Shown here piece by piece: positions 1 through 64,000 of a stretch of 64,000 nucleotides of DNA. The DNA comes from Bacteroidaceae bacterium (lineage in GTDB: Bacteria > Bacteroidota > Bacteroidia > Bacteroidales > Bacteroidaceae). Under the pieces are notes generated by a model. It did not search any database and was not told where the DNA came from. It saw only the letters and a program-made list of their open reading frames with translations. How positions within the stretch are numbered: the stretch's first letter is position 1; each line of letters begins with the position of its first letter. Where the stretch lies: the NCBI GenBank assembly GCA_017547385.1, contig JAFYPU010000017.1, positions 62,001 to 126,000 of the forward strand. Direction: 5' to 3'. The translations under genes were made by a program, and so were the position numbers.

Positions 1-1308
1 AATGAAGACATTATCCAAGTGTTTGGAGAGGTGAAAGGAAGCACCTTGAAAGTGCAAGGCGACCGCTACTTCACAATGCTCGATTGCAGCTCCAATGGCT
101 TGACGTCGCTCGATGCCAGCGAAGCTCCTTTCATGCAGTCCATCTATTGTCAGAACAACGAACTGACAACGCTGAACATCACCGGTCTGACCGATTTGAC
201 CGACTTGAACTGCGCCAACAACCAACTCACAACGCTTGCGCTGAGTGAGAAAACGTATCCCAACCTTGAAGTGCTCGACGTGAGCGGTAACGAACTCTCA
301 GGAAACTTCTCTCTGAAGTCGCCCAACTTGCTCTATCTCAACCTGAATGGCAACGATTATTCAAAATTGTATGTTAATAACTGCAGCAACCTTTCTGTCT
401 TGCAGTTTGCCAACAATAAGGTTACCGGAACTTTCAGTGTGTTGAGCTACATCCCGAAGGTGGAAGTCTTGGTTTGCAACGACAATCAGTTGAGCAAGAT
501 TCAGACAAACTCCACCACCGGTATGCCGGCACTGAACACACTCATCTGCGACAACAACAGCCTCACCACGCTCGATCTCTCGTTGAGCGAAGATGTTGAA
601 GCCATTTCATGTGCCAATAATGCCTTGACCCAAGTAACTTTGCACGCTTCAGCCACTCCCACATCGTATGTGTGCGGTGGCAACGCGCTTTCATTTGCTT
701 CGTTACCCACTAAGAAGCCCGAGCACTTCGTCGGACTTCCTCAGGAGAACATCAACATCACTTCTCTTCTGACCAAAGCTGATGCAGGATACTATTATTT
801 TGCCATCAGCCCCGACTACGCATCACGCAACGATTATGCTTTGAACCTCGCCGACTATCGCATGGACGGCAGCGGCAAGGCTTTCGTTACGCTCACTCCC
901 GTGAAAGTAGAGGAAGACGGCACTGCAACCAATTTGACAAAGGGTTCGGCTTCGTCCACAAAGGATTACACCGTAACCAATGGCGTGTTCTCTTTCTATG
1001 CTCCCTATGAGCGCGTTTATGTGAAGCTGACACACCCCAAATATCCTGATTTCAGTCTCGAAACAACCCACTTCTCTTTGCGCGACATGAGTGCGACAAG
1101 CATCGAAGGTGTTTCAAGCAATGCCGGTCTATCAGTGGCCGTTGTGGGTGGTGCGCTTGTGATTAGCAGCGAAGCCAGCCAAACAGTCAACGTATATGCC
1201 GCAGATGGTAAGAATGTGTGGTCAGCTGCCCTGAATGCCGGTCAGTCTGCCACAGTGAGCCTTCCCAAAGGTGTATATATCGTGAACGGAAAGAAAGTGA
1301 TAATCTAA
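1..1308 (+). CDS. Leucine-rich-repeat surface protein with type IX sorting tail (5' end cut by window)
   Basis: The frame is open to the first base of the window (N-E-D-I-I-Q before the first possible GTG start at 19), so the true start lies upstream. About eight irregular LRR units fill the first 230 visible residues, with the L-x-x-L-x-C/V-x-x-N-x-L pattern. A less repetitive domain follows, then a C-terminal ~75-residue region ending in KGVYIVNGKKVII, which matches type IX secretion type-A sorting domains. It should be exported and anchored by the PorU/PorV system encoded at 36619-41717. A peptidase gene follows after 78 bases, probably in the same transcript. The arrangement and the tail are shared with the LRR gene at 23873, a clear paralogue. 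The binding partner is unknown; LRRs usually mediate protein or glycan contact. Confidence 0.85.
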   Translation, partial: NEDIIQVFGEVKGSTLKVQGDRYFTMLDCSSNGLTSLDASEAPFMQSIYCQNNELTTLNITGLTDLTDLNCANNQLTTLALSEKTYPNLEVLDVSGNELSGNFSLKSPNLLYLNLNGNDYSKLYVNNCSNLSVLQFANNKVTGTFSVLSYIPKVEVLVCNDNQLSKIQTNSTTGMPALNTLICDNNSLTTLDLSLSEDVEAISCANNALTQVTLHASATPTSYVCGGNALSFASLPTKKPEHFVGLPQENINITSLLTKADAGYYYFAISPDYASRNDYALNLADYRMDGSGKAFVTLTPVKVEEDGTATNLTKGSASSTKDYTVTNGVFSFYAPYERVYVKLTHPKYPDFSLETTHFSLRDMSATSIEGVSSNAGLSVAVVGGALVISSEASQTVNVYAADGKNVWSAALNAGQSATVSLPKGVYIVNGKKVII

Positions 1309-1386
1309 AAAACATTTGGAAAGGAGCGGCAACGAAATAGTTAAGTTGCAGCTTCCTGCCCCATGTTCAATAAAAAAGAAATAACA

Positions 1387-4086
1387 ATGAAGAAATTACA
1401 TAGTTTCTTGTGGAGTGTTGGTGTTGCGGCAACCATGTTGACCACAGCCCCTGCCACAGCTCAAAACATTCTTCCCGCAGAATCAGCTCCCATGATTCTC
1501 ACTCCCACAGAGCAAACAATCAGTTACAGAGAGCGTACGCTTTGCTATAACATCACTGCCAATGTGGAGTTTAAGGTTGAAACCACTTGCGAATGGATTT
1601 TGCTTCGTCGCGGAACAGCCGGTGAAGTTTACATCCACCTTTCACAAAACATGTCGCCTGCAAGCCGTACCGGTGAACTGGTGTTTACATCGAATGACGG
1701 CACTATTACAAAAAAGATGCTCATCACGCAGACACGCGACGAATCGGTGGAAACACTTCCTACTGACATCAAGGTGAAAGCTAAATCGGTTACTGCTAAC
1801 ACCAACCAGAGTGGTAATGACATCTCTAAGACTATCGACGGTGATTACAGCACATTCTGGCACTCACAATGGCAGGGCAATGCATTCAAAGTGTCTGAAA
1901 GCAATCCTGCCGTGATAACCTACACTTTCGAAGACGTTGATTACATTGACTACATCAATTATGTACCTCGTCAAGATGGAACAGCCAACGGCTATTTTGG
2001 TGAAGTGGAAGTGCTTGTCAAGAAAGTGGGTGAGAGCGATTACACTTCAATGGGTCGCAAGGACTTCAAGCAAACTGCCGGTGCCAAGAAGTTTAAATTT
2101 GATGCTCCGGTTGAAAATCCTGCAAGCATTCAAATGAAAGTTTACAGTGGTTCCGGAAATTTTGCCACTTGTGCCGAAATGGAATTCTGTCAAAATGCAG
2201 ATCAGGTGGACAATATCTTCGATTACTTCGAGGATGATGTGTGCTCTGTACTCAAGCCCGGCATCACACAAGATGACATTGATGCTATCAAGAACCCGTT
2301 TACAAAGAGCTTGGTAAGTCAAATCTATGCAGGAAACTATCGTTTGGACTATCGTGTAGCTGACTATAAGTGCTACCTTGATCCCACAGTCTTGGCTCTG
2401 CGTTGGAACACTGAAGGAAAGCGTTACAACCAATACGAAGGTGCAACCGGTATCAGTGTTTCTAAGGGTAAGCATGCTGTGATTGTTTCCGGTATCCCCG
2501 AAGGCGAAGCTTTGCGTTTGCGCATTTGTGCTTGGTATGTAGGTAAAGTGGGCGAAAACTTTGATGGTGGAAATCCCGAAACTGAAGATTTTACTTTGGA
2601 AAACGGTATAAATGTTATCGAATACAAGAATGATTGGCCCGGTTTGGCATATGTGTGCTACTACACAGATGATACTCCTTCGACCAAACCCGATGTAAAG
2701 GTTCACTTTGTGAATGGTGAAATCAATGGTTATCTCTCACCCGATAAGACCAATGAAGAGATGCACCAACTCTGTAAGAACGCTCCTAATTATTGTATGG
2801 ATGCCGTAGGTTCATTAGTACACTCTGTGTGGACCTCACAAGGTTTCTACAAATACTGTAAGGCTTCAGACGGAAAGAGTGTAGGCTATCGTCAATTTAT
2901 GAATTTGCTTGACAGTCTTGTGCAATGGGAACACGATCTTCTCGGATTTGAGAAATATGGTTTGCTTGAAACTCCGCAGAACCGCACATTTGCTTATGTG
3001 AACTTCACTTACTATATGTTCCAAGGCGGAAGCGGTGTGTCATTCCACCAAAACCAGGAAAGCCGCGTGCTTAATTGTAAGAACATGATGTATACCGACA
3101 ACGATGCTATCTGGGGATTGTCGCATGAATGGGGACACCAACACCAGATGCATCCTTACTTCTGTTGGGGTGGTTTGGGAGAAGTTTCCAACAACATGAA
3201 CTCCTACTACAACATAATGCATATGGGTTACACAGAGTCGGATAAGATTAACCAATGGGATCCGGCACGTAAGCACTTTGTGAATGTGGCTTCCAGCTAC
3301 ACCCCCTACACAAAGAATGATGATGGAACATATGTATATTGTTCTGCACGCCAAGATGCAGCGGAATTGGCTAATGACTATTCTTACAGTCCCAAGATGA
3401 AAGCCCTCTGTGAGGAAATGGCACAATACAACACAAAAGGATGTGTTCCTACACAGGAAGAAAATCTTGTGAAAGCTCTCGGACACACCGAAGTGAGCGT
3501 AGGCGAAATGCTTTGTCCTTACATTATGCTCTACAATTACGCAACTTATGAACTCAAATTGGCAGACTTTGGTCCTATGCTTTATGAATCATTGCGTAAG
3601 ACTGGTGCTCCCGAAGGTTCAACCATTGAGAAGTCTACAGGTCTTGACAAATATGAACTTATCGCTGCTACACAAAACGGCAATAAGAACAACGGACTTG
3701 CCACACTCAAGAAACTTTACCCCACATCATGCTGGGTGGTTGATAAGTATCTCTGCGAAGGTCATACAAACACTTGGGATAACAGCACTCCTTATGTACT
3801 TAACTTTATTCGCAAGACATCTCGTCTGACAGGCTACAACCTCTTCCCTTACTTTGAGCGCTGGGGCTTCCTCCGTCAGTTGGCTACTTTTGTGGGCGAC
3901 TATGGTCACAAGCCCAATGTGCTGACCAAGGAAATGTATGACGAGTTTAAGGCTGATATGGATGCCTTGGTTGAAAGTGGCGAACTCAAGGCTATGTCTG
4001 AAGGTATGGTGGAAGCCATTTCGAACTATCGTGATCTCAATCTGCCGGGCGATAAGATGTTCGAAACTCCTAACATTCCGAACTAA
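1387..4086 (+). CDS. Secreted M60-family (enhancin/mucinase-like) metallopeptidase
   Basis: A zinc peptidase of about 899 residues. The signal peptide runs from MKKLHSFLW to the A-T-A-Q region. An ATG 24 bases upstream (1363) is possible, but 1387 gives the better signal peptide. A BACON-like Ig domain (about residues 45-120) and an F5/8-type-C/CBM32-like domain (about 130-270) precede the catalytic region. The gluzincin motif is HEWGH at 580-584, with a Glu 15 residues on at 599, the HExxH-x14-E spacing also seen in the paralogue at 25345. M60 enzymes cut O-glycosylated proteins such as mucins, and BACON and CBM32 domains usually bind glycans. No type IX sorting tail is present, so it may be soluble or held through its LRR partner. 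Confidence 0.88.
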   Translation: MKKLHSFLWSVGVAATMLTTAPATAQNILPAESAPMILTPTEQTISYRERTLCYNITANVEFKVETTCEWILLRRGTAGEVYIHLSQNMSPASRTGELVFTSNDGTITKKMLITQTRDESVETLPTDIKVKAKSVTANTNQSGNDISKTIDGDYSTFWHSQWQGNAFKVSESNPAVITYTFEDVDYIDYINYVPRQDGTANGYFGEVEVLVKKVGESDYTSMGRKDFKQTAGAKKFKFDAPVENPASIQMKVYSGSGNFATCAEMEFCQNADQVDNIFDYFEDDVCSVLKPGITQDDIDAIKNPFTKSLVSQIYAGNYRLDYRVADYKCYLDPTVLALRWNTEGKRYNQYEGATGISVSKGKHAVIVSGIPEGEALRLRICAWYVGKVGENFDGGNPETEDFTLENGINVIEYKNDWPGLAYVCYYTDDTPSTKPDVKVHFVNGEINGYLSPDKTNEEMHQLCKNAPNYCMDAVGSLVHSVWTSQGFYKYCKASDGKSVGYRQFMNLLDSLVQWEHDLLGFEKYGLLETPQNRTFAYVNFTYYMFQGGSGVSFHQNQESRVLNCKNMMYTDNDAIWGLSHEWGHQHQMHPYFCWGGLGEVSNNMNSYYNIMHMGYTESDKINQWDPARKHFVNVASSYTPYTKNDDGTYVYCSARQDAAELANDYSYSPKMKALCEEMAQYNTKGCVPTQEENLVKALGHTEVSVGEMLCPYIMLYNYATYELKLADFGPMLYESLRKTGAPEGSTIEKSTGLDKYELIAATQNGNKNNGLATLKKLYPTSCWVVDKYLCEGHTNTWDNSTPYVLNFIRKTSRLTGYNLFPYFERWGFLRQLATFVGDYGHKPNVLTKEMYDEFKADMDALVESGELKAMSEGMVEAISNYRDLNLPGDKMFETPNIPN

Positions 4087-4111
4087 TCATAAACAAACAA
4101 TATGCATTTGT

Positions 4112-4145
4112 GAGGGCACATTCTCTGGAGTGTGCCCTCCTTTTT
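4112..4145 (+). terminator. Rho-independent terminator after the M60 gene
   Basis: A 9-bp stem (GAGGGCACA at 4112-4120 with TGTGCCCTC at 4131-4139) is followed by a T-run, 25 bases after the stop codon. Confidence 0.85.
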
Positions 4146-4247
4146 ATTTTATCATTATATGTTTTTGTTTTCTGCGATTTTTATTTGAGTATTTCTATGT
4201 GATCTTACTTCCCTGAGGCAATGGAACTAAACTCAGATGCTTTTTTG

Positions 4248-4255
4248 TAATTTTG
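4248..4255 (+). promoter_or_regulatory. Possible Bacteroidetes -7 box before the acyltransferase
   Basis: TAATTTTG fits the TAnnTTTG -7 consensus and lies 70 bases upstream of the ATG at 4325. No convincing -33 TTTG is visible at the right distance. Confidence 0.35.
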
Positions 4256-4324
4256 CCCCAAAGTGCTATTGTCATCTGATGGTAGCCGGATGCAGAACAA
4301 TACGTGTAATCTCTTGCAGAATAA

Positions 4325-5458
4325 ATGTTGAATATAAGAAACACACACGATAGAAGCGATCTACGTTCGCAGAGTTTGGATTTGTTGCGATTTCCCTTGG
4401 CTGTGGTGGTGCTGGTTGTGCACGTTTTCACCATTTCGGAAGTTGCATTTGGCGGACTACGATTGCATGTTAGGGATTTTCCTTTGTTCGAGCAAGTGCG
4501 TTGCTTTTTGGATGCATTCTTGCGAGGTCAAAGTGTGCCGATATATTATTTCATATCAGGTTATGTGTTTTTCCTTGGGGCTGAGATGACACGTAAAGTG
4601 TATGTTCGTAAATTGAACAACAGAGTCAAAAGTTTGTTGCTCCCTTATGTCATATGGACAATGCTTGCCGTTTTACTCCTGATTGTTTTTACTTGTGTGC
4701 CGTTGGGAATGTATCGTGCAGAAGCTGCAACGCTGACTTTTTCTTGGAAAGGACTCCTCTCGGCTTTTTGGGCATATCACGGTGAATTGGAAGGTCGGAA
4801 TGTGGATAGCACATTCCCGCTAAATGTGCCCCTTTGGTTTGTGCGCAATCTGATGGTTGTGGTGCTCTGCACGCCATTATTATATTGGTTGCTAAAGCGT
4901 GCAAAATTTTATACTGTGATGTTGTTAGGTTTGATTTGGTTGGTGGTTCCTTTTTGCGGTGTCAATACTCTCTCATTTGAAGTGTCGTTCTTTTTCTTCG
5001 CTTGTGGTGCGTATATGAGTATATGCAAAAAGGATATGTTGAGCATCTTTGGTTATCATTTTAGACTTTTCACAATTTTGTATGTGGCATTGTCTGTTCT
5101 TTATATGATGGTTGAAGAACCTTATCCGCAGTTGGCAATGGCCGTAAAGCAATGGAATGTGTTGGCAGGGTTGTTCTTCGCTTATGGCTTTTCCATTTGG
5201 TTGTTGCAACATGGTGTGTGCAGACCTAATGCATTCTTGTCTTCAGCAAGTTTCTTTGTATACGTATCACATAGCCTTATCGTATATAAAATTTTCAAGT
5301 TGCTTGCCTTGTTAATCTGTCCTCATTCTGATTTGTCTTTGTTGTTGACTTATGTTCTGACCATCGTTGTTACCTTAAGCGTGTTGTTAGTGCTTTTTTA
5401 TTTGTTGTTACACTATGCGCCAAAAGTGCTGAACGTAATGACCGGTAAGAAGCTATAG
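4325..5458 (+). CDS. Membrane acyltransferase, family 3 (OafA/YrhL-like)
   Basis: A 377-residue polytopic inner-membrane protein with about ten hydrophobic segments. The first segment carries S-L-D-L-L-R-F-P, the R/K-x-x-A-x-x-x-V-x-x-x-H type opening of acyltransferase-3 proteins, with the conserved His in VVHVF. The second has the F-I-S-G-Y motif (YYFISGYVFF). Family members O-acylate surface polysaccharides, peptidoglycan or lipids using acyl-CoA. The gene stands alone between a terminator and the next promoter, so neighbours do not reveal the substrate. Confidence 0.8.
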   Translation: MLNIRNTHDRSDLRSQSLDLLRFPLAVVVLVVHVFTISEVAFGGLRLHVRDFPLFEQVRCFLDAFLRGQSVPIYYFISGYVFFLGAEMTRKVYVRKLNNRVKSLLLPYVIWTMLAVLLLIVFTCVPLGMYRAEAATLTFSWKGLLSAFWAYHGELEGRNVDSTFPLNVPLWFVRNLMVVVLCTPLLYWLLKRAKFYTVMLLGLIWLVVPFCGVNTLSFEVSFFFFACGAYMSICKKDMLSIFGYHFRLFTILYVALSVLYMMVEEPYPQLAMAVKQWNVLAGLFFAYGFSIWLLQHGVCRPNAFLSSASFFVYVSHSLIVYKIFKLLALLICPHSDLSLLLTYVLTIVVTLSVLLVLFYLLLHYAPKVLNVMTGKKL

Positions 5459-5503
5459 TAGTCTATTGTCTTTCTGGAAAAATAGAATTGCCGTCTTCAA
5501 GTG

Positions 5504-5535
5504 TTTGGTGGGCTGCTCTTGATTTTATACCTTTG
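5504..5535 (+). promoter_or_regulatory. Bacteroidetes-type promoter for the pseudouridine synthase gene
   Basis: TTTG (5504-5507), 20 bases, then TACCTTTG (5528-5535), an excellent match to the -33/-7 pair. The ATG is 40 bases downstream at 5575. Confidence 0.7.
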
Positions 5536-5574
5536 CGGACGTCAATCTACACATATAATATATAATAGAACAGT

Positions 5575-6483
5575 ATGCTCCGAAAAACTCAATCGCGATA
5601 TATCATATTCAAGGTGCGTGAGGAAGTGGAATTGATGCCTTTTTTGATGAAAGCCCTTGATGGTATCAGTCGAAACAAAGCCAAGGCAATACTTACTGGT
5701 GGTGGGCTGCGTGTGAACAGACGCATTGTGAAACAGCATGATATGCCGTTGAAACCCGGTGATGTGGTGGAAGTGAGTAAGCGAAAGCCGCGTGAAGAAT
5801 TCAACAATAAGTTTGTGAGTTTGGTCTATGAGGATGCACAAATCATAGTTGTGGAGAAGAAACCCGGAATACTTTCAATGGGAACTTCTGCAAAGGCATA
5901 CAGTGTCAAGACGGTGCTTGACGAATACTTTCGCCGTAGCCATCAAAAATGTACGGCACATGTGGTCCACAGACTTGACCGCGAAACTTCCGGTCTTTTG
6001 GTTTACGCAAAGACCATTGAGGCTGAGCAAATTCTGGAGCATAATTGGCACAACATCGTTACCGACAGAAGATATGTTGCATTGACTTCAGGACAGCCCA
6101 AACAAAAACAGGGAGTCGTTGAAAGTTGGTTGAAAGATAATAAAGCATATATCACTTTTTCATCTCCCGAGGACAATGGTGGAAAGTTTGCACGCACACA
6201 TTATAAAGTGGTGCGTACAACCGGAGAGTTTTCACTCGTTGAGCTGAAGCTCGATACCGGTCGTAAAAACCAAATCCGCGTGCATCTGCAAGATTTGGAA
6301 TGTCCTGTGTGTGGCGATATGAAGTATGGTAATGGCAGTAATCCGATTGGGCGTTTGGCATTGCATGCTTTCCGTTTGAATTTCTATCATCCCATAACGA
6401 AGGAACTTCTCCGCTTTGAGACTCCCATTCCCAAAAACTTCTTGTCTGTTTTTAATAAGGCAGCGGACAAGAACGCAGAATAG
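5575..6483 (+). CDS. RluA-family rRNA/tRNA pseudouridine synthase
   Basis: A 302-residue cytoplasmic RNA-modifying enzyme. The N-terminal S4 RNA-binding domain is at about residues 20-65 (SRNKAKAIL and the L-K-P-G-D-V-V-E-V end). The catalytic RluA signature is HRLDRETSG, with the nucleophilic Asp at residue 135. The later R-K-N-Q-I-R-V-H motif is also present. Which uridine is modified cannot be told from sequence alone. Transcribed alone from the promoter at 5504 and closed by the convergent terminator at 6681. Confidence 0.92.
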   Translation: MLRKTQSRYIIFKVREEVELMPFLMKALDGISRNKAKAILTGGGLRVNRRIVKQHDMPLKPGDVVEVSKRKPREEFNNKFVSLVYEDAQIIVVEKKPGILSMGTSAKAYSVKTVLDEYFRRSHQKCTAHVVHRLDRETSGLLVYAKTIEAEQILEHNWHNIVTDRRYVALTSGQPKQKQGVVESWLKDNKAYITFSSPEDNGGKFARTHYKVVRTTGEFSLVELKLDTGRKNQIRVHLQDLECPVCGDMKYGNGSNPIGRLALHAFRLNFYHPITKELLRFETPIPKNFLSVFNKAADKNAE

Positions 6484-6680
6484 CTTTGGAGAAACATACA
6501 GGTTTGCAGTAGGAAGCCCAAAGTGAGGTATTGTCTTTACTCGTTGTTTGCGCAATGCACCAATCTGCTTTTGTGAAGAAGAAATCTTATAACATGAGAC
6601 AGTGTTATAAGCACATATTATTGTGAGATAATGTGAGAAATATCTCAACTCAAATTTCGCTTATTGAGAAACTAAAAAGA

Positions 6681-6715
6681 AAAACCGCAAAGGCTTTGAA
6701 TACCTTTGCGGTTTT
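6681..6715. terminator. Bidirectional terminator between convergent genes
   Basis: A 13-bp perfect stem (AAAACCGCAAAGG at 6681-6693 with CCTTTGCGGTTTT at 6703-6715), with A-rich and T-rich flanks that suit termination from either side. It overlaps the last codons of the minus-strand gene ending at 6714. The 200 bases between 6484 and 6680 contain nothing else I can identify. Confidence 0.85.
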
Positions 6716-6968
6716 ATTTTTGCTTTTTCCGTTTTCCGAAAATCCATCCAAAAGCTCGCATAAACTTATATCCGGTCATCACTCCGTCATAGACGGCAAA
6801 GAGACGGGAAGCATTGTTCATCCATCCCTGCATTTTTGTCTCTGCCGGTGGTGGTGTGAAAAGAGCGTCAAGTTTTAAGCGTATGCCGGCTTGATTTTCG
6901 CTCAGTGCTTTTTTGATTGCTTGCTTTTGCAAGGCCATTTCTTCAAGCGTGTACGTTTTCTTCATCAT
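6714..6968 (-). CDS. Small conserved-type envelope operon protein, function unknown
   Basis: About 84 residues if it starts at the first of two adjacent ATGs (6968); starts at 7010 or 6992 would overlap the upstream gene further. It has a basic amphipathic N-terminal half (TLEEMALQKQAIKKAL) and a short hydrophobic C-terminal stretch ending in GKRKKQK. It overlaps the end of the upstream holin-like gene by about 25 bases, so the two are probably translationally coupled. I recognise no domain. Confidence 0.6.
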   Translation of the reverse strand: MMKKTYTLEEMALQKQAIKKALSENQAGIRLKLDALFTPPPAETKMQGWMNNASRLFAVYDGVMTGYKFMRAFGWIFGKRKKQK

Positions 6969-7341
6969 AACCGGTGTTGTTTTCTGTTTCATCGTTAAGG
7001 AAGAGACCACCCAGGAAGTTGGCCAATGGAGTCATAATGAGTCGTTGGCGGAAAGCATAGATTATCCATCCAATGAGAATGTAACCTAATGCGATAACAC
7101 CGCAAGCTGCTGTAGCACTGCCAACATGAGGCGTCAGTGCGAGCATTGCCATGTATGATAGGAACAACACAATGATGGCTCCCAACACGAACAGTACGGC
7201 TCCCAACACGAGAGCACCTAACAGGCGTGTCATTTTGTACACAAAGTCCAAACGTGCTATCTGCATGCGAAGCAGCACTTGCTGCTTCAAGTCCATGCAG
7301 ATTTGACGTATGGTTTCTATGTTCCGATCGTTGGAGAACAC
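6943..7341 (-). CDS. Phage_holin_3_6-like two-TM membrane protein
   Basis: 132 residues: an amphipathic N-terminal ~35 residues, then two long hydrophobic helices (about 40-65 and 75-98) and a polar C-terminus. This is the shape of the putative Actinobacterial holin-X family (PF07332), common in non-phage bacterial operons. It is the middle gene of a three-gene minus-strand operon with the YtxH-like gene upstream. That pairing is widespread in Bacteroidetes and suggests an envelope or stress role, not a phage. No phage genes are nearby. Confidence 0.7.
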   Translation of the reverse strand: MFSNDRNIETIRQICMDLKQQVLLRMQIARLDFVYKMTRLLGALVLGAVLFVLGAIIVLFLSYMAMLALTPHVGSATAACGVIALGYILIGWIIYAFRQRLIMTPLANFLGGLFLNDETENNTGYDEENVHA

Positions 7342-7351
7342 GGCTTCAGAA

Positions 7352-7558
7352 TTAAGCAGTGGCAGGTTTCAATTCCTCTGCAATGTCATCCACGAGGCCT
7401 TCCAGTTCCTGATTGCTCAGTTTGATACCTCTCTTACGGATAGCTTCAGCTATGCGAGTGCGAGTCTCAGTTCCCTTTTCGGGGGCAAAGAGAATTCCAC
7501 ATGCAGCACCTACGGCTGCGCCGCCCAAGAATGCGGCCAAAATGCTCAGTCCTTTCAT
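7352..7558 (-). CDS. YtxH-domain protein
   Basis: 68 residues. A glycine/alanine-rich N-terminal membrane segment (FLGGAAVGAACGILFAPEKG) is followed by a charged helix. The G-x-L-F-A-P-x-K-G motif is the YtxH hallmark. First gene of the minus-strand operon, 10 bases before the holin-like gene. YtxH proteins are linked to general stress responses, but their molecular role is unknown. Confidence 0.85.
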   Translation of the reverse strand: MKGLSILAAFLGGAAVGAACGILFAPEKGTETRTRIAEAIRKRGIKLSNQELEGLVDDIAEELKPATA

Positions 7559-7703
7559 AATTGCATTGTTTTTAGGGTTAATAAACGTGCCAAATATACT
7601 TCTTTTCCTTTGTTCTCATAATTTTGGCGGCATAAAAAAAGAAAAATCGCAGCACTTTAAGCAGTTTTAACAACCTGATAGGTGTTCTTTGAAGCTAAGG
7701 TTG

Positions 7704-7711
7704 TATCTTTG
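7704..7711 (+). promoter_or_regulatory. Probable -7 box for the SPOR lipoprotein gene
   Basis: TATCTTTG fits TAnnTTTG and lies 59 bases before the ATG at 7770. A TTTG upstream at 7688 is too close (12 bases) to serve as the -33 element. Confidence 0.45.
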
Positions 7712-7769
7712 TAGTGCATAAGTGTAAATAAGCACTGCATCAGAAATAATCAACTAAAATATAATAAAA

Positions 7770-8300
7770 ATGAAGAAGCATCTTATCTTGGTGTTGAGTT
7801 TGTGCTCCGCCGTTGTGTTTACCGGTTGTAAATCTAAGGAAAGCGCCTATCGTCAGGCTTATGAGTTGGCACGTGCCCAAGAAGCACAGAGTGGTGCAGC
7901 ACAAGTAACTCCTGCTCCCGTGGTTGTTACTCCTCAATCTAATCAAGGCCAGGCCGGAGTTGTGAATGTGAATCCTGCAAGTTCAAATGCATCTTCAGCA
8001 TCCAATGCAGATGTTCGCACAATTCCCGGAGGCTTTACCATGGTTAGCGGTAATCCTTTGAAAGCCTACAGTGTGGTGGTGGGAAGTTTTGTAACGCAAG
8101 CGAATGCTGAAGGATTGATGACAACACTTAAGGCTCGTGGTTACGATGCTCGTGTGGTGAAGACCAATGAAACAATCAACAATCAGACCGGTTGGTTCCG
8201 CGTGATTGCTTCTTCTTATGACGAAAAGGAATTAGCAGTTCGCTCTCGCGATGAATTGAAAGCATCATATGCAGGTGCATGGTTGCTTTACAATAAATAA
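7770..8300 (+). CDS. SPOR-domain lipoprotein
   Basis: 176 residues. The lipoprotein signal ends with lipobox F-T-G-C (Cys 20). An Ala/Gln/Pro/Val-rich linker spans about residues 25-95. A C-terminal SPOR domain follows (about 100-175, starting L-K-A-Y-S-V-V-V-G-S-F and ending A-W-L-L-Y-N-K). SPOR domains bind denuded glycan strands of peptidoglycan, typically at the division site. The lipid anchor probably places it at the outer membrane facing the wall. It is monocistronic, closed by the inverted repeat at 8323. Confidence 0.88.
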   Translation: MKKHLILVLSLCSAVVFTGCKSKESAYRQAYELARAQEAQSGAAQVTPAPVVVTPQSNQGQAGVVNVNPASSNASSASNADVRTIPGGFTMVSGNPLKAYSVVVGSFVTQANAEGLMTTLKARGYDARVVKTNETINNQTGWFRVIASSYDEKELAVRSRDELKASYAGAWLLYNK

Positions 8301-8322
8301 GGCATCGCGCGTTTATATTAAA

Positions 8323-8380
8323 TAATGTGCTAATCTGTCATTGTGCTTCCTTTTGAGAAGATTGGCAGATTAGCACATTA
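8323..8380. repeat. 15-bp perfect inverted repeat between the SPOR gene and rlmN
   Basis: TAATGTGCTAATCTG (8323-8337) pairs perfectly with CAGATTAGCACATTA (8366-8380) across a 28-base loop. There is no T-run after it, so it is not a standard terminator. ATCTG is repeated once more just beyond the right arm. Confidence 0.75.
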
Positions 8381-8438
8381 ATCTGTATATAGAATACGTA
8401 GTTTTTACGTGAAATTTCCCATAAACGTTTAGGCTTTA

Positions 8439-9563
8439 ATGCTTTTTATGGAAGGGGGTATGGCTTTTGAAATGAACGATAACAAACTTGTGGAAAGCGA
8501 GAAGCTATCACTTCTCGGACTTAAGCCGAATGAGTTGCGAGAAATAGCTGTTGGTTGCGGCTTGCCTGCATTTGTGGGTAAGCAGTTGAGCGATTGGCTG
8601 TATTCCAAGAAAGTGAAAAGTTTGGAATTGATGACTAATCTTTCTAAGGCGGCTCGTCGGGATTTGTCAGCGAAGTTTGTCATCGGTTGTTCGGAGCCTG
8701 TGCATCGCATGTCTTCGGTTGATGGAACAGTGAAATATCTTTATCGTACTGCTCGAGGATATGTGGAAACCGTCTATATTCCGGATGGACAGCGTGCCAC
8801 ACTCTGTGTTTCTTGTCAGGTGGGTTGCAAAATGGGATGCAAGTTTTGTATGACCGGTCGGCAAGGTTTTGTGGCGCAGTTGTCCACGGCAGAAATTCTG
8901 AATCAGATTTATTCACTCCCCGAGCGCGATTCCTTGACCAACATTGTGTTTATGGGACAAGGAGAGCCGTTTGATAATCTTGATAATGTTTTACGTGCCA
9001 CCGAGGTGCTGACTTCTGAGTGGGGTTATGGATGGAGTCCGAAGCGCATTACAGTTTCGAGTGTCGGTTTGGAAAAAGGTTTGCGTCGTTTCCTTGATGA
9101 GAGCAAATGCCATTTGGCTATCAGTCTTCATCATCCGGAACCGGAAAAACGCGCAGAGCTGATGCCGGCAGAGCGAGCATATTCCATCAGGCAGGTGGTG
9201 AATACTCTTAAAAACTATGATTTTTGTCGAAAAATGCCTATGGCTGACACGGCAAAGCAACGACGTCTTTCTTTTGAGTATATTGTTTTTCGAGGCATCA
9301 ATGATAGTCGTCGTCATGCCGATTCTCTTATTCGTTTATTGGACGGATTGGATTGCCGCATCAACCTCATACGTTTTCACTCCATTCCTGAAACACCACT
9401 GCAAGGTACTGACGAAGATAGTATGGTGGCATTTAGAGATTATCTCACATCACATGGTCTTTTCACTACCATTCGGGCGTCGCGAGGCCAAGATATTTAT
9501 GCAGCCTGCGGCTTGTTGACCACAGCGCAACAGGAGGAAGACGCACGTGAAAGCATTGGGTAA
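8439..9563 (+). CDS. rlmN: 23S rRNA (adenine-2503-C2)-methyltransferase RlmN
   Basis: A 374-residue radical-SAM enzyme that methylates A2503 of 23S rRNA and A37 of some tRNAs. The [4Fe-4S] motif C-x3-C-x2-C is at Cys130, 134 and 137 (CKMGCKFC). The SAM-site G-Q-G-E-P motif and the C-terminal catalytic cysteine in GQDIYAACG are both present. Starts at 8439, 8448, 8460 and 8472 are all in frame; the conserved part begins at L-S-L-L-G-L, so one of the later two may be used. pdxA follows after 42 bases. Confidence 0.95.
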   Translation: MLFMEGGMAFEMNDNKLVESEKLSLLGLKPNELREIAVGCGLPAFVGKQLSDWLYSKKVKSLELMTNLSKAARRDLSAKFVIGCSEPVHRMSSVDGTVKYLYRTARGYVETVYIPDGQRATLCVSCQVGCKMGCKFCMTGRQGFVAQLSTAEILNQIYSLPERDSLTNIVFMGQGEPFDNLDNVLRATEVLTSEWGYGWSPKRITVSSVGLEKGLRRFLDESKCHLAISLHHPEPEKRAELMPAERAYSIRQVVNTLKNYDFCRKMPMADTAKQRRLSFEYIVFRGINDSRRHADSLIRLLDGLDCRINLIRFHSIPETPLQGTDEDSMVAFRDYLTSHGLFTTIRASRGQDIYAACGLLTTAQQEEDARESIG

Positions 9564-9605
9564 AAACGTACATAATAAAAGAAAAATCATAAATCCATTA
9601 TTTGT

Positions 9606-10703
9606 ATGGACAACAACAAAATAAAAGTAGGTATAACGCATGGAGATATTAACGGAATAGGTTATGAAATTATCTACAAGACCTTTTCCGCTCCCGAAAT
9701 GTTTGATATGTGTGTTCCGGTGGTGTATGGAAGTGCCAAGGTGGCTACCTATCATCGTAAGGGACTGAACATGAATGTTAATTACCATGTTGTGTCATCG
9801 CCTCACGAAGCTAAAGAAGATTGTCTCAATCTTGTGAATTGCTTTGATGGAGAGGTCAAAATTGAAATAGGACATCCCGGTGTCGAAGCAGGTAACTTGG
9901 CATTGTTAGCTTTGGAACGTGCAGTAGAAGATCTCAAAGAAGGAAAAATAGATGTACTTGTAACAGCTCCAATATGTAAGTCGGATATTCAAAGTGCAGA
10001 TTTTAATTTTCCGGGCCACACAGAATATCTGCATCATCGCGTAGGTGAGGGTGAGCCTTTGATGATTTTGTGCTCGCAGGCATTGCGTGTAGCTTTGGCT
10101 ACCACACATCTTCCTCTCAAAGATGTTCCGGCTGCCATTACTAAGGAAAATTTGAGCACAAAGTTGCGTTTGTTGCATGAAAGTTTGCGTCGTGATTTCT
10201 TAAAGACCCATCCACGCATTGCAGTGTTGGCCCTCAATCCTCATGCCGGCGATAGCGGACTTTTGGGAGAGGAGGAACAAGAAGTTATTGCCCCCGTTAT
10301 AGCTGAATTGAGCGAAGCGGGAATTCCTTGCTTTGGTCCTTATGCGGCTGATGGCTTCTTTGGTTCAGGCAACTATATGCAATTTGATGCCGTGCTGGCT
10401 ATGTATCACGATCAGGGGTTGGCTCCATTCAAGGCACTTGCAGGTGATGATGGTTTCAATTTCACTGCCGGACTTCCAGTGGTGCGAACAAGTCCCGATC
10501 ATGGCACAGCCTTTGACATTGCAGGGCAAGGCATAGCCTCTGAAAATTCTTTCAGACAAGCTGTTTATGCCGCTATTGATATTTATCGCAATCGTTGTGC
10601 ACACGATGAAGCCTATCAAAATCCTTTGCCCAAACTCTACAGGGAGCGGCGTGAGGAAAGCGAACGCGGACATCGCTCACCCGTTGAAAAAACACAAGAA
10701 TGA
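9606..10703 (+). CDS. pdxA: 4-hydroxythreonine-4-phosphate dehydrogenase PdxA
   Basis: A 365-residue enzyme of the DXP-dependent vitamin B6 pathway, which oxidises 4-phosphohydroxy-L-threonine using NAD. It opens with K-V-G-I-T-H-G-D-x-N-G-I-G. The metal-site His residues lie in the F-P-G-H-T-E and M-Y-H-D-Q-G motifs, and the G-L-P-V-V-R-T-S-P-D-H-G-T-A end is complete. The next gene overlaps its stop by four bases (ATGA), so pdxA is translationally coupled to the nucleotidyltransferase. Confidence 0.95.
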   Translation: MDNNKIKVGITHGDINGIGYEIIYKTFSAPEMFDMCVPVVYGSAKVATYHRKGLNMNVNYHVVSSPHEAKEDCLNLVNCFDGEVKIEIGHPGVEAGNLALLALERAVEDLKEGKIDVLVTAPICKSDIQSADFNFPGHTEYLHHRVGEGEPLMILCSQALRVALATTHLPLKDVPAAITKENLSTKLRLLHESLRRDFLKTHPRIAVLALNPHAGDSGLLGEEEQEVIAPVIAELSEAGIPCFGPYAADGFFGSGNYMQFDAVLAMYHDQGLAPFKALAGDDGFNFTAGLPVVRTSPDHGTAFDIAGQGIASENSFRQAVYAAIDIYRNRCAHDEAYQNPLPKLYRERREESERGHRSPVEKTQE

Positions 10704-11407
10704 AATTTGCCATTATTGCAGCCGGTGAAGGCTCTCGCCTTGCTCAAGAAGGAGTGTCGCTTCCCAAACCTTTGGTAAGCATTGGAGGTGAACCGATGAT
10801 TGAACGCTTGGTTCGTATCTTCAATGCCAATGGTGCTGAAGAGGTTGTTATTATCATCAACACCCTGCATCCGCAAACCGAAGCTCACTTGCGCCACCGC
10901 ATCAGCGAAGGCTGGGGGAGCAATGTACGTCTTGTGGTAAAGAGCACCCCCAGTTCGATGCATAGTTTCCATGAACTTAGTGCTTACTTGCAGGATGCAC
11001 CTTTCTGCTTGACAACCGTTGACACAATTTTCCGTGAAGACGATTTCTCAGCTTATATTCGTGCCTTTCAGCATTCAGAGGCAGATGGCATGATGGCTGT
11101 TACTGATTTCGTGGATGACGAAAAACCACTTTGGGTAGGTACGGATAAGGAAATGAATATCACGGGATTTCATGACACATGCGAGGACGATACTTTCATA
11201 TCCGGTGGAATTTATTGTCTCAAGCCTCATACGTTGTCCACGTTGCACCGTTGCATGAGCGAAGGTCAAAGTAGAATGCGCAACTTCCAACGTGCATTGG
11301 TGGCTGATGGATGGCAGCTTCGCGCTTATCGATTGGGAAAAATTCTTGATGTTGATCATGTTGGAGACATTGAAAAGGCAGGGGCTTTTCTCGCTTCGGC
11401 AGATTGA
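10700..11407 (+). CDS. Sugar/alcohol-phosphate nucleotidyltransferase
   Basis: 235 residues with the Rossmann-like NTP_transferase fold. The N-terminal signature A-A-G-E-G-S-R-L followed by P-K-P-L-V binds the nucleotide. A T-V-D-T-I segment at about residue 100 replaces the usual metal-binding D-x-D/N-x. Relatives make CDP- or UDP-activated sugars or inositol. It overlaps pdxA by four bases. The three genes after it (ATP-grasp, CDP-alcohol phosphotransferase, flippase-like) suggest that it supplies a CDP-activated headgroup, but that is inference. Confidence 0.8.
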   Translation: MKFAIIAAGEGSRLAQEGVSLPKPLVSIGGEPMIERLVRIFNANGAEEVVIIINTLHPQTEAHLRHRISEGWGSNVRLVVKSTPSSMHSFHELSAYLQDAPFCLTTVDTIFREDDFSAYIRAFQHSEADGMMAVTDFVDDEKPLWVGTDKEMNITGFHDTCEDDTFISGGIYCLKPHTLSTLHRCMSEGQSRMRNFQRALVADGWQLRAYRLGKILDVDHVGDIEKAGAFLASAD

Positions 11408-11446
11408 TGTGCCGCAATGTGATATTTTCTTATTTGTAATTGAGAT

Positions 11447-12328
11447 TTGGCAATAAACAGAAAAATAATCGGAATAAGCAGGTCGCATCGCTTTTCGCCC
11501 GGTAGCGAAGAGCGTGATGCGACCATTTTTAATGCCGTGCGAAATCGGCTCGAGCAAAAAGGCTTTCCTATTTATGTTGTATCGGAGGATGAATTTTTAT
11601 ACAATATAAATGGTGTTGCCGATACTTTGACGGATTATTGTGCAGTGTTTTCGATGGCTCGTGATGTGCGTGCTTTGAAAATTTTGTCAGAAGTTGAAAA
11701 AGCCGGAATGCCGGTCATCAATTCGCCTAAGCGTTTGCTGAAAATGACACGCATGAATCAAGCCACTTTGTTCCATGCAGCCGGTATTCCTATCCCTCAT
11801 ACAATTTTTTTATCGCAAGAATATGAAATTCCTTTGGGCGTGAAGTATCCTTGTTGGCTCAAGCGTAGCGATGCATGTGCTCAGACAGCCGGTGATGTGC
11901 GTTTCATCGAACATCGTGAAGCTTTGACAGAAGCCTTGAACGATTTTCGCCAGCGTAGTGTCCCTGAGGCATTGTTGTGTGAGCACGAAGAGGGTGATCT
12001 TATCAAGTTTTATGGTGTGGCCGATACTTCTTTCTTTTATTACACCTATCCCACGCGTCCCGGCTCTTTCAGTAAGTTTGGTTTGGAAGCCATCAACGGT
12101 GCCCCCAACGATTATCTGTTTAATCCGAACCATCTCAAACAAATGGCAGACCGTGCAGCACAACTCTGCGGCATACCAGTATATGGCGGCGATTGTGTGG
12201 TGAAAGCCGATGGTTCGTTTTCATTCATTGATTTCAATGACTGGCCCAGTTTCTCTGCTTGTTCGGAAGAGGCTGCAACGTTCATAGCCTCCTTGTTGGA
12301 GACAATAATTTTAAGAAATAAAGAATAA
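11447..12328 (+). CDS. ATP-grasp enzyme of unknown substrate (TTG start)
   Basis: 293 residues. The start must be TTG at 11447: an in-frame TGA lies two codons upstream and the next ATG is deep in the domain. The fold is ATP-grasp. The middle has an ATP-binding Lys in Y-P-C-W-L-K-R, an E-H-E-E-G linker-type strand and the metal-site motif F-I-D-F-N-D-W-P-S-F near the end. ATP-grasp enzymes join a carboxylate to an amine, thiol or hydroxyl through an acyl phosphate. Between a nucleotidyltransferase and a CDP-alcohol phosphotransferase, it may decorate a lipid headgroup with an amino acid. No exact family is recognised. Confidence 0.72.
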   Translation: MAINRKIIGISRSHRFSPGSEERDATIFNAVRNRLEQKGFPIYVVSEDEFLYNINGVADTLTDYCAVFSMARDVRALKILSEVEKAGMPVINSPKRLLKMTRMNQATLFHAAGIPIPHTIFLSQEYEIPLGVKYPCWLKRSDACAQTAGDVRFIEHREALTEALNDFRQRSVPEALLCEHEEGDLIKFYGVADTSFFYYTYPTRPGSFSKFGLEAINGAPNDYLFNPNHLKQMADRAAQLCGIPVYGGDCVVKADGSFSFIDFNDWPSFSACSEEAATFIASLLETIILRNKE

Positions 12329-12335
12329 ATACGAT

Positions 12336-13265
12336 ATGTCAGAAAACAAAACTTTATCGTCGACTTTCAAGTCGGCTGACACCGAAGAGTGGCTTGATAT
12401 TCACTTCACTCGGCCCATCGGATTACTTTGGGCAAAATTCTTTAATCATTTCAATATTCATCCCAATGTGGTTACCATTATTTCCATTGTGTTGGGAGCT
12501 GCAGCCGGTGTTTTCTTTTATTTTGAAAACCTATGGCTCAATGTGCTCGGCATTTTGCTGTTGATGTGGGCCAATTTTTATGATAGTGCGGATGGTCAGT
12601 TGGCTCGTATGACAGGCAAAAAAACACGTTGGGGGCGCATTCTCGATGGCTTTGCCGGTGATGTGTGGTTTTTCTGTATATATGCAGCCATCTGTTTGCG
12701 CTTGCAGGATGATTGCATTCCGTTCACTGAAATTTCTTGGGGCATCTGGATTTGGTTGCTCTGTGCTTTTGCCGGATTTGTGTGTCATGGCAAGCAATGT
12801 CAATTGGCCGACTATTATCGCAACATCCACCTCTATTTCATCAAAGGAGAAGCCGGCAGTGAGTTGGACAACAGCCGTAAACTTTCTGAAGAATTTGCTT
12901 CGCTCAACTGGAAGCACGATGGAGCTTGGAAACTTTTTCTATTCTTCTATCGCAATTACACGCGCAATCAAGAGAGCATGACGCACGATTTTCAGTCATT
13001 CAAACAGAAAATCGACCAGCGCTTCGGTCGCGTGTTGCCTGCGACATTGATTGATGAGTTCCGCACCGGCAGTTTGCCCCTGTTGCCTTATGCCAATATC
13101 CTTACTTTCAACACGCGAGCCATTGTGCTTTACGTCTCTCTTCTGGTGGGACATCCGTGGATTTATCCCGTGTTTGAAATCACTGTGATGAACATTTTGT
13201 TTTTCTATATGCACTCCCGTCATGAAGCGTTGTGCCGACGTTTGGAGGAAAAATACTTTGCTTAA
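12336..13265 (+). CDS. CDP-alcohol phosphatidyltransferase-family membrane enzyme
   Basis: 309 residues with about six membrane helices. The signature D-x2-D-G-x2-A-R-x8-G-x3-D is present at Asp83, Asp86, Ala90-Arg91, Gly100 and Asp104. The last Asp comes after four residues (D-G-F-A-G-D, Asp109) where the canonical spacing is three. Family members condense a CDP-activated donor with an alcohol acceptor to make phospholipids. A charged ~70-residue insert (about 175-245) before the last helices is also unusual. It starts 8 bases after the ATP-grasp gene. Confidence 0.85.
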   Translation: MSENKTLSSTFKSADTEEWLDIHFTRPIGLLWAKFFNHFNIHPNVVTIISIVLGAAAGVFFYFENLWLNVLGILLLMWANFYDSADGQLARMTGKKTRWGRILDGFAGDVWFFCIYAAICLRLQDDCIPFTEISWGIWIWLLCAFAGFVCHGKQCQLADYYRNIHLYFIKGEAGSELDNSRKLSEEFASLNWKHDGAWKLFLFFYRNYTRNQESMTHDFQSFKQKIDQRFGRVLPATLIDEFRTGSLPLLPYANILTFNTRAIVLYVSLLVGHPWIYPVFEITVMNILFFYMHSRHEALCRRLEEKYFA

Positions 13266-13267
13266 AA

Positions 13268-14269
13268 ATGAAACCACTTTATCGTAATCTCTTTCTGCTT
13301 TTCGGTATAGCTGCCATTGTGGTGATGCTCATCACCTTCGATGTGGACTACACTCAACTATGGGACAATTTGGCACGTGCCGGTATGTATTTGCCTGCTG
13401 TGCTTGGCGTGTGGGTTTTTGTCTATGCCTTCAATGCCTGGGCATTCCAGATTATTGTCAATCATGGCACACACGACAAGCACTTGTCCTTTTGGCATGC
13501 TTATAAGCTCACCATTTCAGGTTTTGCTTTCAGTTACACCACACCTTTTGGCTTTGGCGGTGGCCCTTATCGCGTCATGGAACTCAGTTCCTACATCGGC
13601 ACGCCGCGTGCCATGTCTTCGGTGGTGCTTTATAGCATGATGCACATTTTGTCGCACATTTGTTTGTGGGCGTCATCGGTGGTGCTGTTCATTGTGGTCT
13701 ATTTTGAAAAAGTTGATACTTGGCTGTGGACGCTTTTCGGTGTGTTTGCCGTGTTGTTGATGATAGCTTTGTATTTCTTTTATTATGGTTACAAAAACGG
13801 AATGATAGTGAAGCTCTTCAGCCTGTTGCTGCACATTCCCTTCGCCAAGAAGTACGCACGTCGCTTCTACGACAAGCACGCTGAAGCTATGGAGCAGGTG
13901 GATGTGAACATTGCTCATCTGCATCAGCAAGGCCGTGCATTTTATTCTTCCTTGTTGTTGGAATACTTGGCACGTGTCATCAATGCTTTGGAGTTCTATT
14001 TTATTTTGCATGCTTTCGGCCTGTATATTTCTTTCTGGGATGCCATTCTCATTTTGGCCTTTTCATCATTGATGGGCAATCTGCTTTTCTTTTTGCCCAT
14101 GCAGCTGGGAGCACGTGAAGGCGGTTTGGCTGCCATCATCAAAATCCTCGGCATCAGTTCGGCCGGAGTTGGTGTGTTCACCAGTTTCTACACTCGTATT
14201 CGCGAACTCTTTTGGATTTTTGTAGGTGTGAGTCTCGTGAAAGTAGGCAACAAGCGAATTATGAAATAA
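13268..14269 (+). CDS. Flippase-like membrane protein (lysylphosphatidylglycerol synthase TM region / UPF0104)
   Basis: 333 residues, starting at ATG 13268, three bases after the CDP-alcohol phosphotransferase stop. It has about eight membrane helices, the conserved P-F-G-F-G-G-G-P-Y-R-V motif near residue 100, and the late M-Q-L-G-A-R-E-G-G motif of the UPF0104/MprF-flippase family. MprF-type domains move aminoacylated phospholipids across the inner membrane. The context suggests export of the lipid made by the preceding genes. Confidence 0.82.
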   Translation: MKPLYRNLFLLFGIAAIVVMLITFDVDYTQLWDNLARAGMYLPAVLGVWVFVYAFNAWAFQIIVNHGTHDKHLSFWHAYKLTISGFAFSYTTPFGFGGGPYRVMELSSYIGTPRAMSSVVLYSMMHILSHICLWASSVVLFIVVYFEKVDTWLWTLFGVFAVLLMIALYFFYYGYKNGMIVKLFSLLLHIPFAKKYARRFYDKHAEAMEQVDVNIAHLHQQGRAFYSSLLLEYLARVINALEFYFILHAFGLYISFWDAILILAFSSLMGNLLFFLPMQLGAREGGLAAIIKILGISSAGVGVFTSFYTRIRELFWIFVGVSLVKVGNKRIMK

Positions 14270-14321
14270 ACCGGGTGGAGGAGAAGCTATACCTCGCTCT
14301 CCTTTCACAAAAAAGCATTCT

Positions 14322-15041
14322 ATGAAAACAAATCTTCTTTTCGATTATGGCGGCACTCTTGACACGGCAGCTCGCCATTGGGCACACGTTTTGTGGGAAG
14401 GCTATCGTCATGTGGGCATTCCCGTGAACGAAGAGCAGTTCCGCGAGGCATATGTTTTCGGCGAACGGGCCTTGGCCAAGGCTCCCATCATCTCTCCCGA
14501 GGACGATATGCGCACGCTTTTGGTCAAGAAACTAGAGCGAGAAACTCATTTTCTTGTGGAACAGGGCTGGTGGCAGCCTTCTGAGGAAGAACGTCTTGCG
14601 AAAGGCGAAGCCGTGGCTGACTATTGCGATGCCTATGCCCGTCGTCATGTAGAGGCTTCTGCTCGTGTGCTTAGTGCACTACGAGACAAGGGATGCCGCC
14701 TCGTGATGGTGAGCAACTTCTACGGAAATCTCCCGACCGTACTCCGTGCTTACGGCATCGACCACCTCTTCGAGACCATCGTTGAGAGTGCTGTGGTCGG
14801 TGTGCGCAAACCGGACGCCGCCATCTTCCGGTTGGGCGTAGAAGCCCTTGGCTGTGCGGCCTCCGAGGCTGTGGTTATTGGCGATGCTTATGGCAAGGAC
14901 ATCCTGCCCGGTCGTGAAGCCGGCTGTCGCACTGTGTGGTTCAAAGGTGAGGAATGGAAACATGAACAGCGCGATGAAACCATTCCCGATGCAGTTATCA
15001 CTTCCTTAGAACAATTGCCCGAAGTGCTCATGGCACTATAA
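14322..15041 (+). CDS. HAD-superfamily hydrolase with atypical motif I
   Basis: 239 residues with a Rossmann-like HAD core and helical cap. Motif I is F-D-Y-G-G-T-L: the nucleophilic Asp is kept, but the usual second Asp (D-x-D-x-T) is Gly. Motif II is V-S-N (M-V-S-N-F-Y-G), motif III Lys is in V-R-K-P-D-A, and motif IV is V-I-G-D-A-Y-G-K-D. Losing the +2 Asp weakens ordinary phosphatase chemistry and can point to another activity or substrate. It is last in the cluster, 52 bases after the flippase-like gene. Confidence 0.85.
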   Translation: MKTNLLFDYGGTLDTAARHWAHVLWEGYRHVGIPVNEEQFREAYVFGERALAKAPIISPEDDMRTLLVKKLERETHFLVEQGWWQPSEEERLAKGEAVADYCDAYARRHVEASARVLSALRDKGCRLVMVSNFYGNLPTVLRAYGIDHLFETIVESAVVGVRKPDAAIFRLGVEALGCAASEAVVIGDAYGKDILPGREAGCRTVWFKGEEWKHEQRDETIPDAVITSLEQLPEVLMAL

Positions 15042-15218
15042 AGATATCAAGCACTTAACATGAATTTTCGATAAAGATAACTAAGTGTGATTCTCCCCAC
15101 AGACTTGAATGCCGGATATGTGCATTTTATCGGAAGAGTTGCTCTCAAAGTCCCGATGTGGTATGACAAAATAAGCTTTTCAAAGTCTGGATAATTCCTA
15201 TTACATTTCTTTAATATA

Positions 15219-15260
15219 GTGCAGGGTGTCGGTGAAAGACACACCTGCACTTCTTTTTTT
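15219..15260 (+). terminator. Rho-independent terminator
   Basis: Stem GTGCAGGGTGTC (15219-15230) pairs with GACACACCTGCAC (15238-15250) with one bulge, followed by a T-rich run. It lies 178 bases after the HAD stop, far for that gene, so it may end a longer 3' UTR or a small RNA. Confidence 0.65.
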
Positions 15261-15343
15261 CTATAGGGTTTAGTGCTTACAAGCTTGTCTGTTTCTGTTT
15301 CTTATCAGCGATGCGTGAAAATTCCATGCGCTTAGGCCGATTT

Positions 15344-15402
15344 TGCGCAGTGCTTGTAGAAAAATCTGCAGTGCTTGCAGATTTTTCTACAAGCACTGCA
15401 GA
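15344..15402 (-). repeat. 59-bp three-unit palindromic repeat element, copy 1
   Basis: Three 17-bp units start at 15344, 15365 and 15386, an exact 21-bp period with 4-base A or T spacers. The unit core is TCTGCAGTGCTTGCAGA: 6-bp arms TCTGCA/TGCAGA around GTGCT. Unit 1 has a diverged left end. Units 1 and 2 face one way and unit 3 the other, the mirror image of copies 2 and 3. As a whole, 15349-15370 and 15376-15397 form a 22-bp perfect inverted repeat with a 5-base loop. Confidence 0.88.
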
Positions 15403-15479
15403 TTTTTGGCCTTCATATTGTGGCTAGAACAGCCGCCGGTATTATTTCTCTGTCTATGGTCAAATGTGGCTTACTTCCG

Positions 15480-16100
15480 TCAACGCGCATTCAGCTCCAC
15501 GCGGTTAACAATAGAGCGGCCCAGTGTGATTTCGTCGGTATATTCCAAGTCATCACCAATGCTGACACCGCGAGCCAAGACGGTGAGCTTCACTTCGGGG
15601 TGGGCTGCCAGGCGGCGCGAGATATAGAAGTTCGTGGTGTCGCCCTCCATGGTCGGACTCAGTGCCAGGATGATTTCTTTCACCCCTCCCTCGGCCACAC
15701 GCTCCACCAGCGAGTTGAGTTCCAAATCTGCCGGTCCCACGCCGTCCATTGGTGAGATAACACCTCCCAGCACATGATATAAACCTCTGAACTGACCGGT
15801 GTTTTCAATGGAGAGAACCCCTTGAATGTTTTCCACCACACAGATGGTAGAAGCATCACGCATCGGATTGGCGCAGATGTCGCACAATTCTGTGTCGGAG
15901 ATGTTGTGACACGTGCGGCAGAACTTCACATCTTCTTTCAAGCGAATGAGGCTCTCGCCAAGTGCATGCACCGTTTCGTTGCTTTGTCGCAACAAATGAA
16001 GCACAAGGCGCAGTGCTGTTTTGCGACCGATGCCCGGAAGTTTTGAAAACTCTGTAACAGCGCGTTCCAGCAGTTTTGAGGGATATTGTTGACTTGTCAT
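15480..16100 (-). CDS. recR: Recombination mediator protein RecR
   Basis: 206 residues, the usual RecR length. A helix-hairpin-helix ([12 protein letters not shown]) is near residue 20, a C4 zinc finger (C-R-T-C and C-D-I-C) at about 57-72, and a Toprim domain (I-C-V-V-E-N onward) follows. RecR works with RecO (and RecF) to load RecA at gaps. It is monocistronic and faces the HAD gene convergently. Confidence 0.96.
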
Positions 16101-16181
16101 GATGTCTTGATTGGATGAAGAAAAGCGGAGACAGTGTGTGCGCTAAGTATGCGTATGATTGTCTGTCTTGCTAATGCTCTG

Positions 16182-16189
16182 CAAAGTTA
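16182..16189 (-). promoter_or_regulatory. Possible -7 box for recR
   Basis: On the minus strand the sequence reads TAACTTTG, fitting TAnnTTTG, 82 bases before the recR ATG. No clear -33 box is seen. Confidence 0.4.
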
Positions 16190-16270
16190 GTGCAAGGCGA
16201 GTGGAAAACGTGGAAAATCGTTTGCGAATTTTCCAAAGTTTGCCCGAGCCGCAGCCTAAGTTATATAATG

Positions 16271-16303
16271 TTTGTGCAAGGACAGAAAAAATAACTAACT
16301 TTG
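16271..16303 (+). promoter_or_regulatory. Bacteroidetes-type promoter for engB
   Basis: TTTG (16271-16274), 21 bases, then TAACTTTG (16296-16303). It sits about 100 bases upstream of the preferred engB ATG. Confidence 0.6.
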
Positions 16304-16404
16304 CTGCGATAAGTTGGGCAATGGGATGGCAAATAAGCTAACGAATGGTGTTTGCTTTATTTTGTGCTTTCCCTTGCATTAACTTTATAATCAACAAATT
16401 TCAC

Positions 16405-17031
16405 ATGATAGTTAAATCCGCCGAATTTCATATCAGCAACAGTCGCGCCGACCGTTGTCCTGACACCGAAATGCCTGAGTTTGCCTTCATTGGGCGAAGC
16501 AATGTGGGCAAGAGCAGTCTGATAAACATGCTGACCGCTCGCAAATCGCTGGCCAAGACCAGTGCGACACCGGGCAAGACGTTGCTCATCAATCATTTCT
16601 TGATTAACAACGAGTGGTATCTTGTGGATTTACCCGGTTACGGTTATGCCAAACGTGGCAAGCGTGAGATGGAAAAACTCTCGCAAATCATCCAACACTA
16701 TGTGCTCGAGCGGCAACAGCTCACATGCCTCTTCGTGCTCATCGACTCACGCCACGAACCTCAACGCATCGACATGGAGTTCATCGAATGGTTGGGCGAA
16801 AACGGTGTGCCCTTTGGCATTATTTTTACCAAAGCCGATAAGCCTAAGCGCGGTGAACTGAACAACAACGTGAAGCGTTTCATGACACGCATGTCTGAGC
16901 AATGGGAGGAACTCCCGCCGCATTTTGTTACGAGCAGTCAGAGTGGCATGGGACGCGACGAAGTGTTGGGATATGTGGAAGCGGTGATGAATTCGCTCAA
17001 AGCTCCGGCCGAAACTGTTGTTGAAATCTGA
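16405..17031 (+). CDS. engB: Ribosome biogenesis GTPase EngB (YsxC/YihA)
   Basis: 208 residues starting at ATG 16405, where homology begins (MIVKSAEF); an ATG 60 bases upstream adds an unrelated hydrophobic leader. GTPase motifs are complete: G1 [10 protein letters not shown]3 D-L-P-G-Y-G, G4 T-K-A-D-K, plus the switch threonine in S-A-T-P-G-K-T. EngB is an essential GTPase in large-subunit assembly. The kinase gene starts 11 bases after its stop, so the two are probably co-transcribed. Confidence 0.94.
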
Positions 17032-17042
17032 AGTAACTCCTT

Positions 17043-18215
17043 ATGCAGTCCTCCGACCGTATTCGCAATGTGAAAGTGGTGCTCACGCTGGCTGCCGTCG
17101 TGATTGCGGCTGCCTCGTTGGTGGTGTCGCACTTCCTCATTCGCGACTTGCAACGACAGGAACGCAACAACATGGAGGTGTGGGCCGAAGCCATGCGCTC
17201 GCTCAGCCACGCTGATGAAACCACAGACCTCAACTTGGTGCTGAAAGTAATCAACGGCAACAACTTCATTCCGGTGGTGGTTCTTGACGAACGCGGAGCC
17301 ATTACCACTTATCGCAATTTGCAGATTGATGAAGAAACAGCTGCCGATTCGCTTCAAACCTTGCAGCGCATTGTTCAAACGATGAAAGCAGCAGGACGTG
17401 TTATCACTATGGAATTAAGCACGGACCTTGCGCAGGCACCGAACAAGCAAGAACACATTTATATATATTATGATGAGTCTGCCATCCTCAAGCGGTTGGC
17501 TTCATATCCCTATGTGCAATTGGGCGTGGTGGGGCTCTTTGTTCTCATGGCCGGATATGCGCTGCTCTCCTCCAAACGTGCTGAACAGAACAAGGTGTGG
17601 GTGGGACTCTCCCGCGAAACGGCTCATCAACTGGGCACTCCCATTTCGTCGCTGATGGCTTGGACGGAAATGCTGCGCGAAACATATCCAGACGACGAGT
17701 TGTTGCCCGAAATGAGCAACGACGTGAAGCGACTCGAACTCATTGCCGAGCGTTTTTCGAAAATCGGTTCGCAACCCGAATTACGCGAAGTCAATTTGCA
17801 GGAAGTCATTCGCAATGTGGCAGATTACATCTCCCGTCGTGCCAGCGACAAAGTAAATCTCACATGCAGCTTTCCCGATGATTGCACCAAGGTGCGCATC
17901 TGTCCACCCTTGTTTGAGTGGGTCATCGAAAACCTGTGTAAGAATGCCATCGATGCCATGGCGGGCGAGGGCAGCATCACCATCTATGTTTATCATCACG
18001 GCCCACACATCGCCATCGATGTGGCCGATACCGGCAAAGGCATCAGCAAAAAGCATTTCCGCACCGTGTTTCGTCCGGGCTTCACCACAAAGAAACGCGG
18101 TTGGGGGCTGGGACTTTCGCTTGCAAAACGCATCATCGAAGAATACCATGGTGGGCGCATCTTCGTGAAAGAAAGCGATCCCGGTCGCGGTACCACTTTT
18201 TGCATATTGTTGTGA
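17043..18215 (+). CDS. Orphan membrane sensor histidine kinase
   Basis: 390 residues. TM1 is near residues 10-32 and TM2 near 155-175, with a ~120-residue periplasmic sensor domain of no recognised family between them. The H-box has the phospho-accepting His195 in E-T-A-H-Q-L-G-T-P-I-S. The N-box is E-N-L-C-K-N-A-I-D-A-M. The G-boxes D-T-G-K-G-I and W-G-L-G-L-S complete the HATPase. There is no HAMP domain and no response regulator nearby, so its partner is elsewhere. It is probably co-transcribed with engB. Confidence 0.9.
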   Translation: MQSSDRIRNVKVVLTLAAVVIAAASLVVSHFLIRDLQRQERNNMEVWAEAMRSLSHADETTDLNLVLKVINGNNFIPVVVLDERGAITTYRNLQIDEETAADSLQTLQRIVQTMKAAGRVITMELSTDLAQAPNKQEHIYIYYDESAILKRLASYPYVQLGVVGLFVLMAGYALLSSKRAEQNKVWVGLSRETAHQLGTPISSLMAWTEMLRETYPDDELLPEMSNDVKRLELIAERFSKIGSQPELREVNLQEVIRNVADYISRRASDKVNLTCSFPDDCTKVRICPPLFEWVIENLCKNAIDAMAGEGSITIYVYHHGPHIAIDVADTGKGISKKHFRTVFRPGFTTKKRGWGLGLSLAKRIIEEYHGGRIFVKESDPGRGTTFCILL

Positions 18216-18263
18216 AAAAGAACAGGCTGCCGTTTGTGAAATTTCAGACATATAAATAAATAT

Positions 18264-18302
18264 AGAGAAGCCGTTCACGAATCATTCGTGTGCGGCTTCT
18301 CT
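18264..18302. terminator. Hairpin between convergent kinase and ttcA-like genes
   Basis: AGAGAAGCCG (18264-18273) pairs with CGGCTTCTCT (18293-18302), and an inner CACGAA/TTCGTG extends the stem. T-tracts are weak on both sides. Position suggests a shared terminator. Confidence 0.6.
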
Positions 18303-18368
18303 GTATTGAAAATCATTTCCGATTTTCAAGCAAATCGGTAAGGGATAACATAAAAAGGAAACGAAAAA

Positions 18369-19115
18369 TTATTCCGTTTCCACAAGTTTGCCCTCTTTCA
18401 GTAGCGCATGCCACAAGTTCTGTCTGAATTCGGGCGCAAAGCGGCAGAGTTGTTCAAACTGCGTTGCAGCTTCGGTGCGTCTGCTTTCCTTTTCGTGCGG
18501 ACAGCGTTTCACTTGTTTCACATAATCATGTTGCTTTGCCAAGAAGGCGATGTCGGTTTCGTGCTCCAAGCAAAGAGGACGGATGATGCTGATGGGAAAT
18601 TTGCGCATGCGGAGCAAAGCCGGCATGGTGCTGAACGTGCCATTGAACGAGAGGTTCATGAGTGCCGTGTGCAAGATGTCATCTTGATGGTGGCCGAGGG
18701 CAATTTTGTTGCACCCTTCGGCTTGTGCGGTTTCAAAGAGTTGCTTTCTGCGGTTCCACGAACAAAGAAAGCATGGTGTACGACGGCTGTTGCGGTCGGC
18801 TTCAAAACTTGCTGTGCGTACCAGAAGCGTTACGCCGCATTGCGATGCCATATCTTCCAGATAGGACGTGTCGGTAAGGTAGTCGATGCCTTGCATTCTG
18901 ACATGCAGGGCTTTCACTTCAAACTCGAAAGGGCAACGCCGCCGATAGTCTGCCAAGAGTTCGAGAAGCGCCAACGAATCTTTGCCGCCCGACAATCCCA
19001 CGAGCAATCTGTCTCCGGGTTCTATCAGACCGAATTGGCGCACGGCTTCAGCAAAACGACGTTTGACGCGCTGCTCTGTGCGATAGGCTTCAGTGAGTTT
19101 GAGAGGTTGGGTCAT
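18369..19115 (-). CDS. ttcA: TtcA-like PP-loop tRNA 2-thiocytidine synthase
   Basis: 248 residues. The PP-loop ATP pyrophosphatase motif G-L-S-G-G-K-D-S is at about 39-46. A C-F-L-C pair lies at about 115-118, and an L-G-H-H-Q-D-D motif is present, all as in the TtcA/TtuA group. The enzyme thiolates a tRNA base using an Fe-S cluster and sulfide. It overlaps the upstream DMT-like gene by four bases. Assignment to TtcA, rather than a related PP-loop thiolase, is likely but not proven. Confidence 0.82.
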   Translation of the reverse strand: MTQPLKLTEAYRTEQRVKRRFAEAVRQFGLIEPGDRLLVGLSGGKDSLALLELLADYRRRCPFEFEVKALHVRMQGIDYLTDTSYLEDMASQCGVTLLVRTASFEADRNSRRTPCFLCSWNRRKQLFETAQAEGCNKIALGHHQDDILHTALMNLSFNGTFSTMPALLRMRKFPISIIRPLCLEHETDIAFLAKQHDYVKQVKRCPHEKESRRTEAATQFEQLCRFAPEFRQNLWHALLKEGKLVETE

Positions 19116-19480
19116 TTCATGAAAACAAAATAGACGGCAGCCACAAGGCAGGCAAAGGCGGCTATGTGATTCCAGTGGAAAGTTTCACTTTTGAAGAAGA
19201 GCGTTACGATAACTGTGAACACGATGAGCGAAACCACTTCTTGTATCACCTTGAGCTGAATGAGCGAGAACGGACCTCCGTTGTCCACAATACCGAGACG
19301 ATTGGCGGGCACCTGACAAATGTACTCGAAGAGGGCAATTCCCCAAGAGAAGAGAATGACGAGCATCAAGGGCCAATGTTTGCTGACACCCGTTTCCTGA
19401 AGTTTCAGGTGGCCGTACCAGGCAAAGGTCATGAAGATATTTGAACAAATGAGCAGCAGAACGGAATAGATACCTTGCAT
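19112..19480 (-). CDS. DMT-superfamily small membrane protein (DUF486)
   Basis: 122 residues starting at ATG 19480 (MQGIYSVLLL); an upstream ATG (19525) adds a non-hydrophobic leader. Four hydrophobic helices with F-E-Y-x-x-Q-V-P-A-N-R and G-x-F-S-L-x-Q-L-K-x-I-Q-E match the DUF486 family, related to drug/metabolite transporters. The substrate is unknown. It overlaps the TtcA-like gene by four bases (ATGA). Confidence 0.85.
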   Translation of the reverse strand: MQGIYSVLLLICSNIFMTFAWYGHLKLQETGVSKHWPLMLVILFSWGIALFEYICQVPANRLGIVDNGGPFSLIQLKVIQEVVSLIVFTVIVTLFFKSETFHWNHIAAFACLVAAVYFVFMK

Positions 19481-19621
19481 ACGTATATATATAATATGTA
19501 TATGAGCGTTTGAAAAGTGTTTCAAGAATAAGAAAGATTGGGAAGGGAGTTCGTGCAGCGCATCGGCAGCACTTGCACATCCGTTCTCAATCTTTCTTCT
19601 TCAAGGATTAAGTTTCAGAGA

Positions 19622-21982
19622 TTATTTTCCCGACAATCGTTGATGCATGGCGGCAGCTGCACGCTTGCCATCGCCCATTGCCAAAATCACGGTGGCACCG
19701 CCGCGAACAATGTCGCCACCTGCAAACAGGGTGGGGATGTTGCTCTGCATGTCTTCGTTCACTGCGATAGTGCCCTTGCGTCCCAGTTCGAGGCCTTCCA
19801 CTGATTGTGGAACGATGGGATTGGGCGATACGCCGATGCTGACCACCACCAAGTCGGTGTCGATGGTTTCGATGGCACCTTCCACAGGAACCGGACTGCG
19901 ACGACCGCTGCTGTCGGGCTCGCCCAACTCCATGCGCTGCAACTTCACTTGTTTCACGCGGCCTTTTTCGTCGGCGATATACTCGATGGGGTTGTGCAGT
20001 GTCAGGAATTGCACGCCTTCTTCCTTGGCATGATGAACTTCTTCGAGGCGAGCCGGCATTTCCTCCTCTGAACGGCGATAAACGATGGTGGCTGTTTCTG
20101 CTCCCAGACGCAGTGCCGTGCGCACAGAGTCCATGGCGGTGTTTCCGCCACCCACCACCACAACATTGCGACCCATAGGGATGGGTGTGTCAGTGGCTTC
20201 GTTAGAAGCGTCCATGAGGTTGACGCGCGTCAGATACTCGTTGCTGGACATGATGTTGATGCTGTTTTCTCCGGGAATTCCCATGAAATTCGGCAGACCT
20301 GCCCCCGAGGCTACGAAAACGCCTTGGCAACCCTCGGCCTCCAATTCGGCAATGCTCAGCGTCTTGCCTACGATGCAGTCCTTCACAAACTTCACACCTG
20401 CAGCTTCGAGGTTGTTGATTTCAAAGTCGACGATGCTGTTGGGCAAACGGAATTCGGGAATGCCATACTTGAGCACACCACCGATTTCGTGCAAGGCTTC
20501 GTAAACGGTAACATCGTAGCCGTGTTTCACCATCTCACCTGCAAATGAGAGACCGGCAGGTCCTGAACCTACCACGGCCACCTTAATGTTGTTCTTTGCT
20601 GCGGGTGTGGCAGGCACTGCAAGGTTGTTTTCGCGTTCGTAGTCGGCGGCAAAACGTTCCAAGTATCCAATGGCCACGGGTTGGCTTTCGGTTTTGTGAT
20701 GAATGCATCGGCTTTCGCACTGCTTCTCTTGCGGACAAACGCGACCGCAGACAGCAGGCAGCGCACTTGTTTCTTTAATGGTGGCAGCGGCTCGGGCAAA
20801 TTCGCCCAACTCGATGTGCTTCACAAAGCGAGGGATGTCAATTCCAACGGGACAACCTTCGACGCAACCGGGATTGGCGCAATCGAGACAACGGCGTGCT
20901 TCCTGCATCGCTACTTCTGCCGTAAGACCGCGGTTCACCTCTTCTTTGAGTTGGTGAGCGCGGTATGAGGGTTCGAGTTCGTTCATTTTGCAACGCTCGA
21001 TGCTCATGCGTTCTTTCGGCTTCATGGCAGCACGCACAGCCTTGCGCCATTCGGCATCGCGGCTCTTGCAGGCTTCACTGTCGTTGCAAGAAGCGATACC
21101 CTCTGTGCCTTTGGCAGTGTTTTCGGTGAGTTTTTCTGATGTTGTTTCTTCGGGCTCGATGACTGTGAGGTCCTTATGGGCCATTTCATATTGTTCCTTG
21201 TCGCGGAAAGCAGCCATGCGGCTCAGCATTTCGTCGAAGTCCACCTGATGACCGTCAAACTCGGGTCCGTCCACACAGACGAAGCGTGTCTTACCGCCCA
21301 CGGTGATGCGGCATGCACCGCACATACCGGTTCCGTCCACCATGATGGTGTTGAGCGAAACGTCTGTGGGAATTTCGTATTTCTTTGTGAGCAGACATAC
21401 AAACTTCATCATGATGGCAGGACCGATGGCGAAACATTTGTCTACGCGTTCGCGCTTAATCACGTCCTCGATGCCTTCGGTAACCAAGCCTTTGCGACCA
21501 GCCGAACCATCGTCGGTCATGATGATCACTTCGTCGGACGAGGCACGCATCTCTTCTTCCAGAATGATGAGGTCTTTGCTGCGACCGGCCAAAACGGTAA
21601 TGACGCGGTTACCTGCCGCTTTCAATGCTTGCACAATGGGGAGCATGGGTGCCACTCCCACGCCGCCGCCGGCACATACCACGGTGCCGAAGTTCTCGAT
21701 GTGTGTGGCTTTTCCCAACGGGCCTACCACGTCTGTGATGTGGTCGCCGGCTTCCAGATGGCATAACTTGGCAGACGAGAGTCCCACGGCTTGCACCACC
21801 AGTGTGATGGTGCCGCGTGAGGGGTCGGCTTCACAAATGGTGAGCGGAATGCGTTCGCCGCCTTCGCCCACACGGACAATCACAAAGTGTCCGGCTCGGC
21901 GTGAGCGTGCGATGAGCGGAGCTTCTACCACGAGTTTGAACACTTTCTCTGAGAATTGTTCTTTGGCTATAATCCTGTTCAT
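19622..21982 (-). CDS. Fused ferredoxin-NADP reductase alpha subunit and GltD-like subunit (NfnAB-type)
   Basis: 786 residues from ATG 21982; an ATG at 22057 adds 25 unrelated residues. The N-terminal ~290 residues are a ferredoxin-reductase/DHODB electron-transfer module with FAD motif R-I-P-L-T-I and a [2Fe-2S] cysteine set around G-M-C-G-A-C. The C-terminal part is glutamate-synthase small-subunit-like: Fe-S motifs C-L-D-C-A-N-P-G-C and C-G-R-V-C-P-Q-E-x-x-C, then FAD site V-G-S-G-P-A-G and NADPH site G-G-G-N-T-A-M-D. In other anaerobes these are two proteins, the bifurcating NfnA and NfnB. Bifurcation is inferred from homology. No glutamate synthase large subunit is nearby. Confidence 0.88.
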   Translation of the reverse strand: MNRIIAKEQFSEKVFKLVVEAPLIARSRRAGHFVIVRVGEGGERIPLTICEADPSRGTITLVVQAVGLSSAKLCHLEAGDHITDVVGPLGKATHIENFGTVVCAGGGVGVAPMLPIVQALKAAGNRVITVLAGRSKDLIILEEEMRASSDEVIIMTDDGSAGRKGLVTEGIEDVIKRERVDKCFAIGPAIMMKFVCLLTKKYEIPTDVSLNTIMVDGTGMCGACRITVGGKTRFVCVDGPEFDGHQVDFDEMLSRMAAFRDKEQYEMAHKDLTVIEPEETTSEKLTENTAKGTEGIASCNDSEACKSRDAEWRKAVRAAMKPKERMSIERCKMNELEPSYRAHQLKEEVNRGLTAEVAMQEARRCLDCANPGCVEGCPVGIDIPRFVKHIELGEFARAAATIKETSALPAVCGRVCPQEKQCESRCIHHKTESQPVAIGYLERFAADYERENNLAVPATPAAKNNIKVAVVGSGPAGLSFAGEMVKHGYDVTVYEALHEIGGVLKYGIPEFRLPNSIVDFEINNLEAAGVKFVKDCIVGKTLSIAELEAEGCQGVFVASGAGLPNFMGIPGENSINIMSSNEYLTRVNLMDASNEATDTPIPMGRNVVVVGGGNTAMDSVRTALRLGAETATIVYRRSEEEMPARLEEVHHAKEEGVQFLTLHNPIEYIADEKGRVKQVKLQRMELGEPDSSGRRSPVPVEGAIETIDTDLVVVSIGVSPNPIVPQSVEGLELGRKGTIAVNEDMQSNIPTLFAGGDIVRGGATVILAMGDGKRAAAAMHQRLSGK

Positions 21983-22193
21983 TGTTTCTATGTGTGTGTT
22001 TGTAAATTCTTGATGAGGGGTGAGCCATGTTCCTTGTGTTTCCAGAAGCGAATTCATGGTTACTTATGGGGCGTGAAACCCTTGTGTGTTAACCTAAGCT
22101 TCGTTTCCTATTGGGAGAGCTCGTTGATGGAAAAAGCATCGGCAGTCCTTGCTTTTTGCTATCATTTTGCTGAGATTGTTCTCAAATCGGCAG

Positions 22194-22201
22194 CAAAATT
22201 A
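22194..22201 (-). promoter_or_regulatory. Possible -7 box for the NfnAB-type gene
   Basis: Minus-strand TAATTTTG fits TAnnTTTG, about 210 bases before the start codon. The -33 position shows no TTTG. Confidence 0.35.
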
Positions 22202-22300
22202 CATATTTTATTTAATAATAAGTATGCGCGCGTGAAGTTTGTGCCGTGCTTTTCGCTTGCATTGTGTGAGGAGCGCAGGAGTTGTGATGCTTCGAAGCAA

Positions 22301-22332
22301 CTCCGAGGGTGGGAGAGACCACGCCGTCGGAG
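22301..22332. other. GC-rich hairpin candidate in intergenic DNA
   Basis: CTCCGA (22301-22306) and TCGGAG (22327-22332) enclose a second pairing of GTGG with CCAC, giving an interrupted 10-bp stem. It could be a structured leader or chance. Confidence 0.35.
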
Positions 22333-22386
22333 CATGTAAAGCATCCCCACTACTACCTGCAATAGCTGCTTGCGCGAGGACGAAAA

Positions 22387-22445
22387 TCTGCAGTGCTTGC
22401 AGATTTTTCTACAAGCACTGCAGAAAATTCTGCAAGCACTGCAGA
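22387..22445 (+). repeat. 59-bp three-unit palindromic repeat element, copy 2
   Basis: Units begin at 22387 (TCTGCAGTGCTTGCAGA), 22408 (TCTACAAGCACTGCAGA) and 22429 (TCTGCAAGCACTGCAGA): period 21 bp, 4-base A/T spacers, orientation +, -, -. Same architecture as the copies at 15344 (inverted) and 42756. Confidence 0.92.
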
Positions 22446-22766
22446 TTACACCCCCCTTCGCATGTGCGGATAACGCCTCTGTAAGCCCATTATTTTGCAA
22501 CGCAATAGCAGAAGGGAACAAAAGCCTCTGAAGTGTGCAAGAAAAGTGTTAAAATGTTGCATGATATTCGCAAAAAAGTTTGAATTGTGAAAGAAAAAAC
22601 TCAAATTCCTTTTTTCAGTTTTCAAGAATATCCGATATTTGCCTTACAATTATTCACCTACAAATGTCGAAATGCTGACAAAATGACGGAAAAGCAGCTG
22701 CAACGTTCATCAAAGCAGGCATGAGACGAAAAGTGGGACATTTATTAATACTTAAAGGATACAACC

Positions 22767-23615
22767 ATGAAACGAGTGCTTTTATCTTTTGCTTTATTCC
22801 TTGGCCTGTCCTTGTCGGTAAGTGCCATGAGTTATGAAGAAGCCCGTCAGCAAGCTTGGTTCTTGACGGACAAAATGGCTTACGAACTGAATTTAACTCC
22901 GGAACAGTATGACCGGGCTTATCAGGTGAACCTTGATTATTTGATGAGCATCAGAACCGCTTCAGATTGCTATGGTCATTATTGGAACTACAGAAATGCA
23001 GATTTTCGTTGCATTCTCTTCGATTGGCAATACACGCTCTACAGCACCATTGAATACTTCTTCCGTCCTGTGCGCTGGGTGAGTTCCGCATGGTATTACC
23101 CTGTGTTCGACCACTATTGCCGAGGCTATTATTACTTCAGCCGCCCCACGGTTTACGTGAGCTATCGCGGAGTGGGTTGGCACAACCGCGGACACAATGA
23201 TGTGAGTCCCTATCACGGCATGTCGTTCCGCCATGGCAACGGAATGCGTGATCACTATCACGGCAGACATCATCAAGGACATCACGGTGGCAGACCTTCG
23301 CATGGTCGTCCCGACTATAAACCCTCGCATGGTGGACAGCATAATGGTGTACGCCCCGACCATGGCAACGGAAGACCCGGCAGCAATGCACGTCCCGGTG
23401 GCGGAAGCAATGTGCGCCCCGATCACAATGGTGGTCGCCCCGGTGGAAATCATTCAGGCTCGTCCGTGGGTTCTTCAAACAGAGGCGGAAATCGTGGAGG
23501 CAGCTCGGTGCGTCCCTCTTCAGGAGGAAGTTCATCTTCACGCGGTTCTGCCACACGCGGTAGCGGCAGTTCGCAACGCGGACACAGTGGCGGTGGACGT
23601 TCATTCGGACGATAA
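22767..23615 (+). CDS. Exported protein with long His/Gly/Arg/Ser-rich tail, function unknown
   Basis: 282 residues. A signal peptide ends at S-V-S-A (about 20). Residues ~21-125 form a compact domain rich in Tyr and Trp, starting with a helical E-x-x-R-x-x-A-x-x-x-T-D-K-M segment and L-x-L-T-x-x-Q, a pattern reminiscent of CpxP/Spy-like helices. Residues ~128-282 are low complexity: first His/Gly/Arg-rich (H-G-R-H-H-Q-G-H-H-G-G), then Gly/Ser/Arg-rich. The His tract suggests metal binding, but no family is recognised. It has its own terminator. Confidence 0.8.
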   Translation: MKRVLLSFALFLGLSLSVSAMSYEEARQQAWFLTDKMAYELNLTPEQYDRAYQVNLDYLMSIRTASDCYGHYWNYRNADFRCILFDWQYTLYSTIEYFFRPVRWVSSAWYYPVFDHYCRGYYYFSRPTVYVSYRGVGWHNRGHNDVSPYHGMSFRHGNGMRDHYHGRHHQGHHGGRPSHGRPDYKPSHGGQHNGVRPDHGNGRPGSNARPGGGSNVRPDHNGGRPGGNHSGSSVGSSNRGGNRGGSSVRPSSGGSSSSRGSATRGSGSSQRGHSGGGRSFGR

Positions 23616-23641
23616 ACTCCCCAAATAGTTCAAGAAAATAT

Positions 23642-23675
23642 AAAAGTCAGTCTCGTAAATCTGAGGCTGACTTTT
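23642..23675 (+). terminator. Rho-independent terminator after the His-rich gene
   Basis: AAAAGTCAGTCTC (23642-23654) pairs with GAGGCTGACTTTT (23663-23675) with one G-T pair, ending in a T-run, 27 bases after the stop. Confidence 0.85.
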
Positions 23676-23798
23676 TCATTTAATAACCCTTTATTATGTT
23701 TCTAATAAACAGTAATATAATTATCGCATAAAACGTTGAGTGTTTTTCGAGAGAACCATTCGAAAGTGGGAAGTTGAAGTGCAAAGTTTGCCCCACAG

Positions 23799-23830
23799 TT
23801 TGCTATAGCTTGAAAAAAGTGTTACATTTG
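23799..23830 (+). promoter_or_regulatory. Bacteroidetes-type promoter for the second LRR/M60 operon
   Basis: TTTG (23799-23802), 20 bases, TACATTTG (23823-23830). It lies downstream of an in-frame ATG at 23774, which supports the later start at 23873. Confidence 0.7.
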
Positions 23831-23872
23831 CCAAGTTGTATCTCTATTTTAGCATCCAAATCTCTTAAAAAT

Positions 23873-25288
23873 ATGAATAAACAGCGTTTAATTAAAACTT
23901 TGATGGCCGGGATGTTATTAACACTTCCCGCACAAGCAGATGTCATCAAACTGCAGACAGAAGCCCCCGTCGGCTCTGCCATGTCTTTGGCCATCGACCA
24001 AGGTGTGAAGGCCACACTCACTTGGGGCAATGGCAACACTCAGGAAATCACATTCACGGCAGAAGAGAGTGTGGTAAACGTGGCCGATGCCTCACTGACC
24101 ATCACCACGGAGCAACCCATCACCGTGTTCTTCTGTGTTGGAAACTCGTTGACCGAACTCAATCTTTCAGAAGCTCCCCATTTGACCAATCTGGTGTGCG
24201 CTGACAACCATCTGAGTGCTTTGAACCTCGATCAACAAACCGAATTGGTTGAGCTTAATTGCCAGAACAACAATTTGTCTGCGCTTGCATTGGGAACGGC
24301 AAAGCAGTTACAAATCCTCAACTGTGCCGGCAACCAAATTGAAAAACTGACCCTGAGCGGCAACACCGCACTTCGCACATTGATTTGTGCCAACAACAAG
24401 CTCACATCATTGAGCATCAGTGCGCTGAAACAACTCGAAGCACTTTGGTGTCAAGGCAACGAAATCAAAACATTGCAAATGACCGTAGGCGTGAGCCCGA
24501 AACAAATTTTGGCTTATGACAACGTGATGACCACTGCCAGAGTAACCAACAGCACAGGCTTGGAAGAACTTTGGCTCGACAACAACCAACTCACATCTCT
24601 GGATGTTTCCGGTTTGGCACTTGTGGGATTGAGTGCTTCAAACAATGCGTTGACTTCCATCACGCACAGCACCGACAGCAAGAAAACCATGAAATACTTT
24701 TACGTGGATGGAAACAACCTTGATTTCAGCTCGTTTGTTACCACTTGCAACACGAAAGGTGATACCCTGATTTCGTATGCCATTGATCCGCAAGCCGAAG
24801 TTTCCTTGGGTGAGTCTGTCAATATCGGTGAAGAAATTGATTTGACTGAAAAGTTCTCGACCAATGGTTGGAAAGCAGCCCTGGGTGCTTCCATCAAATG
24901 GTACAAATCCGCTGACAACAGTCAGCTTGTGAAAGGTACGGATTACACAGTTAAGAATACCTATAAGTTCACTTTCCTCACACCACAAAAGGGCATTTAT
25001 GCCGTTGTAACCGCAACGCGTGTGTATCCCGATTTCCAACTCACCACGCAGTCACTCCGTGTTATCGATCCCTCAGGCATCGGAAGCTTGGCTGATAACT
25101 CTGCACTGATGATTAAGGGCGAAAGCGGTGCTTTGCAAGTTGTGTGCGGAGCCGCAATGCCGCTCAAGGTATATGCCGCCGATGGCCGCACCGTGCTCGA
25201 TACCGTTCTTTCTGCCGGTACGCATACGTGGAAACTCCCTGCCGGAGTTTATGTGGTCAATGGAGAAAAAGTGTATATAGCCCGTTGA
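23873..25288 (+). CDS. Leucine-rich-repeat surface protein with type IX sorting tail
   Basis: 471 residues from ATG 23873, giving a clean signal peptide (MNKQRLIKTLMAGMLL to P-A-Q-A). A ~75-residue domain precedes about eight LRR units of the form L-x-x-L-x-C-x-x-N-x-L (residues ~85-270). An Ig-like or linker region follows, then a type-A C-terminal sorting domain ending P-A-G-V-Y-V-V-N-G-E-K-V-Y-I-A-R. Layout and tail match the partial gene at the start of the window. It should be surface-anchored by PorU/PorV. The M60 peptidase gene starts 56 bases later. Confidence 0.88.
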   Translation: MNKQRLIKTLMAGMLLTLPAQADVIKLQTEAPVGSAMSLAIDQGVKATLTWGNGNTQEITFTAEESVVNVADASLTITTEQPITVFFCVGNSLTELNLSEAPHLTNLVCADNHLSALNLDQQTELVELNCQNNNLSALALGTAKQLQILNCAGNQIEKLTLSGNTALRTLICANNKLTSLSISALKQLEALWCQGNEIKTLQMTVGVSPKQILAYDNVMTTARVTNSTGLEELWLDNNQLTSLDVSGLALVGLSASNNALTSITHSTDSKKTMKYFYVDGNNLDFSSFVTTCNTKGDTLISYAIDPQAEVSLGESVNIGEEIDLTEKFSTNGWKAALGASIKWYKSADNSQLVKGTDYTVKNTYKFTFLTPQKGIYAVVTATRVYPDFQLTTQSLRVIDPSGIGSLADNSALMIKGESGALQVVCGAAMPLKVYAADGRTVLDTVLSAGTHTWKLPAGVYVVNGEKVYIAR

Positions 25289-25344
25289 TTTTCCGGAAAG
25301 GATTTTACAAATACAAGTATTCACAATAAAAAATCATAAAGATA

Positions 25345-28020
25345 ATGTCAATCTTACGAAATACATTGGCCACCCTCTTTGTTGCAGCACTGCCGATGGC
25401 GCTTTGTGCTCAGAACGGCCTTTTTCAATTGCCGGCGGAGAAAAAAGCACCTCAAGTGCTTGTGCCCGGCGGTAGTGTTAATCTGAATTACAACGGAACA
25501 CTCACATTGTTCCCGGTAGCGAGCAATGCAAACTATACGCTTACTCCTGTTTGGGGAGAAGGCGAAACACCTTGGTTCAACATCAAACCTTACAACGAAG
25601 GAGGATGGAAAATCAGCGGTGATTATTGGTATATGACCGAACCGCGTGTCGGCAAAATTGCATATACATTGAGCAATGGTGCCACGGGTGAAATCAGCGT
25701 TGTTCAGAGTGGCAACAACTCTGCTTCTTTGTTCAAGGGAGATGCACAGGTGAAAGTTTCAAGTGCCACAGCCTCTTCGCAAAACAGCAGTTCTGAAGGC
25801 ATAGCCAAGACCTACGATGGCAGCACTTCCACTTATTATCACTCGGTGTGGAGTGGGGGTAGCACAAAGTTCCCCGTAACACTTACCTATACCTTTGCGG
25901 ATGCTCCCGAAATCGATTATGTGGTCTATACTCCGCGACAGGATAGCGAAAACGGTAACTTCGGACGTGTCAGCATTTCTTATAGCACCACTACAGCTCC
26001 CAACACCTACGTAACCGTGGTGGACGAAATCGACCTCGGCTATAGCGGCAACAGCAGTACCATTTCATTGGGCGAGGAAGGCATAAAGAATGTCAAGAAC
26101 GTGAAGTTCACGGTGCACAATGGTAAGAACAATTTTGCCACTTGTGCCGAAATGGAATTTTTTGCGCGCAACACCAGTGAGTTTGCAGCTTTCGAAGCCC
26201 TCTTCACCAACGATTTGTGTTATGAATTGAAGCCCGGCATCACCGAAGCAGATGTGGCAGCCGCCGGACATCCTTTTGCACGCCAGTTGGGCTTCTATCT
26301 GTTGAGCGGAAAATACGATACCAACTACCGCGTGGCTGAGTTTGAAGCTTATGAAACAGTGGCTACTCTCTCTGCCCGCCTCAAGACCACCCAATACAAC
26401 CGTTACGAAAACCCCACCGGCATCTACTTCGAGAAGGGAGCAACGGCAGCCATTTTTGCCGAGGGTATCAGCGATGCGCACCCCGTCAATTTGATTATTA
26501 AAGACTTTGGCGACAGCAACGGACAGCCCGAAAGCACTTACGCTTTGCGCAACGGACTGAATGTGATCAATGTGAAGAACTTTGGTAACGGTTACGTTTC
26601 ATATTACACCGATGATTATGCCAATGCGCCCAAAATTAAATTGCACTTCGCCCTTTCGAAAGTAAACGGATACTTTGACCAGGAACGCGGCGACACCAAC
26701 GAAGATTGGGTGAACCTCTTGGCCAATGCATGCTCCAACATCATCGACATGCGCACCAAGAACCTGCAAGTGGCATTCCCCACAGCCCGTTTCAAGAGCG
26801 TTTGTCCGAGAAATGGTGTGGAATTGGCCAACAACCTTAACAACACTGTGGCATTGGAACGTGAAATCATGGGATTGGAGAAATATGGTGTAAATCCCAA
26901 GAACCGTCAATTTGCCCGCGTGGTTTGGGGTGGATTTATGTTTGCTGATGGCATTGGTGCTGCTGCCAACGACAATTCGGTAGATGCTTGGATGCAACCC
27001 TCTGCTTCGCAGTTTGAGTTCTGGGGCTTGGCACATGAGTTGGGACACAACAACCAGCTTACTCCCGGCTTCAAGTGGTCAGGTTGTGGCGAAACAACCA
27101 ACAACATCTATTCGGCATGGGTGCAATTCAATCTCGGTCCCGGCTGGTATCGCCTTGAGAGCGAAGTGAGCGGCGAAGGCCATTACGGAGGTTTGAAAGG
27201 CGGCCGCTTCAACTGCTATTTGGAGCAAGGCGTGCGCCAAGGCATCAGCTGGCAATTGCAGAAAGGTCCGGACTACGGTTATCCCACCGACAAAGTTACT
27301 GTGGCCAACCAGGATTACGATGGTCGCGTCAAGGGCGACACCACTGTGATAAGCGGCAACTATGACCACTTTGTGAAACTCGTTCCCATGTGGCAATTGC
27401 AGCTCTATTGCCACCAGGCAGGTTTCAGTCCTGACGTCTATGCCAAGTTACACCAAGCCGTGAGAACCGGCAACTATTCCGGACTGACCAATGGACAAAT
27501 GCAAATGCGTTTCATGAAGACCATCTGCGACTCCACTCGCTTGGACTTCACTGACTTCTTCGAGAAAGCCGGCATGCTGCGCCCCATCAATGCTTACATT
27601 CAGGACTACTCACCCGGCTGGAACAAGATTAACGAAGCCATGATACAAGAGTTGAAATCGCATGTCGTTGCTCAAGGATATCCCAAGCCTGAAGGCGAAG
27701 TGAACTATATCAGCGCACTCAACTGGAAGACCTATGCGGATCGCCTGCCTCTTTCCGGTACGCTGAACGATGGTTGCACCAAGACTAATAATTCTGCCAA
27801 GGGATTTGTGAAAGTGCTTCACAGCAAGTGGAAAAATGTTGTGGCATTCGAAACTTACGATGCCGAAGGCAAACTCCTGCGCATTACCATGCAAGGCCTC
27901 GGTGGCGACAATGCCAACAGCTACACACAAGTGATGTGGCCCAACTCATCCACAGAGAAAGCTGCTTACATCATGGCAGTGGGCTGGGACGGAACACGTA
28001 TGAAGTGCTACGAAGAATAA
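25345..28020 (+). CDS. Secreted M60-family (enhancin/mucinase-like) metallopeptidase, second copy
   Basis: 891 residues. The signal peptide ends near A-L-C-A-Q (about 23). A BACON-like domain spans ~35-125, an F5/8-type-C/CBM32-like domain ~130-275, and the M60 region follows. The zinc motif is HELGH at 564-568 with Glu583, the same spacing as the paralogue at 1387. An extra C-terminal region (~790-891) has no counterpart in the first copy. No sorting tail is present. Expected substrates are O-glycosylated host proteins such as mucin. Confidence 0.9.
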   Translation: MSILRNTLATLFVAALPMALCAQNGLFQLPAEKKAPQVLVPGGSVNLNYNGTLTLFPVASNANYTLTPVWGEGETPWFNIKPYNEGGWKISGDYWYMTEPRVGKIAYTLSNGATGEISVVQSGNNSASLFKGDAQVKVSSATASSQNSSSEGIAKTYDGSTSTYYHSVWSGGSTKFPVTLTYTFADAPEIDYVVYTPRQDSENGNFGRVSISYSTTTAPNTYVTVVDEIDLGYSGNSSTISLGEEGIKNVKNVKFTVHNGKNNFATCAEMEFFARNTSEFAAFEALFTNDLCYELKPGITEADVAAAGHPFARQLGFYLLSGKYDTNYRVAEFEAYETVATLSARLKTTQYNRYENPTGIYFEKGATAAIFAEGISDAHPVNLIIKDFGDSNGQPESTYALRNGLNVINVKNFGNGYVSYYTDDYANAPKIKLHFALSKVNGYFDQERGDTNEDWVNLLANACSNIIDMRTKNLQVAFPTARFKSVCPRNGVELANNLNNTVALEREIMGLEKYGVNPKNRQFARVVWGGFMFADGIGAAANDNSVDAWMQPSASQFEFWGLAHELGHNNQLTPGFKWSGCGETTNNIYSAWVQFNLGPGWYRLESEVSGEGHYGGLKGGRFNCYLEQGVRQGISWQLQKGPDYGYPTDKVTVANQDYDGRVKGDTTVISGNYDHFVKLVPMWQLQLYCHQAGFSPDVYAKLHQAVRTGNYSGLTNGQMQMRFMKTICDSTRLDFTDFFEKAGMLRPINAYIQDYSPGWNKINEAMIQELKSHVVAQGYPKPEGEVNYISALNWKTYADRLPLSGTLNDGCTKTNNSAKGFVKVLHSKWKNVVAFETYDAEGKLLRITMQGLGGDNANSYTQVMWPNSSTEKAAYIMAVGWDGTRMKCYEE

Positions 28021-28071
28021 ACAGAATTCATAAAAGCATTTTTTGAGGTTAGATAAAACCCTCATCATTAT

Positions 28072-28117
28072 AGTCGGAGATTTTTTCGCGTAACGGAAAA
28101 ATCTCCGACTTTTCTTT
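28072..28117 (+). terminator. Rho-independent terminator after the second M60 gene
   Basis: A 14-bp perfect stem (AGTCGGAGATTTTT at 28072-28085 with AAAAATCTCCGACT at 28097-28110) followed by TTTCTTT. Confidence 0.9.
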
Positions 28118-28199
28118 AGACATAATCCATAGAACTATCAAAAAGACATAAATCAGCGCTAAAAAAGCCAAAAGCCAGCAAAAATAAACCCGAAAAGAG

Positions 28200-28229
28200 T
28201 TGTATCCTCATGGTTTTTGCTTACATTTG
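28200..28229 (+). promoter_or_regulatory. Bacteroidetes-type promoter for gdhA
   Basis: TTG (28200-28202), 19 bases, TACATTTG (28222-28229), 36 bases before the ATG. Confidence 0.6.
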
Positions 28230-28264
28230 GCCATCCTGTTTAACCTTATAACAATAAATGCATC

Positions 28265-29599
28265 ATGAAAACCAACCAATTGCTGCAAGCCCTCGAGGCC
28301 AAGCATCCCGGTGAGAAAGAATACTTGCAAGCCGTGCGCGAAGTGCTGCTCAGCATTGAAGACGTTTATAACGAACACCCCGAGTTCGAACGAGCAAAGC
28401 TTATCGAGCGATTGGTCGAACCCGACCGCATTTTCACTTTCCGTGTGCCTTGGGTTGATGATCAAGGTGAGGTGCAAGTTAATCTTGGCTACCGCGTACA
28501 GTTCAACAATGCCATTGGCCCTTACAAAGGCGGCATCCGTTTTCACCCCTCAGTCAATTTGAGTATCCTCAAGTTCCTCGGCTTTGAGCAAACATTCAAG
28601 AATGCTCTCACCACACTCCCTATGGGCGGAGCTAAGGGTGGTAGCGACTTTGCCCCACGCGGCAAGAGCGATGCTGAAATCATGCGTTTCTGTCAAGCTT
28701 TCATACTTGAGTTGTGGCGCAACATCGGTCCCGATACCGACGTGCCTGCCGGCGATATTGGCGTGGGCGGTCGTGAAGTGGGATACATGTATGGCATGTA
28801 TAAGAAGTTGGCCCGTGAGCACACCGGCACATTCACCGGCAAAGGCATGGAGTTCGGAGGAAGTATTCTGCGTCCCGAAGCCACCGGTTTCGGTGCACTC
28901 TATTTCGTTGACCAAATGCTGCGTCAACACAACATGCAGTTGGCTGGTAAAACTGTGGCCATCTCAGGATTTGGCAATGTGGCATGGGGAGCAGCCAAGA
29001 AAGCTGTGGAATTAGGTGCCAAAGTAGTAACCCTCTCCGGTCCCGACGGCTACATTTATGATCCCACAGGTGTGAGTGGCGAAAAGATTGACTACATGCT
29101 TGAGTTGCGCCTTTCAGGTGAAGACATCGTAGCCCCCTATGCAGAGAAATACCCTGAAGCTACTTATCACCCCGGTCGCAAGCCTTGGGAGGCCAAAGTG
29201 GATATTGCCCTGCCTTGTGCCACTCAGAACGAACTGAACGAAGATGATGCTCGCCAGTTGGTAGCAAACGGTGTGCAATGTGTGGCTGAAGTCAGCAACA
29301 TGGGTTGCACTGCAGAAGCTGTGGATTATTTCATCGAAACACGTACCCTTTTTGCACCCGGTAAGGCAGTCAATTCGGGCGGTGTGGCCACCTCCGGCCT
29401 TGAGATGACCCAAAATGCTATGCACCTCTCGTGGACTCCCGAGGAAGTGGATGCCAAGCTTCATCAAATCATGAGTGACGTTCACACCCAGTGCTTAGAA
29501 TACGGAAAAACTGATGGTTATATAAACTATGTGAAAGGAGCCAACATTGCCGGCTTCATGAAGGTGGCTCGCGCCATGATGGCACAAGGCATCGTGTGA
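28265..29599 (+). CDS. gdhA: Hexameric glutamate dehydrogenase (probably NADP-dependent)
   Basis: 444 residues, the length of the hexameric ~50-kDa class. The glutamate-site motifs Y-K-G-G-I-R-F-H-P and M-G-G-A-K-G-G-S (catalytic Lys) are present. So are the dinucleotide motif G-F-G-N-V-A and P-C-A-T-Q-N-E-L. The enzyme makes glutamate from 2-oxoglutarate and ammonia, the main ammonia-assimilation route in many gut Bacteroidetes. It is monocistronic, between its own promoter and terminator. Confidence 0.95.
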   Translation: MKTNQLLQALEAKHPGEKEYLQAVREVLLSIEDVYNEHPEFERAKLIERLVEPDRIFTFRVPWVDDQGEVQVNLGYRVQFNNAIGPYKGGIRFHPSVNLSILKFLGFEQTFKNALTTLPMGGAKGGSDFAPRGKSDAEIMRFCQAFILELWRNIGPDTDVPAGDIGVGGREVGYMYGMYKKLAREHTGTFTGKGMEFGGSILRPEATGFGALYFVDQMLRQHNMQLAGKTVAISGFGNVAWGAAKKAVELGAKVVTLSGPDGYIYDPTGVSGEKIDYMLELRLSGEDIVAPYAEKYPEATYHPGRKPWEAKVDIALPCATQNELNEDDARQLVANGVQCVAEVSNMGCTAEAVDYFIETRTLFAPGKAVNSGGVATSGLEMTQNAMHLSWTPEEVDAKLHQIMSDVHTQCLEYGKTDGYINYVKGANIAGFMKVARAMMAQGIV

Positions 29600-30006
29600 A
29601 GCAGTATGTATTTATAGGGTAGGGGAGCACTAAGCAGCCCCCCACACATCTAAATAAAGGAAGCATTGCAATTTCTTGCGGTGCTTCTTTTTTATTCATA
29701 CACCAGTGCTAATCGTGTGCGGCAATAGTTCGCCAATGCATTATGGCACGAAAGGCATGAAGCTTACCTTCTGCCATGTTTGCCTCTCTACATATTAATA
29801 ATGTGATTTAAACGGCTCACGAATCGTGAAGTGAAACATTGAAGTGAAGTATAAGGAAAAGTACTTCGGACTTCCGAGAATTCTTGAATTTTCGAACATC
29901 TTTGGTTCACTTTAGTCCTTATTAAATAAAAGTTTAATGGAAATTTTGAAATTCTTTTGTTTTGTTGTTTTTTTGCACCGAGTATTTTTTAACACTAATA
30001 ATTATT
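29600..30006. other. Intergenic region between gdhA and a lipoprotein gene
   Basis: Apart from the gdhA terminator (29660-29693), no gene or clear promoter is seen. The 3' half is strongly AT-rich. Confidence 0.5.
29660..29693 (+). terminator. Rho-independent terminator after gdhA
   Basis: GAAGCATTGCAA pairs with TTGCGGTGCTTC (12 bp with two wobbles, loop TTTC), then a six-T run. Confidence 0.8.
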
Positions 30007-30801
30007 ATGAGAAAAATTATTTATGCCTCAGCAATTTTCATCTCAATGATGATGGCGTCATGTAGTGGTACATCTTCAAATGATCTAGAGCAAGCACAAA
30101 ACTTTGCTATGGATGTGGCTAACAAAATGAGTAAAAATCAAAAGGATTTGGTTGTGGAAGTTTATCCTGATGCAGAAAAGGTGGATTCTTTCGTTACATC
30201 TTTTGTGGTAGACAGTGTGAAAGTGCTTCCTACTGATTCTGAAACAATCTTTACTGCAGATCTTGGTAGTGGCAAGGAATTTACAATTCAGAAATTGGGC
30301 GAAGACTCTTTGGTGGTAACTAAATCTAGGGGGTTGTTTGCTTATGCTGCTGTGGATTTGGAATATGGCAAGAAGACAGGTATGTATGCAGATTCGCTGT
30401 CTGACATACAAAATTTAGAACGCATGTCAGAGAAGAATGCTTTGCATCAGTATTTGATGGATAGTTTTGAAGTGCCACAGGGTTTGAAAGTGGTTGATAC
30501 AAGCTACGCTTATAAATATGTAGTAAAGAATACTTCTAATATGCACATTTCTGGCAAGGATTATAAATTGGTGGCAAAGCATTGGGATGCATGGACAATG
30601 GGTGAAGTAACATATACCAAAGCCGGCCGTGATTTGGCTCCAGGAGCATCTACTACCTATACACTAGATTGTCCTCCCGGTGATAGAGGTGGCAGAGCAA
30701 GTATCGTCTATACTTCAAGCAAAGAGACCCAGTTCGAGAAATATTATGTATACAAGGGTGATGAATATGATAGATTTATCAAGGCTAAAGGTAAGAATTA
30801 G
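30007..30801 (+). CDS. Lipoprotein of unknown function
   Basis: 264 residues from ATG 30007; an ATG 45 bases upstream adds a non-signal leader. The lipobox is M-A-S-C. A helical stretch (D-L-E-Q-A-Q-N-F-A-M-D-V-A-N-K-M) follows, then mixed alpha/beta sequence rich in Asp, Lys and Tyr. It is noticeably more AT-rich in codon choice than its neighbours. I recognise no family. It is monocistronic. Confidence 0.75.
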   Translation: MRKIIYASAIFISMMMASCSGTSSNDLEQAQNFAMDVANKMSKNQKDLVVEVYPDAEKVDSFVTSFVVDSVKVLPTDSETIFTADLGSGKEFTIQKLGEDSLVVTKSRGLFAYAAVDLEYGKKTGMYADSLSDIQNLERMSEKNALHQYLMDSFEVPQGLKVVDTSYAYKYVVKNTSNMHISGKDYKLVAKHWDAWTMGEVTYTKAGRDLAPGASTTYTLDCPPGDRGGRASIVYTSSKETQFEKYYVYKGDEYDRFIKAKGKN

Positions 30802-31227
30802 TCTTGTGTAGATAAAATACTATTGAAAGATTACGGAGAAGCACTCGAGATTTGATTAGAGTGCTTCTCTGTTTGTTATGCAAGAAAGTGAAGTAAAGCT
30901 ATAACTGGTTGTGTAAATTTTAGTTTTGTGAGAGGGAAAAGAGAATTGATCTCAAAAAGTACGTATTATATTTTGAGGCTTATTTGTCAAAATAACACAT
31001 AAAATCAGGGCTCACCTCAAATGTTGTTTTTCGTCTTACAAAAGAACTTGAATAGGCAAGGAGTGGGAGAGTTATAAGTTTTTTGTATTTTTGCCCTGTC
31101 AAATCGTTCACATGCTCCAGCGTAATCTAAGATGTAATGAGTATAACTTTCCTCAATATTCAGTTCTAGGCTTTTTCGGATGGAGGGTGTTGTTTACATA
31201 TAGTATTAACTAAATTATTTATTTTGC
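30802..31227. other. Intergenic region before the MlaE-like gene
   Basis: Contains the terminator at 30836-30873 and a TATTTTTG box (31085-31092) that fits TAnnTTTG but has no clear -33 partner. No ORF is supported. Confidence 0.5.
30836..30873 (+). terminator. Terminator after the lipoprotein gene
   Basis: An 11-bp perfect stem (GAGAAGCACTC at 30836-30846 with GAGTGCTTCTC at 30859-30869) followed by TGTTTG. Confidence 0.75.
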
Positions 31228-31974
31228 ATGTTATTGCAATCTCAACTCAGTGCTTTGGGGCGTTACATCTGCTTGATGGGGCGTGCTTTTTCGCGTCCGG
31301 AGCGGATGCGAATGTTTTTCAGGCAATACACCAAGGAGATGGTGGGACTCGGTGTTGATTCCATCGGCATTGTGCTGCTTATCTCGTTCTTTATCGGAGC
31401 TGTTATCTGCATTCAGATCAAACTGAATGTGCAAAGTGCTTGGATGCCCTTTTGGGTGTCGGGGTATGTTACGCGCGAAATAATGCTCTTGGAGTTTTCG
31501 AGTTCCATCATGTGTTTGATTTTGAGCGGTAAGGTTGGCTCTAACATTGCTACCGAAATTGGCACAATGCGTGTTACGCAGCAAATTGATGCGCTCGAGA
31601 TTATGGGAGTGAATTCGGCTTCGTATCTCATTTTGCCCAAAATTTTGGGTTTCATCACGATGGTTCCGTTGTTGGTGGTGTTCAGCACGTTTGCAGGACT
31701 CATTGGAGCCTATGCTACGGCGTATGTTGGTCACATCATTACGCCATCTGACCTCACGGCGGGGTTGCAGCACGACTTTACGCAGTGGTTCTTCTGGATG
31801 GGCATCATTAAGTCGCTCTTTTTTGCATTCATCATTTCGAGTGTCTCTTCGTTTTACGGTTATACGGTTGAGGGTGGCTCTGTAGAGGTGGGCAAGGCTA
31901 GCACCAATGCGGTGGTGGCTTGCTCTATGTTGATTTTGTTTTCGGACCTTTTTCTCACCCAACTTCTTTCTTAA
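31228..31974 (+). CDS. mlaE: MlaE-family ABC transporter permease
   Basis: 248 residues with about five or six membrane helices. MlaE signatures include S-G-K-V-G-S-N-I-A-T-E-I-G-T-M-R-V-T-Q-Q and I-D-A-L-E-x-M-G-V. MlaE is the inner-membrane core of the MCE/Mla phospholipid transport system, which moves lipids between inner and outer membranes. The ATPase gene follows after 5 bases. The usual third gene, the MCE-domain protein MlaD, is not in this stretch. Confidence 0.9.
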   Translation: MLLQSQLSALGRYICLMGRAFSRPERMRMFFRQYTKEMVGLGVDSIGIVLLISFFIGAVICIQIKLNVQSAWMPFWVSGYVTREIMLLEFSSSIMCLILSGKVGSNIATEIGTMRVTQQIDALEIMGVNSASYLILPKILGFITMVPLLVVFSTFAGLIGAYATAYVGHIITPSDLTAGLQHDFTQWFFWMGIIKSLFFAFIISSVSSFYGYTVEGGSVEVGKASTNAVVACSMLILFSDLFLTQLLS

Positions 31975-31979
31975 GTGCA

Positions 31980-32741
31980 ATGATTGAAATTAAGGATCTT
32001 CAAAAAACTTTTGATGACGGACGAACTGTGCTCAAGGGCATTTCGTCTACTTTTGAGAACGGTAAGACGAGTCTGATTATCGGTCAGAGTGGTTCGGGTA
32101 AGACGGTGCTGATGAAGTGTCTTGTAGGGTTGTTTGATCCCACACGGGGCCAGGTGCTCTATGATGGTCGCGACTTTGTGTCGATGGGAAAGCGAGAGCG
32201 CACGTTGTTGCGTCGCGAAATGGGAATGATTTTTCAGAGTGCGGCTCTTTTTGACTCGATGTCGGTGCTCGATAACGTGATGTTTCCACTTGACATGTTT
32301 TCTGATGGCAGTTACAAGGAGCGTAGGCGCAGGGCCATGGATTGCCTTGAACGTGTGAATTTGGGTGAGGCTTGGCAGAAGTTTCCGGGTGAAATCAGTG
32401 GAGGTATGCAGAAGCGTGTGGCCATAGCTCGTGCAATATCGCTCAATCCGAAGTATTTGTTTTGTGATGAGCCAAACAGTGGACTTGACCCTAAGACGTC
32501 GCTGGTTATAGACGAACTTATTCATGGTATTACGAAGGAGTATAACACGACAACGATTATCAATACGCATGATATGAACTCCGTGATGGGGATCGGTGAG
32601 CACATACTTTATATTTATGAGGGTTTGGCCGAATGGACAGGCTCGAAAGAGGAAGTACTCACTGCAGACAATGAGCGGCTGAATTCGTTTATTTTTGCTT
32701 CGGATGTTGCCAAAAAGATGAAAGAGGGGACTATTGGGTGA
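31980..32741 (+). CDS. mlaF: MlaF-family ABC transporter ATP-binding protein
   Basis: 253 residues from ATG 31980. Walker A is G-Q-S-G-S-G-K-T. The signature motif is I-S-G-G-M-Q-K-R, the Walker B region is Y-L-F-C-D-E-P-N-S-G-L-D-P, and the switch His is in I-N-T-H-D-M. P-N-S-G-L-D-P is typical of the Mla subgroup. It pairs with the MlaE permease just upstream. Confidence 0.9.
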   Translation: MIEIKDLQKTFDDGRTVLKGISSTFENGKTSLIIGQSGSGKTVLMKCLVGLFDPTRGQVLYDGRDFVSMGKRERTLLRREMGMIFQSAALFDSMSVLDNVMFPLDMFSDGSYKERRRRAMDCLERVNLGEAWQKFPGEISGGMQKRVAIARAISLNPKYLFCDEPNSGLDPKTSLVIDELIHGITKEYNTTTIINTHDMNSVMGIGEHILYIYEGLAEWTGSKEEVLTADNERLNSFIFASDVAKKMKEGTIG

Positions 32742-32866
32742 ATTTCGCCGGATGCTCCGGTGCTTGTGGTTTCTTCTGAAATTCGCTTTGTGGCGTGCGG
32801 AATGCTTGGCGTTTCTTGCCGAAATGCCTATATTTGCGGCATAACCTTGATTAAAAACTTGCAGTT

Positions 32867-33979
32867 ATGAGACTTCGCATCTTGCTTCTCACCCTTTCGT
32901 TTTTCCTGCTGGGTGCTGCCGCCGCTCCGGTGCTGGCGCAGCAGGACATACTCCTGCCTCCGCCAGTTAAGCCCAAACCGAAACCCAAACCTAAGCCGAA
33001 GCCTCGGCCAGCGAAGGTGGATGCGTTCAAGCAGATGATGGATAAGGGCAAGGACCAATACAGCAAAAAAGATTATAAAGCTGCTTTGGCCACTTTTCAA
33101 GCCGCTCTTGCCAAGTTTCCTGCCAAGCAGTTGGAGGTGCAACCATGGATAGATAGTTGCAACATGCGTTTGGAGGAGGCAGCTCGGCGTGAACGAGAAG
33201 AGGCGGCTCGCGCAGAAGCGGAGCGGCGTGAGCGTGAGAGATTGGAAGCGGAGCGACGTGAACGTGAAAGATACGAAGCACTTCCTCCTGTCATCAAGCA
33301 GCTCGTCGCCAACATGGTCCGCGTGGAAGGCGGCACATTCACCATGGGTGCCACGGCTGAGCAGGGCCGCTATGCTCACGACTCGGAGAAGCCCACGCAC
33401 CAAGTAACGCTGAGCACTTACTACATCGGTAAGTATGAAGTTACGCAGGCAGAATGGAAGGCTGTGATGGGCACGAACCCTTCTGAGTTCAAGGGCGACA
33501 ATCTGCCCGTTGAGAATGTGAATTGGTACGAGTGCCAGGAGTTTATCCGCAAGCTGAACGAGCTGACAGGCAAGCAGTTCAGGCTGCCCACGGAGGCAGA
33601 GTGGGAATATGCAGCCCGTGGTGGGAAGCGCAGCTATGGTGCGAAATACGCCGGTGATAACGATATAGATAATGTGGCGTGGTATTGGGATAATAGCAAC
33701 AAGACCACGCACCCCGTGGGCCGGAAGCGTGCCAACGAATTGGGTCTATATGATATGTCGGGCAACGTGTTTGAATGGTGCCAAGATTGGAAAGGCGATT
33801 ACAGCACTGTTTCTCAGACGAATCCGCAAGGCCCTGCCACCGGTACACGTCGTGTGTTGCGTGGGGGCAGTTGGCTCAATGTTGCGCGGGACTGCCGCCT
33901 CTCGTACCGCTACGACATCGGCCCCGACCGCAGGTGCAGCAACTTCGGGCTGCGCCTCGCCCTCCCCAGTTTACAATGA
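32867..33979 (+). CDS. Secreted TPR/coiled-coil protein with FGE (C-type-lectin-fold) domain, likely DGR target
   Basis: 370 residues in a mosaic: signal peptide (to about A-V-L-A-Q, residue 26), a Pro-Lys repeat (P-K-P-K-P-K) at about 34-48, a short TPR-like helical pair (~52-85), a charged Arg/Glu coiled coil (~105-140) and an FGE-sulfatase domain (~145-370). The latter shows V-E-G-G-T-F-T-M-G, R-L-P-T-E-A-E-W-E-Y-A and Y-D-M-S-G-N-V-F-E-W. The catalytic cysteine pair of true formylglycine-generating enzymes is absent, which favours a binding role. The final R-G-G-S-W to G-L-R-L-A-L block has many NNC codons at the positions that vary in DGR targets. No reverse transcriptase is in this window. 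Confidence 0.82.
   Translation: MRLRILLLTLSFFLLGAAAAPVLAQQDILLPPPVKPKPKPKPKPKPRPAKVDAFKQMMDKGKDQYSKKDYKAALATFQAALAKFPAKQLEVQPWIDSCNMRLEEAARREREEAARAEAERRERERLEAERRERERYEALPPVIKQLVANMVRVEGGTFTMGATAEQGRYAHDSEKPTHQVTLSTYYIGKYEVTQAEWKAVMGTNPSEFKGDNLPVENVNWYECQEFIRKLNELTGKQFRLPTEAEWEYAARGGKRSYGAKYAGDNDIDNVAWYWDNSNKTTHPVGRKRANELGLYDMSGNVFEWCQDWKGDYSTVSQTNPQGPATGTRRVLRGGSWLNVARDCRLSYRYDIGPDRRCSNFGLRLALPSLQ
33866..33961 (+). other. Candidate DGR variable region (VR)
   Basis: Codons between the conserved G-S-W, A-R, C-R, P-D and G-L-R-L-A anchors are CTC, AAT, GTT, GAC, CTC, TAC, TAC, GAC, ATC, GGC, CGC, TGC, AGC, AAC, TTC. Nearly all could arise from AAC or AAT by changing only adenines, the signature of adenine mutagenesis from a template repeat. 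The invariant anchors (TGC CGC, CCC GAC) contain few such positions. Confidence 0.55.
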
Positions 33980-34160
33980 AGACCTTCTAAGCGAAAAAAG
34001 GCGAACGCAGAACGCTCGAAAGCACTCGGTCTGCCGACCAGGAGGGGAAAGGAGCGCAAGCCCGACCCGACAAGGAGGTAGGCCGCGCGCCAAAAAATCA
34101 TAAAGCACTCTGCTCGGATTCAAACAGAATGCCCTTGTGTTCTCACGGATATAAAAACAA
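33980..34160 (+). other. GC-rich untranslated stretch after the FGE gene
   Basis: No credible ORF. A GC-rich purine-biased segment (about 34005-34100) contains a short GGTC-tgcc-GACC hairpin. DGR target genes commonly carry a GC-rich or hairpin element just after the variable region; whether this is one is inference. Confidence 0.35.
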
Positions 34161-34191
34161 AAAACTCCGAAGCGAATGCTCGGAGTTTTTG
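34161..34191 (+). terminator. Rho-independent terminator
   Basis: AAAAACTCCGA (34161-34171) and TCGGAGTTTTT (34181-34191) form an 11-bp stem with A/T flanks usable from either side. Confidence 0.85.
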
Positions 34192-34197
34192 TTTGTT

Positions 34198-34248
34198 GTA
34201 GCGCCTACGGGAATCGACCCGTCTTCCATGCGTGAGAGGCATGTGTTC
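34198..34248 (-). pseudogene. Degraded 3' half of a tRNA, tRNA-Glu(CTC)-like
   Basis: On the minus strand an anticodon arm CATGC-CTCTCAC-GCATG (5-bp stem, 7-base loop, anticodon CTC) is followed by GAAG and a T-arm ACGGG-TCGATT-CCCGT. The T loop is one base short: a T is missing from the usual TTCGA. The acceptor strand AGGCGCT then A completes it. No D-arm or 5' acceptor strand exists upstream, where the next gene's stop codon lies. This is a remnant or attachment-site duplicate, not a working tRNA. Coordinates may be off by a base or two. Confidence 0.75.
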
Positions 34249-35994
34249 TCAAGGATAGAATATGTCTTGACTGATATTGGACCATCGCAGCAAGGGATAA
34301 TTTGATATGTTTAAGCCATGCGTGTTCCAATCTTCACGATGTGAATATACGGGAGGACCCGGGAAGATGAGTTGCCGAGGTGCAGTGGAGACGTATTGGC
34401 AGTTGAAACCTTGCTCTTTTATCTGATGAACAAACGTGTGATTATTGCTCTGTATGCGAACTGTCGGACTTTGTTTCAGCACATCCGATAAATAGTGCAT
34501 CTTTGAACGGTGCATTTGCATCAATGATAATGAAACAATGGCAATCACCGATATGTTGACTATCATGATGAGAGAGACACACCATTTCATCACACTCCCT
34601 TGCTGAGGGGTTAGTTTCAGATAGTGAAGAAATGCACAAAGGGGAATCAAGTAGGTGAAAGGAGTAAATCTGAACCACCAACCATTGGGTAATACAAATA
34701 GGGCCGCCACAAGAGCGACGATTATGCCGATGGGGCGCAGGGTGGACTTGGGAGATATTCGCCAAGAAAGCAGTAAAAGTATTGGCACCATTATCAGCAT
34801 CTCAATAAACAGAATACCTCCGCCTCCCATTCGCACGTCGGCTTTTCCGCAAGCTACGATGTTTTGCAACCGAGGGAAATAGCTTTTTGTTTCAACCGGA
34901 TGCGTCTCATTGGGGCGTGAAAAGAGAGATTTCACCACTGCCTCAACTCTATTGTTTCCCGGAAGCGTTTCTGCTTGCAGGTTCTCAACATTGACAGCTT
35001 CGCTTCCCATAAAAGGATGAAGCATGTGGCGACCTTGTTGCAAGTGGGTGATGTAGGGATGATAGCTGAAGACAAAAAGTCCTAACAAACCTCCACACAG
35101 CATCCCTTGGATGATGGAGCGCACCTCACGTTTTTTTCTCCTGATACCAGAAACGAATAAAGCCACCAGGAATAACATTATCACCCAAAAAGCAGCAATC
35201 ACTTTTGTGCCAATGGATAAGGAAATGAGCATGGTAATGATAAAGAAAAGTTCATGGGAACTTATGGTCTGTGGATGTGAACCCGAAGATTTGTGTGCAG
35301 TGTGCAAATACAGACAGGAGAAGCCTATCAATAAGTAGGCATAAAGGGTAAAGTCAACATAGAAAGTGAAAACTTGCGATAGGGTTACCGGAGATAAGGT
35401 AAGCAATAAGGCCAAAAGTGTTTTGGATGATTTGCTATATCGCTCAGCAAGATATGTCTCGATGAAAGAGTTTGCAAAGCAGAAGGAGGAAATGATTAAT
35501 AGCAAATTAACTGCTTTCCCATATTCGATGTTTCCTGCAAAAGTGGCAAAGGCAGCACAGAGTGTTTCGATGGCTTTGGGGTAGTGATCAACGTAGGAAC
35601 TGCAGGGCCATTCAGCTGTAAAAGGACAATGAGACTCATAAATCGGATTCCATCCATACATCAATGAACGAATGATGGGCTGGTGATAAGACATGCCATC
35701 ATAAGCGTAATCGTATGCATATCCGCCCAAGAGTAATGACAGAGCAACGATTAACAAAACGGATGCAAATAATTTCCTCCAAAGACGTATATCAATGGAT
35801 CTCCTATTACGAATGTGCAACGCTGAGATGATGCACATTGCAGCCAAATAGCCTATGGGGAGCGTCCACTCATTTATGGAGATGTGCATCCATTCAGCCA
35901 CTATCGCACAAAACAGGGTAGAGAAGAGTAGGAGGAGGAGACTGAAACCTAAAGTGAGTGTGAAATGCTTTTGCATAAGTCGGTTCGTACCCAA
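34249..35994 (-). CDS. Polytopic membrane protein, possibly a GT-C glycosyltransferase
   Basis: 581 residues, or 575 from a second ATG at 35976. It has about 12 hydrophobic segments. The first periplasmic loop contains Y-D-G-M-S-Y-H-Q-P, with an acidic residue and His placed as in GT-C fold enzymes, which move sugars from lipid-linked donors outside the membrane. A soluble ~70-residue C-terminal domain follows. No exact family is recognised. Its last codons abut the tRNA remnant, so its 3' end may have been set by an integration event. It is the last gene in the minus-strand porU-porV-ispF direction, 90 bases after ispF. Confidence 0.65.
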   Translation of the reverse strand: MGTNRLMQKHFTLTLGFSLLLLLFSTLFCAIVAEWMHISINEWTLPIGYLAAMCIISALHIRNRRSIDIRLWRKLFASVLLIVALSLLLGGYAYDYAYDGMSYHQPIIRSLMYGWNPIYESHCPFTAEWPCSSYVDHYPKAIETLCAAFATFAGNIEYGKAVNLLLIISSFCFANSFIETYLAERYSKSSKTLLALLLTLSPVTLSQVFTFYVDFTLYAYLLIGFSCLYLHTAHKSSGSHPQTISSHELFFIITMLISLSIGTKVIAAFWVIMLFLVALFVSGIRRKKREVRSIIQGMLCGGLLGLFVFSYHPYITHLQQGRHMLHPFMGSEAVNVENLQAETLPGNNRVEAVVKSLFSRPNETHPVETKSYFPRLQNIVACGKADVRMGGGGILFIEMLIMVPILLLLSWRISPKSTLRPIGIIVALVAALFVLPNGWWFRFTPFTYLIPLCAFLHYLKLTPQQGSVMKWCVSLIMIVNISVIAIVSLSLMQMHRSKMHYLSDVLKQSPTVRIQSNNHTFVHQIKEQGFNCQYVSTAPRQLIFPGPPVYSHREDWNTHGLNISNYPLLRWSNISQDIFYP

Positions 35995-36084
35995 GAACGA
36001 AATGAAGCTACTTTACTACTGTATATTATATAAGAGATAAAGTGTAGAATTGTCTTGAGAGGAAAAGCTGTGGTGGCGCGGATT

Positions 36085-36564
36085 TTATAACTTTTCAATC
36101 AACACTACGGCATAAGCTGATATACCTTCTTTCCTTCCTGTGAAACCAAGCTGTTCGGTGGTGGTGGCTTTGATTGAAACATCTTCTTCATCAATGTTCA
36201 TCAACGGAGCCAATACTGATTTTATGGACGGGATGTGAGGATTGAGTTTGGGCTGTTCGGCACAAACAGTGGCATCAACATTGCCAATGGTGTATCCTTT
36301 TTCTTTGAGCAAACAGGTGGTACGCTGTAAGAGGATTTTGCTATCAATACCGGCAAATTCTTTTCCTGTATCCGGAAAATGATAACCAATATCGCGAAGG
36401 TTTGCAGCTCCAAGCAGGGCATCACAAATGGCATGAATCAGCACATCTGCATCACTATGACCCAGCAATCCATGGGTGTGCTCAATGCGGATGCCTCCCA
36501 GCCAAAGGTCGCGGCCTTCAACAAGTTTGTGTACATCAAATCCTAAACCGGTTCTTAATTTCAT
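36085..36564 (-). CDS. ispF: 2-C-methyl-D-erythritol 2,4-cyclodiphosphate synthase
   Basis: 159 residues, normal for IspF. The zinc site is in G-x-D-V-H-K (G-F-D-V-H at the start) and H-S-D-A-D-V-L-x-H; the later G-Y-H-F-P-D-T and the T-T-T-E-Q-L-G-F-T-G end are complete. It catalyses the fifth step of the MEP isoprenoid pathway. It lies 54 bases after porV. Confidence 0.97.
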   Translation of the reverse strand: MKLRTGLGFDVHKLVEGRDLWLGGIRIEHTHGLLGHSDADVLIHAICDALLGAANLRDIGYHFPDTGKEFAGIDSKILLQRTTCLLKEKGYTIGNVDATVCAEQPKLNPHIPSIKSVLAPLMNIDEEDVSIKATTTEQLGFTGRKEGISAYAVVLIEKL

Positions 36565-36618
36565 GGCAATGAACTATGTGAGAGAGGTGAGAAAGTCTGT
36601 ATAAAATAAATGAGTTTA

Positions 36619-37776
36619 TCAACGACGGCCGAAGAGGTCGCGAATTCCGTCAAAGTCGAAGCCGAGTGAAACGCGCAAAGTTTGGTCCAAAGGATTGCTG
36701 GGAGAGGTGGCCACCACGTAGCCGGCATCAATGTTGAGCACACTCATGCGAAAACCGGCACCCACGGTAAAATACTTTCGGTTACCTTGCATCTCGCTTT
36801 CGTGATGATAGCCGGCACGTAAAGAAAACTTGTCGTTGTAAGTATATTCGGCACCTACGCTCCACTGTATTTCTTCCATTTCTCCTTTGAAGCCACGTTC
36901 AGAATCACCAAAGCTTTTGAAAATTCCGGAGATGGACGAAACATCATAATAGTCCTTTCGGATACGTTCTTCATAGTCTTCGTTGCTTTCGTCTTCGCCT
37001 TGCAAAGGTTTGGAGGGAACAAGCAGTTTGTTGACGTCGGCATAGAATGAAATTTTGTTATATTCGTTCAAAGGCATTGTGTAGCCAAGACCGATACGCA
37101 GATTGGTCGGGATGAAATAAGAATAATCCTCTCCATAGTTGATTTTACTGCCGATGTTGCTGATGTTTACACCAAAAGAGAGCAAGCACTCACGGTTTCC
37201 CATCATGACATAGTTGTTGTAATAGCAAGCAAGGTCTGCAGCAAAAGCAGAACCGGCAGTAGTGTTGTCATCATAATGTCCGCTCAGGTCGGAATACATA
37301 TAACGTAAGGCAACTGCTGCCGAAAAAGTTTCACTGAGCATTCGCGAATATGCCACATCCACAGACATTTCGTATGGCTTCACTATCATATCGGTGGCTT
37401 GCACTTCGCCCAATGTGAAATAGTTGACCGAAGCACTCACAGCCTGATAGTCGCCAATGCGTAAGTATCCCGACAAGTTGGCCAACGCAATACCATCGGT
37501 GAGAGAACGAAGCCAAGGAGTGTAATTGACAGACATACCTGCACGACTGATGGTGAAAGGATACTTTGCCGGATTCCATTTCTGTGAGTTGGCATCCGGT
37601 TCGGTGGCTGCACCAATATCACCCATCGAACCGGCACGTGCATCAGGGGCAATGCTTTGAGACGTTACGGCGGTCATCACCGGATTAAATTGGTCTTTAA
37701 TTTCATTTTGTGCCATTGCGGGCAAGGCAATGATTGTTGCCAAAGCCAAGGAGAGATATGTCTTTTTTGTTGTCAT
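36619..37776 (-). CDS. porV: Type IX secretion outer-membrane protein PorV (LptO)
   Basis: 385 residues: signal peptide (M-T-T-K-K to A-M-A-Q), then a FadL-like 14-strand beta barrel with repeated aromatic girdles, ending F-D-F-D-G-I-R-D-L-F-G-R-R. The opening P-D-A-R-A-G-S-M-G-D-I-G-A-A-T motif is characteristic of PorV. PorV shuttles substrates from the Sov translocon to the PorU attachment complex. Next to porU, the classic arrangement. Confidence 0.95.
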   Translation of the reverse strand: MTTKKTYLSLALATIIALPAMAQNEIKDQFNPVMTAVTSQSIAPDARAGSMGDIGAATEPDANSQKWNPAKYPFTISRAGMSVNYTPWLRSLTDGIALANLSGYLRIGDYQAVSASVNYFTLGEVQATDMIVKPYEMSVDVAYSRMLSETFSAAVALRYMYSDLSGHYDDNTTAGSAFAADLACYYNNYVMMGNRECLLSFGVNISNIGSKINYGEDYSYFIPTNLRIGLGYTMPLNEYNKISFYADVNKLLVPSKPLQGEDESNEDYEERIRKDYYDVSSISGIFKSFGDSERGFKGEMEEIQWSVGAEYTYNDKFSLRAGYHHESEMQGNRKYFTVGAGFRMSVLNIDAGYVVATSPSNPLDQTLRVSLGFDFDGIRDLFGRR

Positions 37777-37892
37777 CGATTGGGATTTTGTTATGTTATT
37801 TATGAAGATGTGAGAAATTCTTCCCCGATATATTCTAACGAAAAAGATTTGTCTTTATTGTTTGATGAATGCGATAAAAGTTTGTTTGAAGC

Positions 37893-40800
37893 TTAATAAC
37901 GCTGAATAATCAGTTTCTTTGCTTCTGTTTCCTTTTCGCCTCCGTTCCATTTCACTTTTGAGCGATATAGATACAAGCCACCGGGCAAAGGCTTACCTGT
38001 TGATTGGGTGAGGTTCCACTGAATACTGCTGTAGCTCACCGGTGTTTCATGCGTTGTGGTATGACTCCACATTAATTGACCGGACAGATTGTAAACTTCG
38101 TTAGTAACGCTGCACCCATCAAGCATTTCTTCCTGTGGCAGATAGGTGATGAATGTGGTAGATACCTGTGCCGGATTTTCTGTAGCCACTACCTCGAAGG
38201 ATTGAGGTGCATCTCCCACATTGAACTTCAGATATTTCATTGTGGAATTACCGTTCACGTCCCACACCTTGAAACTGAGAGTGTGCCGACCGACATTCAG
38301 TCCTGTCAATTCAAAGGTTGCCCGTCCTTGTTTGTAGCTTCCGGCATCAAAACTGAAGTTCTCATTAAGGGTATAAACATTTGTACCATTATCAATGGAA
38401 AGTTCCATTTCGCGACCGCTATTGCCGGCTGTTGTGTTAATACCGAAATCGTCGGAAATTTCAGCTACGAAAAGTGCAGATGTTCCCACTGTGCCTCCAT
38501 CGGGGAAGTCCGGTTGATTGAGATACACATACACTTGCGGAGAGAGTGTGTCCGGCTGCACCATTTCGGCAGTACCATTCAGGCAGAACGTTTCACAAAT
38601 TCCACTGTTTTCTTTTCGTTTGTCCTCACTGACGGCATACAGAGACAGACGAGCTGCATCTGAACTGTAGCTGATATTGTAAGGAATAATCATATTGAAC
38701 GAAAAACGTCCGCTGACAACAGAGTCATTGCCCTGAATTAGGGGAGTTCCTCTGTCCTGGTAAACAAATGCAGAGCCGGAGTTCTTATTGTTTTTACAAA
38801 CCACGTCGCGTTCTCTGTCATAGAGTGTTGCGGTAAGCAATCCTGTGAAATCTGTGTCAGTTTCCTTGCTTGAAGTAAGAGCACGACCGCTGAAACGTAC
38901 CAGTTCGCCGGCTTTGAGTGTTATTATTTCTCCTGCACTCAGAGTTTGGCCATTGATGCTGTCGATAACCAATTCTCCTGTTGGAATTGCCAAAGTCAGT
39001 GCCGGATCTCCCAATAATGCATATTTCATTTTGTTCATGGTGCGGTCCGAACCTGTTACCATTTCGTTTTTTGCCAAGCGCATAGCATCGCCCATGGTAT
39101 ATCGTCTGCCTTGGGCATCGCTACCGAGAACGTATTTGCAGAAAGCCGAGTTAAGACTATTATTGTATGAAGCATAAACAGCTCGTGAAGCACACATGAA
39201 AGCAATGGCGCCTCCTGCCTTGTTAATAAGTGCTGTGCGGCTGATATTGTCAATTTGGGTGTCGTAAGGCGAGATTTCGCATGAGGCCAACACCCACAAC
39301 ATCATGTTAGGCGAGGCGTAAGTGGCAAAATCCTCCAAAGCTAAAATTCGGCTTTTAGACAATTGGCGAGGATCTCCGTGTCCGCTATAATTCATCATGA
39401 CTGTTCCTTTTGTCATTGTCTCTCGCAGAATTTCCGTAGCTTCGGGACATCTGAAACCTGTTGCGGTGATGGTAGGTGGATATGCATCCCAATACACTTT
39501 TTTCAAGTCGATGCGCCCTTGTGATGCAGACGTGATGGTCTTAGCTACGTTTTCTGCATCATTCATGTGCTCGTTGTAGTCGCCGTCATCTCCCAAAAGG
39601 CATACTTTGTTTTTCCAATTTCCCACGTGTTCGCCTCGCATATAGCTGATGGCCTTGTTCACCAAAATAGCAGCACTCGCAGCATCATGGCAGGGGAAAC
39701 GACCGATGCCGAGATCCACTTTTTCATTGACAATGTTGGTGCCTTCACCGTCGTCAAGCAGTCCGAAATAATCATCGGTTACGTAGCTGTAAATGGTGCC
39801 GACAATCGAATCGTTACCATTGGCCTCGTATGAGGGTAAGAAATCCTTTGGCGAAAATCCCTTCCATTCTTCCGTTTGCATGCGGTTGTCATTGGCACAA
39901 TCGCCAAAAAGGAGCAGATAGCGAGGTGCATCATCCATGGTGGCAGCTCGGTCATACAGCATCTTCAAATATCGACGGATGGCTGTGGCGTCCGGTGAGC
40001 CACTGGAGAACTCATTATAAATCAAATCAGCTTGCACCACTTTCACCCTGAGTCCCTGCAGTGAGCGATGGGCTTCAGCCAGACGCTCTGCCTCTTCGTT
40101 CAGCATGCCCGATGGTGGTGTTATTATCACCATGTCAAGTTCTCCATCTGCATGCAGATTCTGGTTACTCACTTCACCCACCATTTTGGGCGAAGGGTAG
40201 GTGGCTTGCGTGTTCACGATGACATATCGCTCGTTTCCGCCAGCGACAACCACCTCCAAACGGTCTCCCTGAAGTGTTCCTTGCATTTCTGCCATAGGGC
40301 TTTCGTTGGTCCCTAAGCGCCAGACCTGCGTGTGAGCGTTGGCTCCGGCAATGTGTAATCGCAGTGGAGATGTTACGTCCGGATAGCTGAAAAAGTAGGC
40401 ATCTTGTCGTGCATCCAAGCGTCGAGGATAGCTGATACGTATAAAGTCAAGCCTTGACGAAGCATCTCCCGATGCAGCGAGCTTCACCGATGTCTCCTCA
40501 GCCGTTAACGGAACAGAATACAAGGTTTGTCGCACGCGAGCATCACCCACAGACGAAGAGATGGCAGGTACACTGAAACGTGCCAAGGTGGCTCCGTTGA
40601 CCTGAGGTTGAACCGTTGTGCTACGTGATGAAGCAGCTGCTCCCACGGCTATGGTTAATGCGGAGGGGTGAGAATTAGTGATTCCCGGTGTGGGCAGTTT
40701 GAATGTCTGTGAGCTTACAGCGGATAAGTCTTGACTATCAAAGAATAAACGTCCCCCTTGATACCACGAGAAAACATCGTGTTCTCTCAATGCCCGACCG

Positions 40801-41717
40801 CTGCACAACGTTGTATCTGTTGCAATGGCAGCTTTCACCTCATCTTGCGATAATGCCAAAGGGGCATCGCCCTCAGTCAGGAAATAATATGACTCTGTGG
40901 TATAGAGGTTGGGAACGTGCTGCCAAGCTTTCCGACGTGTGTCCCATTCCCAGCGCTCCTCACCATGCGAGAAAAAGAGCACGGCATCACTACGCCGAAA
41001 CAATGGCACCTCTTGCAAATCGTCTGTCGGCAATTGGCCATCAGCGAAAGGCAAGACTTCAGGCAAGAGTGTGCCGCCATAACCAAAAAGCTTTACGCGT
41101 GCCGGGTCTTTGAACCCCATGTTTGATAATTGTGTGTGTGTCAACTGATAGATACCCTCGGCCGGTACTGAGATTTTCACCCAGCGTCCCGTGTGCAACA
41201 CCGACTGTCGGGCATATCGTTCCGTGCTGCGAGAGGTTACTGGTCTGTTGCGAGTTGCAGAGAAAGACGTGTGTCGCACCGTCAGTTTGCCACTTACCAA
41301 GCGAAGCCAACGCCCCTCTTGGCACACAATGGGAGTCAAGCGCACGTCAAGCATAGTTTCCCCACGGGAGCTTCCCACCCACCATTCGGGCTTCACCATC
41401 GCTGTGGGAACATACCCCATGCGTTTCAACTGACGAACTTCGCGTCGCGACAAAGGGGCGTATTCAGGAAACTCCACCACCACTTCAATTTCATGTGTTG
41501 CAGTGTGCTGTGGGAGGCCTTTCAAACTTGTTTCGTACACAGGTATTTCGCCGGCAGCAAGTGCTGTTGAAATCTCGGGCATCAAATGGAATTTATCAGG
41601 CATTTCTTGGGCTGACACGGCAGACCACAAGCACATCGTAAGGCCAACAAGCACCCCACGGAAGCTCGCTCCTCTCAAGCCGAAGCATTTCATAAGTGTT
41701 ATATTGCAGACTTTCAT
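37893..41717 (-). CDS. porU: Type IX secretion sortase PorU (C25 gingipain-like)
   Basis: 1274 residues. An internal start at 41693 gives a better signal peptide (MKCFGLRG to S-A-V-S-A-Q). The middle is a C25 caspase-like domain with catalytic His780 (N-Y-S-G-H-G-D) and Cys813 (L-A-S-C-E). Ig-like domains follow, and the protein itself ends in a type-A sorting domain (G-G-L-Y-L-Y-R to I-I-Q-R-Y). PorU cleaves the sorting tail of cargo and attaches it to A-LPS. Its substrates should include the LRR proteins of this window. Confidence 0.96.
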   Translation of the reverse strand: MKVCNITLMKCFGLRGASFRGVLVGLTMCLWSAVSAQEMPDKFHLMPEISTALAAGEIPVYETSLKGLPQHTATHEIEVVVEFPEYAPLSRREVRQLKRMGYVPTAMVKPEWWVGSSRGETMLDVRLTPIVCQEGRWLRLVSGKLTVRHTSFSATRNRPVTSRSTERYARQSVLHTGRWVKISVPAEGIYQLTHTQLSNMGFKDPARVKLFGYGGTLLPEVLPFADGQLPTDDLQEVPLFRRSDAVLFFSHGEERWEWDTRRKAWQHVPNLYTTESYYFLTEGDAPLALSQDEVKAAIATDTTLCSGRALREHDVFSWYQGGRLFFDSQDLSAVSSQTFKLPTPGITNSHPSALTIAVGAAASSRSTTVQPQVNGATLARFSVPAISSSVGDARVRQTLYSVPLTAEETSVKLAASGDASSRLDFIRISYPRRLDARQDAYFFSYPDVTSPLRLHIAGANAHTQVWRLGTNESPMAEMQGTLQGDRLEVVVAGGNERYVIVNTQATYPSPKMVGEVSNQNLHADGELDMVIITPPSGMLNEEAERLAEAHRSLQGLRVKVVQADLIYNEFSSGSPDATAIRRYLKMLYDRAATMDDAPRYLLLFGDCANDNRMQTEEWKGFSPKDFLPSYEANGNDSIVGTIYSYVTDDYFGLLDDGEGTNIVNEKVDLGIGRFPCHDAASAAILVNKAISYMRGEHVGNWKNKVCLLGDDGDYNEHMNDAENVAKTITSASQGRIDLKKVYWDAYPPTITATGFRCPEATEILRETMTKGTVMMNYSGHGDPRQLSKSRILALEDFATYASPNMMLWVLASCEISPYDTQIDNISRTALINKAGGAIAFMCASRAVYASYNNSLNSAFCKYVLGSDAQGRRYTMGDAMRLAKNEMVTGSDRTMNKMKYALLGDPALTLAIPTGELVIDSINGQTLSAGEIITLKAGELVRFSGRALTSSKETDTDFTGLLTATLYDRERDVVCKNNKNSGSAFVYQDRGTPLIQGNDSVVSGRFSFNMIIPYNISYSSDAARLSLYAVSEDKRKENSGICETFCLNGTAEMVQPDTLSPQVYVYLNQPDFPDGGTVGTSALFVAEISDDFGINTTAGNSGREMELSIDNGTNVYTLNENFSFDAGSYKQGRATFELTGLNVGRHTLSFKVWDVNGNSTMKYLKFNVGDAPQSFEVVATENPAQVSTTFITYLPQEEMLDGCSVTNEVYNLSGQLMWSHTTTHETPVSYSSIQWNLTQSTGKPLPGGLYLYRSKVKWNGGEKETEAKKLIIQRY

Positions 41718-41777
41718 ATCGTTTTCGTGTATGTAATAATAGGTGAGGGGAGGGAGTGTGCATGGACCGAGGAATCC

Positions 41778-42395
41778 TTACTTCACATCAAGCCGCAACA
41801 CACGGCCACCATCGAGCCAGCCCTCAATGCGTGTTCCGGGTTGAACGGGCAACGCAGCAGTCAGTGCACCACACAACAAGCGGTCTCCTTGTCGCAACGT
41901 GTGAAACCTACTGATATGCGCCAACGCAGAGTGAACATGTTCTTTCCACCCTTGTGTTGTCCCTTCAGCCACGGTTTTGTCGTTCAGTCTCAATTCGCAA
42001 GTATGTTCTTCCAATGGTTGAACGTCAATGGGCCACGCTGCCCCCTCTGCCACAGAGCCCTCAAAGCCCATGGCTGCGCCCCAGGGAGCCCCCGACGAAC
42101 GTGCCTCTGCCAATAACTTCTCGGCAGTGAACACCACTGCCAAAGTTGGTTCAGCATGATAGCGATGGGCAAAACGCGGTGAAATAGCGCGTCCCAAACG
42201 TCCCACACGCACAGCCAAATGCAAACTTACTGAGCATGGCTCGGCAAAGTCCGGCACAAACATGGGCCAGCCCTCGCGTAATAATGCAGAGTCAGGCAAC
42301 ACACCGAAGGCACATCCTTCCATATTTTTAAACGAGAAAAAGCCCTCATTATTGTTCTCTGAACCGTAGGGGCGATGTAGCACAAACATTTTCAT
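41778..42395 (-). CDS. Degenerate fumarylacetoacetate-hydrolase-fold protein
   Basis: 205 residues from ATG 42395 (MKMFVLHRP). The layout follows short FAH-family proteins: P-D-F-A-E-P-C-S, then V-R-V-G-R-L-G-R-A-I, R-F-A-H-R-Y and a C-terminal L-R-x-G-D. The acidic metal ligands usually found in E-x-E and in the later G-I-D-x-T-A-R motif appear replaced (L-H-L and V-V-F-T-A-E), so it may be inactive or altered. It precedes porU by 60 bases on the same strand. Confidence 0.65.
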   Translation of the reverse strand: MKMFVLHRPYGSENNNEGFFSFKNMEGCAFGVLPDSALLREGWPMFVPDFAEPCSVSLHLAVRVGRLGRAISPRFAHRYHAEPTLAVVFTAEKLLAEARSSGAPWGAAMGFEGSVAEGAAWPIDVQPLEEHTCELRLNDKTVAEGTTQGWKEHVHSALAHISRFHTLRQGDRLLCGALTAALPVQPGTRIEGWLDGGRVLRLDVK

Positions 42396-42755
42396 GTCTG
42401 CAAAGGAACACATTTTTTTTGGAGCGTAAAACAAAACAAGGTTAACAAACATAACACATGGTGAGTTAAGGTTTAGTGATTTGTATTATGATTTTGTGTG
42501 TTTATCCCAAGCCATAGGCTCTTTTGAACAACATTTCAAAATATTGAGGTGGGAGAGTGAACGAAACGAATATGCATGCGCTTGTAAAGCAGTGCTTACT
42601 GTTGTTTATCTTAATATGTTGTGATATATTTACATTAACGAATGTTTCCTTGTATATTGATTTACAACTATTTTCTATACTTTGAAGATTCTTTTCCCTT
42701 CTTGATATTACTCAATCAAAACATTTCGAAACATTCTATGCGCGATGGGCCTTTA

Positions 42756-42814
42756 TCTGCAGTGCTTGTAGAATTTTCTGCAAGCACTGCAAAAAAATCT
42801 ACAAGCACTGCAGA
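42756..42814 (+). repeat. 59-bp three-unit palindromic repeat element, copy 3
   Basis: Units begin at 42756 (TCTGCAGTGCTTGTAGA), 42777 (TCTGCAAGCACTGCAAA) and 42798 (TCTACAAGCACTGCAGA): period 21 bp, orientation +, -, -, identical in plan to copy 2. Confidence 0.92.
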
Positions 42815-42956
42815 AATCTTCTCTTTTCAATCATATTGTTCTTTATACGTTTCAGACGTATTAAATCCGGGCTGAAAACTTGGTAATCAGAGGTGAATTT
42901 ATTGTTCTTAGGGGCAGCCTTAACTATTTTTAATGCCGTATGCGGTGAAAAAGCAT

Positions 42957-42964
42957 TACTTTTG
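42957..42964 (+). promoter_or_regulatory. Probable -7 box for the moxR-bat operon
   Basis: TACTTTTG fits TAnnTTTG and lies 170 bases before the moxR ATG. The -33 position is not consensus. Confidence 0.45.
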
Positions 42965-43134
42965 TCGCTGTTTTGGTGGCTGTAAGTGCGCGGTGTATAA
43001 GTCTGCGCACAAATCACATCATCCCTTCCTTTGAGGAATGTTGCAGCTACTTACCTCCCCAAAAGGGAAATGCGGAGGAAATTATTTATCCTCTGCAAGT
43101 ATGTCTTGTAATAAATATAAAACATATAAAAACA

Positions 43135-44139
43135 ATGCTTATGAGTGAAAACAGGGATATGGGGCGGTTGGCTGAGCTGGTGCAACAACATTCCGCTTTG
43201 GTGAGCGACATTGAGCGAGGTATGGCGCGTCGTGTTGTTGGGCAACATTCATTGGTGCGTTCTTTGTTGACATGTTTGCTGACAGACGGACACATCTTGC
43301 TGGAAGGTATGCCGGGATTGGCCAAAACACGTGCCGTGAGTACATTGGCCGAACTGGTGAAGGCTGACTTCGGACGTGTGCAGTTCACACCGGACTTGCT
43401 GCCGGCAGATGTTACGGGTACGTTGGTGTATAGCCAACGCGGCGAACGTTTTGAAGTGCACCGAGGCCCGATTTTTGCCAATTTTGTTTTGGCAGACGAA
43501 ATCAACCGCGCTCCTGCCAAAGTGCAAAGTGCTTTGTTGGAGGCGATGCAGGAACGTCAGGTTACGATTGGCGACGAAACGTTGGCACTCCCAAAGCCAT
43601 TTATGGTGTTGGCTACACAAAACCCCATTGAACAAGAGGGAACTTATGTGTTGCCTGAAGCACAAGTTGACCGTTTCATGATGAAAGTATTGGTGGATTA
43701 TCCTTCAGCTGAAGAAGAGCGCAGCATTGTTCGCAGTCATTTGACAGGTGAGGAAGCCAATAGCGTCGTGCCGGTGGCAAGCACTGCAGATGTGGAAGCT
43801 GCCCGCGAAGTTGTGAAGCAGGTGTATGTGGATGACCGCATTGTGGGTTATGTGGCCGACTTGGTGTTGGCAACTCGAAACCCCGAAAACTGTGGTGCAA
43901 AGAATATACGAGGATATGTCCGTTTTGGCGGCTCGCCTCGTGCTTCGATATCTTTGGCTTTGGCTGCTCGAGCCACAGCTTTCATGGCGGGACGTGGATA
44001 TGTGGTGCCTGAAGATGTGCGTGCCGTGGCACCGAGCGTTTTGCGCCATCGCATTGGTCTGACCTATGAAGCAGAGGCTGACGAAGTTACAACCGACATG
44101 GTGATTACCGAACTTTTGAACTGTGTGCAGGTGCCATAA
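43135..44139 (+). CDS. moxR: MoxR-family AAA+ ATPase
   Basis: 334 residues from ATG 43135 (43141 is equally possible). Walker A is modified as G-M-P-G-L-A-K-T, Walker B is F-V-L-A-D-E-I-N-R-A, and sensor 1 is L-A-T-Q-N-P-I-E-Q-E-G-T-Y-x-L-P-E-A-Q, the MoxR signature. MoxR ATPases act as chaperones for VWA-domain partners, here BatA and BatB. First gene of the bat operon; DUF58 follows after about 60 bases. Confidence 0.93.
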   Translation: MLMSENRDMGRLAELVQQHSALVSDIERGMARRVVGQHSLVRSLLTCLLTDGHILLEGMPGLAKTRAVSTLAELVKADFGRVQFTPDLLPADVTGTLVYSQRGERFEVHRGPIFANFVLADEINRAPAKVQSALLEAMQERQVTIGDETLALPKPFMVLATQNPIEQEGTYVLPEAQVDRFMMKVLVDYPSAEEERSIVRSHLTGEEANSVVPVASTADVEAAREVVKQVYVDDRIVGYVADLVLATRNPENCGAKNIRGYVRFGGSPRASISLALAARATAFMAGRGYVVPEDVRAVAPSVLRHRIGLTYEAEADEVTTDMVITELLNCVQVP

Positions 44140-44197
44140 CCCGAGTGTGGAGCGAATGCTTCACCTTGTGTGAAAGTGCTCCTCATGTTTTTCGCAA

Positions 44198-45088
44198 ATG
44201 CATATGCTAAATACGAACACAGAAGAACTGCTAAAGCGAGTGCGACGCGTGGAAATCAAAACGCGTGCGCTTTCATCCGGAGTGTTTGCCGGTGAATATC
44301 ATTCGGCTTTCAAAGGGCGTGGCATGTCGTTTGCCGAAGTGCGCGAATATCGCATCGGTGATGACGTGCGCGACATCGATCGTAATGTTACTGCACGTTT
44401 GGGACGTCCGCATGTGAAGGTATATGAGGAGGAACGCGAACTGACGGTAATGTTGGTGGTGGACATTTCGGGCAGTACGGATTTTGGCAGTGGTGAGACC
44501 AATGTGCGCACTCTGTTGGCAGAGATGGCTGCTACATTGGCTTTTTCGGCCGGTCGAACAGGAGACAAAGTGGGGTTGCTGCTCTTTTCATCGGGCACTC
44601 CGCTCTTTCTTCCTGCGGGCAAAGGCCGAAGCCATACATTGCGTATTATTCGTGAATTGCTTGAATATACTCCCGAAAGCAGGGAAACAAATTTGAACGA
44701 GGCTTTGGAGTATCTGATGCGAGTGGTGCGTCGTCGCGCGATTGTGTTCGTTATGAGCGATTTTCTCGGAGATACCAATTATGCAGATGCGCTACGCCAG
44801 TTGGCACGCAAACATGATGTGGCCGCCATCAGGATTGAAGATCCTCGCACTGCAGAACTTCCAAATGTAGGACTGATGAGAGTCTGTGATGCAGAGACCG
44901 GACATGAATTGCTGCTTGACACAGCAAGTGCCAAGGTGCGCCGGCTGCATGCAGAGCGCAGAAAAGAACATGTGGCAGCACTTGACGACTTGCTGAAGCG
45001 ACAGGGGATTGACCATGTGTCGGTGATGCCCGGTGATGATTATGTGAAGGCTCTCATGCGTATGTTTGCACGACGTGGCAGACATTGA
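44198..45088 (+). CDS. DUF58 protein (VWA-like, Bat operon)
   Basis: 296 residues, or 294 from ATG 44204. The DUF58 signature is present as F-K-G-R-G-M-S-F-A-E-V-R-E-Y with G-D-D-V-R-D-I-D; a VWA-like MIDAS D-I-S-G-S-T follows. It is the standard partner of MoxR, thought to bind it in the cytoplasm. Its place between moxR and the BatA genes is conserved in Bacteroidetes. Confidence 0.93.
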   Translation: MHMLNTNTEELLKRVRRVEIKTRALSSGVFAGEYHSAFKGRGMSFAEVREYRIGDDVRDIDRNVTARLGRPHVKVYEEERELTVMLVVDISGSTDFGSGETNVRTLLAEMAATLAFSAGRTGDKVGLLLFSSGTPLFLPAGKGRSHTLRIIRELLEYTPESRETNLNEALEYLMRVVRRRAIVFVMSDFLGDTNYADALRQLARKHDVAAIRIEDPRTAELPNVGLMRVCDAETGHELLLDTASAKVRRLHAERRKEHVAALDDLLKRQGIDHVSVMPGDDYVKALMRMFARRGRH

Positions 45089-45153
45089 CGATATGAAGGG
45101 TGAAATGTGCTAACAGCTTTACACTCTTATGTGATTAATTTAATAAAATAAAT

Positions 45154-46233
45154 ATGCGACACGCCATTGTTGGATTTCTGATATGTCTGTTGTGGGGATG
45201 GCAGCCACTGCGCATCGCAGCCCAAGTGAAGGTGCAAGCCACACTTGAGGCAACCGACATGCTAATTGGCGAACAAGTGCGGCTGAAAGCGCGAGTGGAA
45301 GCTCCCAAAGGTGCAAAAGTGGTGTTCCCTCAATTTTCCAATGGATATATCACTGAAGGGGTGGAAGTGTTGGAGCAGTCTATAGTCGATACTTTACAGC
45401 AGATAGGAGAACAACAAATAGTTCTGGAAAGAACCTACACGATTACTGCGTTTGATTCGGCACTCTATAACCTGCCTATGCTCGAAGTGTTGGTGAACGG
45501 CAAGAAGTATTATTCGGCCGGAAACATTGGTCTGAAAGTGAGCACTGTGCCCGTGGATACACTTCACCCGGAGAAAATGGCAGGACCGCATGCTGCTGTA
45601 GAGGGGGTCTATCGCTGGCAAAGTCAATTATGGGTGACCACTCTTATACCTCTGTTTTTATTATGTGTTGTTTTAGCGTTGGCCATCCGTCTTTCAACGG
45701 GACGTCCCATCACGAGACGTGTTGTGATTAAACCACCCAAACCGGCACATGTGCAGGCTTTGGAAGAACTGAGCCATATCAATTTGCCCCAAAATCATGA
45801 CATGAATTTTGTCAGAGATTGTTTTGTGCAACTGACAGACACATTGCGTACTTATGTGGGAAGCCGTTATGGTTTCGGTGCAACACAACTCACAACATCA
45901 GAGATTGTTCGCTATTTGCAACAATACACAAAAGCGGAGGTTCAAATGGCTTTGCGCCATATATTTGAGACTGCAGATTTGGTGAAGTTTGCAAAGCATC
46001 CGCCCACTGTTCTTGAGACAGAGCATTGCCTCAAGGAAGCTGTAGGCATAGTTGAGAAAACTCAACAAGCACCCCACGAACTTCCGCAACCCGAAGTTCG
46101 TGAAGTGAGTTTGAGTGAGCGTAAACAACAAGTAATACGTATCGGAATGAAAGTAGGCCTTGGCATATTGCTCATAGGCGAAATGCTTTTAATCTCGTAT
46201 CTTTGTGTTGAAATTTATAATAACTTCTTCTAA
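45154..46233 (+). CDS. Bat-operon membrane protein of unknown function
   Basis: 359 residues. After a signal peptide (~24), an extracytoplasmic beta-rich domain with the BatD-like opening V-Q-A-T-L-E-A-T-D-M-L-I-G-E-Q-V covers residues ~25-160. A TM helix lies at ~170-192, a cytoplasmic helical domain at ~200-300, and a last TM near 335-355. This position in the operon is usually occupied by such a protein. No molecular role is known. Confidence 0.78.
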   Translation: MRHAIVGFLICLLWGWQPLRIAAQVKVQATLEATDMLIGEQVRLKARVEAPKGAKVVFPQFSNGYITEGVEVLEQSIVDTLQQIGEQQIVLERTYTITAFDSALYNLPMLEVLVNGKKYYSAGNIGLKVSTVPVDTLHPEKMAGPHAAVEGVYRWQSQLWVTTLIPLFLLCVVLALAIRLSTGRPITRRVVIKPPKPAHVQALEELSHINLPQNHDMNFVRDCFVQLTDTLRTYVGSRYGFGATQLTTSEIVRYLQQYTKAEVQMALRHIFETADLVKFAKHPPTVLETEHCLKEAVGIVEKTQQAPHELPQPEVREVSLSERKQQVIRIGMKVGLGILLIGEMLLISYLCVEIYNNFF

Positions 46234-46253
46234 GGAGAAAGGATATTTTCAAA

Positions 46254-47270
46254 ATGAGTTTTGCCCATCCAGAATATTTTTTGTTGTTGCTGTTGCTTAT
46301 CCCGTTAGTGGTTTGGCATCTCTTGCTGAGACGTCATCATCGACCGGCATTGAGAGTGGCAACAACCGAATTCTATCGTCAGTTGCCACTAACGCCACGC
46401 ACAGCATTGGTTCATGCACCGCTTGTGTTGCGCATAATGGCTTTTGTCTTTCTTATCACAGCTTTGGCACGTCCGCAAACATCGCATTCGCTCACTGAAA
46501 GCGAAACAGAGGGAATAAATATCATGATGACAATGGACATCTCAGTGTCTATGCTCACACCGGACTTACATCCCAACAGAATAGAAGCTGCCAAACAAGT
46601 GGCTATAGAATTTATTTCCGGTCGTCCCAATGACAACATTGGTTTGACACTTTTTGGCGGTGAAGCTTTCACCGGATGCCCTCTAACAACTCATCATGCT
46701 TCGCTGGTAAGCATGTTCAAAAACGTGAATTGTGATCTGCAACGACAAGGTATCATCAGTGATGGTACAGCTATCGGCATGGGGCTCACGAATGCCGTGG
46801 CAAGACTCGCAGATAGCAACACAGAAAACGGAAATGCAGCTCGCGTTATTATTTTGTTGACGGATGGAGCTAACAATACCGGGGAAATTTCTCCGCTCAC
46901 AGCAGCTGAGATTGCCAAAAAGAACAATGTTAGAGTTTACACAATTGCTGTGGGCAAAACCGGTAAAGTGCGCCAACCCATAGCGCTACTGCCAAATGGT
47001 GAGTATTATTACCAAACGGTGGAGTCAGACATGGATCCTGAGACTTTGAAGAAAATTGCTGATATCACCGGAGGATTGTTTTACCAAGCTGATAGCAAAG
47101 AGAAGCTTCAGGAGATATATCATGATATAGACAAACTTGAAAAAACCAAACTGAAAACACATAATTATCATAAGCGATATGAAGCGTACAGCTTGTTTGC
47201 GTGGGCTGCTCTTATTTGTTTGTTAATGGAGTTCCTGCTACGAAAAACGTGGTTGCGTCGCATACCTTAA
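46254..47270 (+). CDS. batA: Aerotolerance protein BatA (VWA membrane protein)
   Basis: 338 residues. Two N-terminal membrane helices are followed by a VWA domain with MIDAS D-I-S-V-S (M-T-M-D-I-S-V-S) and T-D-G-A-N-N, then one C-terminal TM helix. BatA opens with F-A-H-P-E-Y as does BatB. The VWA domain faces the periplasm. Bat proteins support oxygen tolerance or envelope integrity in Bacteroides fragilis. Confidence 0.92.
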   Translation: MSFAHPEYFLLLLLLIPLVVWHLLLRRHHRPALRVATTEFYRQLPLTPRTALVHAPLVLRIMAFVFLITALARPQTSHSLTESETEGINIMMTMDISVSMLTPDLHPNRIEAAKQVAIEFISGRPNDNIGLTLFGGEAFTGCPLTTHHASLVSMFKNVNCDLQRQGIISDGTAIGMGLTNAVARLADSNTENGNAARVIILLTDGANNTGEISPLTAAEIAKKNNVRVYTIAVGKTGKVRQPIALLPNGEYYYQTVESDMDPETLKKIADITGGLFYQADSKEKLQEIYHDIDKLEKTKLKTHNYHKRYEAYSLFAWAALICLLMEFLLRKTWLRRIP

Positions 47271-47292
47271 ACCCTCTCATCGATTTGCTGCT

Positions 47293-48312
47293 ATGTTGAG
47301 ATTTGCTCATCCGGAATATCTATACCTGCTTTTGCTTTTACCTGTGATATTGTTATTGCATCTGTATGCCACATGGAAATCACAGCGCAAGTTAAAGACT
47401 TTTGGAAATCCTATTTTACTGCGACAACTCACTCCGGGACTGTCGCTCTTCAGACCACACATAAAGGTGGGATTACTGTTGGTTGTGGTAGCTCTTGTTG
47501 TAGTGATGCTGGCTCGTCCGCAATCTGCCGGTAGTATTACAACGGAAAAGAAGAAAGGCATTGAAGCTATTATATGCATGGATGTCTCAAATTCTATGTT
47601 GGCACAAGATGTCAATCCCAACCGTTTGGAATGTTCGAAAATGCAGATATCATCACTTATCAGCAAGATGAAGGATGATAAGGTGGGATTGCAAGTTTTT
47701 GCCGGAGAAGCCTATCCACAGCTGCCCATCACAAATGATTATGTGTCAGCTCAAATGTTTCTTGAATCTATTTCTACAGGAATGGTCAGTGCGCAAGGAA
47801 CAAACATAGCGGCAGCTATCACATTGGCAACAAAGAGTTTCACTCAAGCCAAAGGGGTGGGGAAGGCCATAATTGTGATAACCGATGGTGAGAATCATGA
47901 GGAAGACGCTGTGCAAGCAGCGAAAGAGGCGGCAGAGGAAGGCATGCATGTCTTTGTAATGGGTGTGGGATCCTCATCCGGTGGGGAAATACCAACAATC
48001 AATGGTTTCTTGCGTGACAATTCGGGTGAAGTGGTTCGAACATCGCTCAATGAGAATATGTGTCAGGATATAGCAGAAGCCGGAAAGGGAACCTACATTC
48101 ATATAGATAATTCCCAAATGGCAGTTGAAAGACTCGTTACCGAACTACATAAATTACAGCAGGCGGAATCAGAAGTAACGAATTATGATGCATATCACGA
48201 ACAGTTCCAAGCGGTGGCCATCATAGCATTGTTATTACTTATTATCGAATTCTTTATCAGAGAAACCGAAAATCCGTTCTTCAACAAGTTTAAACTTTTT
48301 CATAAAAGATGA
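47293..48312 (+). CDS. batB: Aerotolerance protein BatB (VWA membrane protein)
   Basis: 339 residues, paralogous to BatA: two N-terminal TM helices (F-A-H-P-E-Y-L-Y), MIDAS D-V-S-N-S (C-M-D-V-S-N-S), I-T-D-G-E-N-H, and a C-terminal TM. It overlaps batC by four bases (ATGA), so the two are translationally coupled. Confidence 0.92.
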   Translation: MLRFAHPEYLYLLLLLPVILLLHLYATWKSQRKLKTFGNPILLRQLTPGLSLFRPHIKVGLLLVVVALVVVMLARPQSAGSITTEKKKGIEAIICMDVSNSMLAQDVNPNRLECSKMQISSLISKMKDDKVGLQVFAGEAYPQLPITNDYVSAQMFLESISTGMVSAQGTNIAAAITLATKSFTQAKGVGKAIIVITDGENHEEDAVQAAKEAAEEGMHVFVMGVGSSSGGEIPTINGFLRDNSGEVVRTSLNENMCQDIAEAGKGTYIHIDNSQMAVERLVTELHKLQQAESEVTNYDAYHEQFQAVAIIALLLLIIEFFIRETENPFFNKFKLFHKR

Positions 48313-48977
48313 AGCGATACTTATTATTTATATTTCTCCTAATGGGCGTAGCTCATTCTGTTTCATTCTCAGAAGCACAAACAAGAGGATGGAAAATGTT
48401 ACACATGGGTAACCGCTATTTTAACAAAGGACAATATGCAGAAGCGGAACGACATTATAATGAAGCTCTTAAAGAAAATCCGCAAGATGTAAGAGCACTC
48501 TTTAATTTAGGAGATACTTACTTGGCACAAAATAATGCGCAGGGTGCTATGAAAATGTATGCAGGGGCAGCCAAAAATGAAAGTAACAAGGTGATAAAGG
48601 CCATGTCGTTTCATAACATGGGATATATTTACCATAAGAATAATCAGTTGGAAGAAGCGATTAAATATTACAAAGAGGCTTTGCGCAATAATCCCAATGA
48701 TGATGATACACGTTATAATTTAGCACTTTGTCAAAAACAGTTGAAAGACAAACAACAGCAGCAACAATCGCAAAGCGAACAAGGGCAAGGTAAAGAAGAG
48801 GAGCAACAACCCGAAGAACCGGAACAAAATCCTCAGAAGCAGCAAACCCAAGGGGGAATGTCAAATGAAAATGCTGAACAATTATTGAACCTCTCAAGAC
48901 AATCGGAAAGAGAAACACGTGAAAGAATTAACAATCAACCACAACCTCGCCGAAAGCAATTTCCTAAAAATTGGTGA
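48309..48977 (+). CDS. batC: BatC, TPR periplasmic protein
   Basis: 222 residues: signal peptide, three TPR units (~30-135; A-E-R-H-Y-N-E-A-L and A-I-K-Y-Y-K-E-A-L are clear), then a Gln/Glu-rich tail (~145-222) that is probably disordered. BatC is thought to bind BatA/BatB. The tail differs in base composition from batA and batB. Confidence 0.85.
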   Translation: MKRYLLFIFLLMGVAHSVSFSEAQTRGWKMLHMGNRYFNKGQYAEAERHYNEALKENPQDVRALFNLGDTYLAQNNAQGAMKMYAGAAKNESNKVIKAMSFHNMGYIYHKNNQLEEAIKYYKEALRNNPNDDDTRYNLALCQKQLKDKQQQQQSQSEQGQGKEEEQQPEEPEQNPQKQQTQGGMSNENAEQLLNLSRQSERETRERINNQPQPRRKQFPKNW

Positions 48978-49014
48978 TTGTCAGTCTGTCTTTTAGTTTA
49001 TAATTACTAACTCT

Positions 49015-51579
49015 ATGAATTATCTCAGAATTCTTATTATATTGTGTGCTTTTCCTGTATTATTAATTGCACAAATTCGTTTTACAACCAAAGTTCCTCA
49101 AACGGTATTCGTGGAAGAACCTTTTCAAGTTTCTTATGAGGTAAATTCCGCAGATGTGTCTTCTTTTTCACAACCCACTTTCAATGGGTTGGATTGTCTT
49201 AACGGCCCTGCAGTATCAGTGTTTTCCATGAGCGGATCGCATGGCAGTCAGCAATCGACCACGTACACTTACATGTTGATGGCCACAAAGGCTGGAAGTT
49301 ATAATATACCCGCAGCAACAGTTTTTATTAATGGAAAAGCATATCGGTCGAAAGCTCTAACAGTAAAGGTTAAAGAAGATTCGAGAAATTCCAATCAAAA
49401 TTCATCTCAAAGTCAATCTGCAGGTAAAAATAATAATAACGATTTAGCAGTTCAACCGGCCGGCAGCAGTATCACAAATCGTGATTTATTCTTGACAGTT
49501 ACGACTAATAAGCGCAAGGTGTATGAACAAGAACCCGTTGTGCTGACATATAAAGTTCACTCAAGAGTGGGAGTGGGTTTGAGAAATGTAATGCCAAAGA
49601 AAAAAACTGAGCTTGATGGTTTCCTTACGCAAGAAGTGGAACTTCCTGCAAATATAAGCCCCACAACAGCTACGCATAATGGTGTATTATATAAAGAGGG
49701 CATTTATAGGCAATATGTTATTTTTCCACAAACAACAGGAACACTCACAATACCCTCTTTAGCTTTTGATTGTGAGGTTTTGCAGCAAAATGTGAGTATT
49801 GACGCTGTGGATGCGTTTTTCAATGGTGCCGGTATGTTGAGTGTTCGTGTAGAACGTACATCACCTGAGATGAAACTTGAAGTTCTGCCATTGCCGTCGC
49901 CACGTCCAAACAAATTCTCCGGAGGGGTGGGGAAGTTCTCAATTAGTAGTGAATTACTTACCTCACAACCCTTAACACATGAGCCTTGTACTTATAGACT
50001 CACACTGACTGGGGTTGGAAACTTAAAACTCATTAGTAATCCAAAGATTACCTTCCCAGAAGATTTTGAGGCATTTGAACCTAAGATTACTGACGAAACC
50101 CAATTGACAGCAGAAGGTATTGCCGGGAAAATAGTTTATGATTATACGTTTGTGCCCAATAATGAAGGGAGTTATGTTATTCCCGCTACTGAATTCGTAT
50201 ACTTTGACAATGTAGAGAACAAGTATAAAACCATAAAAAGTCAACCGATAGAATTGACTGTAAAGAAAGGTAAACACTCCGCAGAAGATTGGGAAAAGGA
50301 ACGTCGTTTTCGAGAAAGCGATATTGCCGCAATCAAAACAACAAAAGGAAACTGGTGGAAAAATGGTTTACCTAACTTTTGGGGTAATGCTATTTACTGG
50401 AGTGTTTATCTATTGTTGATTATCTTATGTGTTATTATTAAATATCTGCTTTCAAAACATATCAAACGTAAGGCAGATATAGTAGGACGTAAAAGTAAAA
50501 AAGCAGGAAAGCTTGCACTGAAAAAATTGTCTGAGACTAAAACTTTAATTTCACATTCTGAGAATAATACTTTTTATATATCAGTGGCAGATGCAATCAA
50601 TGAATATCTGAGAAATAAATACTCACTTTCATCAGCTGAACTTTCATGCGAAAAAATCACGACTGTTTTGAAAGAAAATAAATGTAACGAAAAGGTGATA
50701 CAAAGTCTGAAAGAAGTAATGGATACATGCGAATACGCTCAGTTTGCGCCCAGTTCTGATATCGAACGTCAGCATCTTCTTCAGAAGGCGGTTGAAATAA
50801 TTAATCAATTGGAAAATAAAGTATCTACATCAAAACGATTTTTTTCTTTCTGTTTAATAGCTTTCTTTTTTCTGTTTAGCTTAAACTTGATGGCTAATCA
50901 AAAAAGTCTGGGAGATAGTGCTTACAATAAGAAAAACTACGTCGAAGCAGTAACTCACTATGAATCTGCACTAAAACAGGATAGCAATTCAACTATATAC
51001 TATAATTTGGGATGCGCTTATTATCGGTTGGAGCAGCTGCCGCAAACAATTCTTAATTTTGAACGTGCGCTGCGCCTTAATCCTGCTGATGAAAATACAC
51101 GTTTCAATCTTGAAATATGTCGCCATCGCATCGTTGATCGCTTTAACCGAGCGGATGAAATGTTTTTTGCCACCTATTTAAAAGAACTGATAGCTACTCG
51201 TTCTTCCGGACAGTGGGGATTCTTGGCTTTATGGCTGTTTGTTTGTACACTTGTGCTTTTTGAAGTTTATTGGTTGGGAAGAAAAGTTTGGTTGCGAAAA
51301 CTAACTTTTTTCACTGCCCTCATCGCATTTTTGTTCTGCATTTCATTCAATATATTTGCTGGTATTCAGCATCACACAGCGCAATCTCAAACAAAAGCTG
51401 TGGTCTTTACTAAAGACAACGTGTATAACAGTTCAACCGATGGTGCCAAAGCGTTAAGAGAAATCAATCCCGGAACCACTTTAATCATAACTGATATAAA
51501 GGTAAATGGTTGGTATGGCATCACGCTACCTGATGGCACAGAAGGGTGGGTGAGACGTAGATCTGTCAAAACAGTTTAA
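49015..51579 (+). CDS. BatD-BatE fusion protein
   Basis: 854 residues. Residues ~1-430 are BatD: signal peptide, then Ig-like oxygen-tolerance domains (T-T-K-V-P-Q-T-V-F-V-E-E-P-F). A TM (~462-482) and a cytoplasmic helical region follow. A second membrane segment near residue 605-625 leads into the BatE part: TPR units (~630-700), two more TM helices (~735-790) and a C-terminal bacterial SH3 domain (~795-854, ending G-W-V-R-R-R-S-V). BatD and BatE are separate genes in some relatives. The single frame is uninterrupted. Confidence 0.85.
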   Translation: MNYLRILIILCAFPVLLIAQIRFTTKVPQTVFVEEPFQVSYEVNSADVSSFSQPTFNGLDCLNGPAVSVFSMSGSHGSQQSTTYTYMLMATKAGSYNIPAATVFINGKAYRSKALTVKVKEDSRNSNQNSSQSQSAGKNNNNDLAVQPAGSSITNRDLFLTVTTNKRKVYEQEPVVLTYKVHSRVGVGLRNVMPKKKTELDGFLTQEVELPANISPTTATHNGVLYKEGIYRQYVIFPQTTGTLTIPSLAFDCEVLQQNVSIDAVDAFFNGAGMLSVRVERTSPEMKLEVLPLPSPRPNKFSGGVGKFSISSELLTSQPLTHEPCTYRLTLTGVGNLKLISNPKITFPEDFEAFEPKITDETQLTAEGIAGKIVYDYTFVPNNEGSYVIPATEFVYFDNVENKYKTIKSQPIELTVKKGKHSAEDWEKERRFRESDIAAIKTTKGNWWKNGLPNFWGNAIYWSVYLLLIILCVIIKYLLSKHIKRKADIVGRKSKKAGKLALKKLSETKTLISHSENNTFYISVADAINEYLRNKYSLSSAELSCEKITTVLKENKCNEKVIQSLKEVMDTCEYAQFAPSSDIERQHLLQKAVEIINQLENKVSTSKRFFSFCLIAFFFLFSLNLMANQKSLGDSAYNKKNYVEAVTHYESALKQDSNSTIYYNLGCAYYRLEQLPQTILNFERALRLNPADENTRFNLEICRHRIVDRFNRADEMFFATYLKELIATRSSGQWGFLALWLFVCTLVLFEVYWLGRKVWLRKLTFFTALIAFLFCISFNIFAGIQHHTAQSQTKAVVFTKDNVYNSSTDGAKALREINPGTTLIITDIKVNGWYGITLPDGTEGWVRRRSVKTV

Positions 51580-51616
51580 AGCCACATCCATCTGTCCCTT
51601 ATAATTAGAAAAAGCC

Positions 51617-51653
51617 AACTGCCGCCTTTCTTACCCGAAGGCGGCAGTTTTTT
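51617..51653 (+). terminator. Terminator ending the bat operon
   Basis: A 12-bp perfect GC-rich stem (AACTGCCGCCTT at 51617-51628 with AAGGCGGCAGTT at 51638-51649) with a T-run. Confidence 0.92.
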
Positions 51654-51687
51654 CAACATCTAGTTTTTTTAACAAAGCTTTATCCAC

Positions 51688-51695
51688 TATCTTTG
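51688..51695 (+). promoter_or_regulatory. Probable -7 box for the PAP2 gene
   Basis: TATCTTTG fits TAnnTTTG, 51 bases before the ATG. The -33 region is only a T-run. Confidence 0.45.
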
Positions 51696-51745
51696 CAGAC
51701 AAATAGACAATTACATAAGACGTATCAGTCTAAATCAAAGACAAT

Positions 51746-52423
51746 ATGATGGACATCTTAAGCTTAGACACACAACTTACCTTACTTATCAATGGAAGCG
51801 ATTCGGCTTTTGTCGACGGAATAGCTTGGTATGCTACACGCACCATTACATGGATATTTATGGCTGTAGTGCTATTATATATCATCATTCGCAATAGTAA
51901 AGTACCAACATCTATCTTTATCATCATTGGCCTGGCGCTGTCCGTTCTCTTGGCTGATCAGGTAGCTTCAGGTATCTTCAAACCATTGGTTCAACGCTTT
52001 CGGCCCACACACGATCCCAATTTAGCTGGCCTCATCGACACTGTAAATGGATACAAGGGCGGTCGTTATGGTTTCTTTAGCAGTCATGCATCCAACACCT
52101 TTGCAATAGCTACGTTCGTAACCTTGCTTATACGCAACAAATGGGTTGCACTGACAGCTTATACCTTCGCGCTTATCAATTGCTGGACACGTGTATATCT
52201 TGGTGTGCATTTCGTAGGCGACATATTGGCAGGTATCGCATTCGGACTTTTGTCCGGATGGTTCTGCTACCAACTGTTCTGTAAGATAGACGCACATTTC
52301 ACAAAGCATAATGCACTCCGTTCCACCTCAAATAGTGTTATATCATGCTCGCTGCAGGACATCGTATTTTTTGTTAGCTCTTTCATTCTAACCTTAATTT
52401 ATATAGTTGTCCGCGCCTTATAA
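51746..52423 (+). CDS. PAP2-family lipid phosphatase
   Basis: 225 residues with about five membrane helices. The three phosphatase motifs are visible: K-P-L-V-Q-R-F-R-P (K-x6-R-P), S-S-H-A-S (usually P-S-G-H) and T-R-V-Y-L-G-V-H-F-V-G-D (R-x5-H-x3-D). Such enzymes dephosphorylate undecaprenyl pyrophosphate, lipid A or phosphatidylglycerol phosphate. The substrate here is open. Confidence 0.9.
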   Translation: MMDILSLDTQLTLLINGSDSAFVDGIAWYATRTITWIFMAVVLLYIIIRNSKVPTSIFIIIGLALSVLLADQVASGIFKPLVQRFRPTHDPNLAGLIDTVNGYKGGRYGFFSSHASNTFAIATFVTLLIRNKWVALTAYTFALINCWTRVYLGVHFVGDILAGIAFGLLSGWFCYQLFCKIDAHFTKHNALRSTSNSVISCSLQDIVFFVSSFILTLIYIVVRAL

Positions 52424-52848
52424 TAAGAGATCACCGATTCGCTAAGCAAAAATTTTCTTCGCTATAGGGGATAAGTATTTTGAGATTTGAAAATGATATT
52501 AAACATAATATAAATACGTGCGGCATATGACCAAATTTTTAATATGTATCTGTAGGATTGGATATTAGGTTTATTTTATTTGAGCTTTTGTGTAGAATTG
52601 TAGGCTCGGCTATTTAAAATCTGTAACAAGTGTTTTCAAGTTCGGATGTGGTATTTTCGAAGGCGATTATAGTAAATGAGGTTGATATATCCGTGTTTGG
52701 GGATTATCATTGAGTAGAAATGATTTTTGTAAAAATTGCTTTGATGCTTTGTTGGCCAAGGCTCTTACAGTATCTTTGCATTATTTCAATGACATTTGTT
52801 TGCTTAAAAACATGGTAATTGGTTGAATGTTATTATAATTCACAAGCT
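52424..52848. other. Intergenic region before the amino-sugar operon
   Basis: AT-rich, with no ORF supported. The only recognisable element is the promoter at 52748-52778. Confidence 0.55.
52748..52778 (+). promoter_or_regulatory. Bacteroidetes-type promoter for the fdtA operon
   Basis: TTTG (52748-52751), 19 bases, TATCTTTG (52771-52778), a near-perfect match, 70 bases before the ATG at 52849. Confidence 0.75.
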
Positions 52849-53301
52849 ATGGCCTTTGATATAGAAATTCAAACATACAGTAACTCATTTCCTACGAACT
52901 GTCAGTTGATTGATTTTCCGCAATATAAAGATGCTAGAGGCAGTTTGTGCGTTGCTGAAAACGGTCAAAAAAATATCCCTATGGAGATTGGCCGTGTCTT
53001 CTGGATTTCTAATGTTCCTGAAAACAGCAACCGCGGAGAGCATGCCCATCGCACATGTTCGGAAATCATTGTGCCGGTTTGTGGCAGTTTTGAAGTTGAA
53101 TTGACAGATGGAATTCGAAAAGTATCAGTAAGAATGGATAATCCAGCGCAAGGCTTGCTGATTGGCCCTATGGTTTGGTGCAGATTATTTCATTTCAGTG
53201 CAGATGCTGTTTGTTTGTGTTTAGCTTCCGGAAAATACGATTCAGAAGGCTATATCAATCATTTTGAGGATTTCATAAAGGAAATTAAAAAATGCCGATG
53301 A
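52849..53301 (+). CDS. fdtA: FdtA-like dTDP-4-dehydro-6-deoxyglucose 3,4-ketoisomerase
   Basis: 150 residues from ATG 52849. A single cupin domain of the WxcM/FdtA type: K-D-A-R-G-S-L-C near residue 25, R-G-E-H-A-H-R with the catalytic His pair near 65, and a conserved G-S-F-E-V-E-L. It moves the keto group to make the substrate for a 3-aminotransferase, which is encoded two genes down (54284). Operon members overlap by 4-10 bases. Confidence 0.85.
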   Translation: MAFDIEIQTYSNSFPTNCQLIDFPQYKDARGSLCVAENGQKNIPMEIGRVFWISNVPENSNRGEHAHRTCSEIIVPVCGSFEVELTDGIRKVSVRMDNPAQGLLIGPMVWCRLFHFSADAVCLCLASGKYDSEGYINHFEDFIKEIKKCR

Positions 53302-54287
53302 AATGTGTAGTTTATAGTTCGCAGTATAAAGATGTATGGAATGATACCGTGCATCGTTCACGTAATGCTACGTTTCTGCATATACGTGATTATATGGATT
53401 ATCATGCTGATCGTTTCGTAGATGCTTCATTGCTGTTCTTTAATGACAAGGGAAAATGCATTGCCTGTTTACCTGCAACTTTTCAGGAAGAAACTGCAAC
53501 TATTTCTTCACATGCAGGTCTCACTTATGGTGGACTTTTGTTGACTCCGGAAGCAACTTCGGATGCTGTACGTCAAATACTGATTCTCACGGCCGAACAT
53601 TTTTTATCTATAGGATATAATCGTCTAATTTTTAAACCAGTTCCGCATATTTATCATAGTATTCCTGCAGAAGAAGATTTGTATTGGCTTTTTCGTGCAG
53701 GTGCAGAGATTAATGCACGTTCAGTTTCTACAACTATTTCCTTGTTGCACCCTCTCCCACTCTCTACATTGCGTCGTCGCAAAGTAGCTCAAGCTAACAA
53801 AATTCCGTTTGTTGCTGATTTGAACGCAACGGCAAATTTTGCTGAGTGGCAATCTTTTTGGGACATACTGCATGAGGTGTTGGTTATGCGCCATAACACA
53901 GTTCCGGTTCATAGCTATGAGGAAATAATGAAACTACGCGAAAAGTTTCCACAAGAAATTCGCCTTTTCACCGTTAAAGATAATAACTCGCAAGTTGTTG
54001 GCGGCTGTGTTGTCTTCGAGACTGAAACTACTGCACATGTTCAGTATATCGCGGCCAACGAATTAGGAAGAAATGGTGGTGCGTTGGATTTACTTTTCTC
54101 CGAACTTATCTCATATTATTGTAAGCGAGGAAAGATCTACTTCGATTTCGGGATTTCCACAGAACAAGGTGGAAGATTCCTCAATGAAGGGTTGATTTTT
54201 CAAAAAGAAGGTTTTGGCGGACGTGCTGTGTGTTATGATATTTATGAAGTGGATTTAAAAAAATTGCAAGCAATAGGAGAACAATGA
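53292..54287 (+). CDS. GNAT-fold acyltransferase in amino-sugar operon
   Basis: 331 residues, or 329 from ATG 53298. The double-GNAT (FemAB-like) layout has an N-terminal T-F-L-H-I-R-D-Y-M-D-Y-H motif and a C-terminal half with K-D-N-N-S-Q-V-V-G-G-C-V-V-F and Y-I-A-A-N-E-L-G-R-N. It probably acylates the amino group made by the FdtB-like enzyme. It is unlike the hexapeptide acetyltransferase FdtC. The donor is unknown. Confidence 0.72.
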   Translation: MPMKCVVYSSQYKDVWNDTVHRSRNATFLHIRDYMDYHADRFVDASLLFFNDKGKCIACLPATFQEETATISSHAGLTYGGLLLTPEATSDAVRQILILTAEHFLSIGYNRLIFKPVPHIYHSIPAEEDLYWLFRAGAEINARSVSTTISLLHPLPLSTLRRRKVAQANKIPFVADLNATANFAEWQSFWDILHEVLVMRHNTVPVHSYEEIMKLREKFPQEIRLFTVKDNNSQVVGGCVVFETETTAHVQYIAANELGRNGGALDLLFSELISYYCKRGKIYFDFGISTEQGGRFLNEGLIFQKEGFGGRAVCYDIYEVDLKKLQAIGEQ

Positions 54288-55408
54288 AACAATCTGTTCC
54301 TTTTCTTAATTTACAAGGCATAACACAGCGGCATCAAACTGAAATCTCTGAGGCCGTCCAGCAAGTAATATCCTCCGGTTGGTATCTGAATGGAGAAAGT
54401 CTGGCACGTTTCGAAGCGAAGTTTGCTCGATATTGTGGAGTGCAATGGTGTGTGGGTGTGTCCAATGGATTGGATGCCTTAACCCTTGTATTGACTGCTC
54501 TCAAGCAACTGAAAGGTTGGTCCGACGACGCAGAAGTAATTCTGCCTGCACACACATTTATTGCTACGGCTTTGGCGGTTACGCGTGCCGGACTTCGACC
54601 TGTGTTCTGCGATGTTTCCGAACAAAATTATTTGATGCATGTTTCTACGATAGCATCATGCATCACTCCCCAAACTCGAGCTTTGTTGCCGGTTCACCTC
54701 TATGGACAGATGTGCAACATGCCGGAAATCATGAAATTGGCCGATGAATACGGCATAGATGTTGTGGAAGATGCAGCTCAAGCACATGGGGCAAAGTCTC
54801 AGGAGCAGAAAGCCGGGGCATGGGGCACTGCGGCAGCCTATAGCTTTTATCCTGGTAAGAATTTGGGGGCCTTGGGTGATGCCGGTGCCGTGGTTACCCG
54901 TGATGCGGCTTTGGCCGAGCGCGTAAGAGCTTTAGCGAATTATGGAGCAACGCAGAAATATCATCATGAATTTGTGGGTTGCAACTGCCGTATGGATGAA
55001 ATTCAAGCAGCCATTCTGTCGGTGAAATTGGACTTTTTGGATGCTGACAACGAGCACCGTCGAGAACTCGCATCGCTGTATGCGCAACATATACATCATC
55101 CGGAAATTGTGCTACCCTACTCCGGAGAGACAGACGAAAGCGTATTTCATATCTATCCCATTTTCTGTGAACGTAGAGAGGCTTTGCAAAAACACTTAGA
55201 ACGTTGTGGCGTTTCCACATTGGTTCACTACCCTATTCCCTTGCATCGACAAAACGCTTACAAGGATTTGCCGGCTTGCAGTTGCCCGGTAGCCGAACGC
55301 TTGGCCGATACGGAATTAAGTCTTCCCATCAGTCCTATATTGACAAAGGAAGAAGTACTCTATGTATGCGAAGCTGTCAATTCGTTCAGAGGAAAGCCAT
55401 GCCGCTGA
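54284..55408 (+). CDS. fdtB: FdtB-like DegT/DnrJ/EryC1/StrS sugar aminotransferase
   Basis: 374 residues, PLP fold type I. Motifs are V-E-D-A-A-Q-A-H-G-A (PLP-binding) and the Schiff-base Lys192 in F-Y-P-G-K-N-L-G, then G-D-A-G-A-V-V-T and N-C-R-M-D-E-I-Q-A. With FdtA it should make a dTDP-3-amino-3,6-dideoxyhexose for surface polysaccharide. It overlaps the GNAT gene by four bases. No dTDP-glucose synthesis genes (rmlA/rmlB) are in the window. Confidence 0.88.
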   Translation: MKQSVPFLNLQGITQRHQTEISEAVQQVISSGWYLNGESLARFEAKFARYCGVQWCVGVSNGLDALTLVLTALKQLKGWSDDAEVILPAHTFIATALAVTRAGLRPVFCDVSEQNYLMHVSTIASCITPQTRALLPVHLYGQMCNMPEIMKLADEYGIDVVEDAAQAHGAKSQEQKAGAWGTAAAYSFYPGKNLGALGDAGAVVTRDAALAERVRALANYGATQKYHHEFVGCNCRMDEIQAAILSVKLDFLDADNEHRRELASLYAQHIHHPEIVLPYSGETDESVFHIYPIFCERREALQKHLERCGVSTLVHYPIPLHRQNAYKDLPACSCPVAERLADTELSLPISPILTKEEVLYVCEAVNSFRGKPCR

Positions 55409-55454
55409 TGTGATGAAAGTTTCCTAAGCCTTATTTTATTGTATAAAGAAAAGC

Positions 55455-55493
55455 AATCGGGGAAATCCGTCATTTGTTTGGATTTCCCCGATT
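55455..55493. terminator. Bidirectional terminator
   Basis: A 14-bp perfect stem (AATCGGGGAAATCC at 55455-55468 with GGATTTCCCCGATT at 55480-55493) between convergent fdtB and the sigma-factor operon. Confidence 0.88.
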
Positions 55494-55495
55494 TG

Positions 55496-55999
55496 TTATT
55501 TAACTTTTCCGTCAAACACTTGTTTGGAAAATTTTCGGTCTGCGGAAAGAATTTTGATAATTTTAGATGCACATAATTTCTTTCTCCATTTCTTGTAATA
55601 GGTAATTTCAAGATCAGTACTTTGTCTGCGCAGTTTTCCGATTTGTTCCAAATACTCATCACACTGTTTTTCCGTGTGTGTTCCCTGTTCCATTTCTTTG
55701 GAAATCTTGTGCATGCTGCGACGAATTGCACGCTGTTTTTGTTTTAGTTCGTGAAAGAGTGGAAAGAAGAAACTAGCTTCTGTCTGCGACAATCCTGCAT
55801 GTTGTGTGATGAAAGCTTCTTGTTTTCGTTTCAGTTCTTGCCAATCCATTCGGTAGCGCGGTTTTCTGGGATTCTGTTGCACATGTGTGTCGGAACAAGG
55901 TTCGATTATCTGCGAAGCGTGCGTGGGATGAGCATAGCTAAACATAAATAAAAGAACGGCTCCTCCCAATTTTAACAATGTGTACTTACTCTGTAGCAT
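55496..55999 (-). CDS. CpxP/Spy-like periplasmic protein in sigma-factor operon
   Basis: 167 residues. A signal peptide or N-terminal anchor (~1-28) is followed by a fully helical, very basic domain. The K-R-K-Q-E-A-F-I-T segment and the L-S-Q-T-E-A-x-x-F-F-P-L helix resemble the L-T-x-x-Q pattern of Spy/CpxP-like envelope stress proteins and periplasmic metal sensors. It overlaps the anti-sigma gene by 14 bases. Its role is inferred from context. Confidence 0.65.
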   Translation of the reverse strand: MLQSKYTLLKLGGAVLLFMFSYAHPTHASQIIEPCSDTHVQQNPRKPRYRMDWQELKRKQEAFITQHAGLSQTEASFFFPLFHELKQKQRAIRRSMHKISKEMEQGTHTEKQCDEYLEQIGKLRRQSTDLEITYYKKWRKKLCASKIIKILSADRKFSKQVFDGKVK

Positions 56000-56345
56000 A
56001 GTCGTAGATAGTTTCGTTGTCGAGTACTAAATAATCGTAAACACTTTCGATGTTTCTGTCCGATATATCCTGCGTTATTTTTATTTCGGTAGCTGAATTT
56101 TCGCTAACAGAGGGAAGACTTTCGGGAGGTAAACCGACGATGACTAATGCCAAGATAACGGCAGCGGCAACTCCCACGAACGGCAATACGTGCCACAAGG
56201 GTTTCACTGAAGTTTTCCTTGTGGTTTGCACAGTTGTGCCAGGAGAAGCAATGCGTTTCATAACGTTGCTCTCAAGGCTTTCAAAATATCCTTCGGGCAC
56301 TTTGAAAGGACTGTGTTGATTATTGTTGTATTCCGATAAGGACAT
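55986..56345 (-). CDS. Single-TM putative anti-sigma factor
   Basis: 119 residues. The cytoplasmic N-terminus carries F-K-V-P-E-G-Y-F-E, a motif common in Bacteroidetes proteins encoded beside ECF sigma factors. One TM helix lies at ~52-72, then an acidic periplasmic tail. It sits between the sigma factor and the CpxP-like gene. The zinc anti-sigma H-x3-C-x2-C motif is absent. Confidence 0.7.
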   Translation of the reverse strand: MSLSEYNNNQHSPFKVPEGYFESLESNVMKRIASPGTTVQTTRKTSVKPLWHVLPFVGVAAAVILALVIVGLPPESLPSVSENSATEIKITQDISDRNIESVYDYLVLDNETIYDYATE

Positions 56346-56390
56346 ATCGTTTGGGTTTATGCTTTTTAGATGTTGGAAGTTTCATTTGGT

Positions 56391-56927
56391 TTAATCTGCC
56401 TCCTCAAAATAACTTTCTATCTTCTTTACGGCGATATGGTAAGAGGCTTTGAGTGCTCCGACACTGGTTCCGAGAATTTGACTCATGGTTTCATATTTCT
56501 GCCCATCAAAGTATTTCATGCAGAACACCAGTTTTTGTTTCTCCGGCAGCAGGTCAATGGCTTCTTGCAGCAGTTGCTCGGCACGGTCTCCGTCGAAATA
56601 TGGATCTGAAGCCAAATCGTATGTGGCTGCATCGTTGTCAGTGAGGCTTTGTTCAAGGTTTCGCTTTTGCAGAAAGGTGAGACTTTCGTTCATGGCAATT
56701 CTGTAAAGCCAGGTAGAGATTTGCGATTCGCCTCTGAAGCTGTCCAAGGCCTGCCATGCTTTGATAAAAGTGTTTTGAAGCACATCGTTGGCGTCGTCGT
56801 GCCATGTTACGAGGCGACGTATCTGCATGTAGAGTTGCCGGGAATGCGTGCGTACCACTTCGGCAAAAGCATCGTTGCGGGTCGATGGCTCTTGCAGACG
56901 TGCGAGCAGCTTTTCCGATGAACTCAT
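56391..56927 (-). CDS. ECF-type RNA polymerase sigma factor
   Basis: 178 residues from ATG 56927, where homology begins (MSSSEKLL). Region 2 is seen in D-D-A-N-D-V-L-Q-N-T-F-I-K-A-W, with T-W-L-Y-R-I-A next. Region 4 is L-P-E-K-Q-K-L-V-F-C-M-K-Y-F-D and the helix-turn-helix before A-S-Y-H-I-A-V-K-K-I. It probably responds to envelope stress through the two genes that follow. Confidence 0.92.
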   Translation of the reverse strand: MSSSEKLLARLQEPSTRNDAFAEVVRTHSRQLYMQIRRLVTWHDDANDVLQNTFIKAWQALDSFRGESQISTWLYRIAMNESLTFLQKRNLEQSLTDNDAATYDLASDPYFDGDRAEQLLQEAIDLLPEKQKLVFCMKYFDGQKYETMSQILGTSVGALKASYHIAVKKIESYFEEAD

Positions 56928-57033
56928 GTTGTTGTGTGATTTTGAGAAAAAAAGAGAGGGCAAACGTCATTCCGTTTCGGATTTCGCTTGTCCTCCTATG
57001 ATACTTGCATTATGTTTCTGAAAAAGCGTGAAA

Positions 57034-57351
57034 TCAGAGGATAGAGATTTTGCGTGCCACCTTACCCACTTTCACGATGTAGCAACCGCGTGTAAGTCCG
57101 GTGTTGATGGTTTTGTCAGGGCTGTCGATTTTGAAGTCAGCCACCTTCACTCCCGTGATGTTGTAAATTTCGAGTGTTGCTCCTTGGGCATTTTGCACAC
57201 GCACATTGTTTCCACTCACAGAGATGCGCACATCTTCCATGCGGTTCACTTCCAATGTTTCCAACCACGATGGTGAAATCCAAGCTGCCGAAGCCTGGAT
57301 GCTGAATGTGCTGAGAGATAACAACAAGATTGGGAGTAAAGATTTCTTCAT
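57034..57351 (-). CDS. Small exported protein that is mostly a type IX sorting domain
   Basis: 105 residues: a signal peptide (M-K-K-S-L-L-P-I to Q-A-S-A, ~22), about 20 linker residues, then an ~60-residue domain with I-Y-N-I-T-G-V-K-V and the end R-G-C-Y-I-V-K-V-G-K-V-A-R-K-I-S-I-L, which fits a type-A sorting domain. There is almost no cargo. It has its own promoter. Confidence 0.75.
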   Translation of the reverse strand: MKKSLLPILLLSLSTFSIQASAAWISPSWLETLEVNRMEDVRISVSGNNVRVQNAQGATLEIYNITGVKVADFKIDSPDKTINTGLTRGCYIVKVGKVARKISIL

Positions 57352-57368
57352 ATTGCCTTGTTTTATCG

Positions 57369-57399
57369 CAAAAGTATGCTTTTCTTTTCAATGTGGCAA
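57369..57399 (-). promoter_or_regulatory. Bacteroidetes-type promoter for the small sorting-domain gene
   Basis: Read on the minus strand: TTG (57399-57397), 20 bases, TACTTTTG (57376-57369), 18 bases before the ATG. Confidence 0.6.
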
Positions 57400-57562
57400 G
57401 TTTATGTGCGCAAAAGTGCCGATTTTCAAGCTTTTTAGCATGTTGAAGTTCTGAAAGTTAGTTTTGTGTTATTCAGAACTGCGTGCGAAAGACATTTTGA
57501 AAGGATGAATAAACACTTCGTTCGCATGGCTCGTTCGCGCTGCTTTTCGTACTTTTGCGCGA

Positions 57563-57922
57563 GTGAAACGATTGTATTTGACATTGGGATTTGTGTGCGT
57601 TGCACTTGGATTTGCTGGAATGGCACTGCCTTTTCTGCCCACCACGCCCTTTTTGTTATTGGCGGCAGGAGCTTTTCTGAAAAGTTCGCCTCGGTGGTAT
57701 CGATGGTTGCTTCAGCACAGAGTTTTAGGTCCTTATCTCCGTAACTTTTTGCTCCATAAGGCCATTCCCCTGAAAGTAAAGGTCGTTTCCGTCTCTTTGG
57801 TGTGGATAACGTTGAGCTATTGTGCTGTTTTCCTGGTCGAGCACCTTATGTTTCGCCTTTTGTTTGTGTTGCTTGCCGCGGGCATTACCATTCACATTCT
57901 CTCTTATCGCACTTTGCGCTGA
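57563..57922 (+). CDS. DUF454/YbaN-family membrane protein (GTG start)
   Basis: 119 residues with GTG at 57563 as the only plausible start. The first helix contains P-F-L-P-T-T-P-F-L-L, the family signature; W-x-R-W-L and H-x-x-x-G-P-Y follow, then two more helices. A TACTTTTG box (57550-57557) lies just before the GTG, which would leave almost no leader if used. The function of DUF454 is unknown. Confidence 0.85.
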   Translation: MKRLYLTLGFVCVALGFAGMALPFLPTTPFLLLAAGAFLKSSPRWYRWLLQHRVLGPYLRNFLLHKAIPLKVKVVSVSLVWITLSYCAVFLVEHLMFRLLFVLLAAGITIHILSYRTLR

Positions 57923-57946
57923 ACCATCGGCCGGTTGGCGAAAGTT

Positions 57947-58912
57947 TCAGTGCATCTTCACTTCATCGAGATGCACAATTCCTTGTGCGATGGCATAGAT
58001 GGTGAGACCGGCCACGGAATGTATGTTGAGCTTACGCGAAATGTTTTTGCGGTGTGTCAGCACGGTGTTGATGGAGATGAAAAGTTGTTCGGCCGTTTCC
58101 TTGTTGGTAAGTCCGCGCACCACGTGTCGCAGCACTTCCACCTCGCGTTCTGAGAGTGCTTCGGCACCGGTCATACCGCCGGTGCGGGCATTCTCTTGGC
58201 TTGAGGGATTGTCTGCCGTCTCTTTGAGCGTTTCTTCCAGTAGTTTTACGGCAGGCACAAAGAGGTCGTTCTCCAGTGCACAGTGGGTGCGCAAATCTCC
58301 TTCACAAACAAAGATGTCGAAAAGCACGTTGTGCAGTAATTGTCCGTCTGCCGGTGCTGCGTAATACTTGATGATGATGTTTTTCAACTCCTGAAGCTTG
58401 TGGTCTATGTCCTTGTGGCTGTCGGCAAACTGGGTAATGCAGAAATCGGTGGGCTTTCGGCCGCTGAGCAATTGCTTCACGTAGGTGAACACACGCTTGT
58501 TTTCAAACTGCATGTGCCGCCGCACTTCGCTCATATATTCGTCGTAGAATTTCAGGATGAGGTAGGCCACTTCGTTCTGTTCGGAACAGTCGATGGCTTC
58601 GAGCAGTTTGCGACGAATGGCCGGCAACTGAAACGAGAGAAAATAGCTGTGCGCTTGTGCCAGATAGGCGGTGAGGGCTTCCACCGATACCTTTTCGATG
58701 TCGAGAATGGCGGTTGCGGCTCCGAGCTTCATGTAGTTGGCCACTGCCAAAAAGGTGGGTGTGTCCACATGATTGTCTTCGCAGACCTGAGCCACGGTTT
58801 TCTCGCCTACTCCAAGCGGGATGCCAAAACGCGACATCATTTGCAAAAGATGATGGTCTTGGCTGATGATTTCACACAGGCGATCAGTGGCTTTGTAGGG
58901 TGCAGACATCAT
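57947..58912 (-). CDS. Hemerythrin (RIC/YtfE-like) di-iron domain fused to LuxR-type DNA-binding domain
   Basis: 321 residues. Residues ~15-55 resemble the ScdA N-terminal domain, but its Cys-Cys pair is replaced (G-I-P-L-G-V-G-E). Residues ~85-235 form a hemerythrin-like bundle with ligands visible as H-M-Q-F-E, D-S-H-K-D and T-H-C-A-L-E (two H-x3-E pairs). A GerE/LuxR helix-turn-helix lies at ~250-315 (L-S-E-R-E-V-E-V-L-R and N-K-E-T-A-E-Q-L-F-I-S). It likely senses NO, oxygen or iron redox state and controls transcription. It is divergent from ccsBA. Confidence 0.85.
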   Translation of the reverse strand: MMSAPYKATDRLCEIISQDHHLLQMMSRFGIPLGVGEKTVAQVCEDNHVDTPTFLAVANYMKLGAATAILDIEKVSVEALTAYLAQAHSYFLSFQLPAIRRKLLEAIDCSEQNEVAYLILKFYDEYMSEVRRHMQFENKRVFTYVKQLLSGRKPTDFCITQFADSHKDIDHKLQELKNIIIKYYAAPADGQLLHNVLFDIFVCEGDLRTHCALENDLFVPAVKLLEETLKETADNPSSQENARTGGMTGAEALSEREVEVLRHVVRGLTNKETAEQLFISINTVLTHRKNISRKLNIHSVAGLTIYAIAQGIVHLDEVKMH

Positions 58913-59388
58913 ATTATAATATTATTGTATGGCGCAATCATCGTTGTGGGGATGATTTAGCCCATCGTTTTTGCGGGGGCAAAGTAAGTAATTATTTCTC
59001 AAAACAGAGCTCACAGCAAATGGGTATTTTGGCTCATGAAGATGCCGACGGCTGTGGTGGTCTTGAGGTGGCCAAGGTGTGAAAGAAAGTGCGTGGGGCA
59101 AAATGCTGTTCGGTGTCGGGAACTTCAAGACTGCTTTTGAGGAAATTTGCCGGTGCTTTGAGGCAAAAGTGGCAGGCCTTGCCACTTTTGTGGCACGGCT
59201 TACCACAAAAGTGGCAAGGCCAGCCACTTTTTGCGAAACGCACTATGATTATTGCACGTTCCGATGCAGATTTTTGACGAAAGAGCCACAAGCTCACGCA
59301 GGCTATGCTTAAATTTGCTCGGTGAAAGTGAATGACGCTTCAAGCGAGGTTGCTAAACGTTTGCCCCACTCTCCCACCCGTCCCTACC
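58913..59388. other. Divergent control region between hemerythrin-LuxR gene and ccsBA
   Basis: 475 bases with no supported gene. Contains the large inverted repeat at 59165-59231. A minus-strand TTACTTTG (58987-58980) is a poor -7 box for the regulator. Confidence 0.5.
59165..59231. repeat. 29-bp near-perfect inverted repeat (large hairpin)
   Basis: Left arm 59165-59193 and right arm 59203-59231 pair over 29 bp with one mismatch, loop CACGGCTTA. Each arm contains its own smaller palindrome built from AAAGTGGC and GCCACTTTT. No T-run follows. Confidence 0.92.
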
Positions 59389-61620
59389 ATGAATAAGCGT
59401 AAACTCCTCATTCTCGTCCTTTGGGTGCTTGTGCCCATGGTGCTGATTGTCGCTACCATTTGTGAGAAATGGCAGGGCACTCCCTTTGTGGCCGAGCATG
59501 TGTATGGCGCTCCCTGGTTCGTGATGTTATGGGCGGTGTGGGTGATTGCCGGTGGGGCTTACATTTTCCGTCGCGGTCTGCACTGCCGGCCGTTCACCTT
59601 TGCCCTTCATGCAGCCTTGGTGCTCATTTTGCTCGGGGCTTTCACCACATGGATGTGGGGTGAGCAGGGAACAATGCTGCTCCGTCAGGGAAAATCCGTA
59701 TCGGGGTATCTCACGGACGAAGGCAGTGTGCGCCATTTTCCCTTTAGCGTGGTGCTCGACACATTCTTAGTGGAAAATTATGCCGGCACGGACACACCGC
59801 AGGACTACGTCAGCCGCATCACCATTACTGATGAAACAACGAAGCACGAAGAGTCGGCAGAAGTGTCGATGAACCGCATCTGTTCGTACCGAGGTTTCAG
59901 GCTCTATCAGTCGGGATATGATGCCGACGGCAAGGGCAGTACGCTGCGCGTGAGCCACGACCCGTGGGGCATCGGGCTGACCTACGCGGGTTATGCACTG
60001 CTGCTTGTTTCGATGATGGGCTTCTTCTTTGACAAACGCAGTATGTTTCGCCGTTCGCTCAAGCATTGGAAAACCTCGGCAACGGCATGTGTGTTTTTCC
60101 TCACAGGACTTTCAGCTTCGGCGCAAAATGTTCCCACTGCCTCAGTGCTGCCGCGTGATGTGGCCGAAGAGATGGGGCATCTCTACGTGAACCATAACGG
60201 ACGCATCTGCCCACTGCAAACGGCTGCCCGCGACTTCAAGCTGAAGCTCTGCGGCTCCACAGAATATGAGGGGCTAAGCTCCGAACAAGTGCTCACGGGC
60301 TGGATGTTCCATTATGACACATGGAAAAACCAACCCATGTTGCGCATCAAGAGCCAAGCGGCACGTGAGGTGCTCGGCATCGAGGGAAAATATGCCACAC
60401 TGCGCGACTTTGTGAGCCGAGAGGGAGCGGACAAAATAGCCTTTGCGCTCCAACATCTTTCGGATGCACAAACAGCAACGAAGCGTCAGCTCATGGAAAC
60501 ATACGAACAATTCATGTTGGTCAATCGCTTATGTCGGGGCGAATGGCTTATGCTTTTTCCCATAGCCACCGGTAGCGACAATGGCATTGAATGGTGTGCG
60601 TGGAATGCAACGCTGACGGGCGAGCCGCAGGATGCCGAGGCACATCTCGTGCAGCGAATGATGAATGAACTGGCTGAACATGTGAAAAAACAAAACTGGG
60701 CAGAGGTGCGCAGCGTCACTGCACAAATTAAAGAATATCAGATTGAACAATTGGGCAGCCACCGGCCGGATGATCTCACAGTGCAAGCCGAACTCCTCTA
60801 TAACCGTTATGGCAACACCCGACCGCTGGCCTACATCTGTCTGCTCATCGGACTATTGGCTTTTGCCTTTGTCTGCAGAGCCATGGTGCTTCGCCGAAGC
60901 ATCCGTCATCGTATCATTTCGGCATGGGGTGTTTTCACCATCTTGGTGCTCCTTTGGCTGACATTCACCCTGACACTGCGCAGCATTATCAGCGGGCATC
61001 TGCCTTTCTCCAATGGATACGAAACGATGCAACTGATGGGCTTTGTAGCTCTACTCCTGGCTTTGGTCTTTTTACGTCGTTTCCCTTTGTTAGGTGCAAC
61101 CGGATGGCTGACTTGCGGACTCACGCTGCTGGTGGCCGGCATGGGGCAGAGCCAACCGCAAATCACACCGCTCATGCCCGTGCTCCACTCCCCCTTGCTC
61201 AGCTGGCATGTAGTAGTAATCATGGCAGCCTATGTGCTCTTGGCCTTTGTGATGCTGATCAGCCTGGCCGCACTCATCATTCACTACACCCGACGCGATG
61301 CCGATGAAGTGGTGGTGCGAATGCAAGCCTTCGGCCATGTGATGTTGGTGCCTGCCGTCTTCCTGCTGGCCATCGGCATCTTCATCGGTGCGGTGTGGGC
61401 CAACATCTCATGGGGACGCTATTGGGGTTGGGATCCCAAGGAAACCTGGGCACTCATCACCCTGCTCGTATATGCGCTGCCGCTACATGCCGACAGCTAC
61501 AGTGCTTTCCGTCGCCCCACCGTGTTCCACCTCTATTGTGTGGTGGCTTTCCTCTGTGTGCTGATGACCTATTTCGGCGTGAACCATCTGCTGGGCGGAA
61601 TGCACAGTTACGCAGGATAA
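59389..61620 (+). CDS. ccsBA: Fused ResB-CcsA (CcsBA) cytochrome c synthase
   Basis: 743 residues from ATG 59389. The N-terminal ~200 residues are ResB-like with TM helices and a periplasmic domain; a large soluble region follows (~235-470). The C-terminal CcsA part has about eight TMs and the heme-handling WWD-type motif W-G-R-Y-W-G-W-D-P-K-E-T-W-A-L with flanking His residues (S-W-H-V-V and L-H-A-D-S-Y). It exports heme and attaches it to c-type cytochromes. In Bacteroidetes it typically serves NrfA nitrite reductase; no cytochrome gene is in the window. Confidence 0.92.
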   Translation: MNKRKLLILVLWVLVPMVLIVATICEKWQGTPFVAEHVYGAPWFVMLWAVWVIAGGAYIFRRGLHCRPFTFALHAALVLILLGAFTTWMWGEQGTMLLRQGKSVSGYLTDEGSVRHFPFSVVLDTFLVENYAGTDTPQDYVSRITITDETTKHEESAEVSMNRICSYRGFRLYQSGYDADGKGSTLRVSHDPWGIGLTYAGYALLLVSMMGFFFDKRSMFRRSLKHWKTSATACVFFLTGLSASAQNVPTASVLPRDVAEEMGHLYVNHNGRICPLQTAARDFKLKLCGSTEYEGLSSEQVLTGWMFHYDTWKNQPMLRIKSQAAREVLGIEGKYATLRDFVSREGADKIAFALQHLSDAQTATKRQLMETYEQFMLVNRLCRGEWLMLFPIATGSDNGIEWCAWNATLTGEPQDAEAHLVQRMMNELAEHVKKQNWAEVRSVTAQIKEYQIEQLGSHRPDDLTVQAELLYNRYGNTRPLAYICLLIGLLAFAFVCRAMVLRRSIRHRIISAWGVFTILVLLWLTFTLTLRSIISGHLPFSNGYETMQLMGFVALLLALVFLRRFPLLGATGWLTCGLTLLVAGMGQSQPQITPLMPVLHSPLLSWHVVVIMAAYVLLAFVMLISLAALIIHYTRRDADEVVVRMQAFGHVMLVPAVFLLAIGIFIGAVWANISWGRYWGWDPKETWALITLLVYALPLHADSYSAFRRPTVFHLYCVVAFLCVLMTYFGVNHLLGGMHSYAG

Positions 61621-61676
61621 GCAGACAGATGTCGGGATAATTTCACTCAAAGCATACGGCGCACGCAAAAACTTCT

Positions 61677-61684
61677 TACCTTTG
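61677..61684 (+). promoter_or_regulatory. Probable -7 box for nadE
   Basis: TACCTTTG fits TAnnTTTG and lies 24 bases before the ATG. The -33 position is not consensus. Confidence 0.45.
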
Positions 61685-61707
61685 CCACACAATATATTAT
61701 ATATAGT

Positions 61708-63660
61708 ATGCAACAAGGATTTGTGAAAGTGGCCGCCGCAGTGCCTCATGTGGCAGTGGCCGATTGCAAACGCAACACCCAAGAGATAATGTCGATGCTG
61801 GCACGTGCCGAGGGCATGGGAGCCGAAGTGATTGTGCTGCCCGAACTCTGTATTACGGCCTATACGTGTCAGGATCTTTTTCAACAACAAGTGCTTATTC
61901 AAGAAGCTGAGGCTTCGCTGCTTAAGTTGCTTGAGTTTACGCACAACTTGAACATCATTGCCCTGGTCGGCGTTCCGATGGTGCACGAAGGCATGCTCTT
62001 CAATTGCGCAGCCGTTATCAGCCACGGAAAGATGCACGGACTTGTGCCGAAAACCTATCTTCCCAATTACAAAGAGTTCTACGAGCAACGTTGGTTTGCT
62101 TCTGCCAATTGTTTGCCAAAAGGAAGCATTCTCAAGTTTTGCGGACAGAATGTTCCTATCGGTGCCGGCATGGTGTTCTGCACCCCGCACTTCAATTTCG
62201 GTATTGAGATTTGTGAAGACCTTTGGGCTGTGGTTCCGCCCAGTTCGCAACAAGCACTGGGAGGTGCCGACATCATTTTCAACCTTTCGGCCAGCAACGA
62301 ATTGATTGGGAAAACAAGTTATCTGCACGACCTTGTGCGTAACCAGAGTGCTCGTTGCATTTCGGGATATGTGTATGCCGGCTGCGGCTTCGGAGAAAGT
62401 ACGCAAGACTTGGTATTCTCAGGTCGTGCATGCATTGCAGAAAACGGCCACATGCTGGCAGAAAGTAAGCGTTTCTCAATGGACGAACAGCTTGTGGTGA
62501 GTGAAATCGATGTGGAGCGACTCCGACTCGAACGCATGGTTAACACATCTTTCACCGTCGCAAAACAAAATATCCCCTCCCCGATTTGCATCGAAATACC
62601 CGATGCGCCGGTGCAAACAGAGCGTTTCGTGCTGACACGCCCGGTGGACGCCATGCCTTTTGTGCCGATGGGACGTGCGCTCGACGAACGCTGCGAAGAG
62701 ATACTTTGCATTCAGAGTGAAGGCCTGGCCAAACGTATCAAACATACCGGTGCTCAAACCGTTGTGGTAGGCATCAGTGGTGGTCTTGACTCAACTTTGG
62801 CATTATTGGTGTGCGTGCATGCTTTCGATCGTCTCGGTATGAATCGCCGAGGTATCGTGGGAATTACCATGCCCGGCTTCGGTACAACTGACCGTACTTA
62901 CACCAATGCCATCCAATTGATGAAAGGATTGGGCATAACCATCCGTGAAATCAGTATCACCGATGCTTGTAAATTGCATTTCAATGATTTGGGACACGAC
63001 ATGGGTGTGCACGACGTTACTTACGAGAACTCACAAGCCCGTGAGCGGACACAAATTTTGATGGATGCTGCCAACCAAATGAACGGCTTTGTGGTAGGTA
63101 CAGGAGACCTGAGCGAATTGGCACTGGGATGGGCAACCTACAACGGAGACCACATGAGCATGTATGCAGTGAACGCTTCCGTTCCCAAAACTTTGGTGAA
63201 GCATCTTGTGGCATGGATGGCAGAAAATTTGGCAGACGAAAGCAGTCGCACCATCTTGCGAGACATCATTGCAACCCCCATCAGTCCGGAACTGATTCCT
63301 GCCGATGAAAACGGTGATATTGTGCAGAAAACCGAAGACTTGGTGGGACCCTATGAACTCCATGACTTCTTCCTTTATTATACGTTGCGCTTTGGCTTCC
63401 GTCCCGGCAAAATCTTCTATTTGGCTTGTCGGGCGTTTGATGGCAGCCGTGAAGGATTAAAGGCTTACAGCGGAGAAACAATAAAATCCTGGTTAACAGT
63501 TTTCTTCCGCCGTTTCTTCACTCAACAATTCAAGCGTAGCTGTTTGCCCGACGGACCTAAAGTGGGCAGTTGTTCGCTCAGCCCGCGCGGCGATTGGCGT
63601 ATGCCCAGCGATGCTTGTTCCACCCTTTGGCTTGACGAATGCGAACATCTCATGGAATGA
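61708..63660 (+). CDS. nadE: Glutamine-dependent NAD+ synthetase
   Basis: 650 residues, the two-domain bacterial form. The N-terminal nitrilase-type glutaminase has Glu46 (L-P-E-L-C), Lys115 (V-P-K-T-Y) and Cys169 (G-I-E-I-C-E-D). The C-terminal synthetase has the P-loop V-V-G-I-S-G-G-L-D-S-T near residue 355 and G-T-G-D-L-S-E-L-A-L-G-W. It converts deamido-NAD to NAD using ammonia from glutamine. The next gene overlaps its stop by four bases. Confidence 0.96.
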   Translation: MQQGFVKVAAAVPHVAVADCKRNTQEIMSMLARAEGMGAEVIVLPELCITAYTCQDLFQQQVLIQEAEASLLKLLEFTHNLNIIALVGVPMVHEGMLFNCAAVISHGKMHGLVPKTYLPNYKEFYEQRWFASANCLPKGSILKFCGQNVPIGAGMVFCTPHFNFGIEICEDLWAVVPPSSQQALGGADIIFNLSASNELIGKTSYLHDLVRNQSARCISGYVYAGCGFGESTQDLVFSGRACIAENGHMLAESKRFSMDEQLVVSEIDVERLRLERMVNTSFTVAKQNIPSPICIEIPDAPVQTERFVLTRPVDAMPFVPMGRALDERCEEILCIQSEGLAKRIKHTGAQTVVVGISGGLDSTLALLVCVHAFDRLGMNRRGIVGITMPGFGTTDRTYTNAIQLMKGLGITIREISITDACKLHFNDLGHDMGVHDVTYENSQARERTQILMDAANQMNGFVVGTGDLSELALGWATYNGDHMSMYAVNASVPKTLVKHLVAWMAENLADESSRTILRDIIATPISPELIPADENGDIVQKTEDLVGPYELHDFFLYYTLRFGFRPGKIFYLACRAFDGSREGLKAYSGETIKSWLTVFFRRFFTQQFKRSCLPDGPKVGSCSLSPRGDWRMPSDACSTLWLDECEHLME

Positions 63661-64000
63661 TAACAAATAATCAAAATGCCGTTTTGACACAACATAATTC
63701 TCAAGGGTATCTGCGTCTATGCTTATGCGGCTTGTTTCTCATGCTGCTTCTGCCTCTTTCCGCCAAGAAGATAGACGATGGAATCGAGTTTTTCGTACAA
63801 GTACACACCGACAAGGAACATGTGAAACTGGGCGATAGTTGCACCGTAACCTATTTGCTCTATTCCTCTGTGCCTTTTCAGCAAATATCATGCGACACTG
63901 AATTTCGCATGAAGCATGCCCAAATTCGTCAAGTGCGTTTCCGACCGGAAAACACGGTGCAACGTGTGATGATGAACGGCAGACGCTATTATCGTATGTT
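63657..64000 (+). CDS. BatD-like exported protein, 3' end beyond the window
   Basis: The ATG at 63657 overlaps the nadE stop (ATGA), and the frame is open to the end of the window (114 codons). A hydrophobic segment at ~20-37 (L-C-L-C-G-L-F-L-M-L-L-L-P-L-S-A) looks like a signal peptide. The following F-F-V-Q-V-H-T-D-K-E-H-V-K-L-G-D-S-C-T-V resembles the first strands of BatD Ig-like domains (compare T-V-F-V-E-E-P-F-Q-V in the BatD gene at 49015). The rest must be seen to decide between BatD and another Ig-like protein. Confidence 0.65.
   Translation, partial: MITNNQNAVLTQHNSQGYLRLCLCGLFLMLLLPLSAKKIDDGIEFFVQVHTDKEHVKLGDSCTVTYLLYSSVPFQQISCDTEFRMKHAQIRQVRFRPENTVQRVMMNGRRYYRM

Follow-up and report, generated by a model that had tools for sequence, protein, structure and literature searches.

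Intergenic elements built of three 17-bp dyads at an exact 21-bp period are dispersed over the genome of the Bacteroidaceae bacterium studied here (G000), a relative of Alloprevotella, in an estimated 200 copies, an observation larger than is visible within the window, the 64,000-nucleotide stretch of DNA that was analysed. We favour the reading, with a probability of about 0.45, that these elements are phased docking sites for a putative sequence-specific protein, probably an architectural one. Although interspersed palindromes of bacteria were recognised decades ago, there is to our knowledge still no consensus on what they do. Two syntenic species, one with an estimated 200 phase-locked copies, allow the evolution of the units to be measured against fourfold sites and against flanks at the same locus. 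Together with congeners in which the geometry is retained but spelled in other letters, they make the question of "selfish repeat or chromosome site" a testable one.

Three elements in the window

The initial annotation had reported three 59-bp elements, each composed of three 17-bp units at an exact 21-bp period with 4-bp spacers of A and T, the first between convergent genes and the other two between divergent genes. Every part of this description was reproduced, the gene context being taken from gene calls, at the following positions.

Element 1, 15344..15402, minus strand: units A-, A-, A+ at 15344-15360 (2 mismatches), 15365-15381 and 15386-15402, with 4-bp A/T spacers
Element 1, setting: flanked by the convergent genes 14322-15041 (+) and 15480-16100 (-)
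Element 1, nested palindrome, 15347..15399, no strand: 24-bp arms, 5-bp centre at 15373, 0 breaks
Element 2, 22387..22445, plus strand: units A-, A+, A+ at 22387-22403, 22408-22424 and 22429-22445
Element 2, setting: flanked by the divergent genes 19622-22057 (-) and 22827-23615 (+)
Element 2, nested palindrome, 22385..22447, no strand: arms of 29 positions with two breaks, 5-bp centre at 22416
Element 3, 42756..42814, plus strand: units A-, A+, A+ at 42756-42772, 42777-42793 (1 mismatch) and 42798-42814
Element 3, setting: flanked by the divergent genes 41778-42395 (-) and 43159-44139 (+)
Element 3, nested palindrome, 42756..42814: arms of 27 positions with two breaks, 5-bp centre at 42785

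For the gene context we ignored a weak call (score 9) at 42799-43017, whose span includes the end of element 3. With up to 2 mismatches, TCTGCAN5TGCAGA has 14 matches in the window against 4.6 expected, a number reached by none of 100 shuffles. Scans of the window returned no Rfam family at gathering score and no tRNA or tmRNA.

Units, register and nested symmetry

The units fall into two families, A and B, both of which are, by inspection, 17 bp long with TCT/AGA ends and are joined by A/T spacers. A search of the whole genome for the 17-mer, as had been recommended, yielded 202 exact copies. Across 590 kb of this genome, 195 units with up to 2 mismatches were found, versus none in one first-order Markov control, and 190 of them sit in three-slot elements. 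The initial annotation had named single units and loose spacing as evidence against a selected structure; in these 590 kb, only 5 of the 195 are out of register, and all 123 spacings of less than 110 bp between neighbouring units equal 21 bp.

A higher-order symmetry was missed at first. Slot 1 pairs with slot 3, and slot 2 with itself, so that the three dyads make up a single palindrome, nested and about 69 bp long. As a rule, slot 1 is the inverted complement of slot 3, and the two covary: in the 46 elements of the form B-..B+, complementarity at positions 5-13 is never broken, even though positions 6, 7 and 10 are variable. The middle slot is a self-dyad in random orientation (B-A-B+ in 12 elements versus B-A+B+ in 11), and its orientation agrees in 16 of 25 orthologues, versus 15.4 expected. 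Because the outer units are inverted relative to each other, the middle-unit states (-,-,+) and (-,+,+) are reverse complements, and the shared relative orientation that the three copies show once copy 1 is inverted is uninformative. A fixed orientation likewise fails as a sign of selection, the middle unit lying equally often either way.

Outside the three slots, A/T tracts are seen again at -26..-22 and, less clearly, at -47..-45; CTGACACTTTG (up to 2 mismatches) lies at position -41 exactly, and on a single side, in 39 of 114 elements. The outer flanking slots, U0 and U4, are not inverted complements. Growth of the array like an onion, by nested insertion, is not supported by the complementarity of U0 and U4 (5.30 of 17 positions, below the 5.85 of shuffled slots).

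Hairpin template switching would account for the inversion of the middle unit as well as for the strictness with which slots 1 and 3 pair. The elements might be replication by-products, in which tandem slippage and such switching make and mend palindromes of about 21 bp that have no function. This would also fit the finding of similar periods with many different letters. However, it leaves unexplained the near-single consensus across copies and the exact 21-bp register, as well as the over-dispersion in two species, the slot 1 type memory and the slow unit evolution described below, and we regard it as very improbable.

Dispersal and gene context

In the stretches read, an intergenic gap holds at most one array, and the mean separation is 6-16 kb. 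None of 99 distances between neighbouring elements is below 1.7 kb. The minimum distance exceeds that of simulations in all four stretches tested (p 0.0003, 0.031, 0.011 and <0.0004), while the coefficient of variation of the spacing is significantly low in just two of the four. Over-dispersion is seen in G000 and in its sister species, G162, and was not seen in the congener G187 (8 elements).

Among 68 elements in the 590 kb of G000, 67 lie between well-scored genes (37 co-directional, 20 divergent and 10 convergent) and one at an edge; for comparison, intergenic bases are 60% co-directional, 28% divergent and 12% convergent. Long gaps in G000 are occupied most often when divergent (19/29), followed by co-directional (28/59) and convergent gaps (2/7); the values for G162 are 9/21, 16/44 and 3/7, respectively. 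Short divergent gaps (130-300 bp) are seldom occupied in either species (1/13 and 0/7). In G187, elements occupy 2 of 40 divergent gaps (2/23 long, 0/17 short), 15 of 78 co-directional gaps and 8 of 30 convergent gaps. Three of 48 elements in G162 fall within well-scored gene calls.

The elements might also be bidirectional intrinsic terminators or other RNA hairpins, with their long stem set between runs of A and T. The mean RNA folding energy is about -34 kcal/mol per 69 nt on both strands, an A run stands before the stem and a T run after it, as in a terminator stem-loop, and the elements lie a median of 64-69 bp past stop codons. The avoidance of divergent gaps in G187, and of short ones in G000 and G162, points the same way. 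Where genes converge, a terminator-like hairpin apart from the element is rarer in gaps that hold an element (7 of 36) than in those without (34 of 80), a comparison made over a shorter searched stretch; in co-directional gaps, by contrast, such hairpins are equally frequent (16/63 with an element versus 41/153 without). Terminators are expected after genes and not in divergent gaps, yet the long divergent gaps are the most occupied in G000, and 9 of 21 hold an element in G162. Except in G187, placement thus weakens this explanation, and we consider it improbable.

Comparison with the sister species

G000 and G162 differ at 32% of 21167 fourfold sites. Nonetheless, of the 29 G000 elements of a syntenic block, 25 have a counterpart in the corresponding gap of G162; two weak G000 matches, with 12 and 13 mismatches across the three slots, were not counted among the 29. 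Type and orientation are kept in 53 of 75 orthologous slots, which differ at 1.47 of 17 bases (9%), versus 7.8 and 7.0 of 17 (41-46%; ungapped comparison) for U0 and U4 on either side of the element. Ten of the 75 slots changed type and 12 flipped. The type of slot 1 is kept per locus in 21 of 25 cases, versus 12.6 expected (p 0.0002); the memory of slot 3 is weak (p 0.11). Slow evolution of the units relative to their flanks, together with the type memory of slot 1, suggests that the units are under selection. Of the signs of selection put forward in the initial annotation, the fixed period stands and selection on the unit sequence is supported, whereas fixed orientation is not.

The main rival is that the elements are a non-autonomous mosaic repeat of the BIME/NIME type, spreading at present or in the past by transposition or copying and by now largely fixed, with the units as recognition hairpins of a lost or unrecognised transposase. 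We hold this to be possible. It would fit the high copy number, the intergenic location and the mixing of two unit types, the replaced unit letters of congeners, the type changes among orthologous slots, and the one-sided motif at -41, which resembles the end of a polar element. In addition, one gap that lacks the element in G162 is about 110 bp shorter there. On the other hand, the conservation of 25 of 29 gaps argues against it, as does the -41 motif, which stays on the same side in 9 of 13 orthologous pairs. Alignment of five gaps occupied in one species revealed no clear target duplication, although intergenic divergence makes this test weak.

Nor is a cognate transposase linked to the units. 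The search for a RAYT-type enzyme, which had been proposed, gave a sole Y1 match in G000, with no unit (up to 2 mismatches) within about 1.5 kb; one B-like 17-mer with 3 mismatches lies near this Y1_Tnp, inside a gene. The Y1 locus of G162 carries no unit, its best 17-mer having 5 mismatches. No Y1 match was found in G142, G187, G195 or G181 (the genomes examined for Y1 are 76-95% complete), yet G142 and G187 have arrays. A RAYT/REP driver is weakened by this lack of linkage.

Congeners and other taxa

Noncoding arrays with a period of 21 or 22, mostly of other letters, occur in 16 of 26 sampled genomes of the genus, and these two are the commonest noncoding tandem periods between 17 and 40 bp in the sample. 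From one congener to another, the letters of the unit are wholly replaced. Shared spacing with different letters is a hint of a DNA-binding or chromosome-organising function. Between G000 and G187, 53 neighbour pairs are conserved; three have gaps of at least 150 bp in both, one of them with an element in G000 only.

The generic pattern matched 22 stretches in genome contigs: seven belong to Alloprevotella OH1205_COT-284, four to RGIG4240 and 11 to other taxa. Those of the other taxa are 21-bp tandem repeats selected by the pattern itself and were set aside; six lie in open frames of more than 400 bases, and some show inner symmetry above chance. Alloprevotella sp. OH1205_COT-284 is an array-bearing named record that is not marked as a MAG, and the strain may be in culture. 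Viral carriage was rejected: of 32 viral stretches matching the generic pattern, all of them inspected, none has an A or B unit and 31 have the match inside an open frame of at least 204 bases. One viral stretch, L119, has three similar dyads within an open frame of 1056. Listings of the open-access literature gave no description of elements of this kind for Prevotella, for Alloprevotella or for Bacteroidetes in general.

Elements as proposed phased docking sites

In the docking reading, several protein dimers would occupy the 17-bp dyads, arranged about the central one and separated by A/T tracts; because the dyads are two helical turns apart, the dimers would share one face of the DNA. This reading draws on the exact register, the slow evolution of the units and their conserved positions, the pairing of the outer slots, the A/T tracts in phase beyond the array, the gene context and spacing of the elements in G000, and the commonest periods of the congeners. 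The middle unit lies between inverted copies, so its free flipping is expected, and its orientation would be immaterial. About 200 arrays might then serve the chromosome, by bridging, supercoil anchoring or the like, and not single genes. Protein binding is predicted here; the architectural role is likewise putative, and the binding specificity of the protein would have changed between congeners. Among the options first offered (multi-site protein binding, a REP/BIME mobile element, and a nucleoid or condensin site), putative docking is favoured, and a RAYT-driven REP has lost ground.

Several observations speak against docking. The wholly changed units of congeners would demand fast co-evolution; slots change type and flip, which a site bound at its locus does not need; and slots 1 and 3 could be kept paired by hairpin template switching, with no selection involved. 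The absence of over-dispersion in G187, the low coefficient of variation in only two of four stretches and the weak memory of slot 3 count against it as well, as do the nearly empty divergent gaps of G187, the seldom occupied short divergent gaps of G000 and G162, and the three G162 elements inside gene calls.

A wider form of the docking reading, which we think rather unlikely, is a genus-wide system of chromosome architecture that keeps the 21- or 22-bp dyad geometry and the intergenic placement while the DNA specificity of the protein is replaced in each species. If so, geometry and not letters would be the conserved trait, and the arrays would be a bacterial counterpart of the fast-evolving sites of centromeres and recombination hotspots.

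Comparison with known systems

In plasmid iterons and tandem operators of the ArgR type, too, neighbouring sites share one helix face at a distance of about 21-22 bp. These mark one origin or one regulon, whereas the present arrays lie in an estimated 200 gaps. As for the terminal inverted repeats of MITEs, slot 1 is the inverted complement of slot 3; U0 is not that of U4, and one third of the elements have a one-sided outer motif.

REP/BIME elements are extragenic imperfect palindromes in more than 100 copies, with regularly spaced alternating units and a proposed chromosome role, and BIME-2 binds gyrase (PMC2817692 and PMC6379681). The present elements are likewise high-copy extragenic imperfect palindromes. 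However, no RAYT flanked by units was found and inspection revealed no unpaired GTAG or CGTC tag, and here there are mostly three slots in an exact 21-bp register, with slots 1 and 3 paired across the middle. The dRS3 dyad has constant ends and a variable core (ATTCCC N8 GGGAAT) and occurs in intergenic mosaics; the CGTC class to which it is assigned seems to be without a dedicated transposase (PMC3898611 and PMC3733652). The Neisserial intergenic mosaic elements resemble the present ones as short dyads in mosaics between genes; the present ones differ, by inspection, in their 17-bp unit, TCT..AGA ends, 21-bp period and nested palindrome. A further parallel is the Escherichia coli gyrase motif, with BIME-2 as a strong gyrase site (PMC6379681). 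The motif spans about 130 bp with a composition that is helix-phased on both sides of a centre, and is degenerate with a 10.75-bp period; the present arrays differ in their 21-bp period and high sequence identity.

Copy number and register

The initial annotation had described three 59-bp elements in the window, each made of three 17-bp dyad units (slots 1-3) at an exact 21-bp period, and all three are present as reported:

15344-15402, three-unit element
22387-22445, three-unit element
42756-42814, three-unit element

The units belong to two families, A (TCTRCAAGCACTGYAGA) and B (TCTAAACGCC(TT, GT, GA or GC)GYAGA). The window corresponds to C4:62001-126000 of the source genome (G000; assembly of 2.35 Mb in 34 contigs, 86.5% complete). 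A pattern search of this whole genome returned 202 exact matches to TCTRCAAGCACTGYAGA, and 0 to the reversed pattern. In the 590 kb read from this genome (all of contig 4, with 220 kb from contig 9 and 196 kb from contig 26), 195 A or B units were found with at most two mismatches, as against 0 in one run of a Markov control. The units were placed neither singly nor at random, 190 of the 195 lying in the three-slot register and 5 outside it. Successive units less than 110 bp apart were spaced by 21 bp in 123 of 123 cases, which bears out the period claimed from three copies. With 69 exact A units for 68 elements in this stretch, the genome is estimated to hold about 200 elements.

Other repeats occur in the same genome. 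A second family of dyad arrays, its TTATCATGCGCATGATAA-type units recurring every 22 bp, lies outside the window (C9:127335; C4:183, 14627 and 24773). Direct tandem repeats of ~84-86 bp (GCAAAGATAGTGCAAGGCGAGCGGAGAAC...) adjoin several elements (C9:96232, C26:47913 and C26:154225, and L089:2691, that is G162:C9:32691, in a sister species). Their reverse complement contains TATCTTTG, which resembles a Bacteroidetes -7 promoter box, and they are possibly duplicated promoters. A 77-bp periodic repeat with CRISPR-like spacing was seen close to a contig end (C4:173718-174045). A lone Y1 transposase gene (L031, C21:50998-54333) is followed 3' by a 24-bp inverted repeat pair (locus starts 1185 and 1371) unrelated to the A and B units.

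A nested palindrome

A and B have one half in common (A = TCTRCAAG-C-ACTGYAGA; B = TCTAAACG-C-CTTGYAGA), and the second half of B is the complement of TCTRCAAG, a half of A. Anatomy was compared over 116 elements, 68 from G000 and 48 from the sister species G162, which are partly orthologous and hence not independent. The slot types were B-A-B (51), A-A-A (34), A-A-B (17), B-A-A (9), A-B-A (4) and B-B-B (1). In most elements slot 3 is the inverted complement of slot 1; in a few, all three units have the same orientation. Complementarity of slots 1 and 3 was 14.1 of 17 positions versus 12.3 with shuffled partners (0/2000 shuffles), and 15.9 versus 14.6 (0/2000) in the 46 B-..B+ elements, where positions 5-13 were complementary in 46/46 despite variation at 6, 7 and 10. 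The excess was weak in the 25 A-..A+ elements, being matched by 84/2000 shuffles. Slot 2 is a dyad in itself, and with the outer pair it forms an inverted repeat in which a mean of 25 of 32 arm positions are complementary, versus 8 by chance. The outer slots of such a nested palindrome could be repaired by hairpin template switching, so that their covariation alone is no proof of function. That the elements as a whole are by-products of replication we regard as very improbable.

Outside the array, in-phase A/T tracts occur at -26 to -22 and, weakly, at -47 to -45. The motif CTGACACTTTG (at most two mismatches) stands at exactly -41 in 39 of 114 elements, always on one side and never both (18 left, 21 right); it is absent from all three window copies (at least four mismatches).

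Placement between genes

Counted against well-scored genes, the 68 G000 elements comprised 37 in co-directional, 20 in divergent and 10 in convergent gaps, plus 1 at an edge (intergenic bases 60, 28 and 12%), and the 48 of G162 comprised 26, 9 and 8, with 2 at edges and 3 inside gene calls (bases 64, 25 and 12%). With all gene calls used, 67 G000 elements gave 36 co-directional, 19 divergent and 8 convergent, with 3 more in short, weak calls and another 1 at an edge. Long divergent gaps were often occupied (19/29 in G000, 9/21 in G162) and short ones seldom (1/13 and 0/7); in a relative, G187, divergent gaps were almost empty (2/40). Distances below 100 bp were found to 30/52 gene ends and 8/74 gene starts in G000. 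One-sided changes at unit positions 1-4 and 14 run in both directions, from which neither RNA strand would appear to be singly favoured. That the elements act as transcription terminators is, in our estimate, distinctly unlikely.

In four stretches tested, no gap held two elements. Their minimum distances (2316, 1736, 7043 and 3818 bp) exceeded simulated medians of 671-1721 bp (p = 0.0003, 0.031, 0.011 and <0.0004), and only contig 9 and G162 had a significantly low coefficient of variation of spacing. In a separate count, none of 99 neighbour distances fell below 1.7 kb. Over-dispersion was not seen among the 8 elements of G187.

Comparison with the sister species

G162 (matching record JAFTXN, Bacteroidaceae bacterium RGIG4240, from roe deer colon) has both unit families and shares ~170 kb of synteny with G000 at 85% nucleotide identity. 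Of the 29 G000 elements in this block, 25 are matched by a G162 element in the corresponding gap and 4 are not; 1 G162 element lacks a G000 partner. Among 75 orthologous slots, 53 kept type and orientation, 12 were flipped and 10 changed type. Mean ungapped differences per 17 positions, irrespective of type, were 2.7, 3.4 and 2.2 in slots 1-3, and 7.8 and 7.0 in the flanking slots U0 and U4. The 53 unchanged slots differed at 1.47/17 positions (8.6%), 17 being identical, and fourfold sites at 32% (6789/21167, 117 genes); this comparison is a stronger argument for function than the covariation of slots 1 and 3. Type memory was clear in slot 1 (21/25 versus 12.6 expected, p 0.0002) and weak in slot 3 (19 versus 15.8, p 0.11). 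Slot 2 kept no memory of orientation (16 versus 15.4 expected), and the nested palindrome explains its free flipping. The -41 motif (at most three mismatches) and its side were common to 9 of 13 pairs with the motif in either species.

Locus memory and slow unit change argue for selection at each locus, and not recent copying from other loci; slot 1 above all carries this, our chief inference. Geometry, pairing, placement and rates are observed. The reading that we favour, at a probability of roughly 45%, is that the elements are phased docking sites for a candidate DNA-binding protein, probably architectural. Such a protein would dock on the phased dyads, and its specificity would turn over between congeners.

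Other letters at a near-constant period

Of 151 genomes drawn from the family, only G000 itself contained the exact unit; G162 was outside that draw. The letter-free pattern AGA-W4-TCT-N11-AGA-W4-TCT was found in 6 of 58 genus genomes (112 matches in G000, 57 in G162, 28 in G142, 7 in G187, 2 in G195 and 1 in G181), and its three-unit form in 2 of 301 family genomes, both of this genus. The unit of G142 (matching Alloprevotella sp. OH1205_COT-284) is TCTACTCGTTACTTAGA, in direct arrays, some longer and reaching contig ends. Those of G187 are ACAAGTGTAGTCCCAGA, TCTATCGCAGCGATAGA and TCTGGGACTACACTTGT; GGACTACACTTGT has 107 copies there, 1 in G179 and 0 in 56 others. Many inverted pairs in G187 lie at 46 or 67 bp, quantised by 21, and one direct pair at 22.

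Noncoding stretches of 26 genus genomes were surveyed for arrays with neighbours at least 80% identical, and arrays with a period of 21 or 22 turned up in 16. The samples of six genomes (G000, G162, G187, G142, G195 and G181) were taken at known or partly known arrays; 10 of the remaining 20 had one, and 3 of those 20 samples lay near Y1_Tnp matches. None was found in the mostly small samples of G099, G155, G175, G157, G064, G199, G190, G170, G198 and G082; G190 has weaker 21-bp repeats, and the repeats of G155 sit in open frames. Period 21 accounted for 76 arrays in 13 genomes and period 22 for 23 in 9 (21 and 14 arrays without G000, G162, G187 and G142). Within 17-40 the next periods were 24 and 26, with 7 each; shorter ones of 12, 13 and 16 were also common, and some arrays in G152 look low-complexity. 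Units of different letters recur at 21 bp in G015, G114, G185, G181 and G043, and at 22 bp in G128, G182, G188, G191 and G043. That a chromosome-architecture system spans the genus, its dyad geometry kept and its protein's DNA specificity replaced from species to species, seems to us unlikely. The period may extend outside the genus, since 20 kb from each of five other family genera gave three period-22 arrays, in two genera.

Dispersed, partly inverted repeats that have CGCCCCCATTAG cores and short tandem runs of the GCGTTTGGTGCTT type were seen in G064 (L181 and L182, contig 15; 11 copies in 40 kb). Tandem 21-bp repeats also occur in cyanobacteria (L092, L104, L106, L111) and Thermoanaerobaculia (L101, L102, L105), their units having inner symmetry above chance (1.76-2.75 of 5 pairs versus 1.25).

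Relation to known repeats

A search of open-access papers found no description of these elements. The nearest known kinds are BIMEs and NIMEs (PMC2817692, PMC3733652, PMC3898611, PMC6379681; also PMC5771137). The elements differ from BIMEs in that our tests found neither the RAYT link nor the tag; the resemblance lies in their copy number, their placement and their mosaic composition, and a mosaic repeat without a RAYT is a possible, if somewhat doubtful, account of them.
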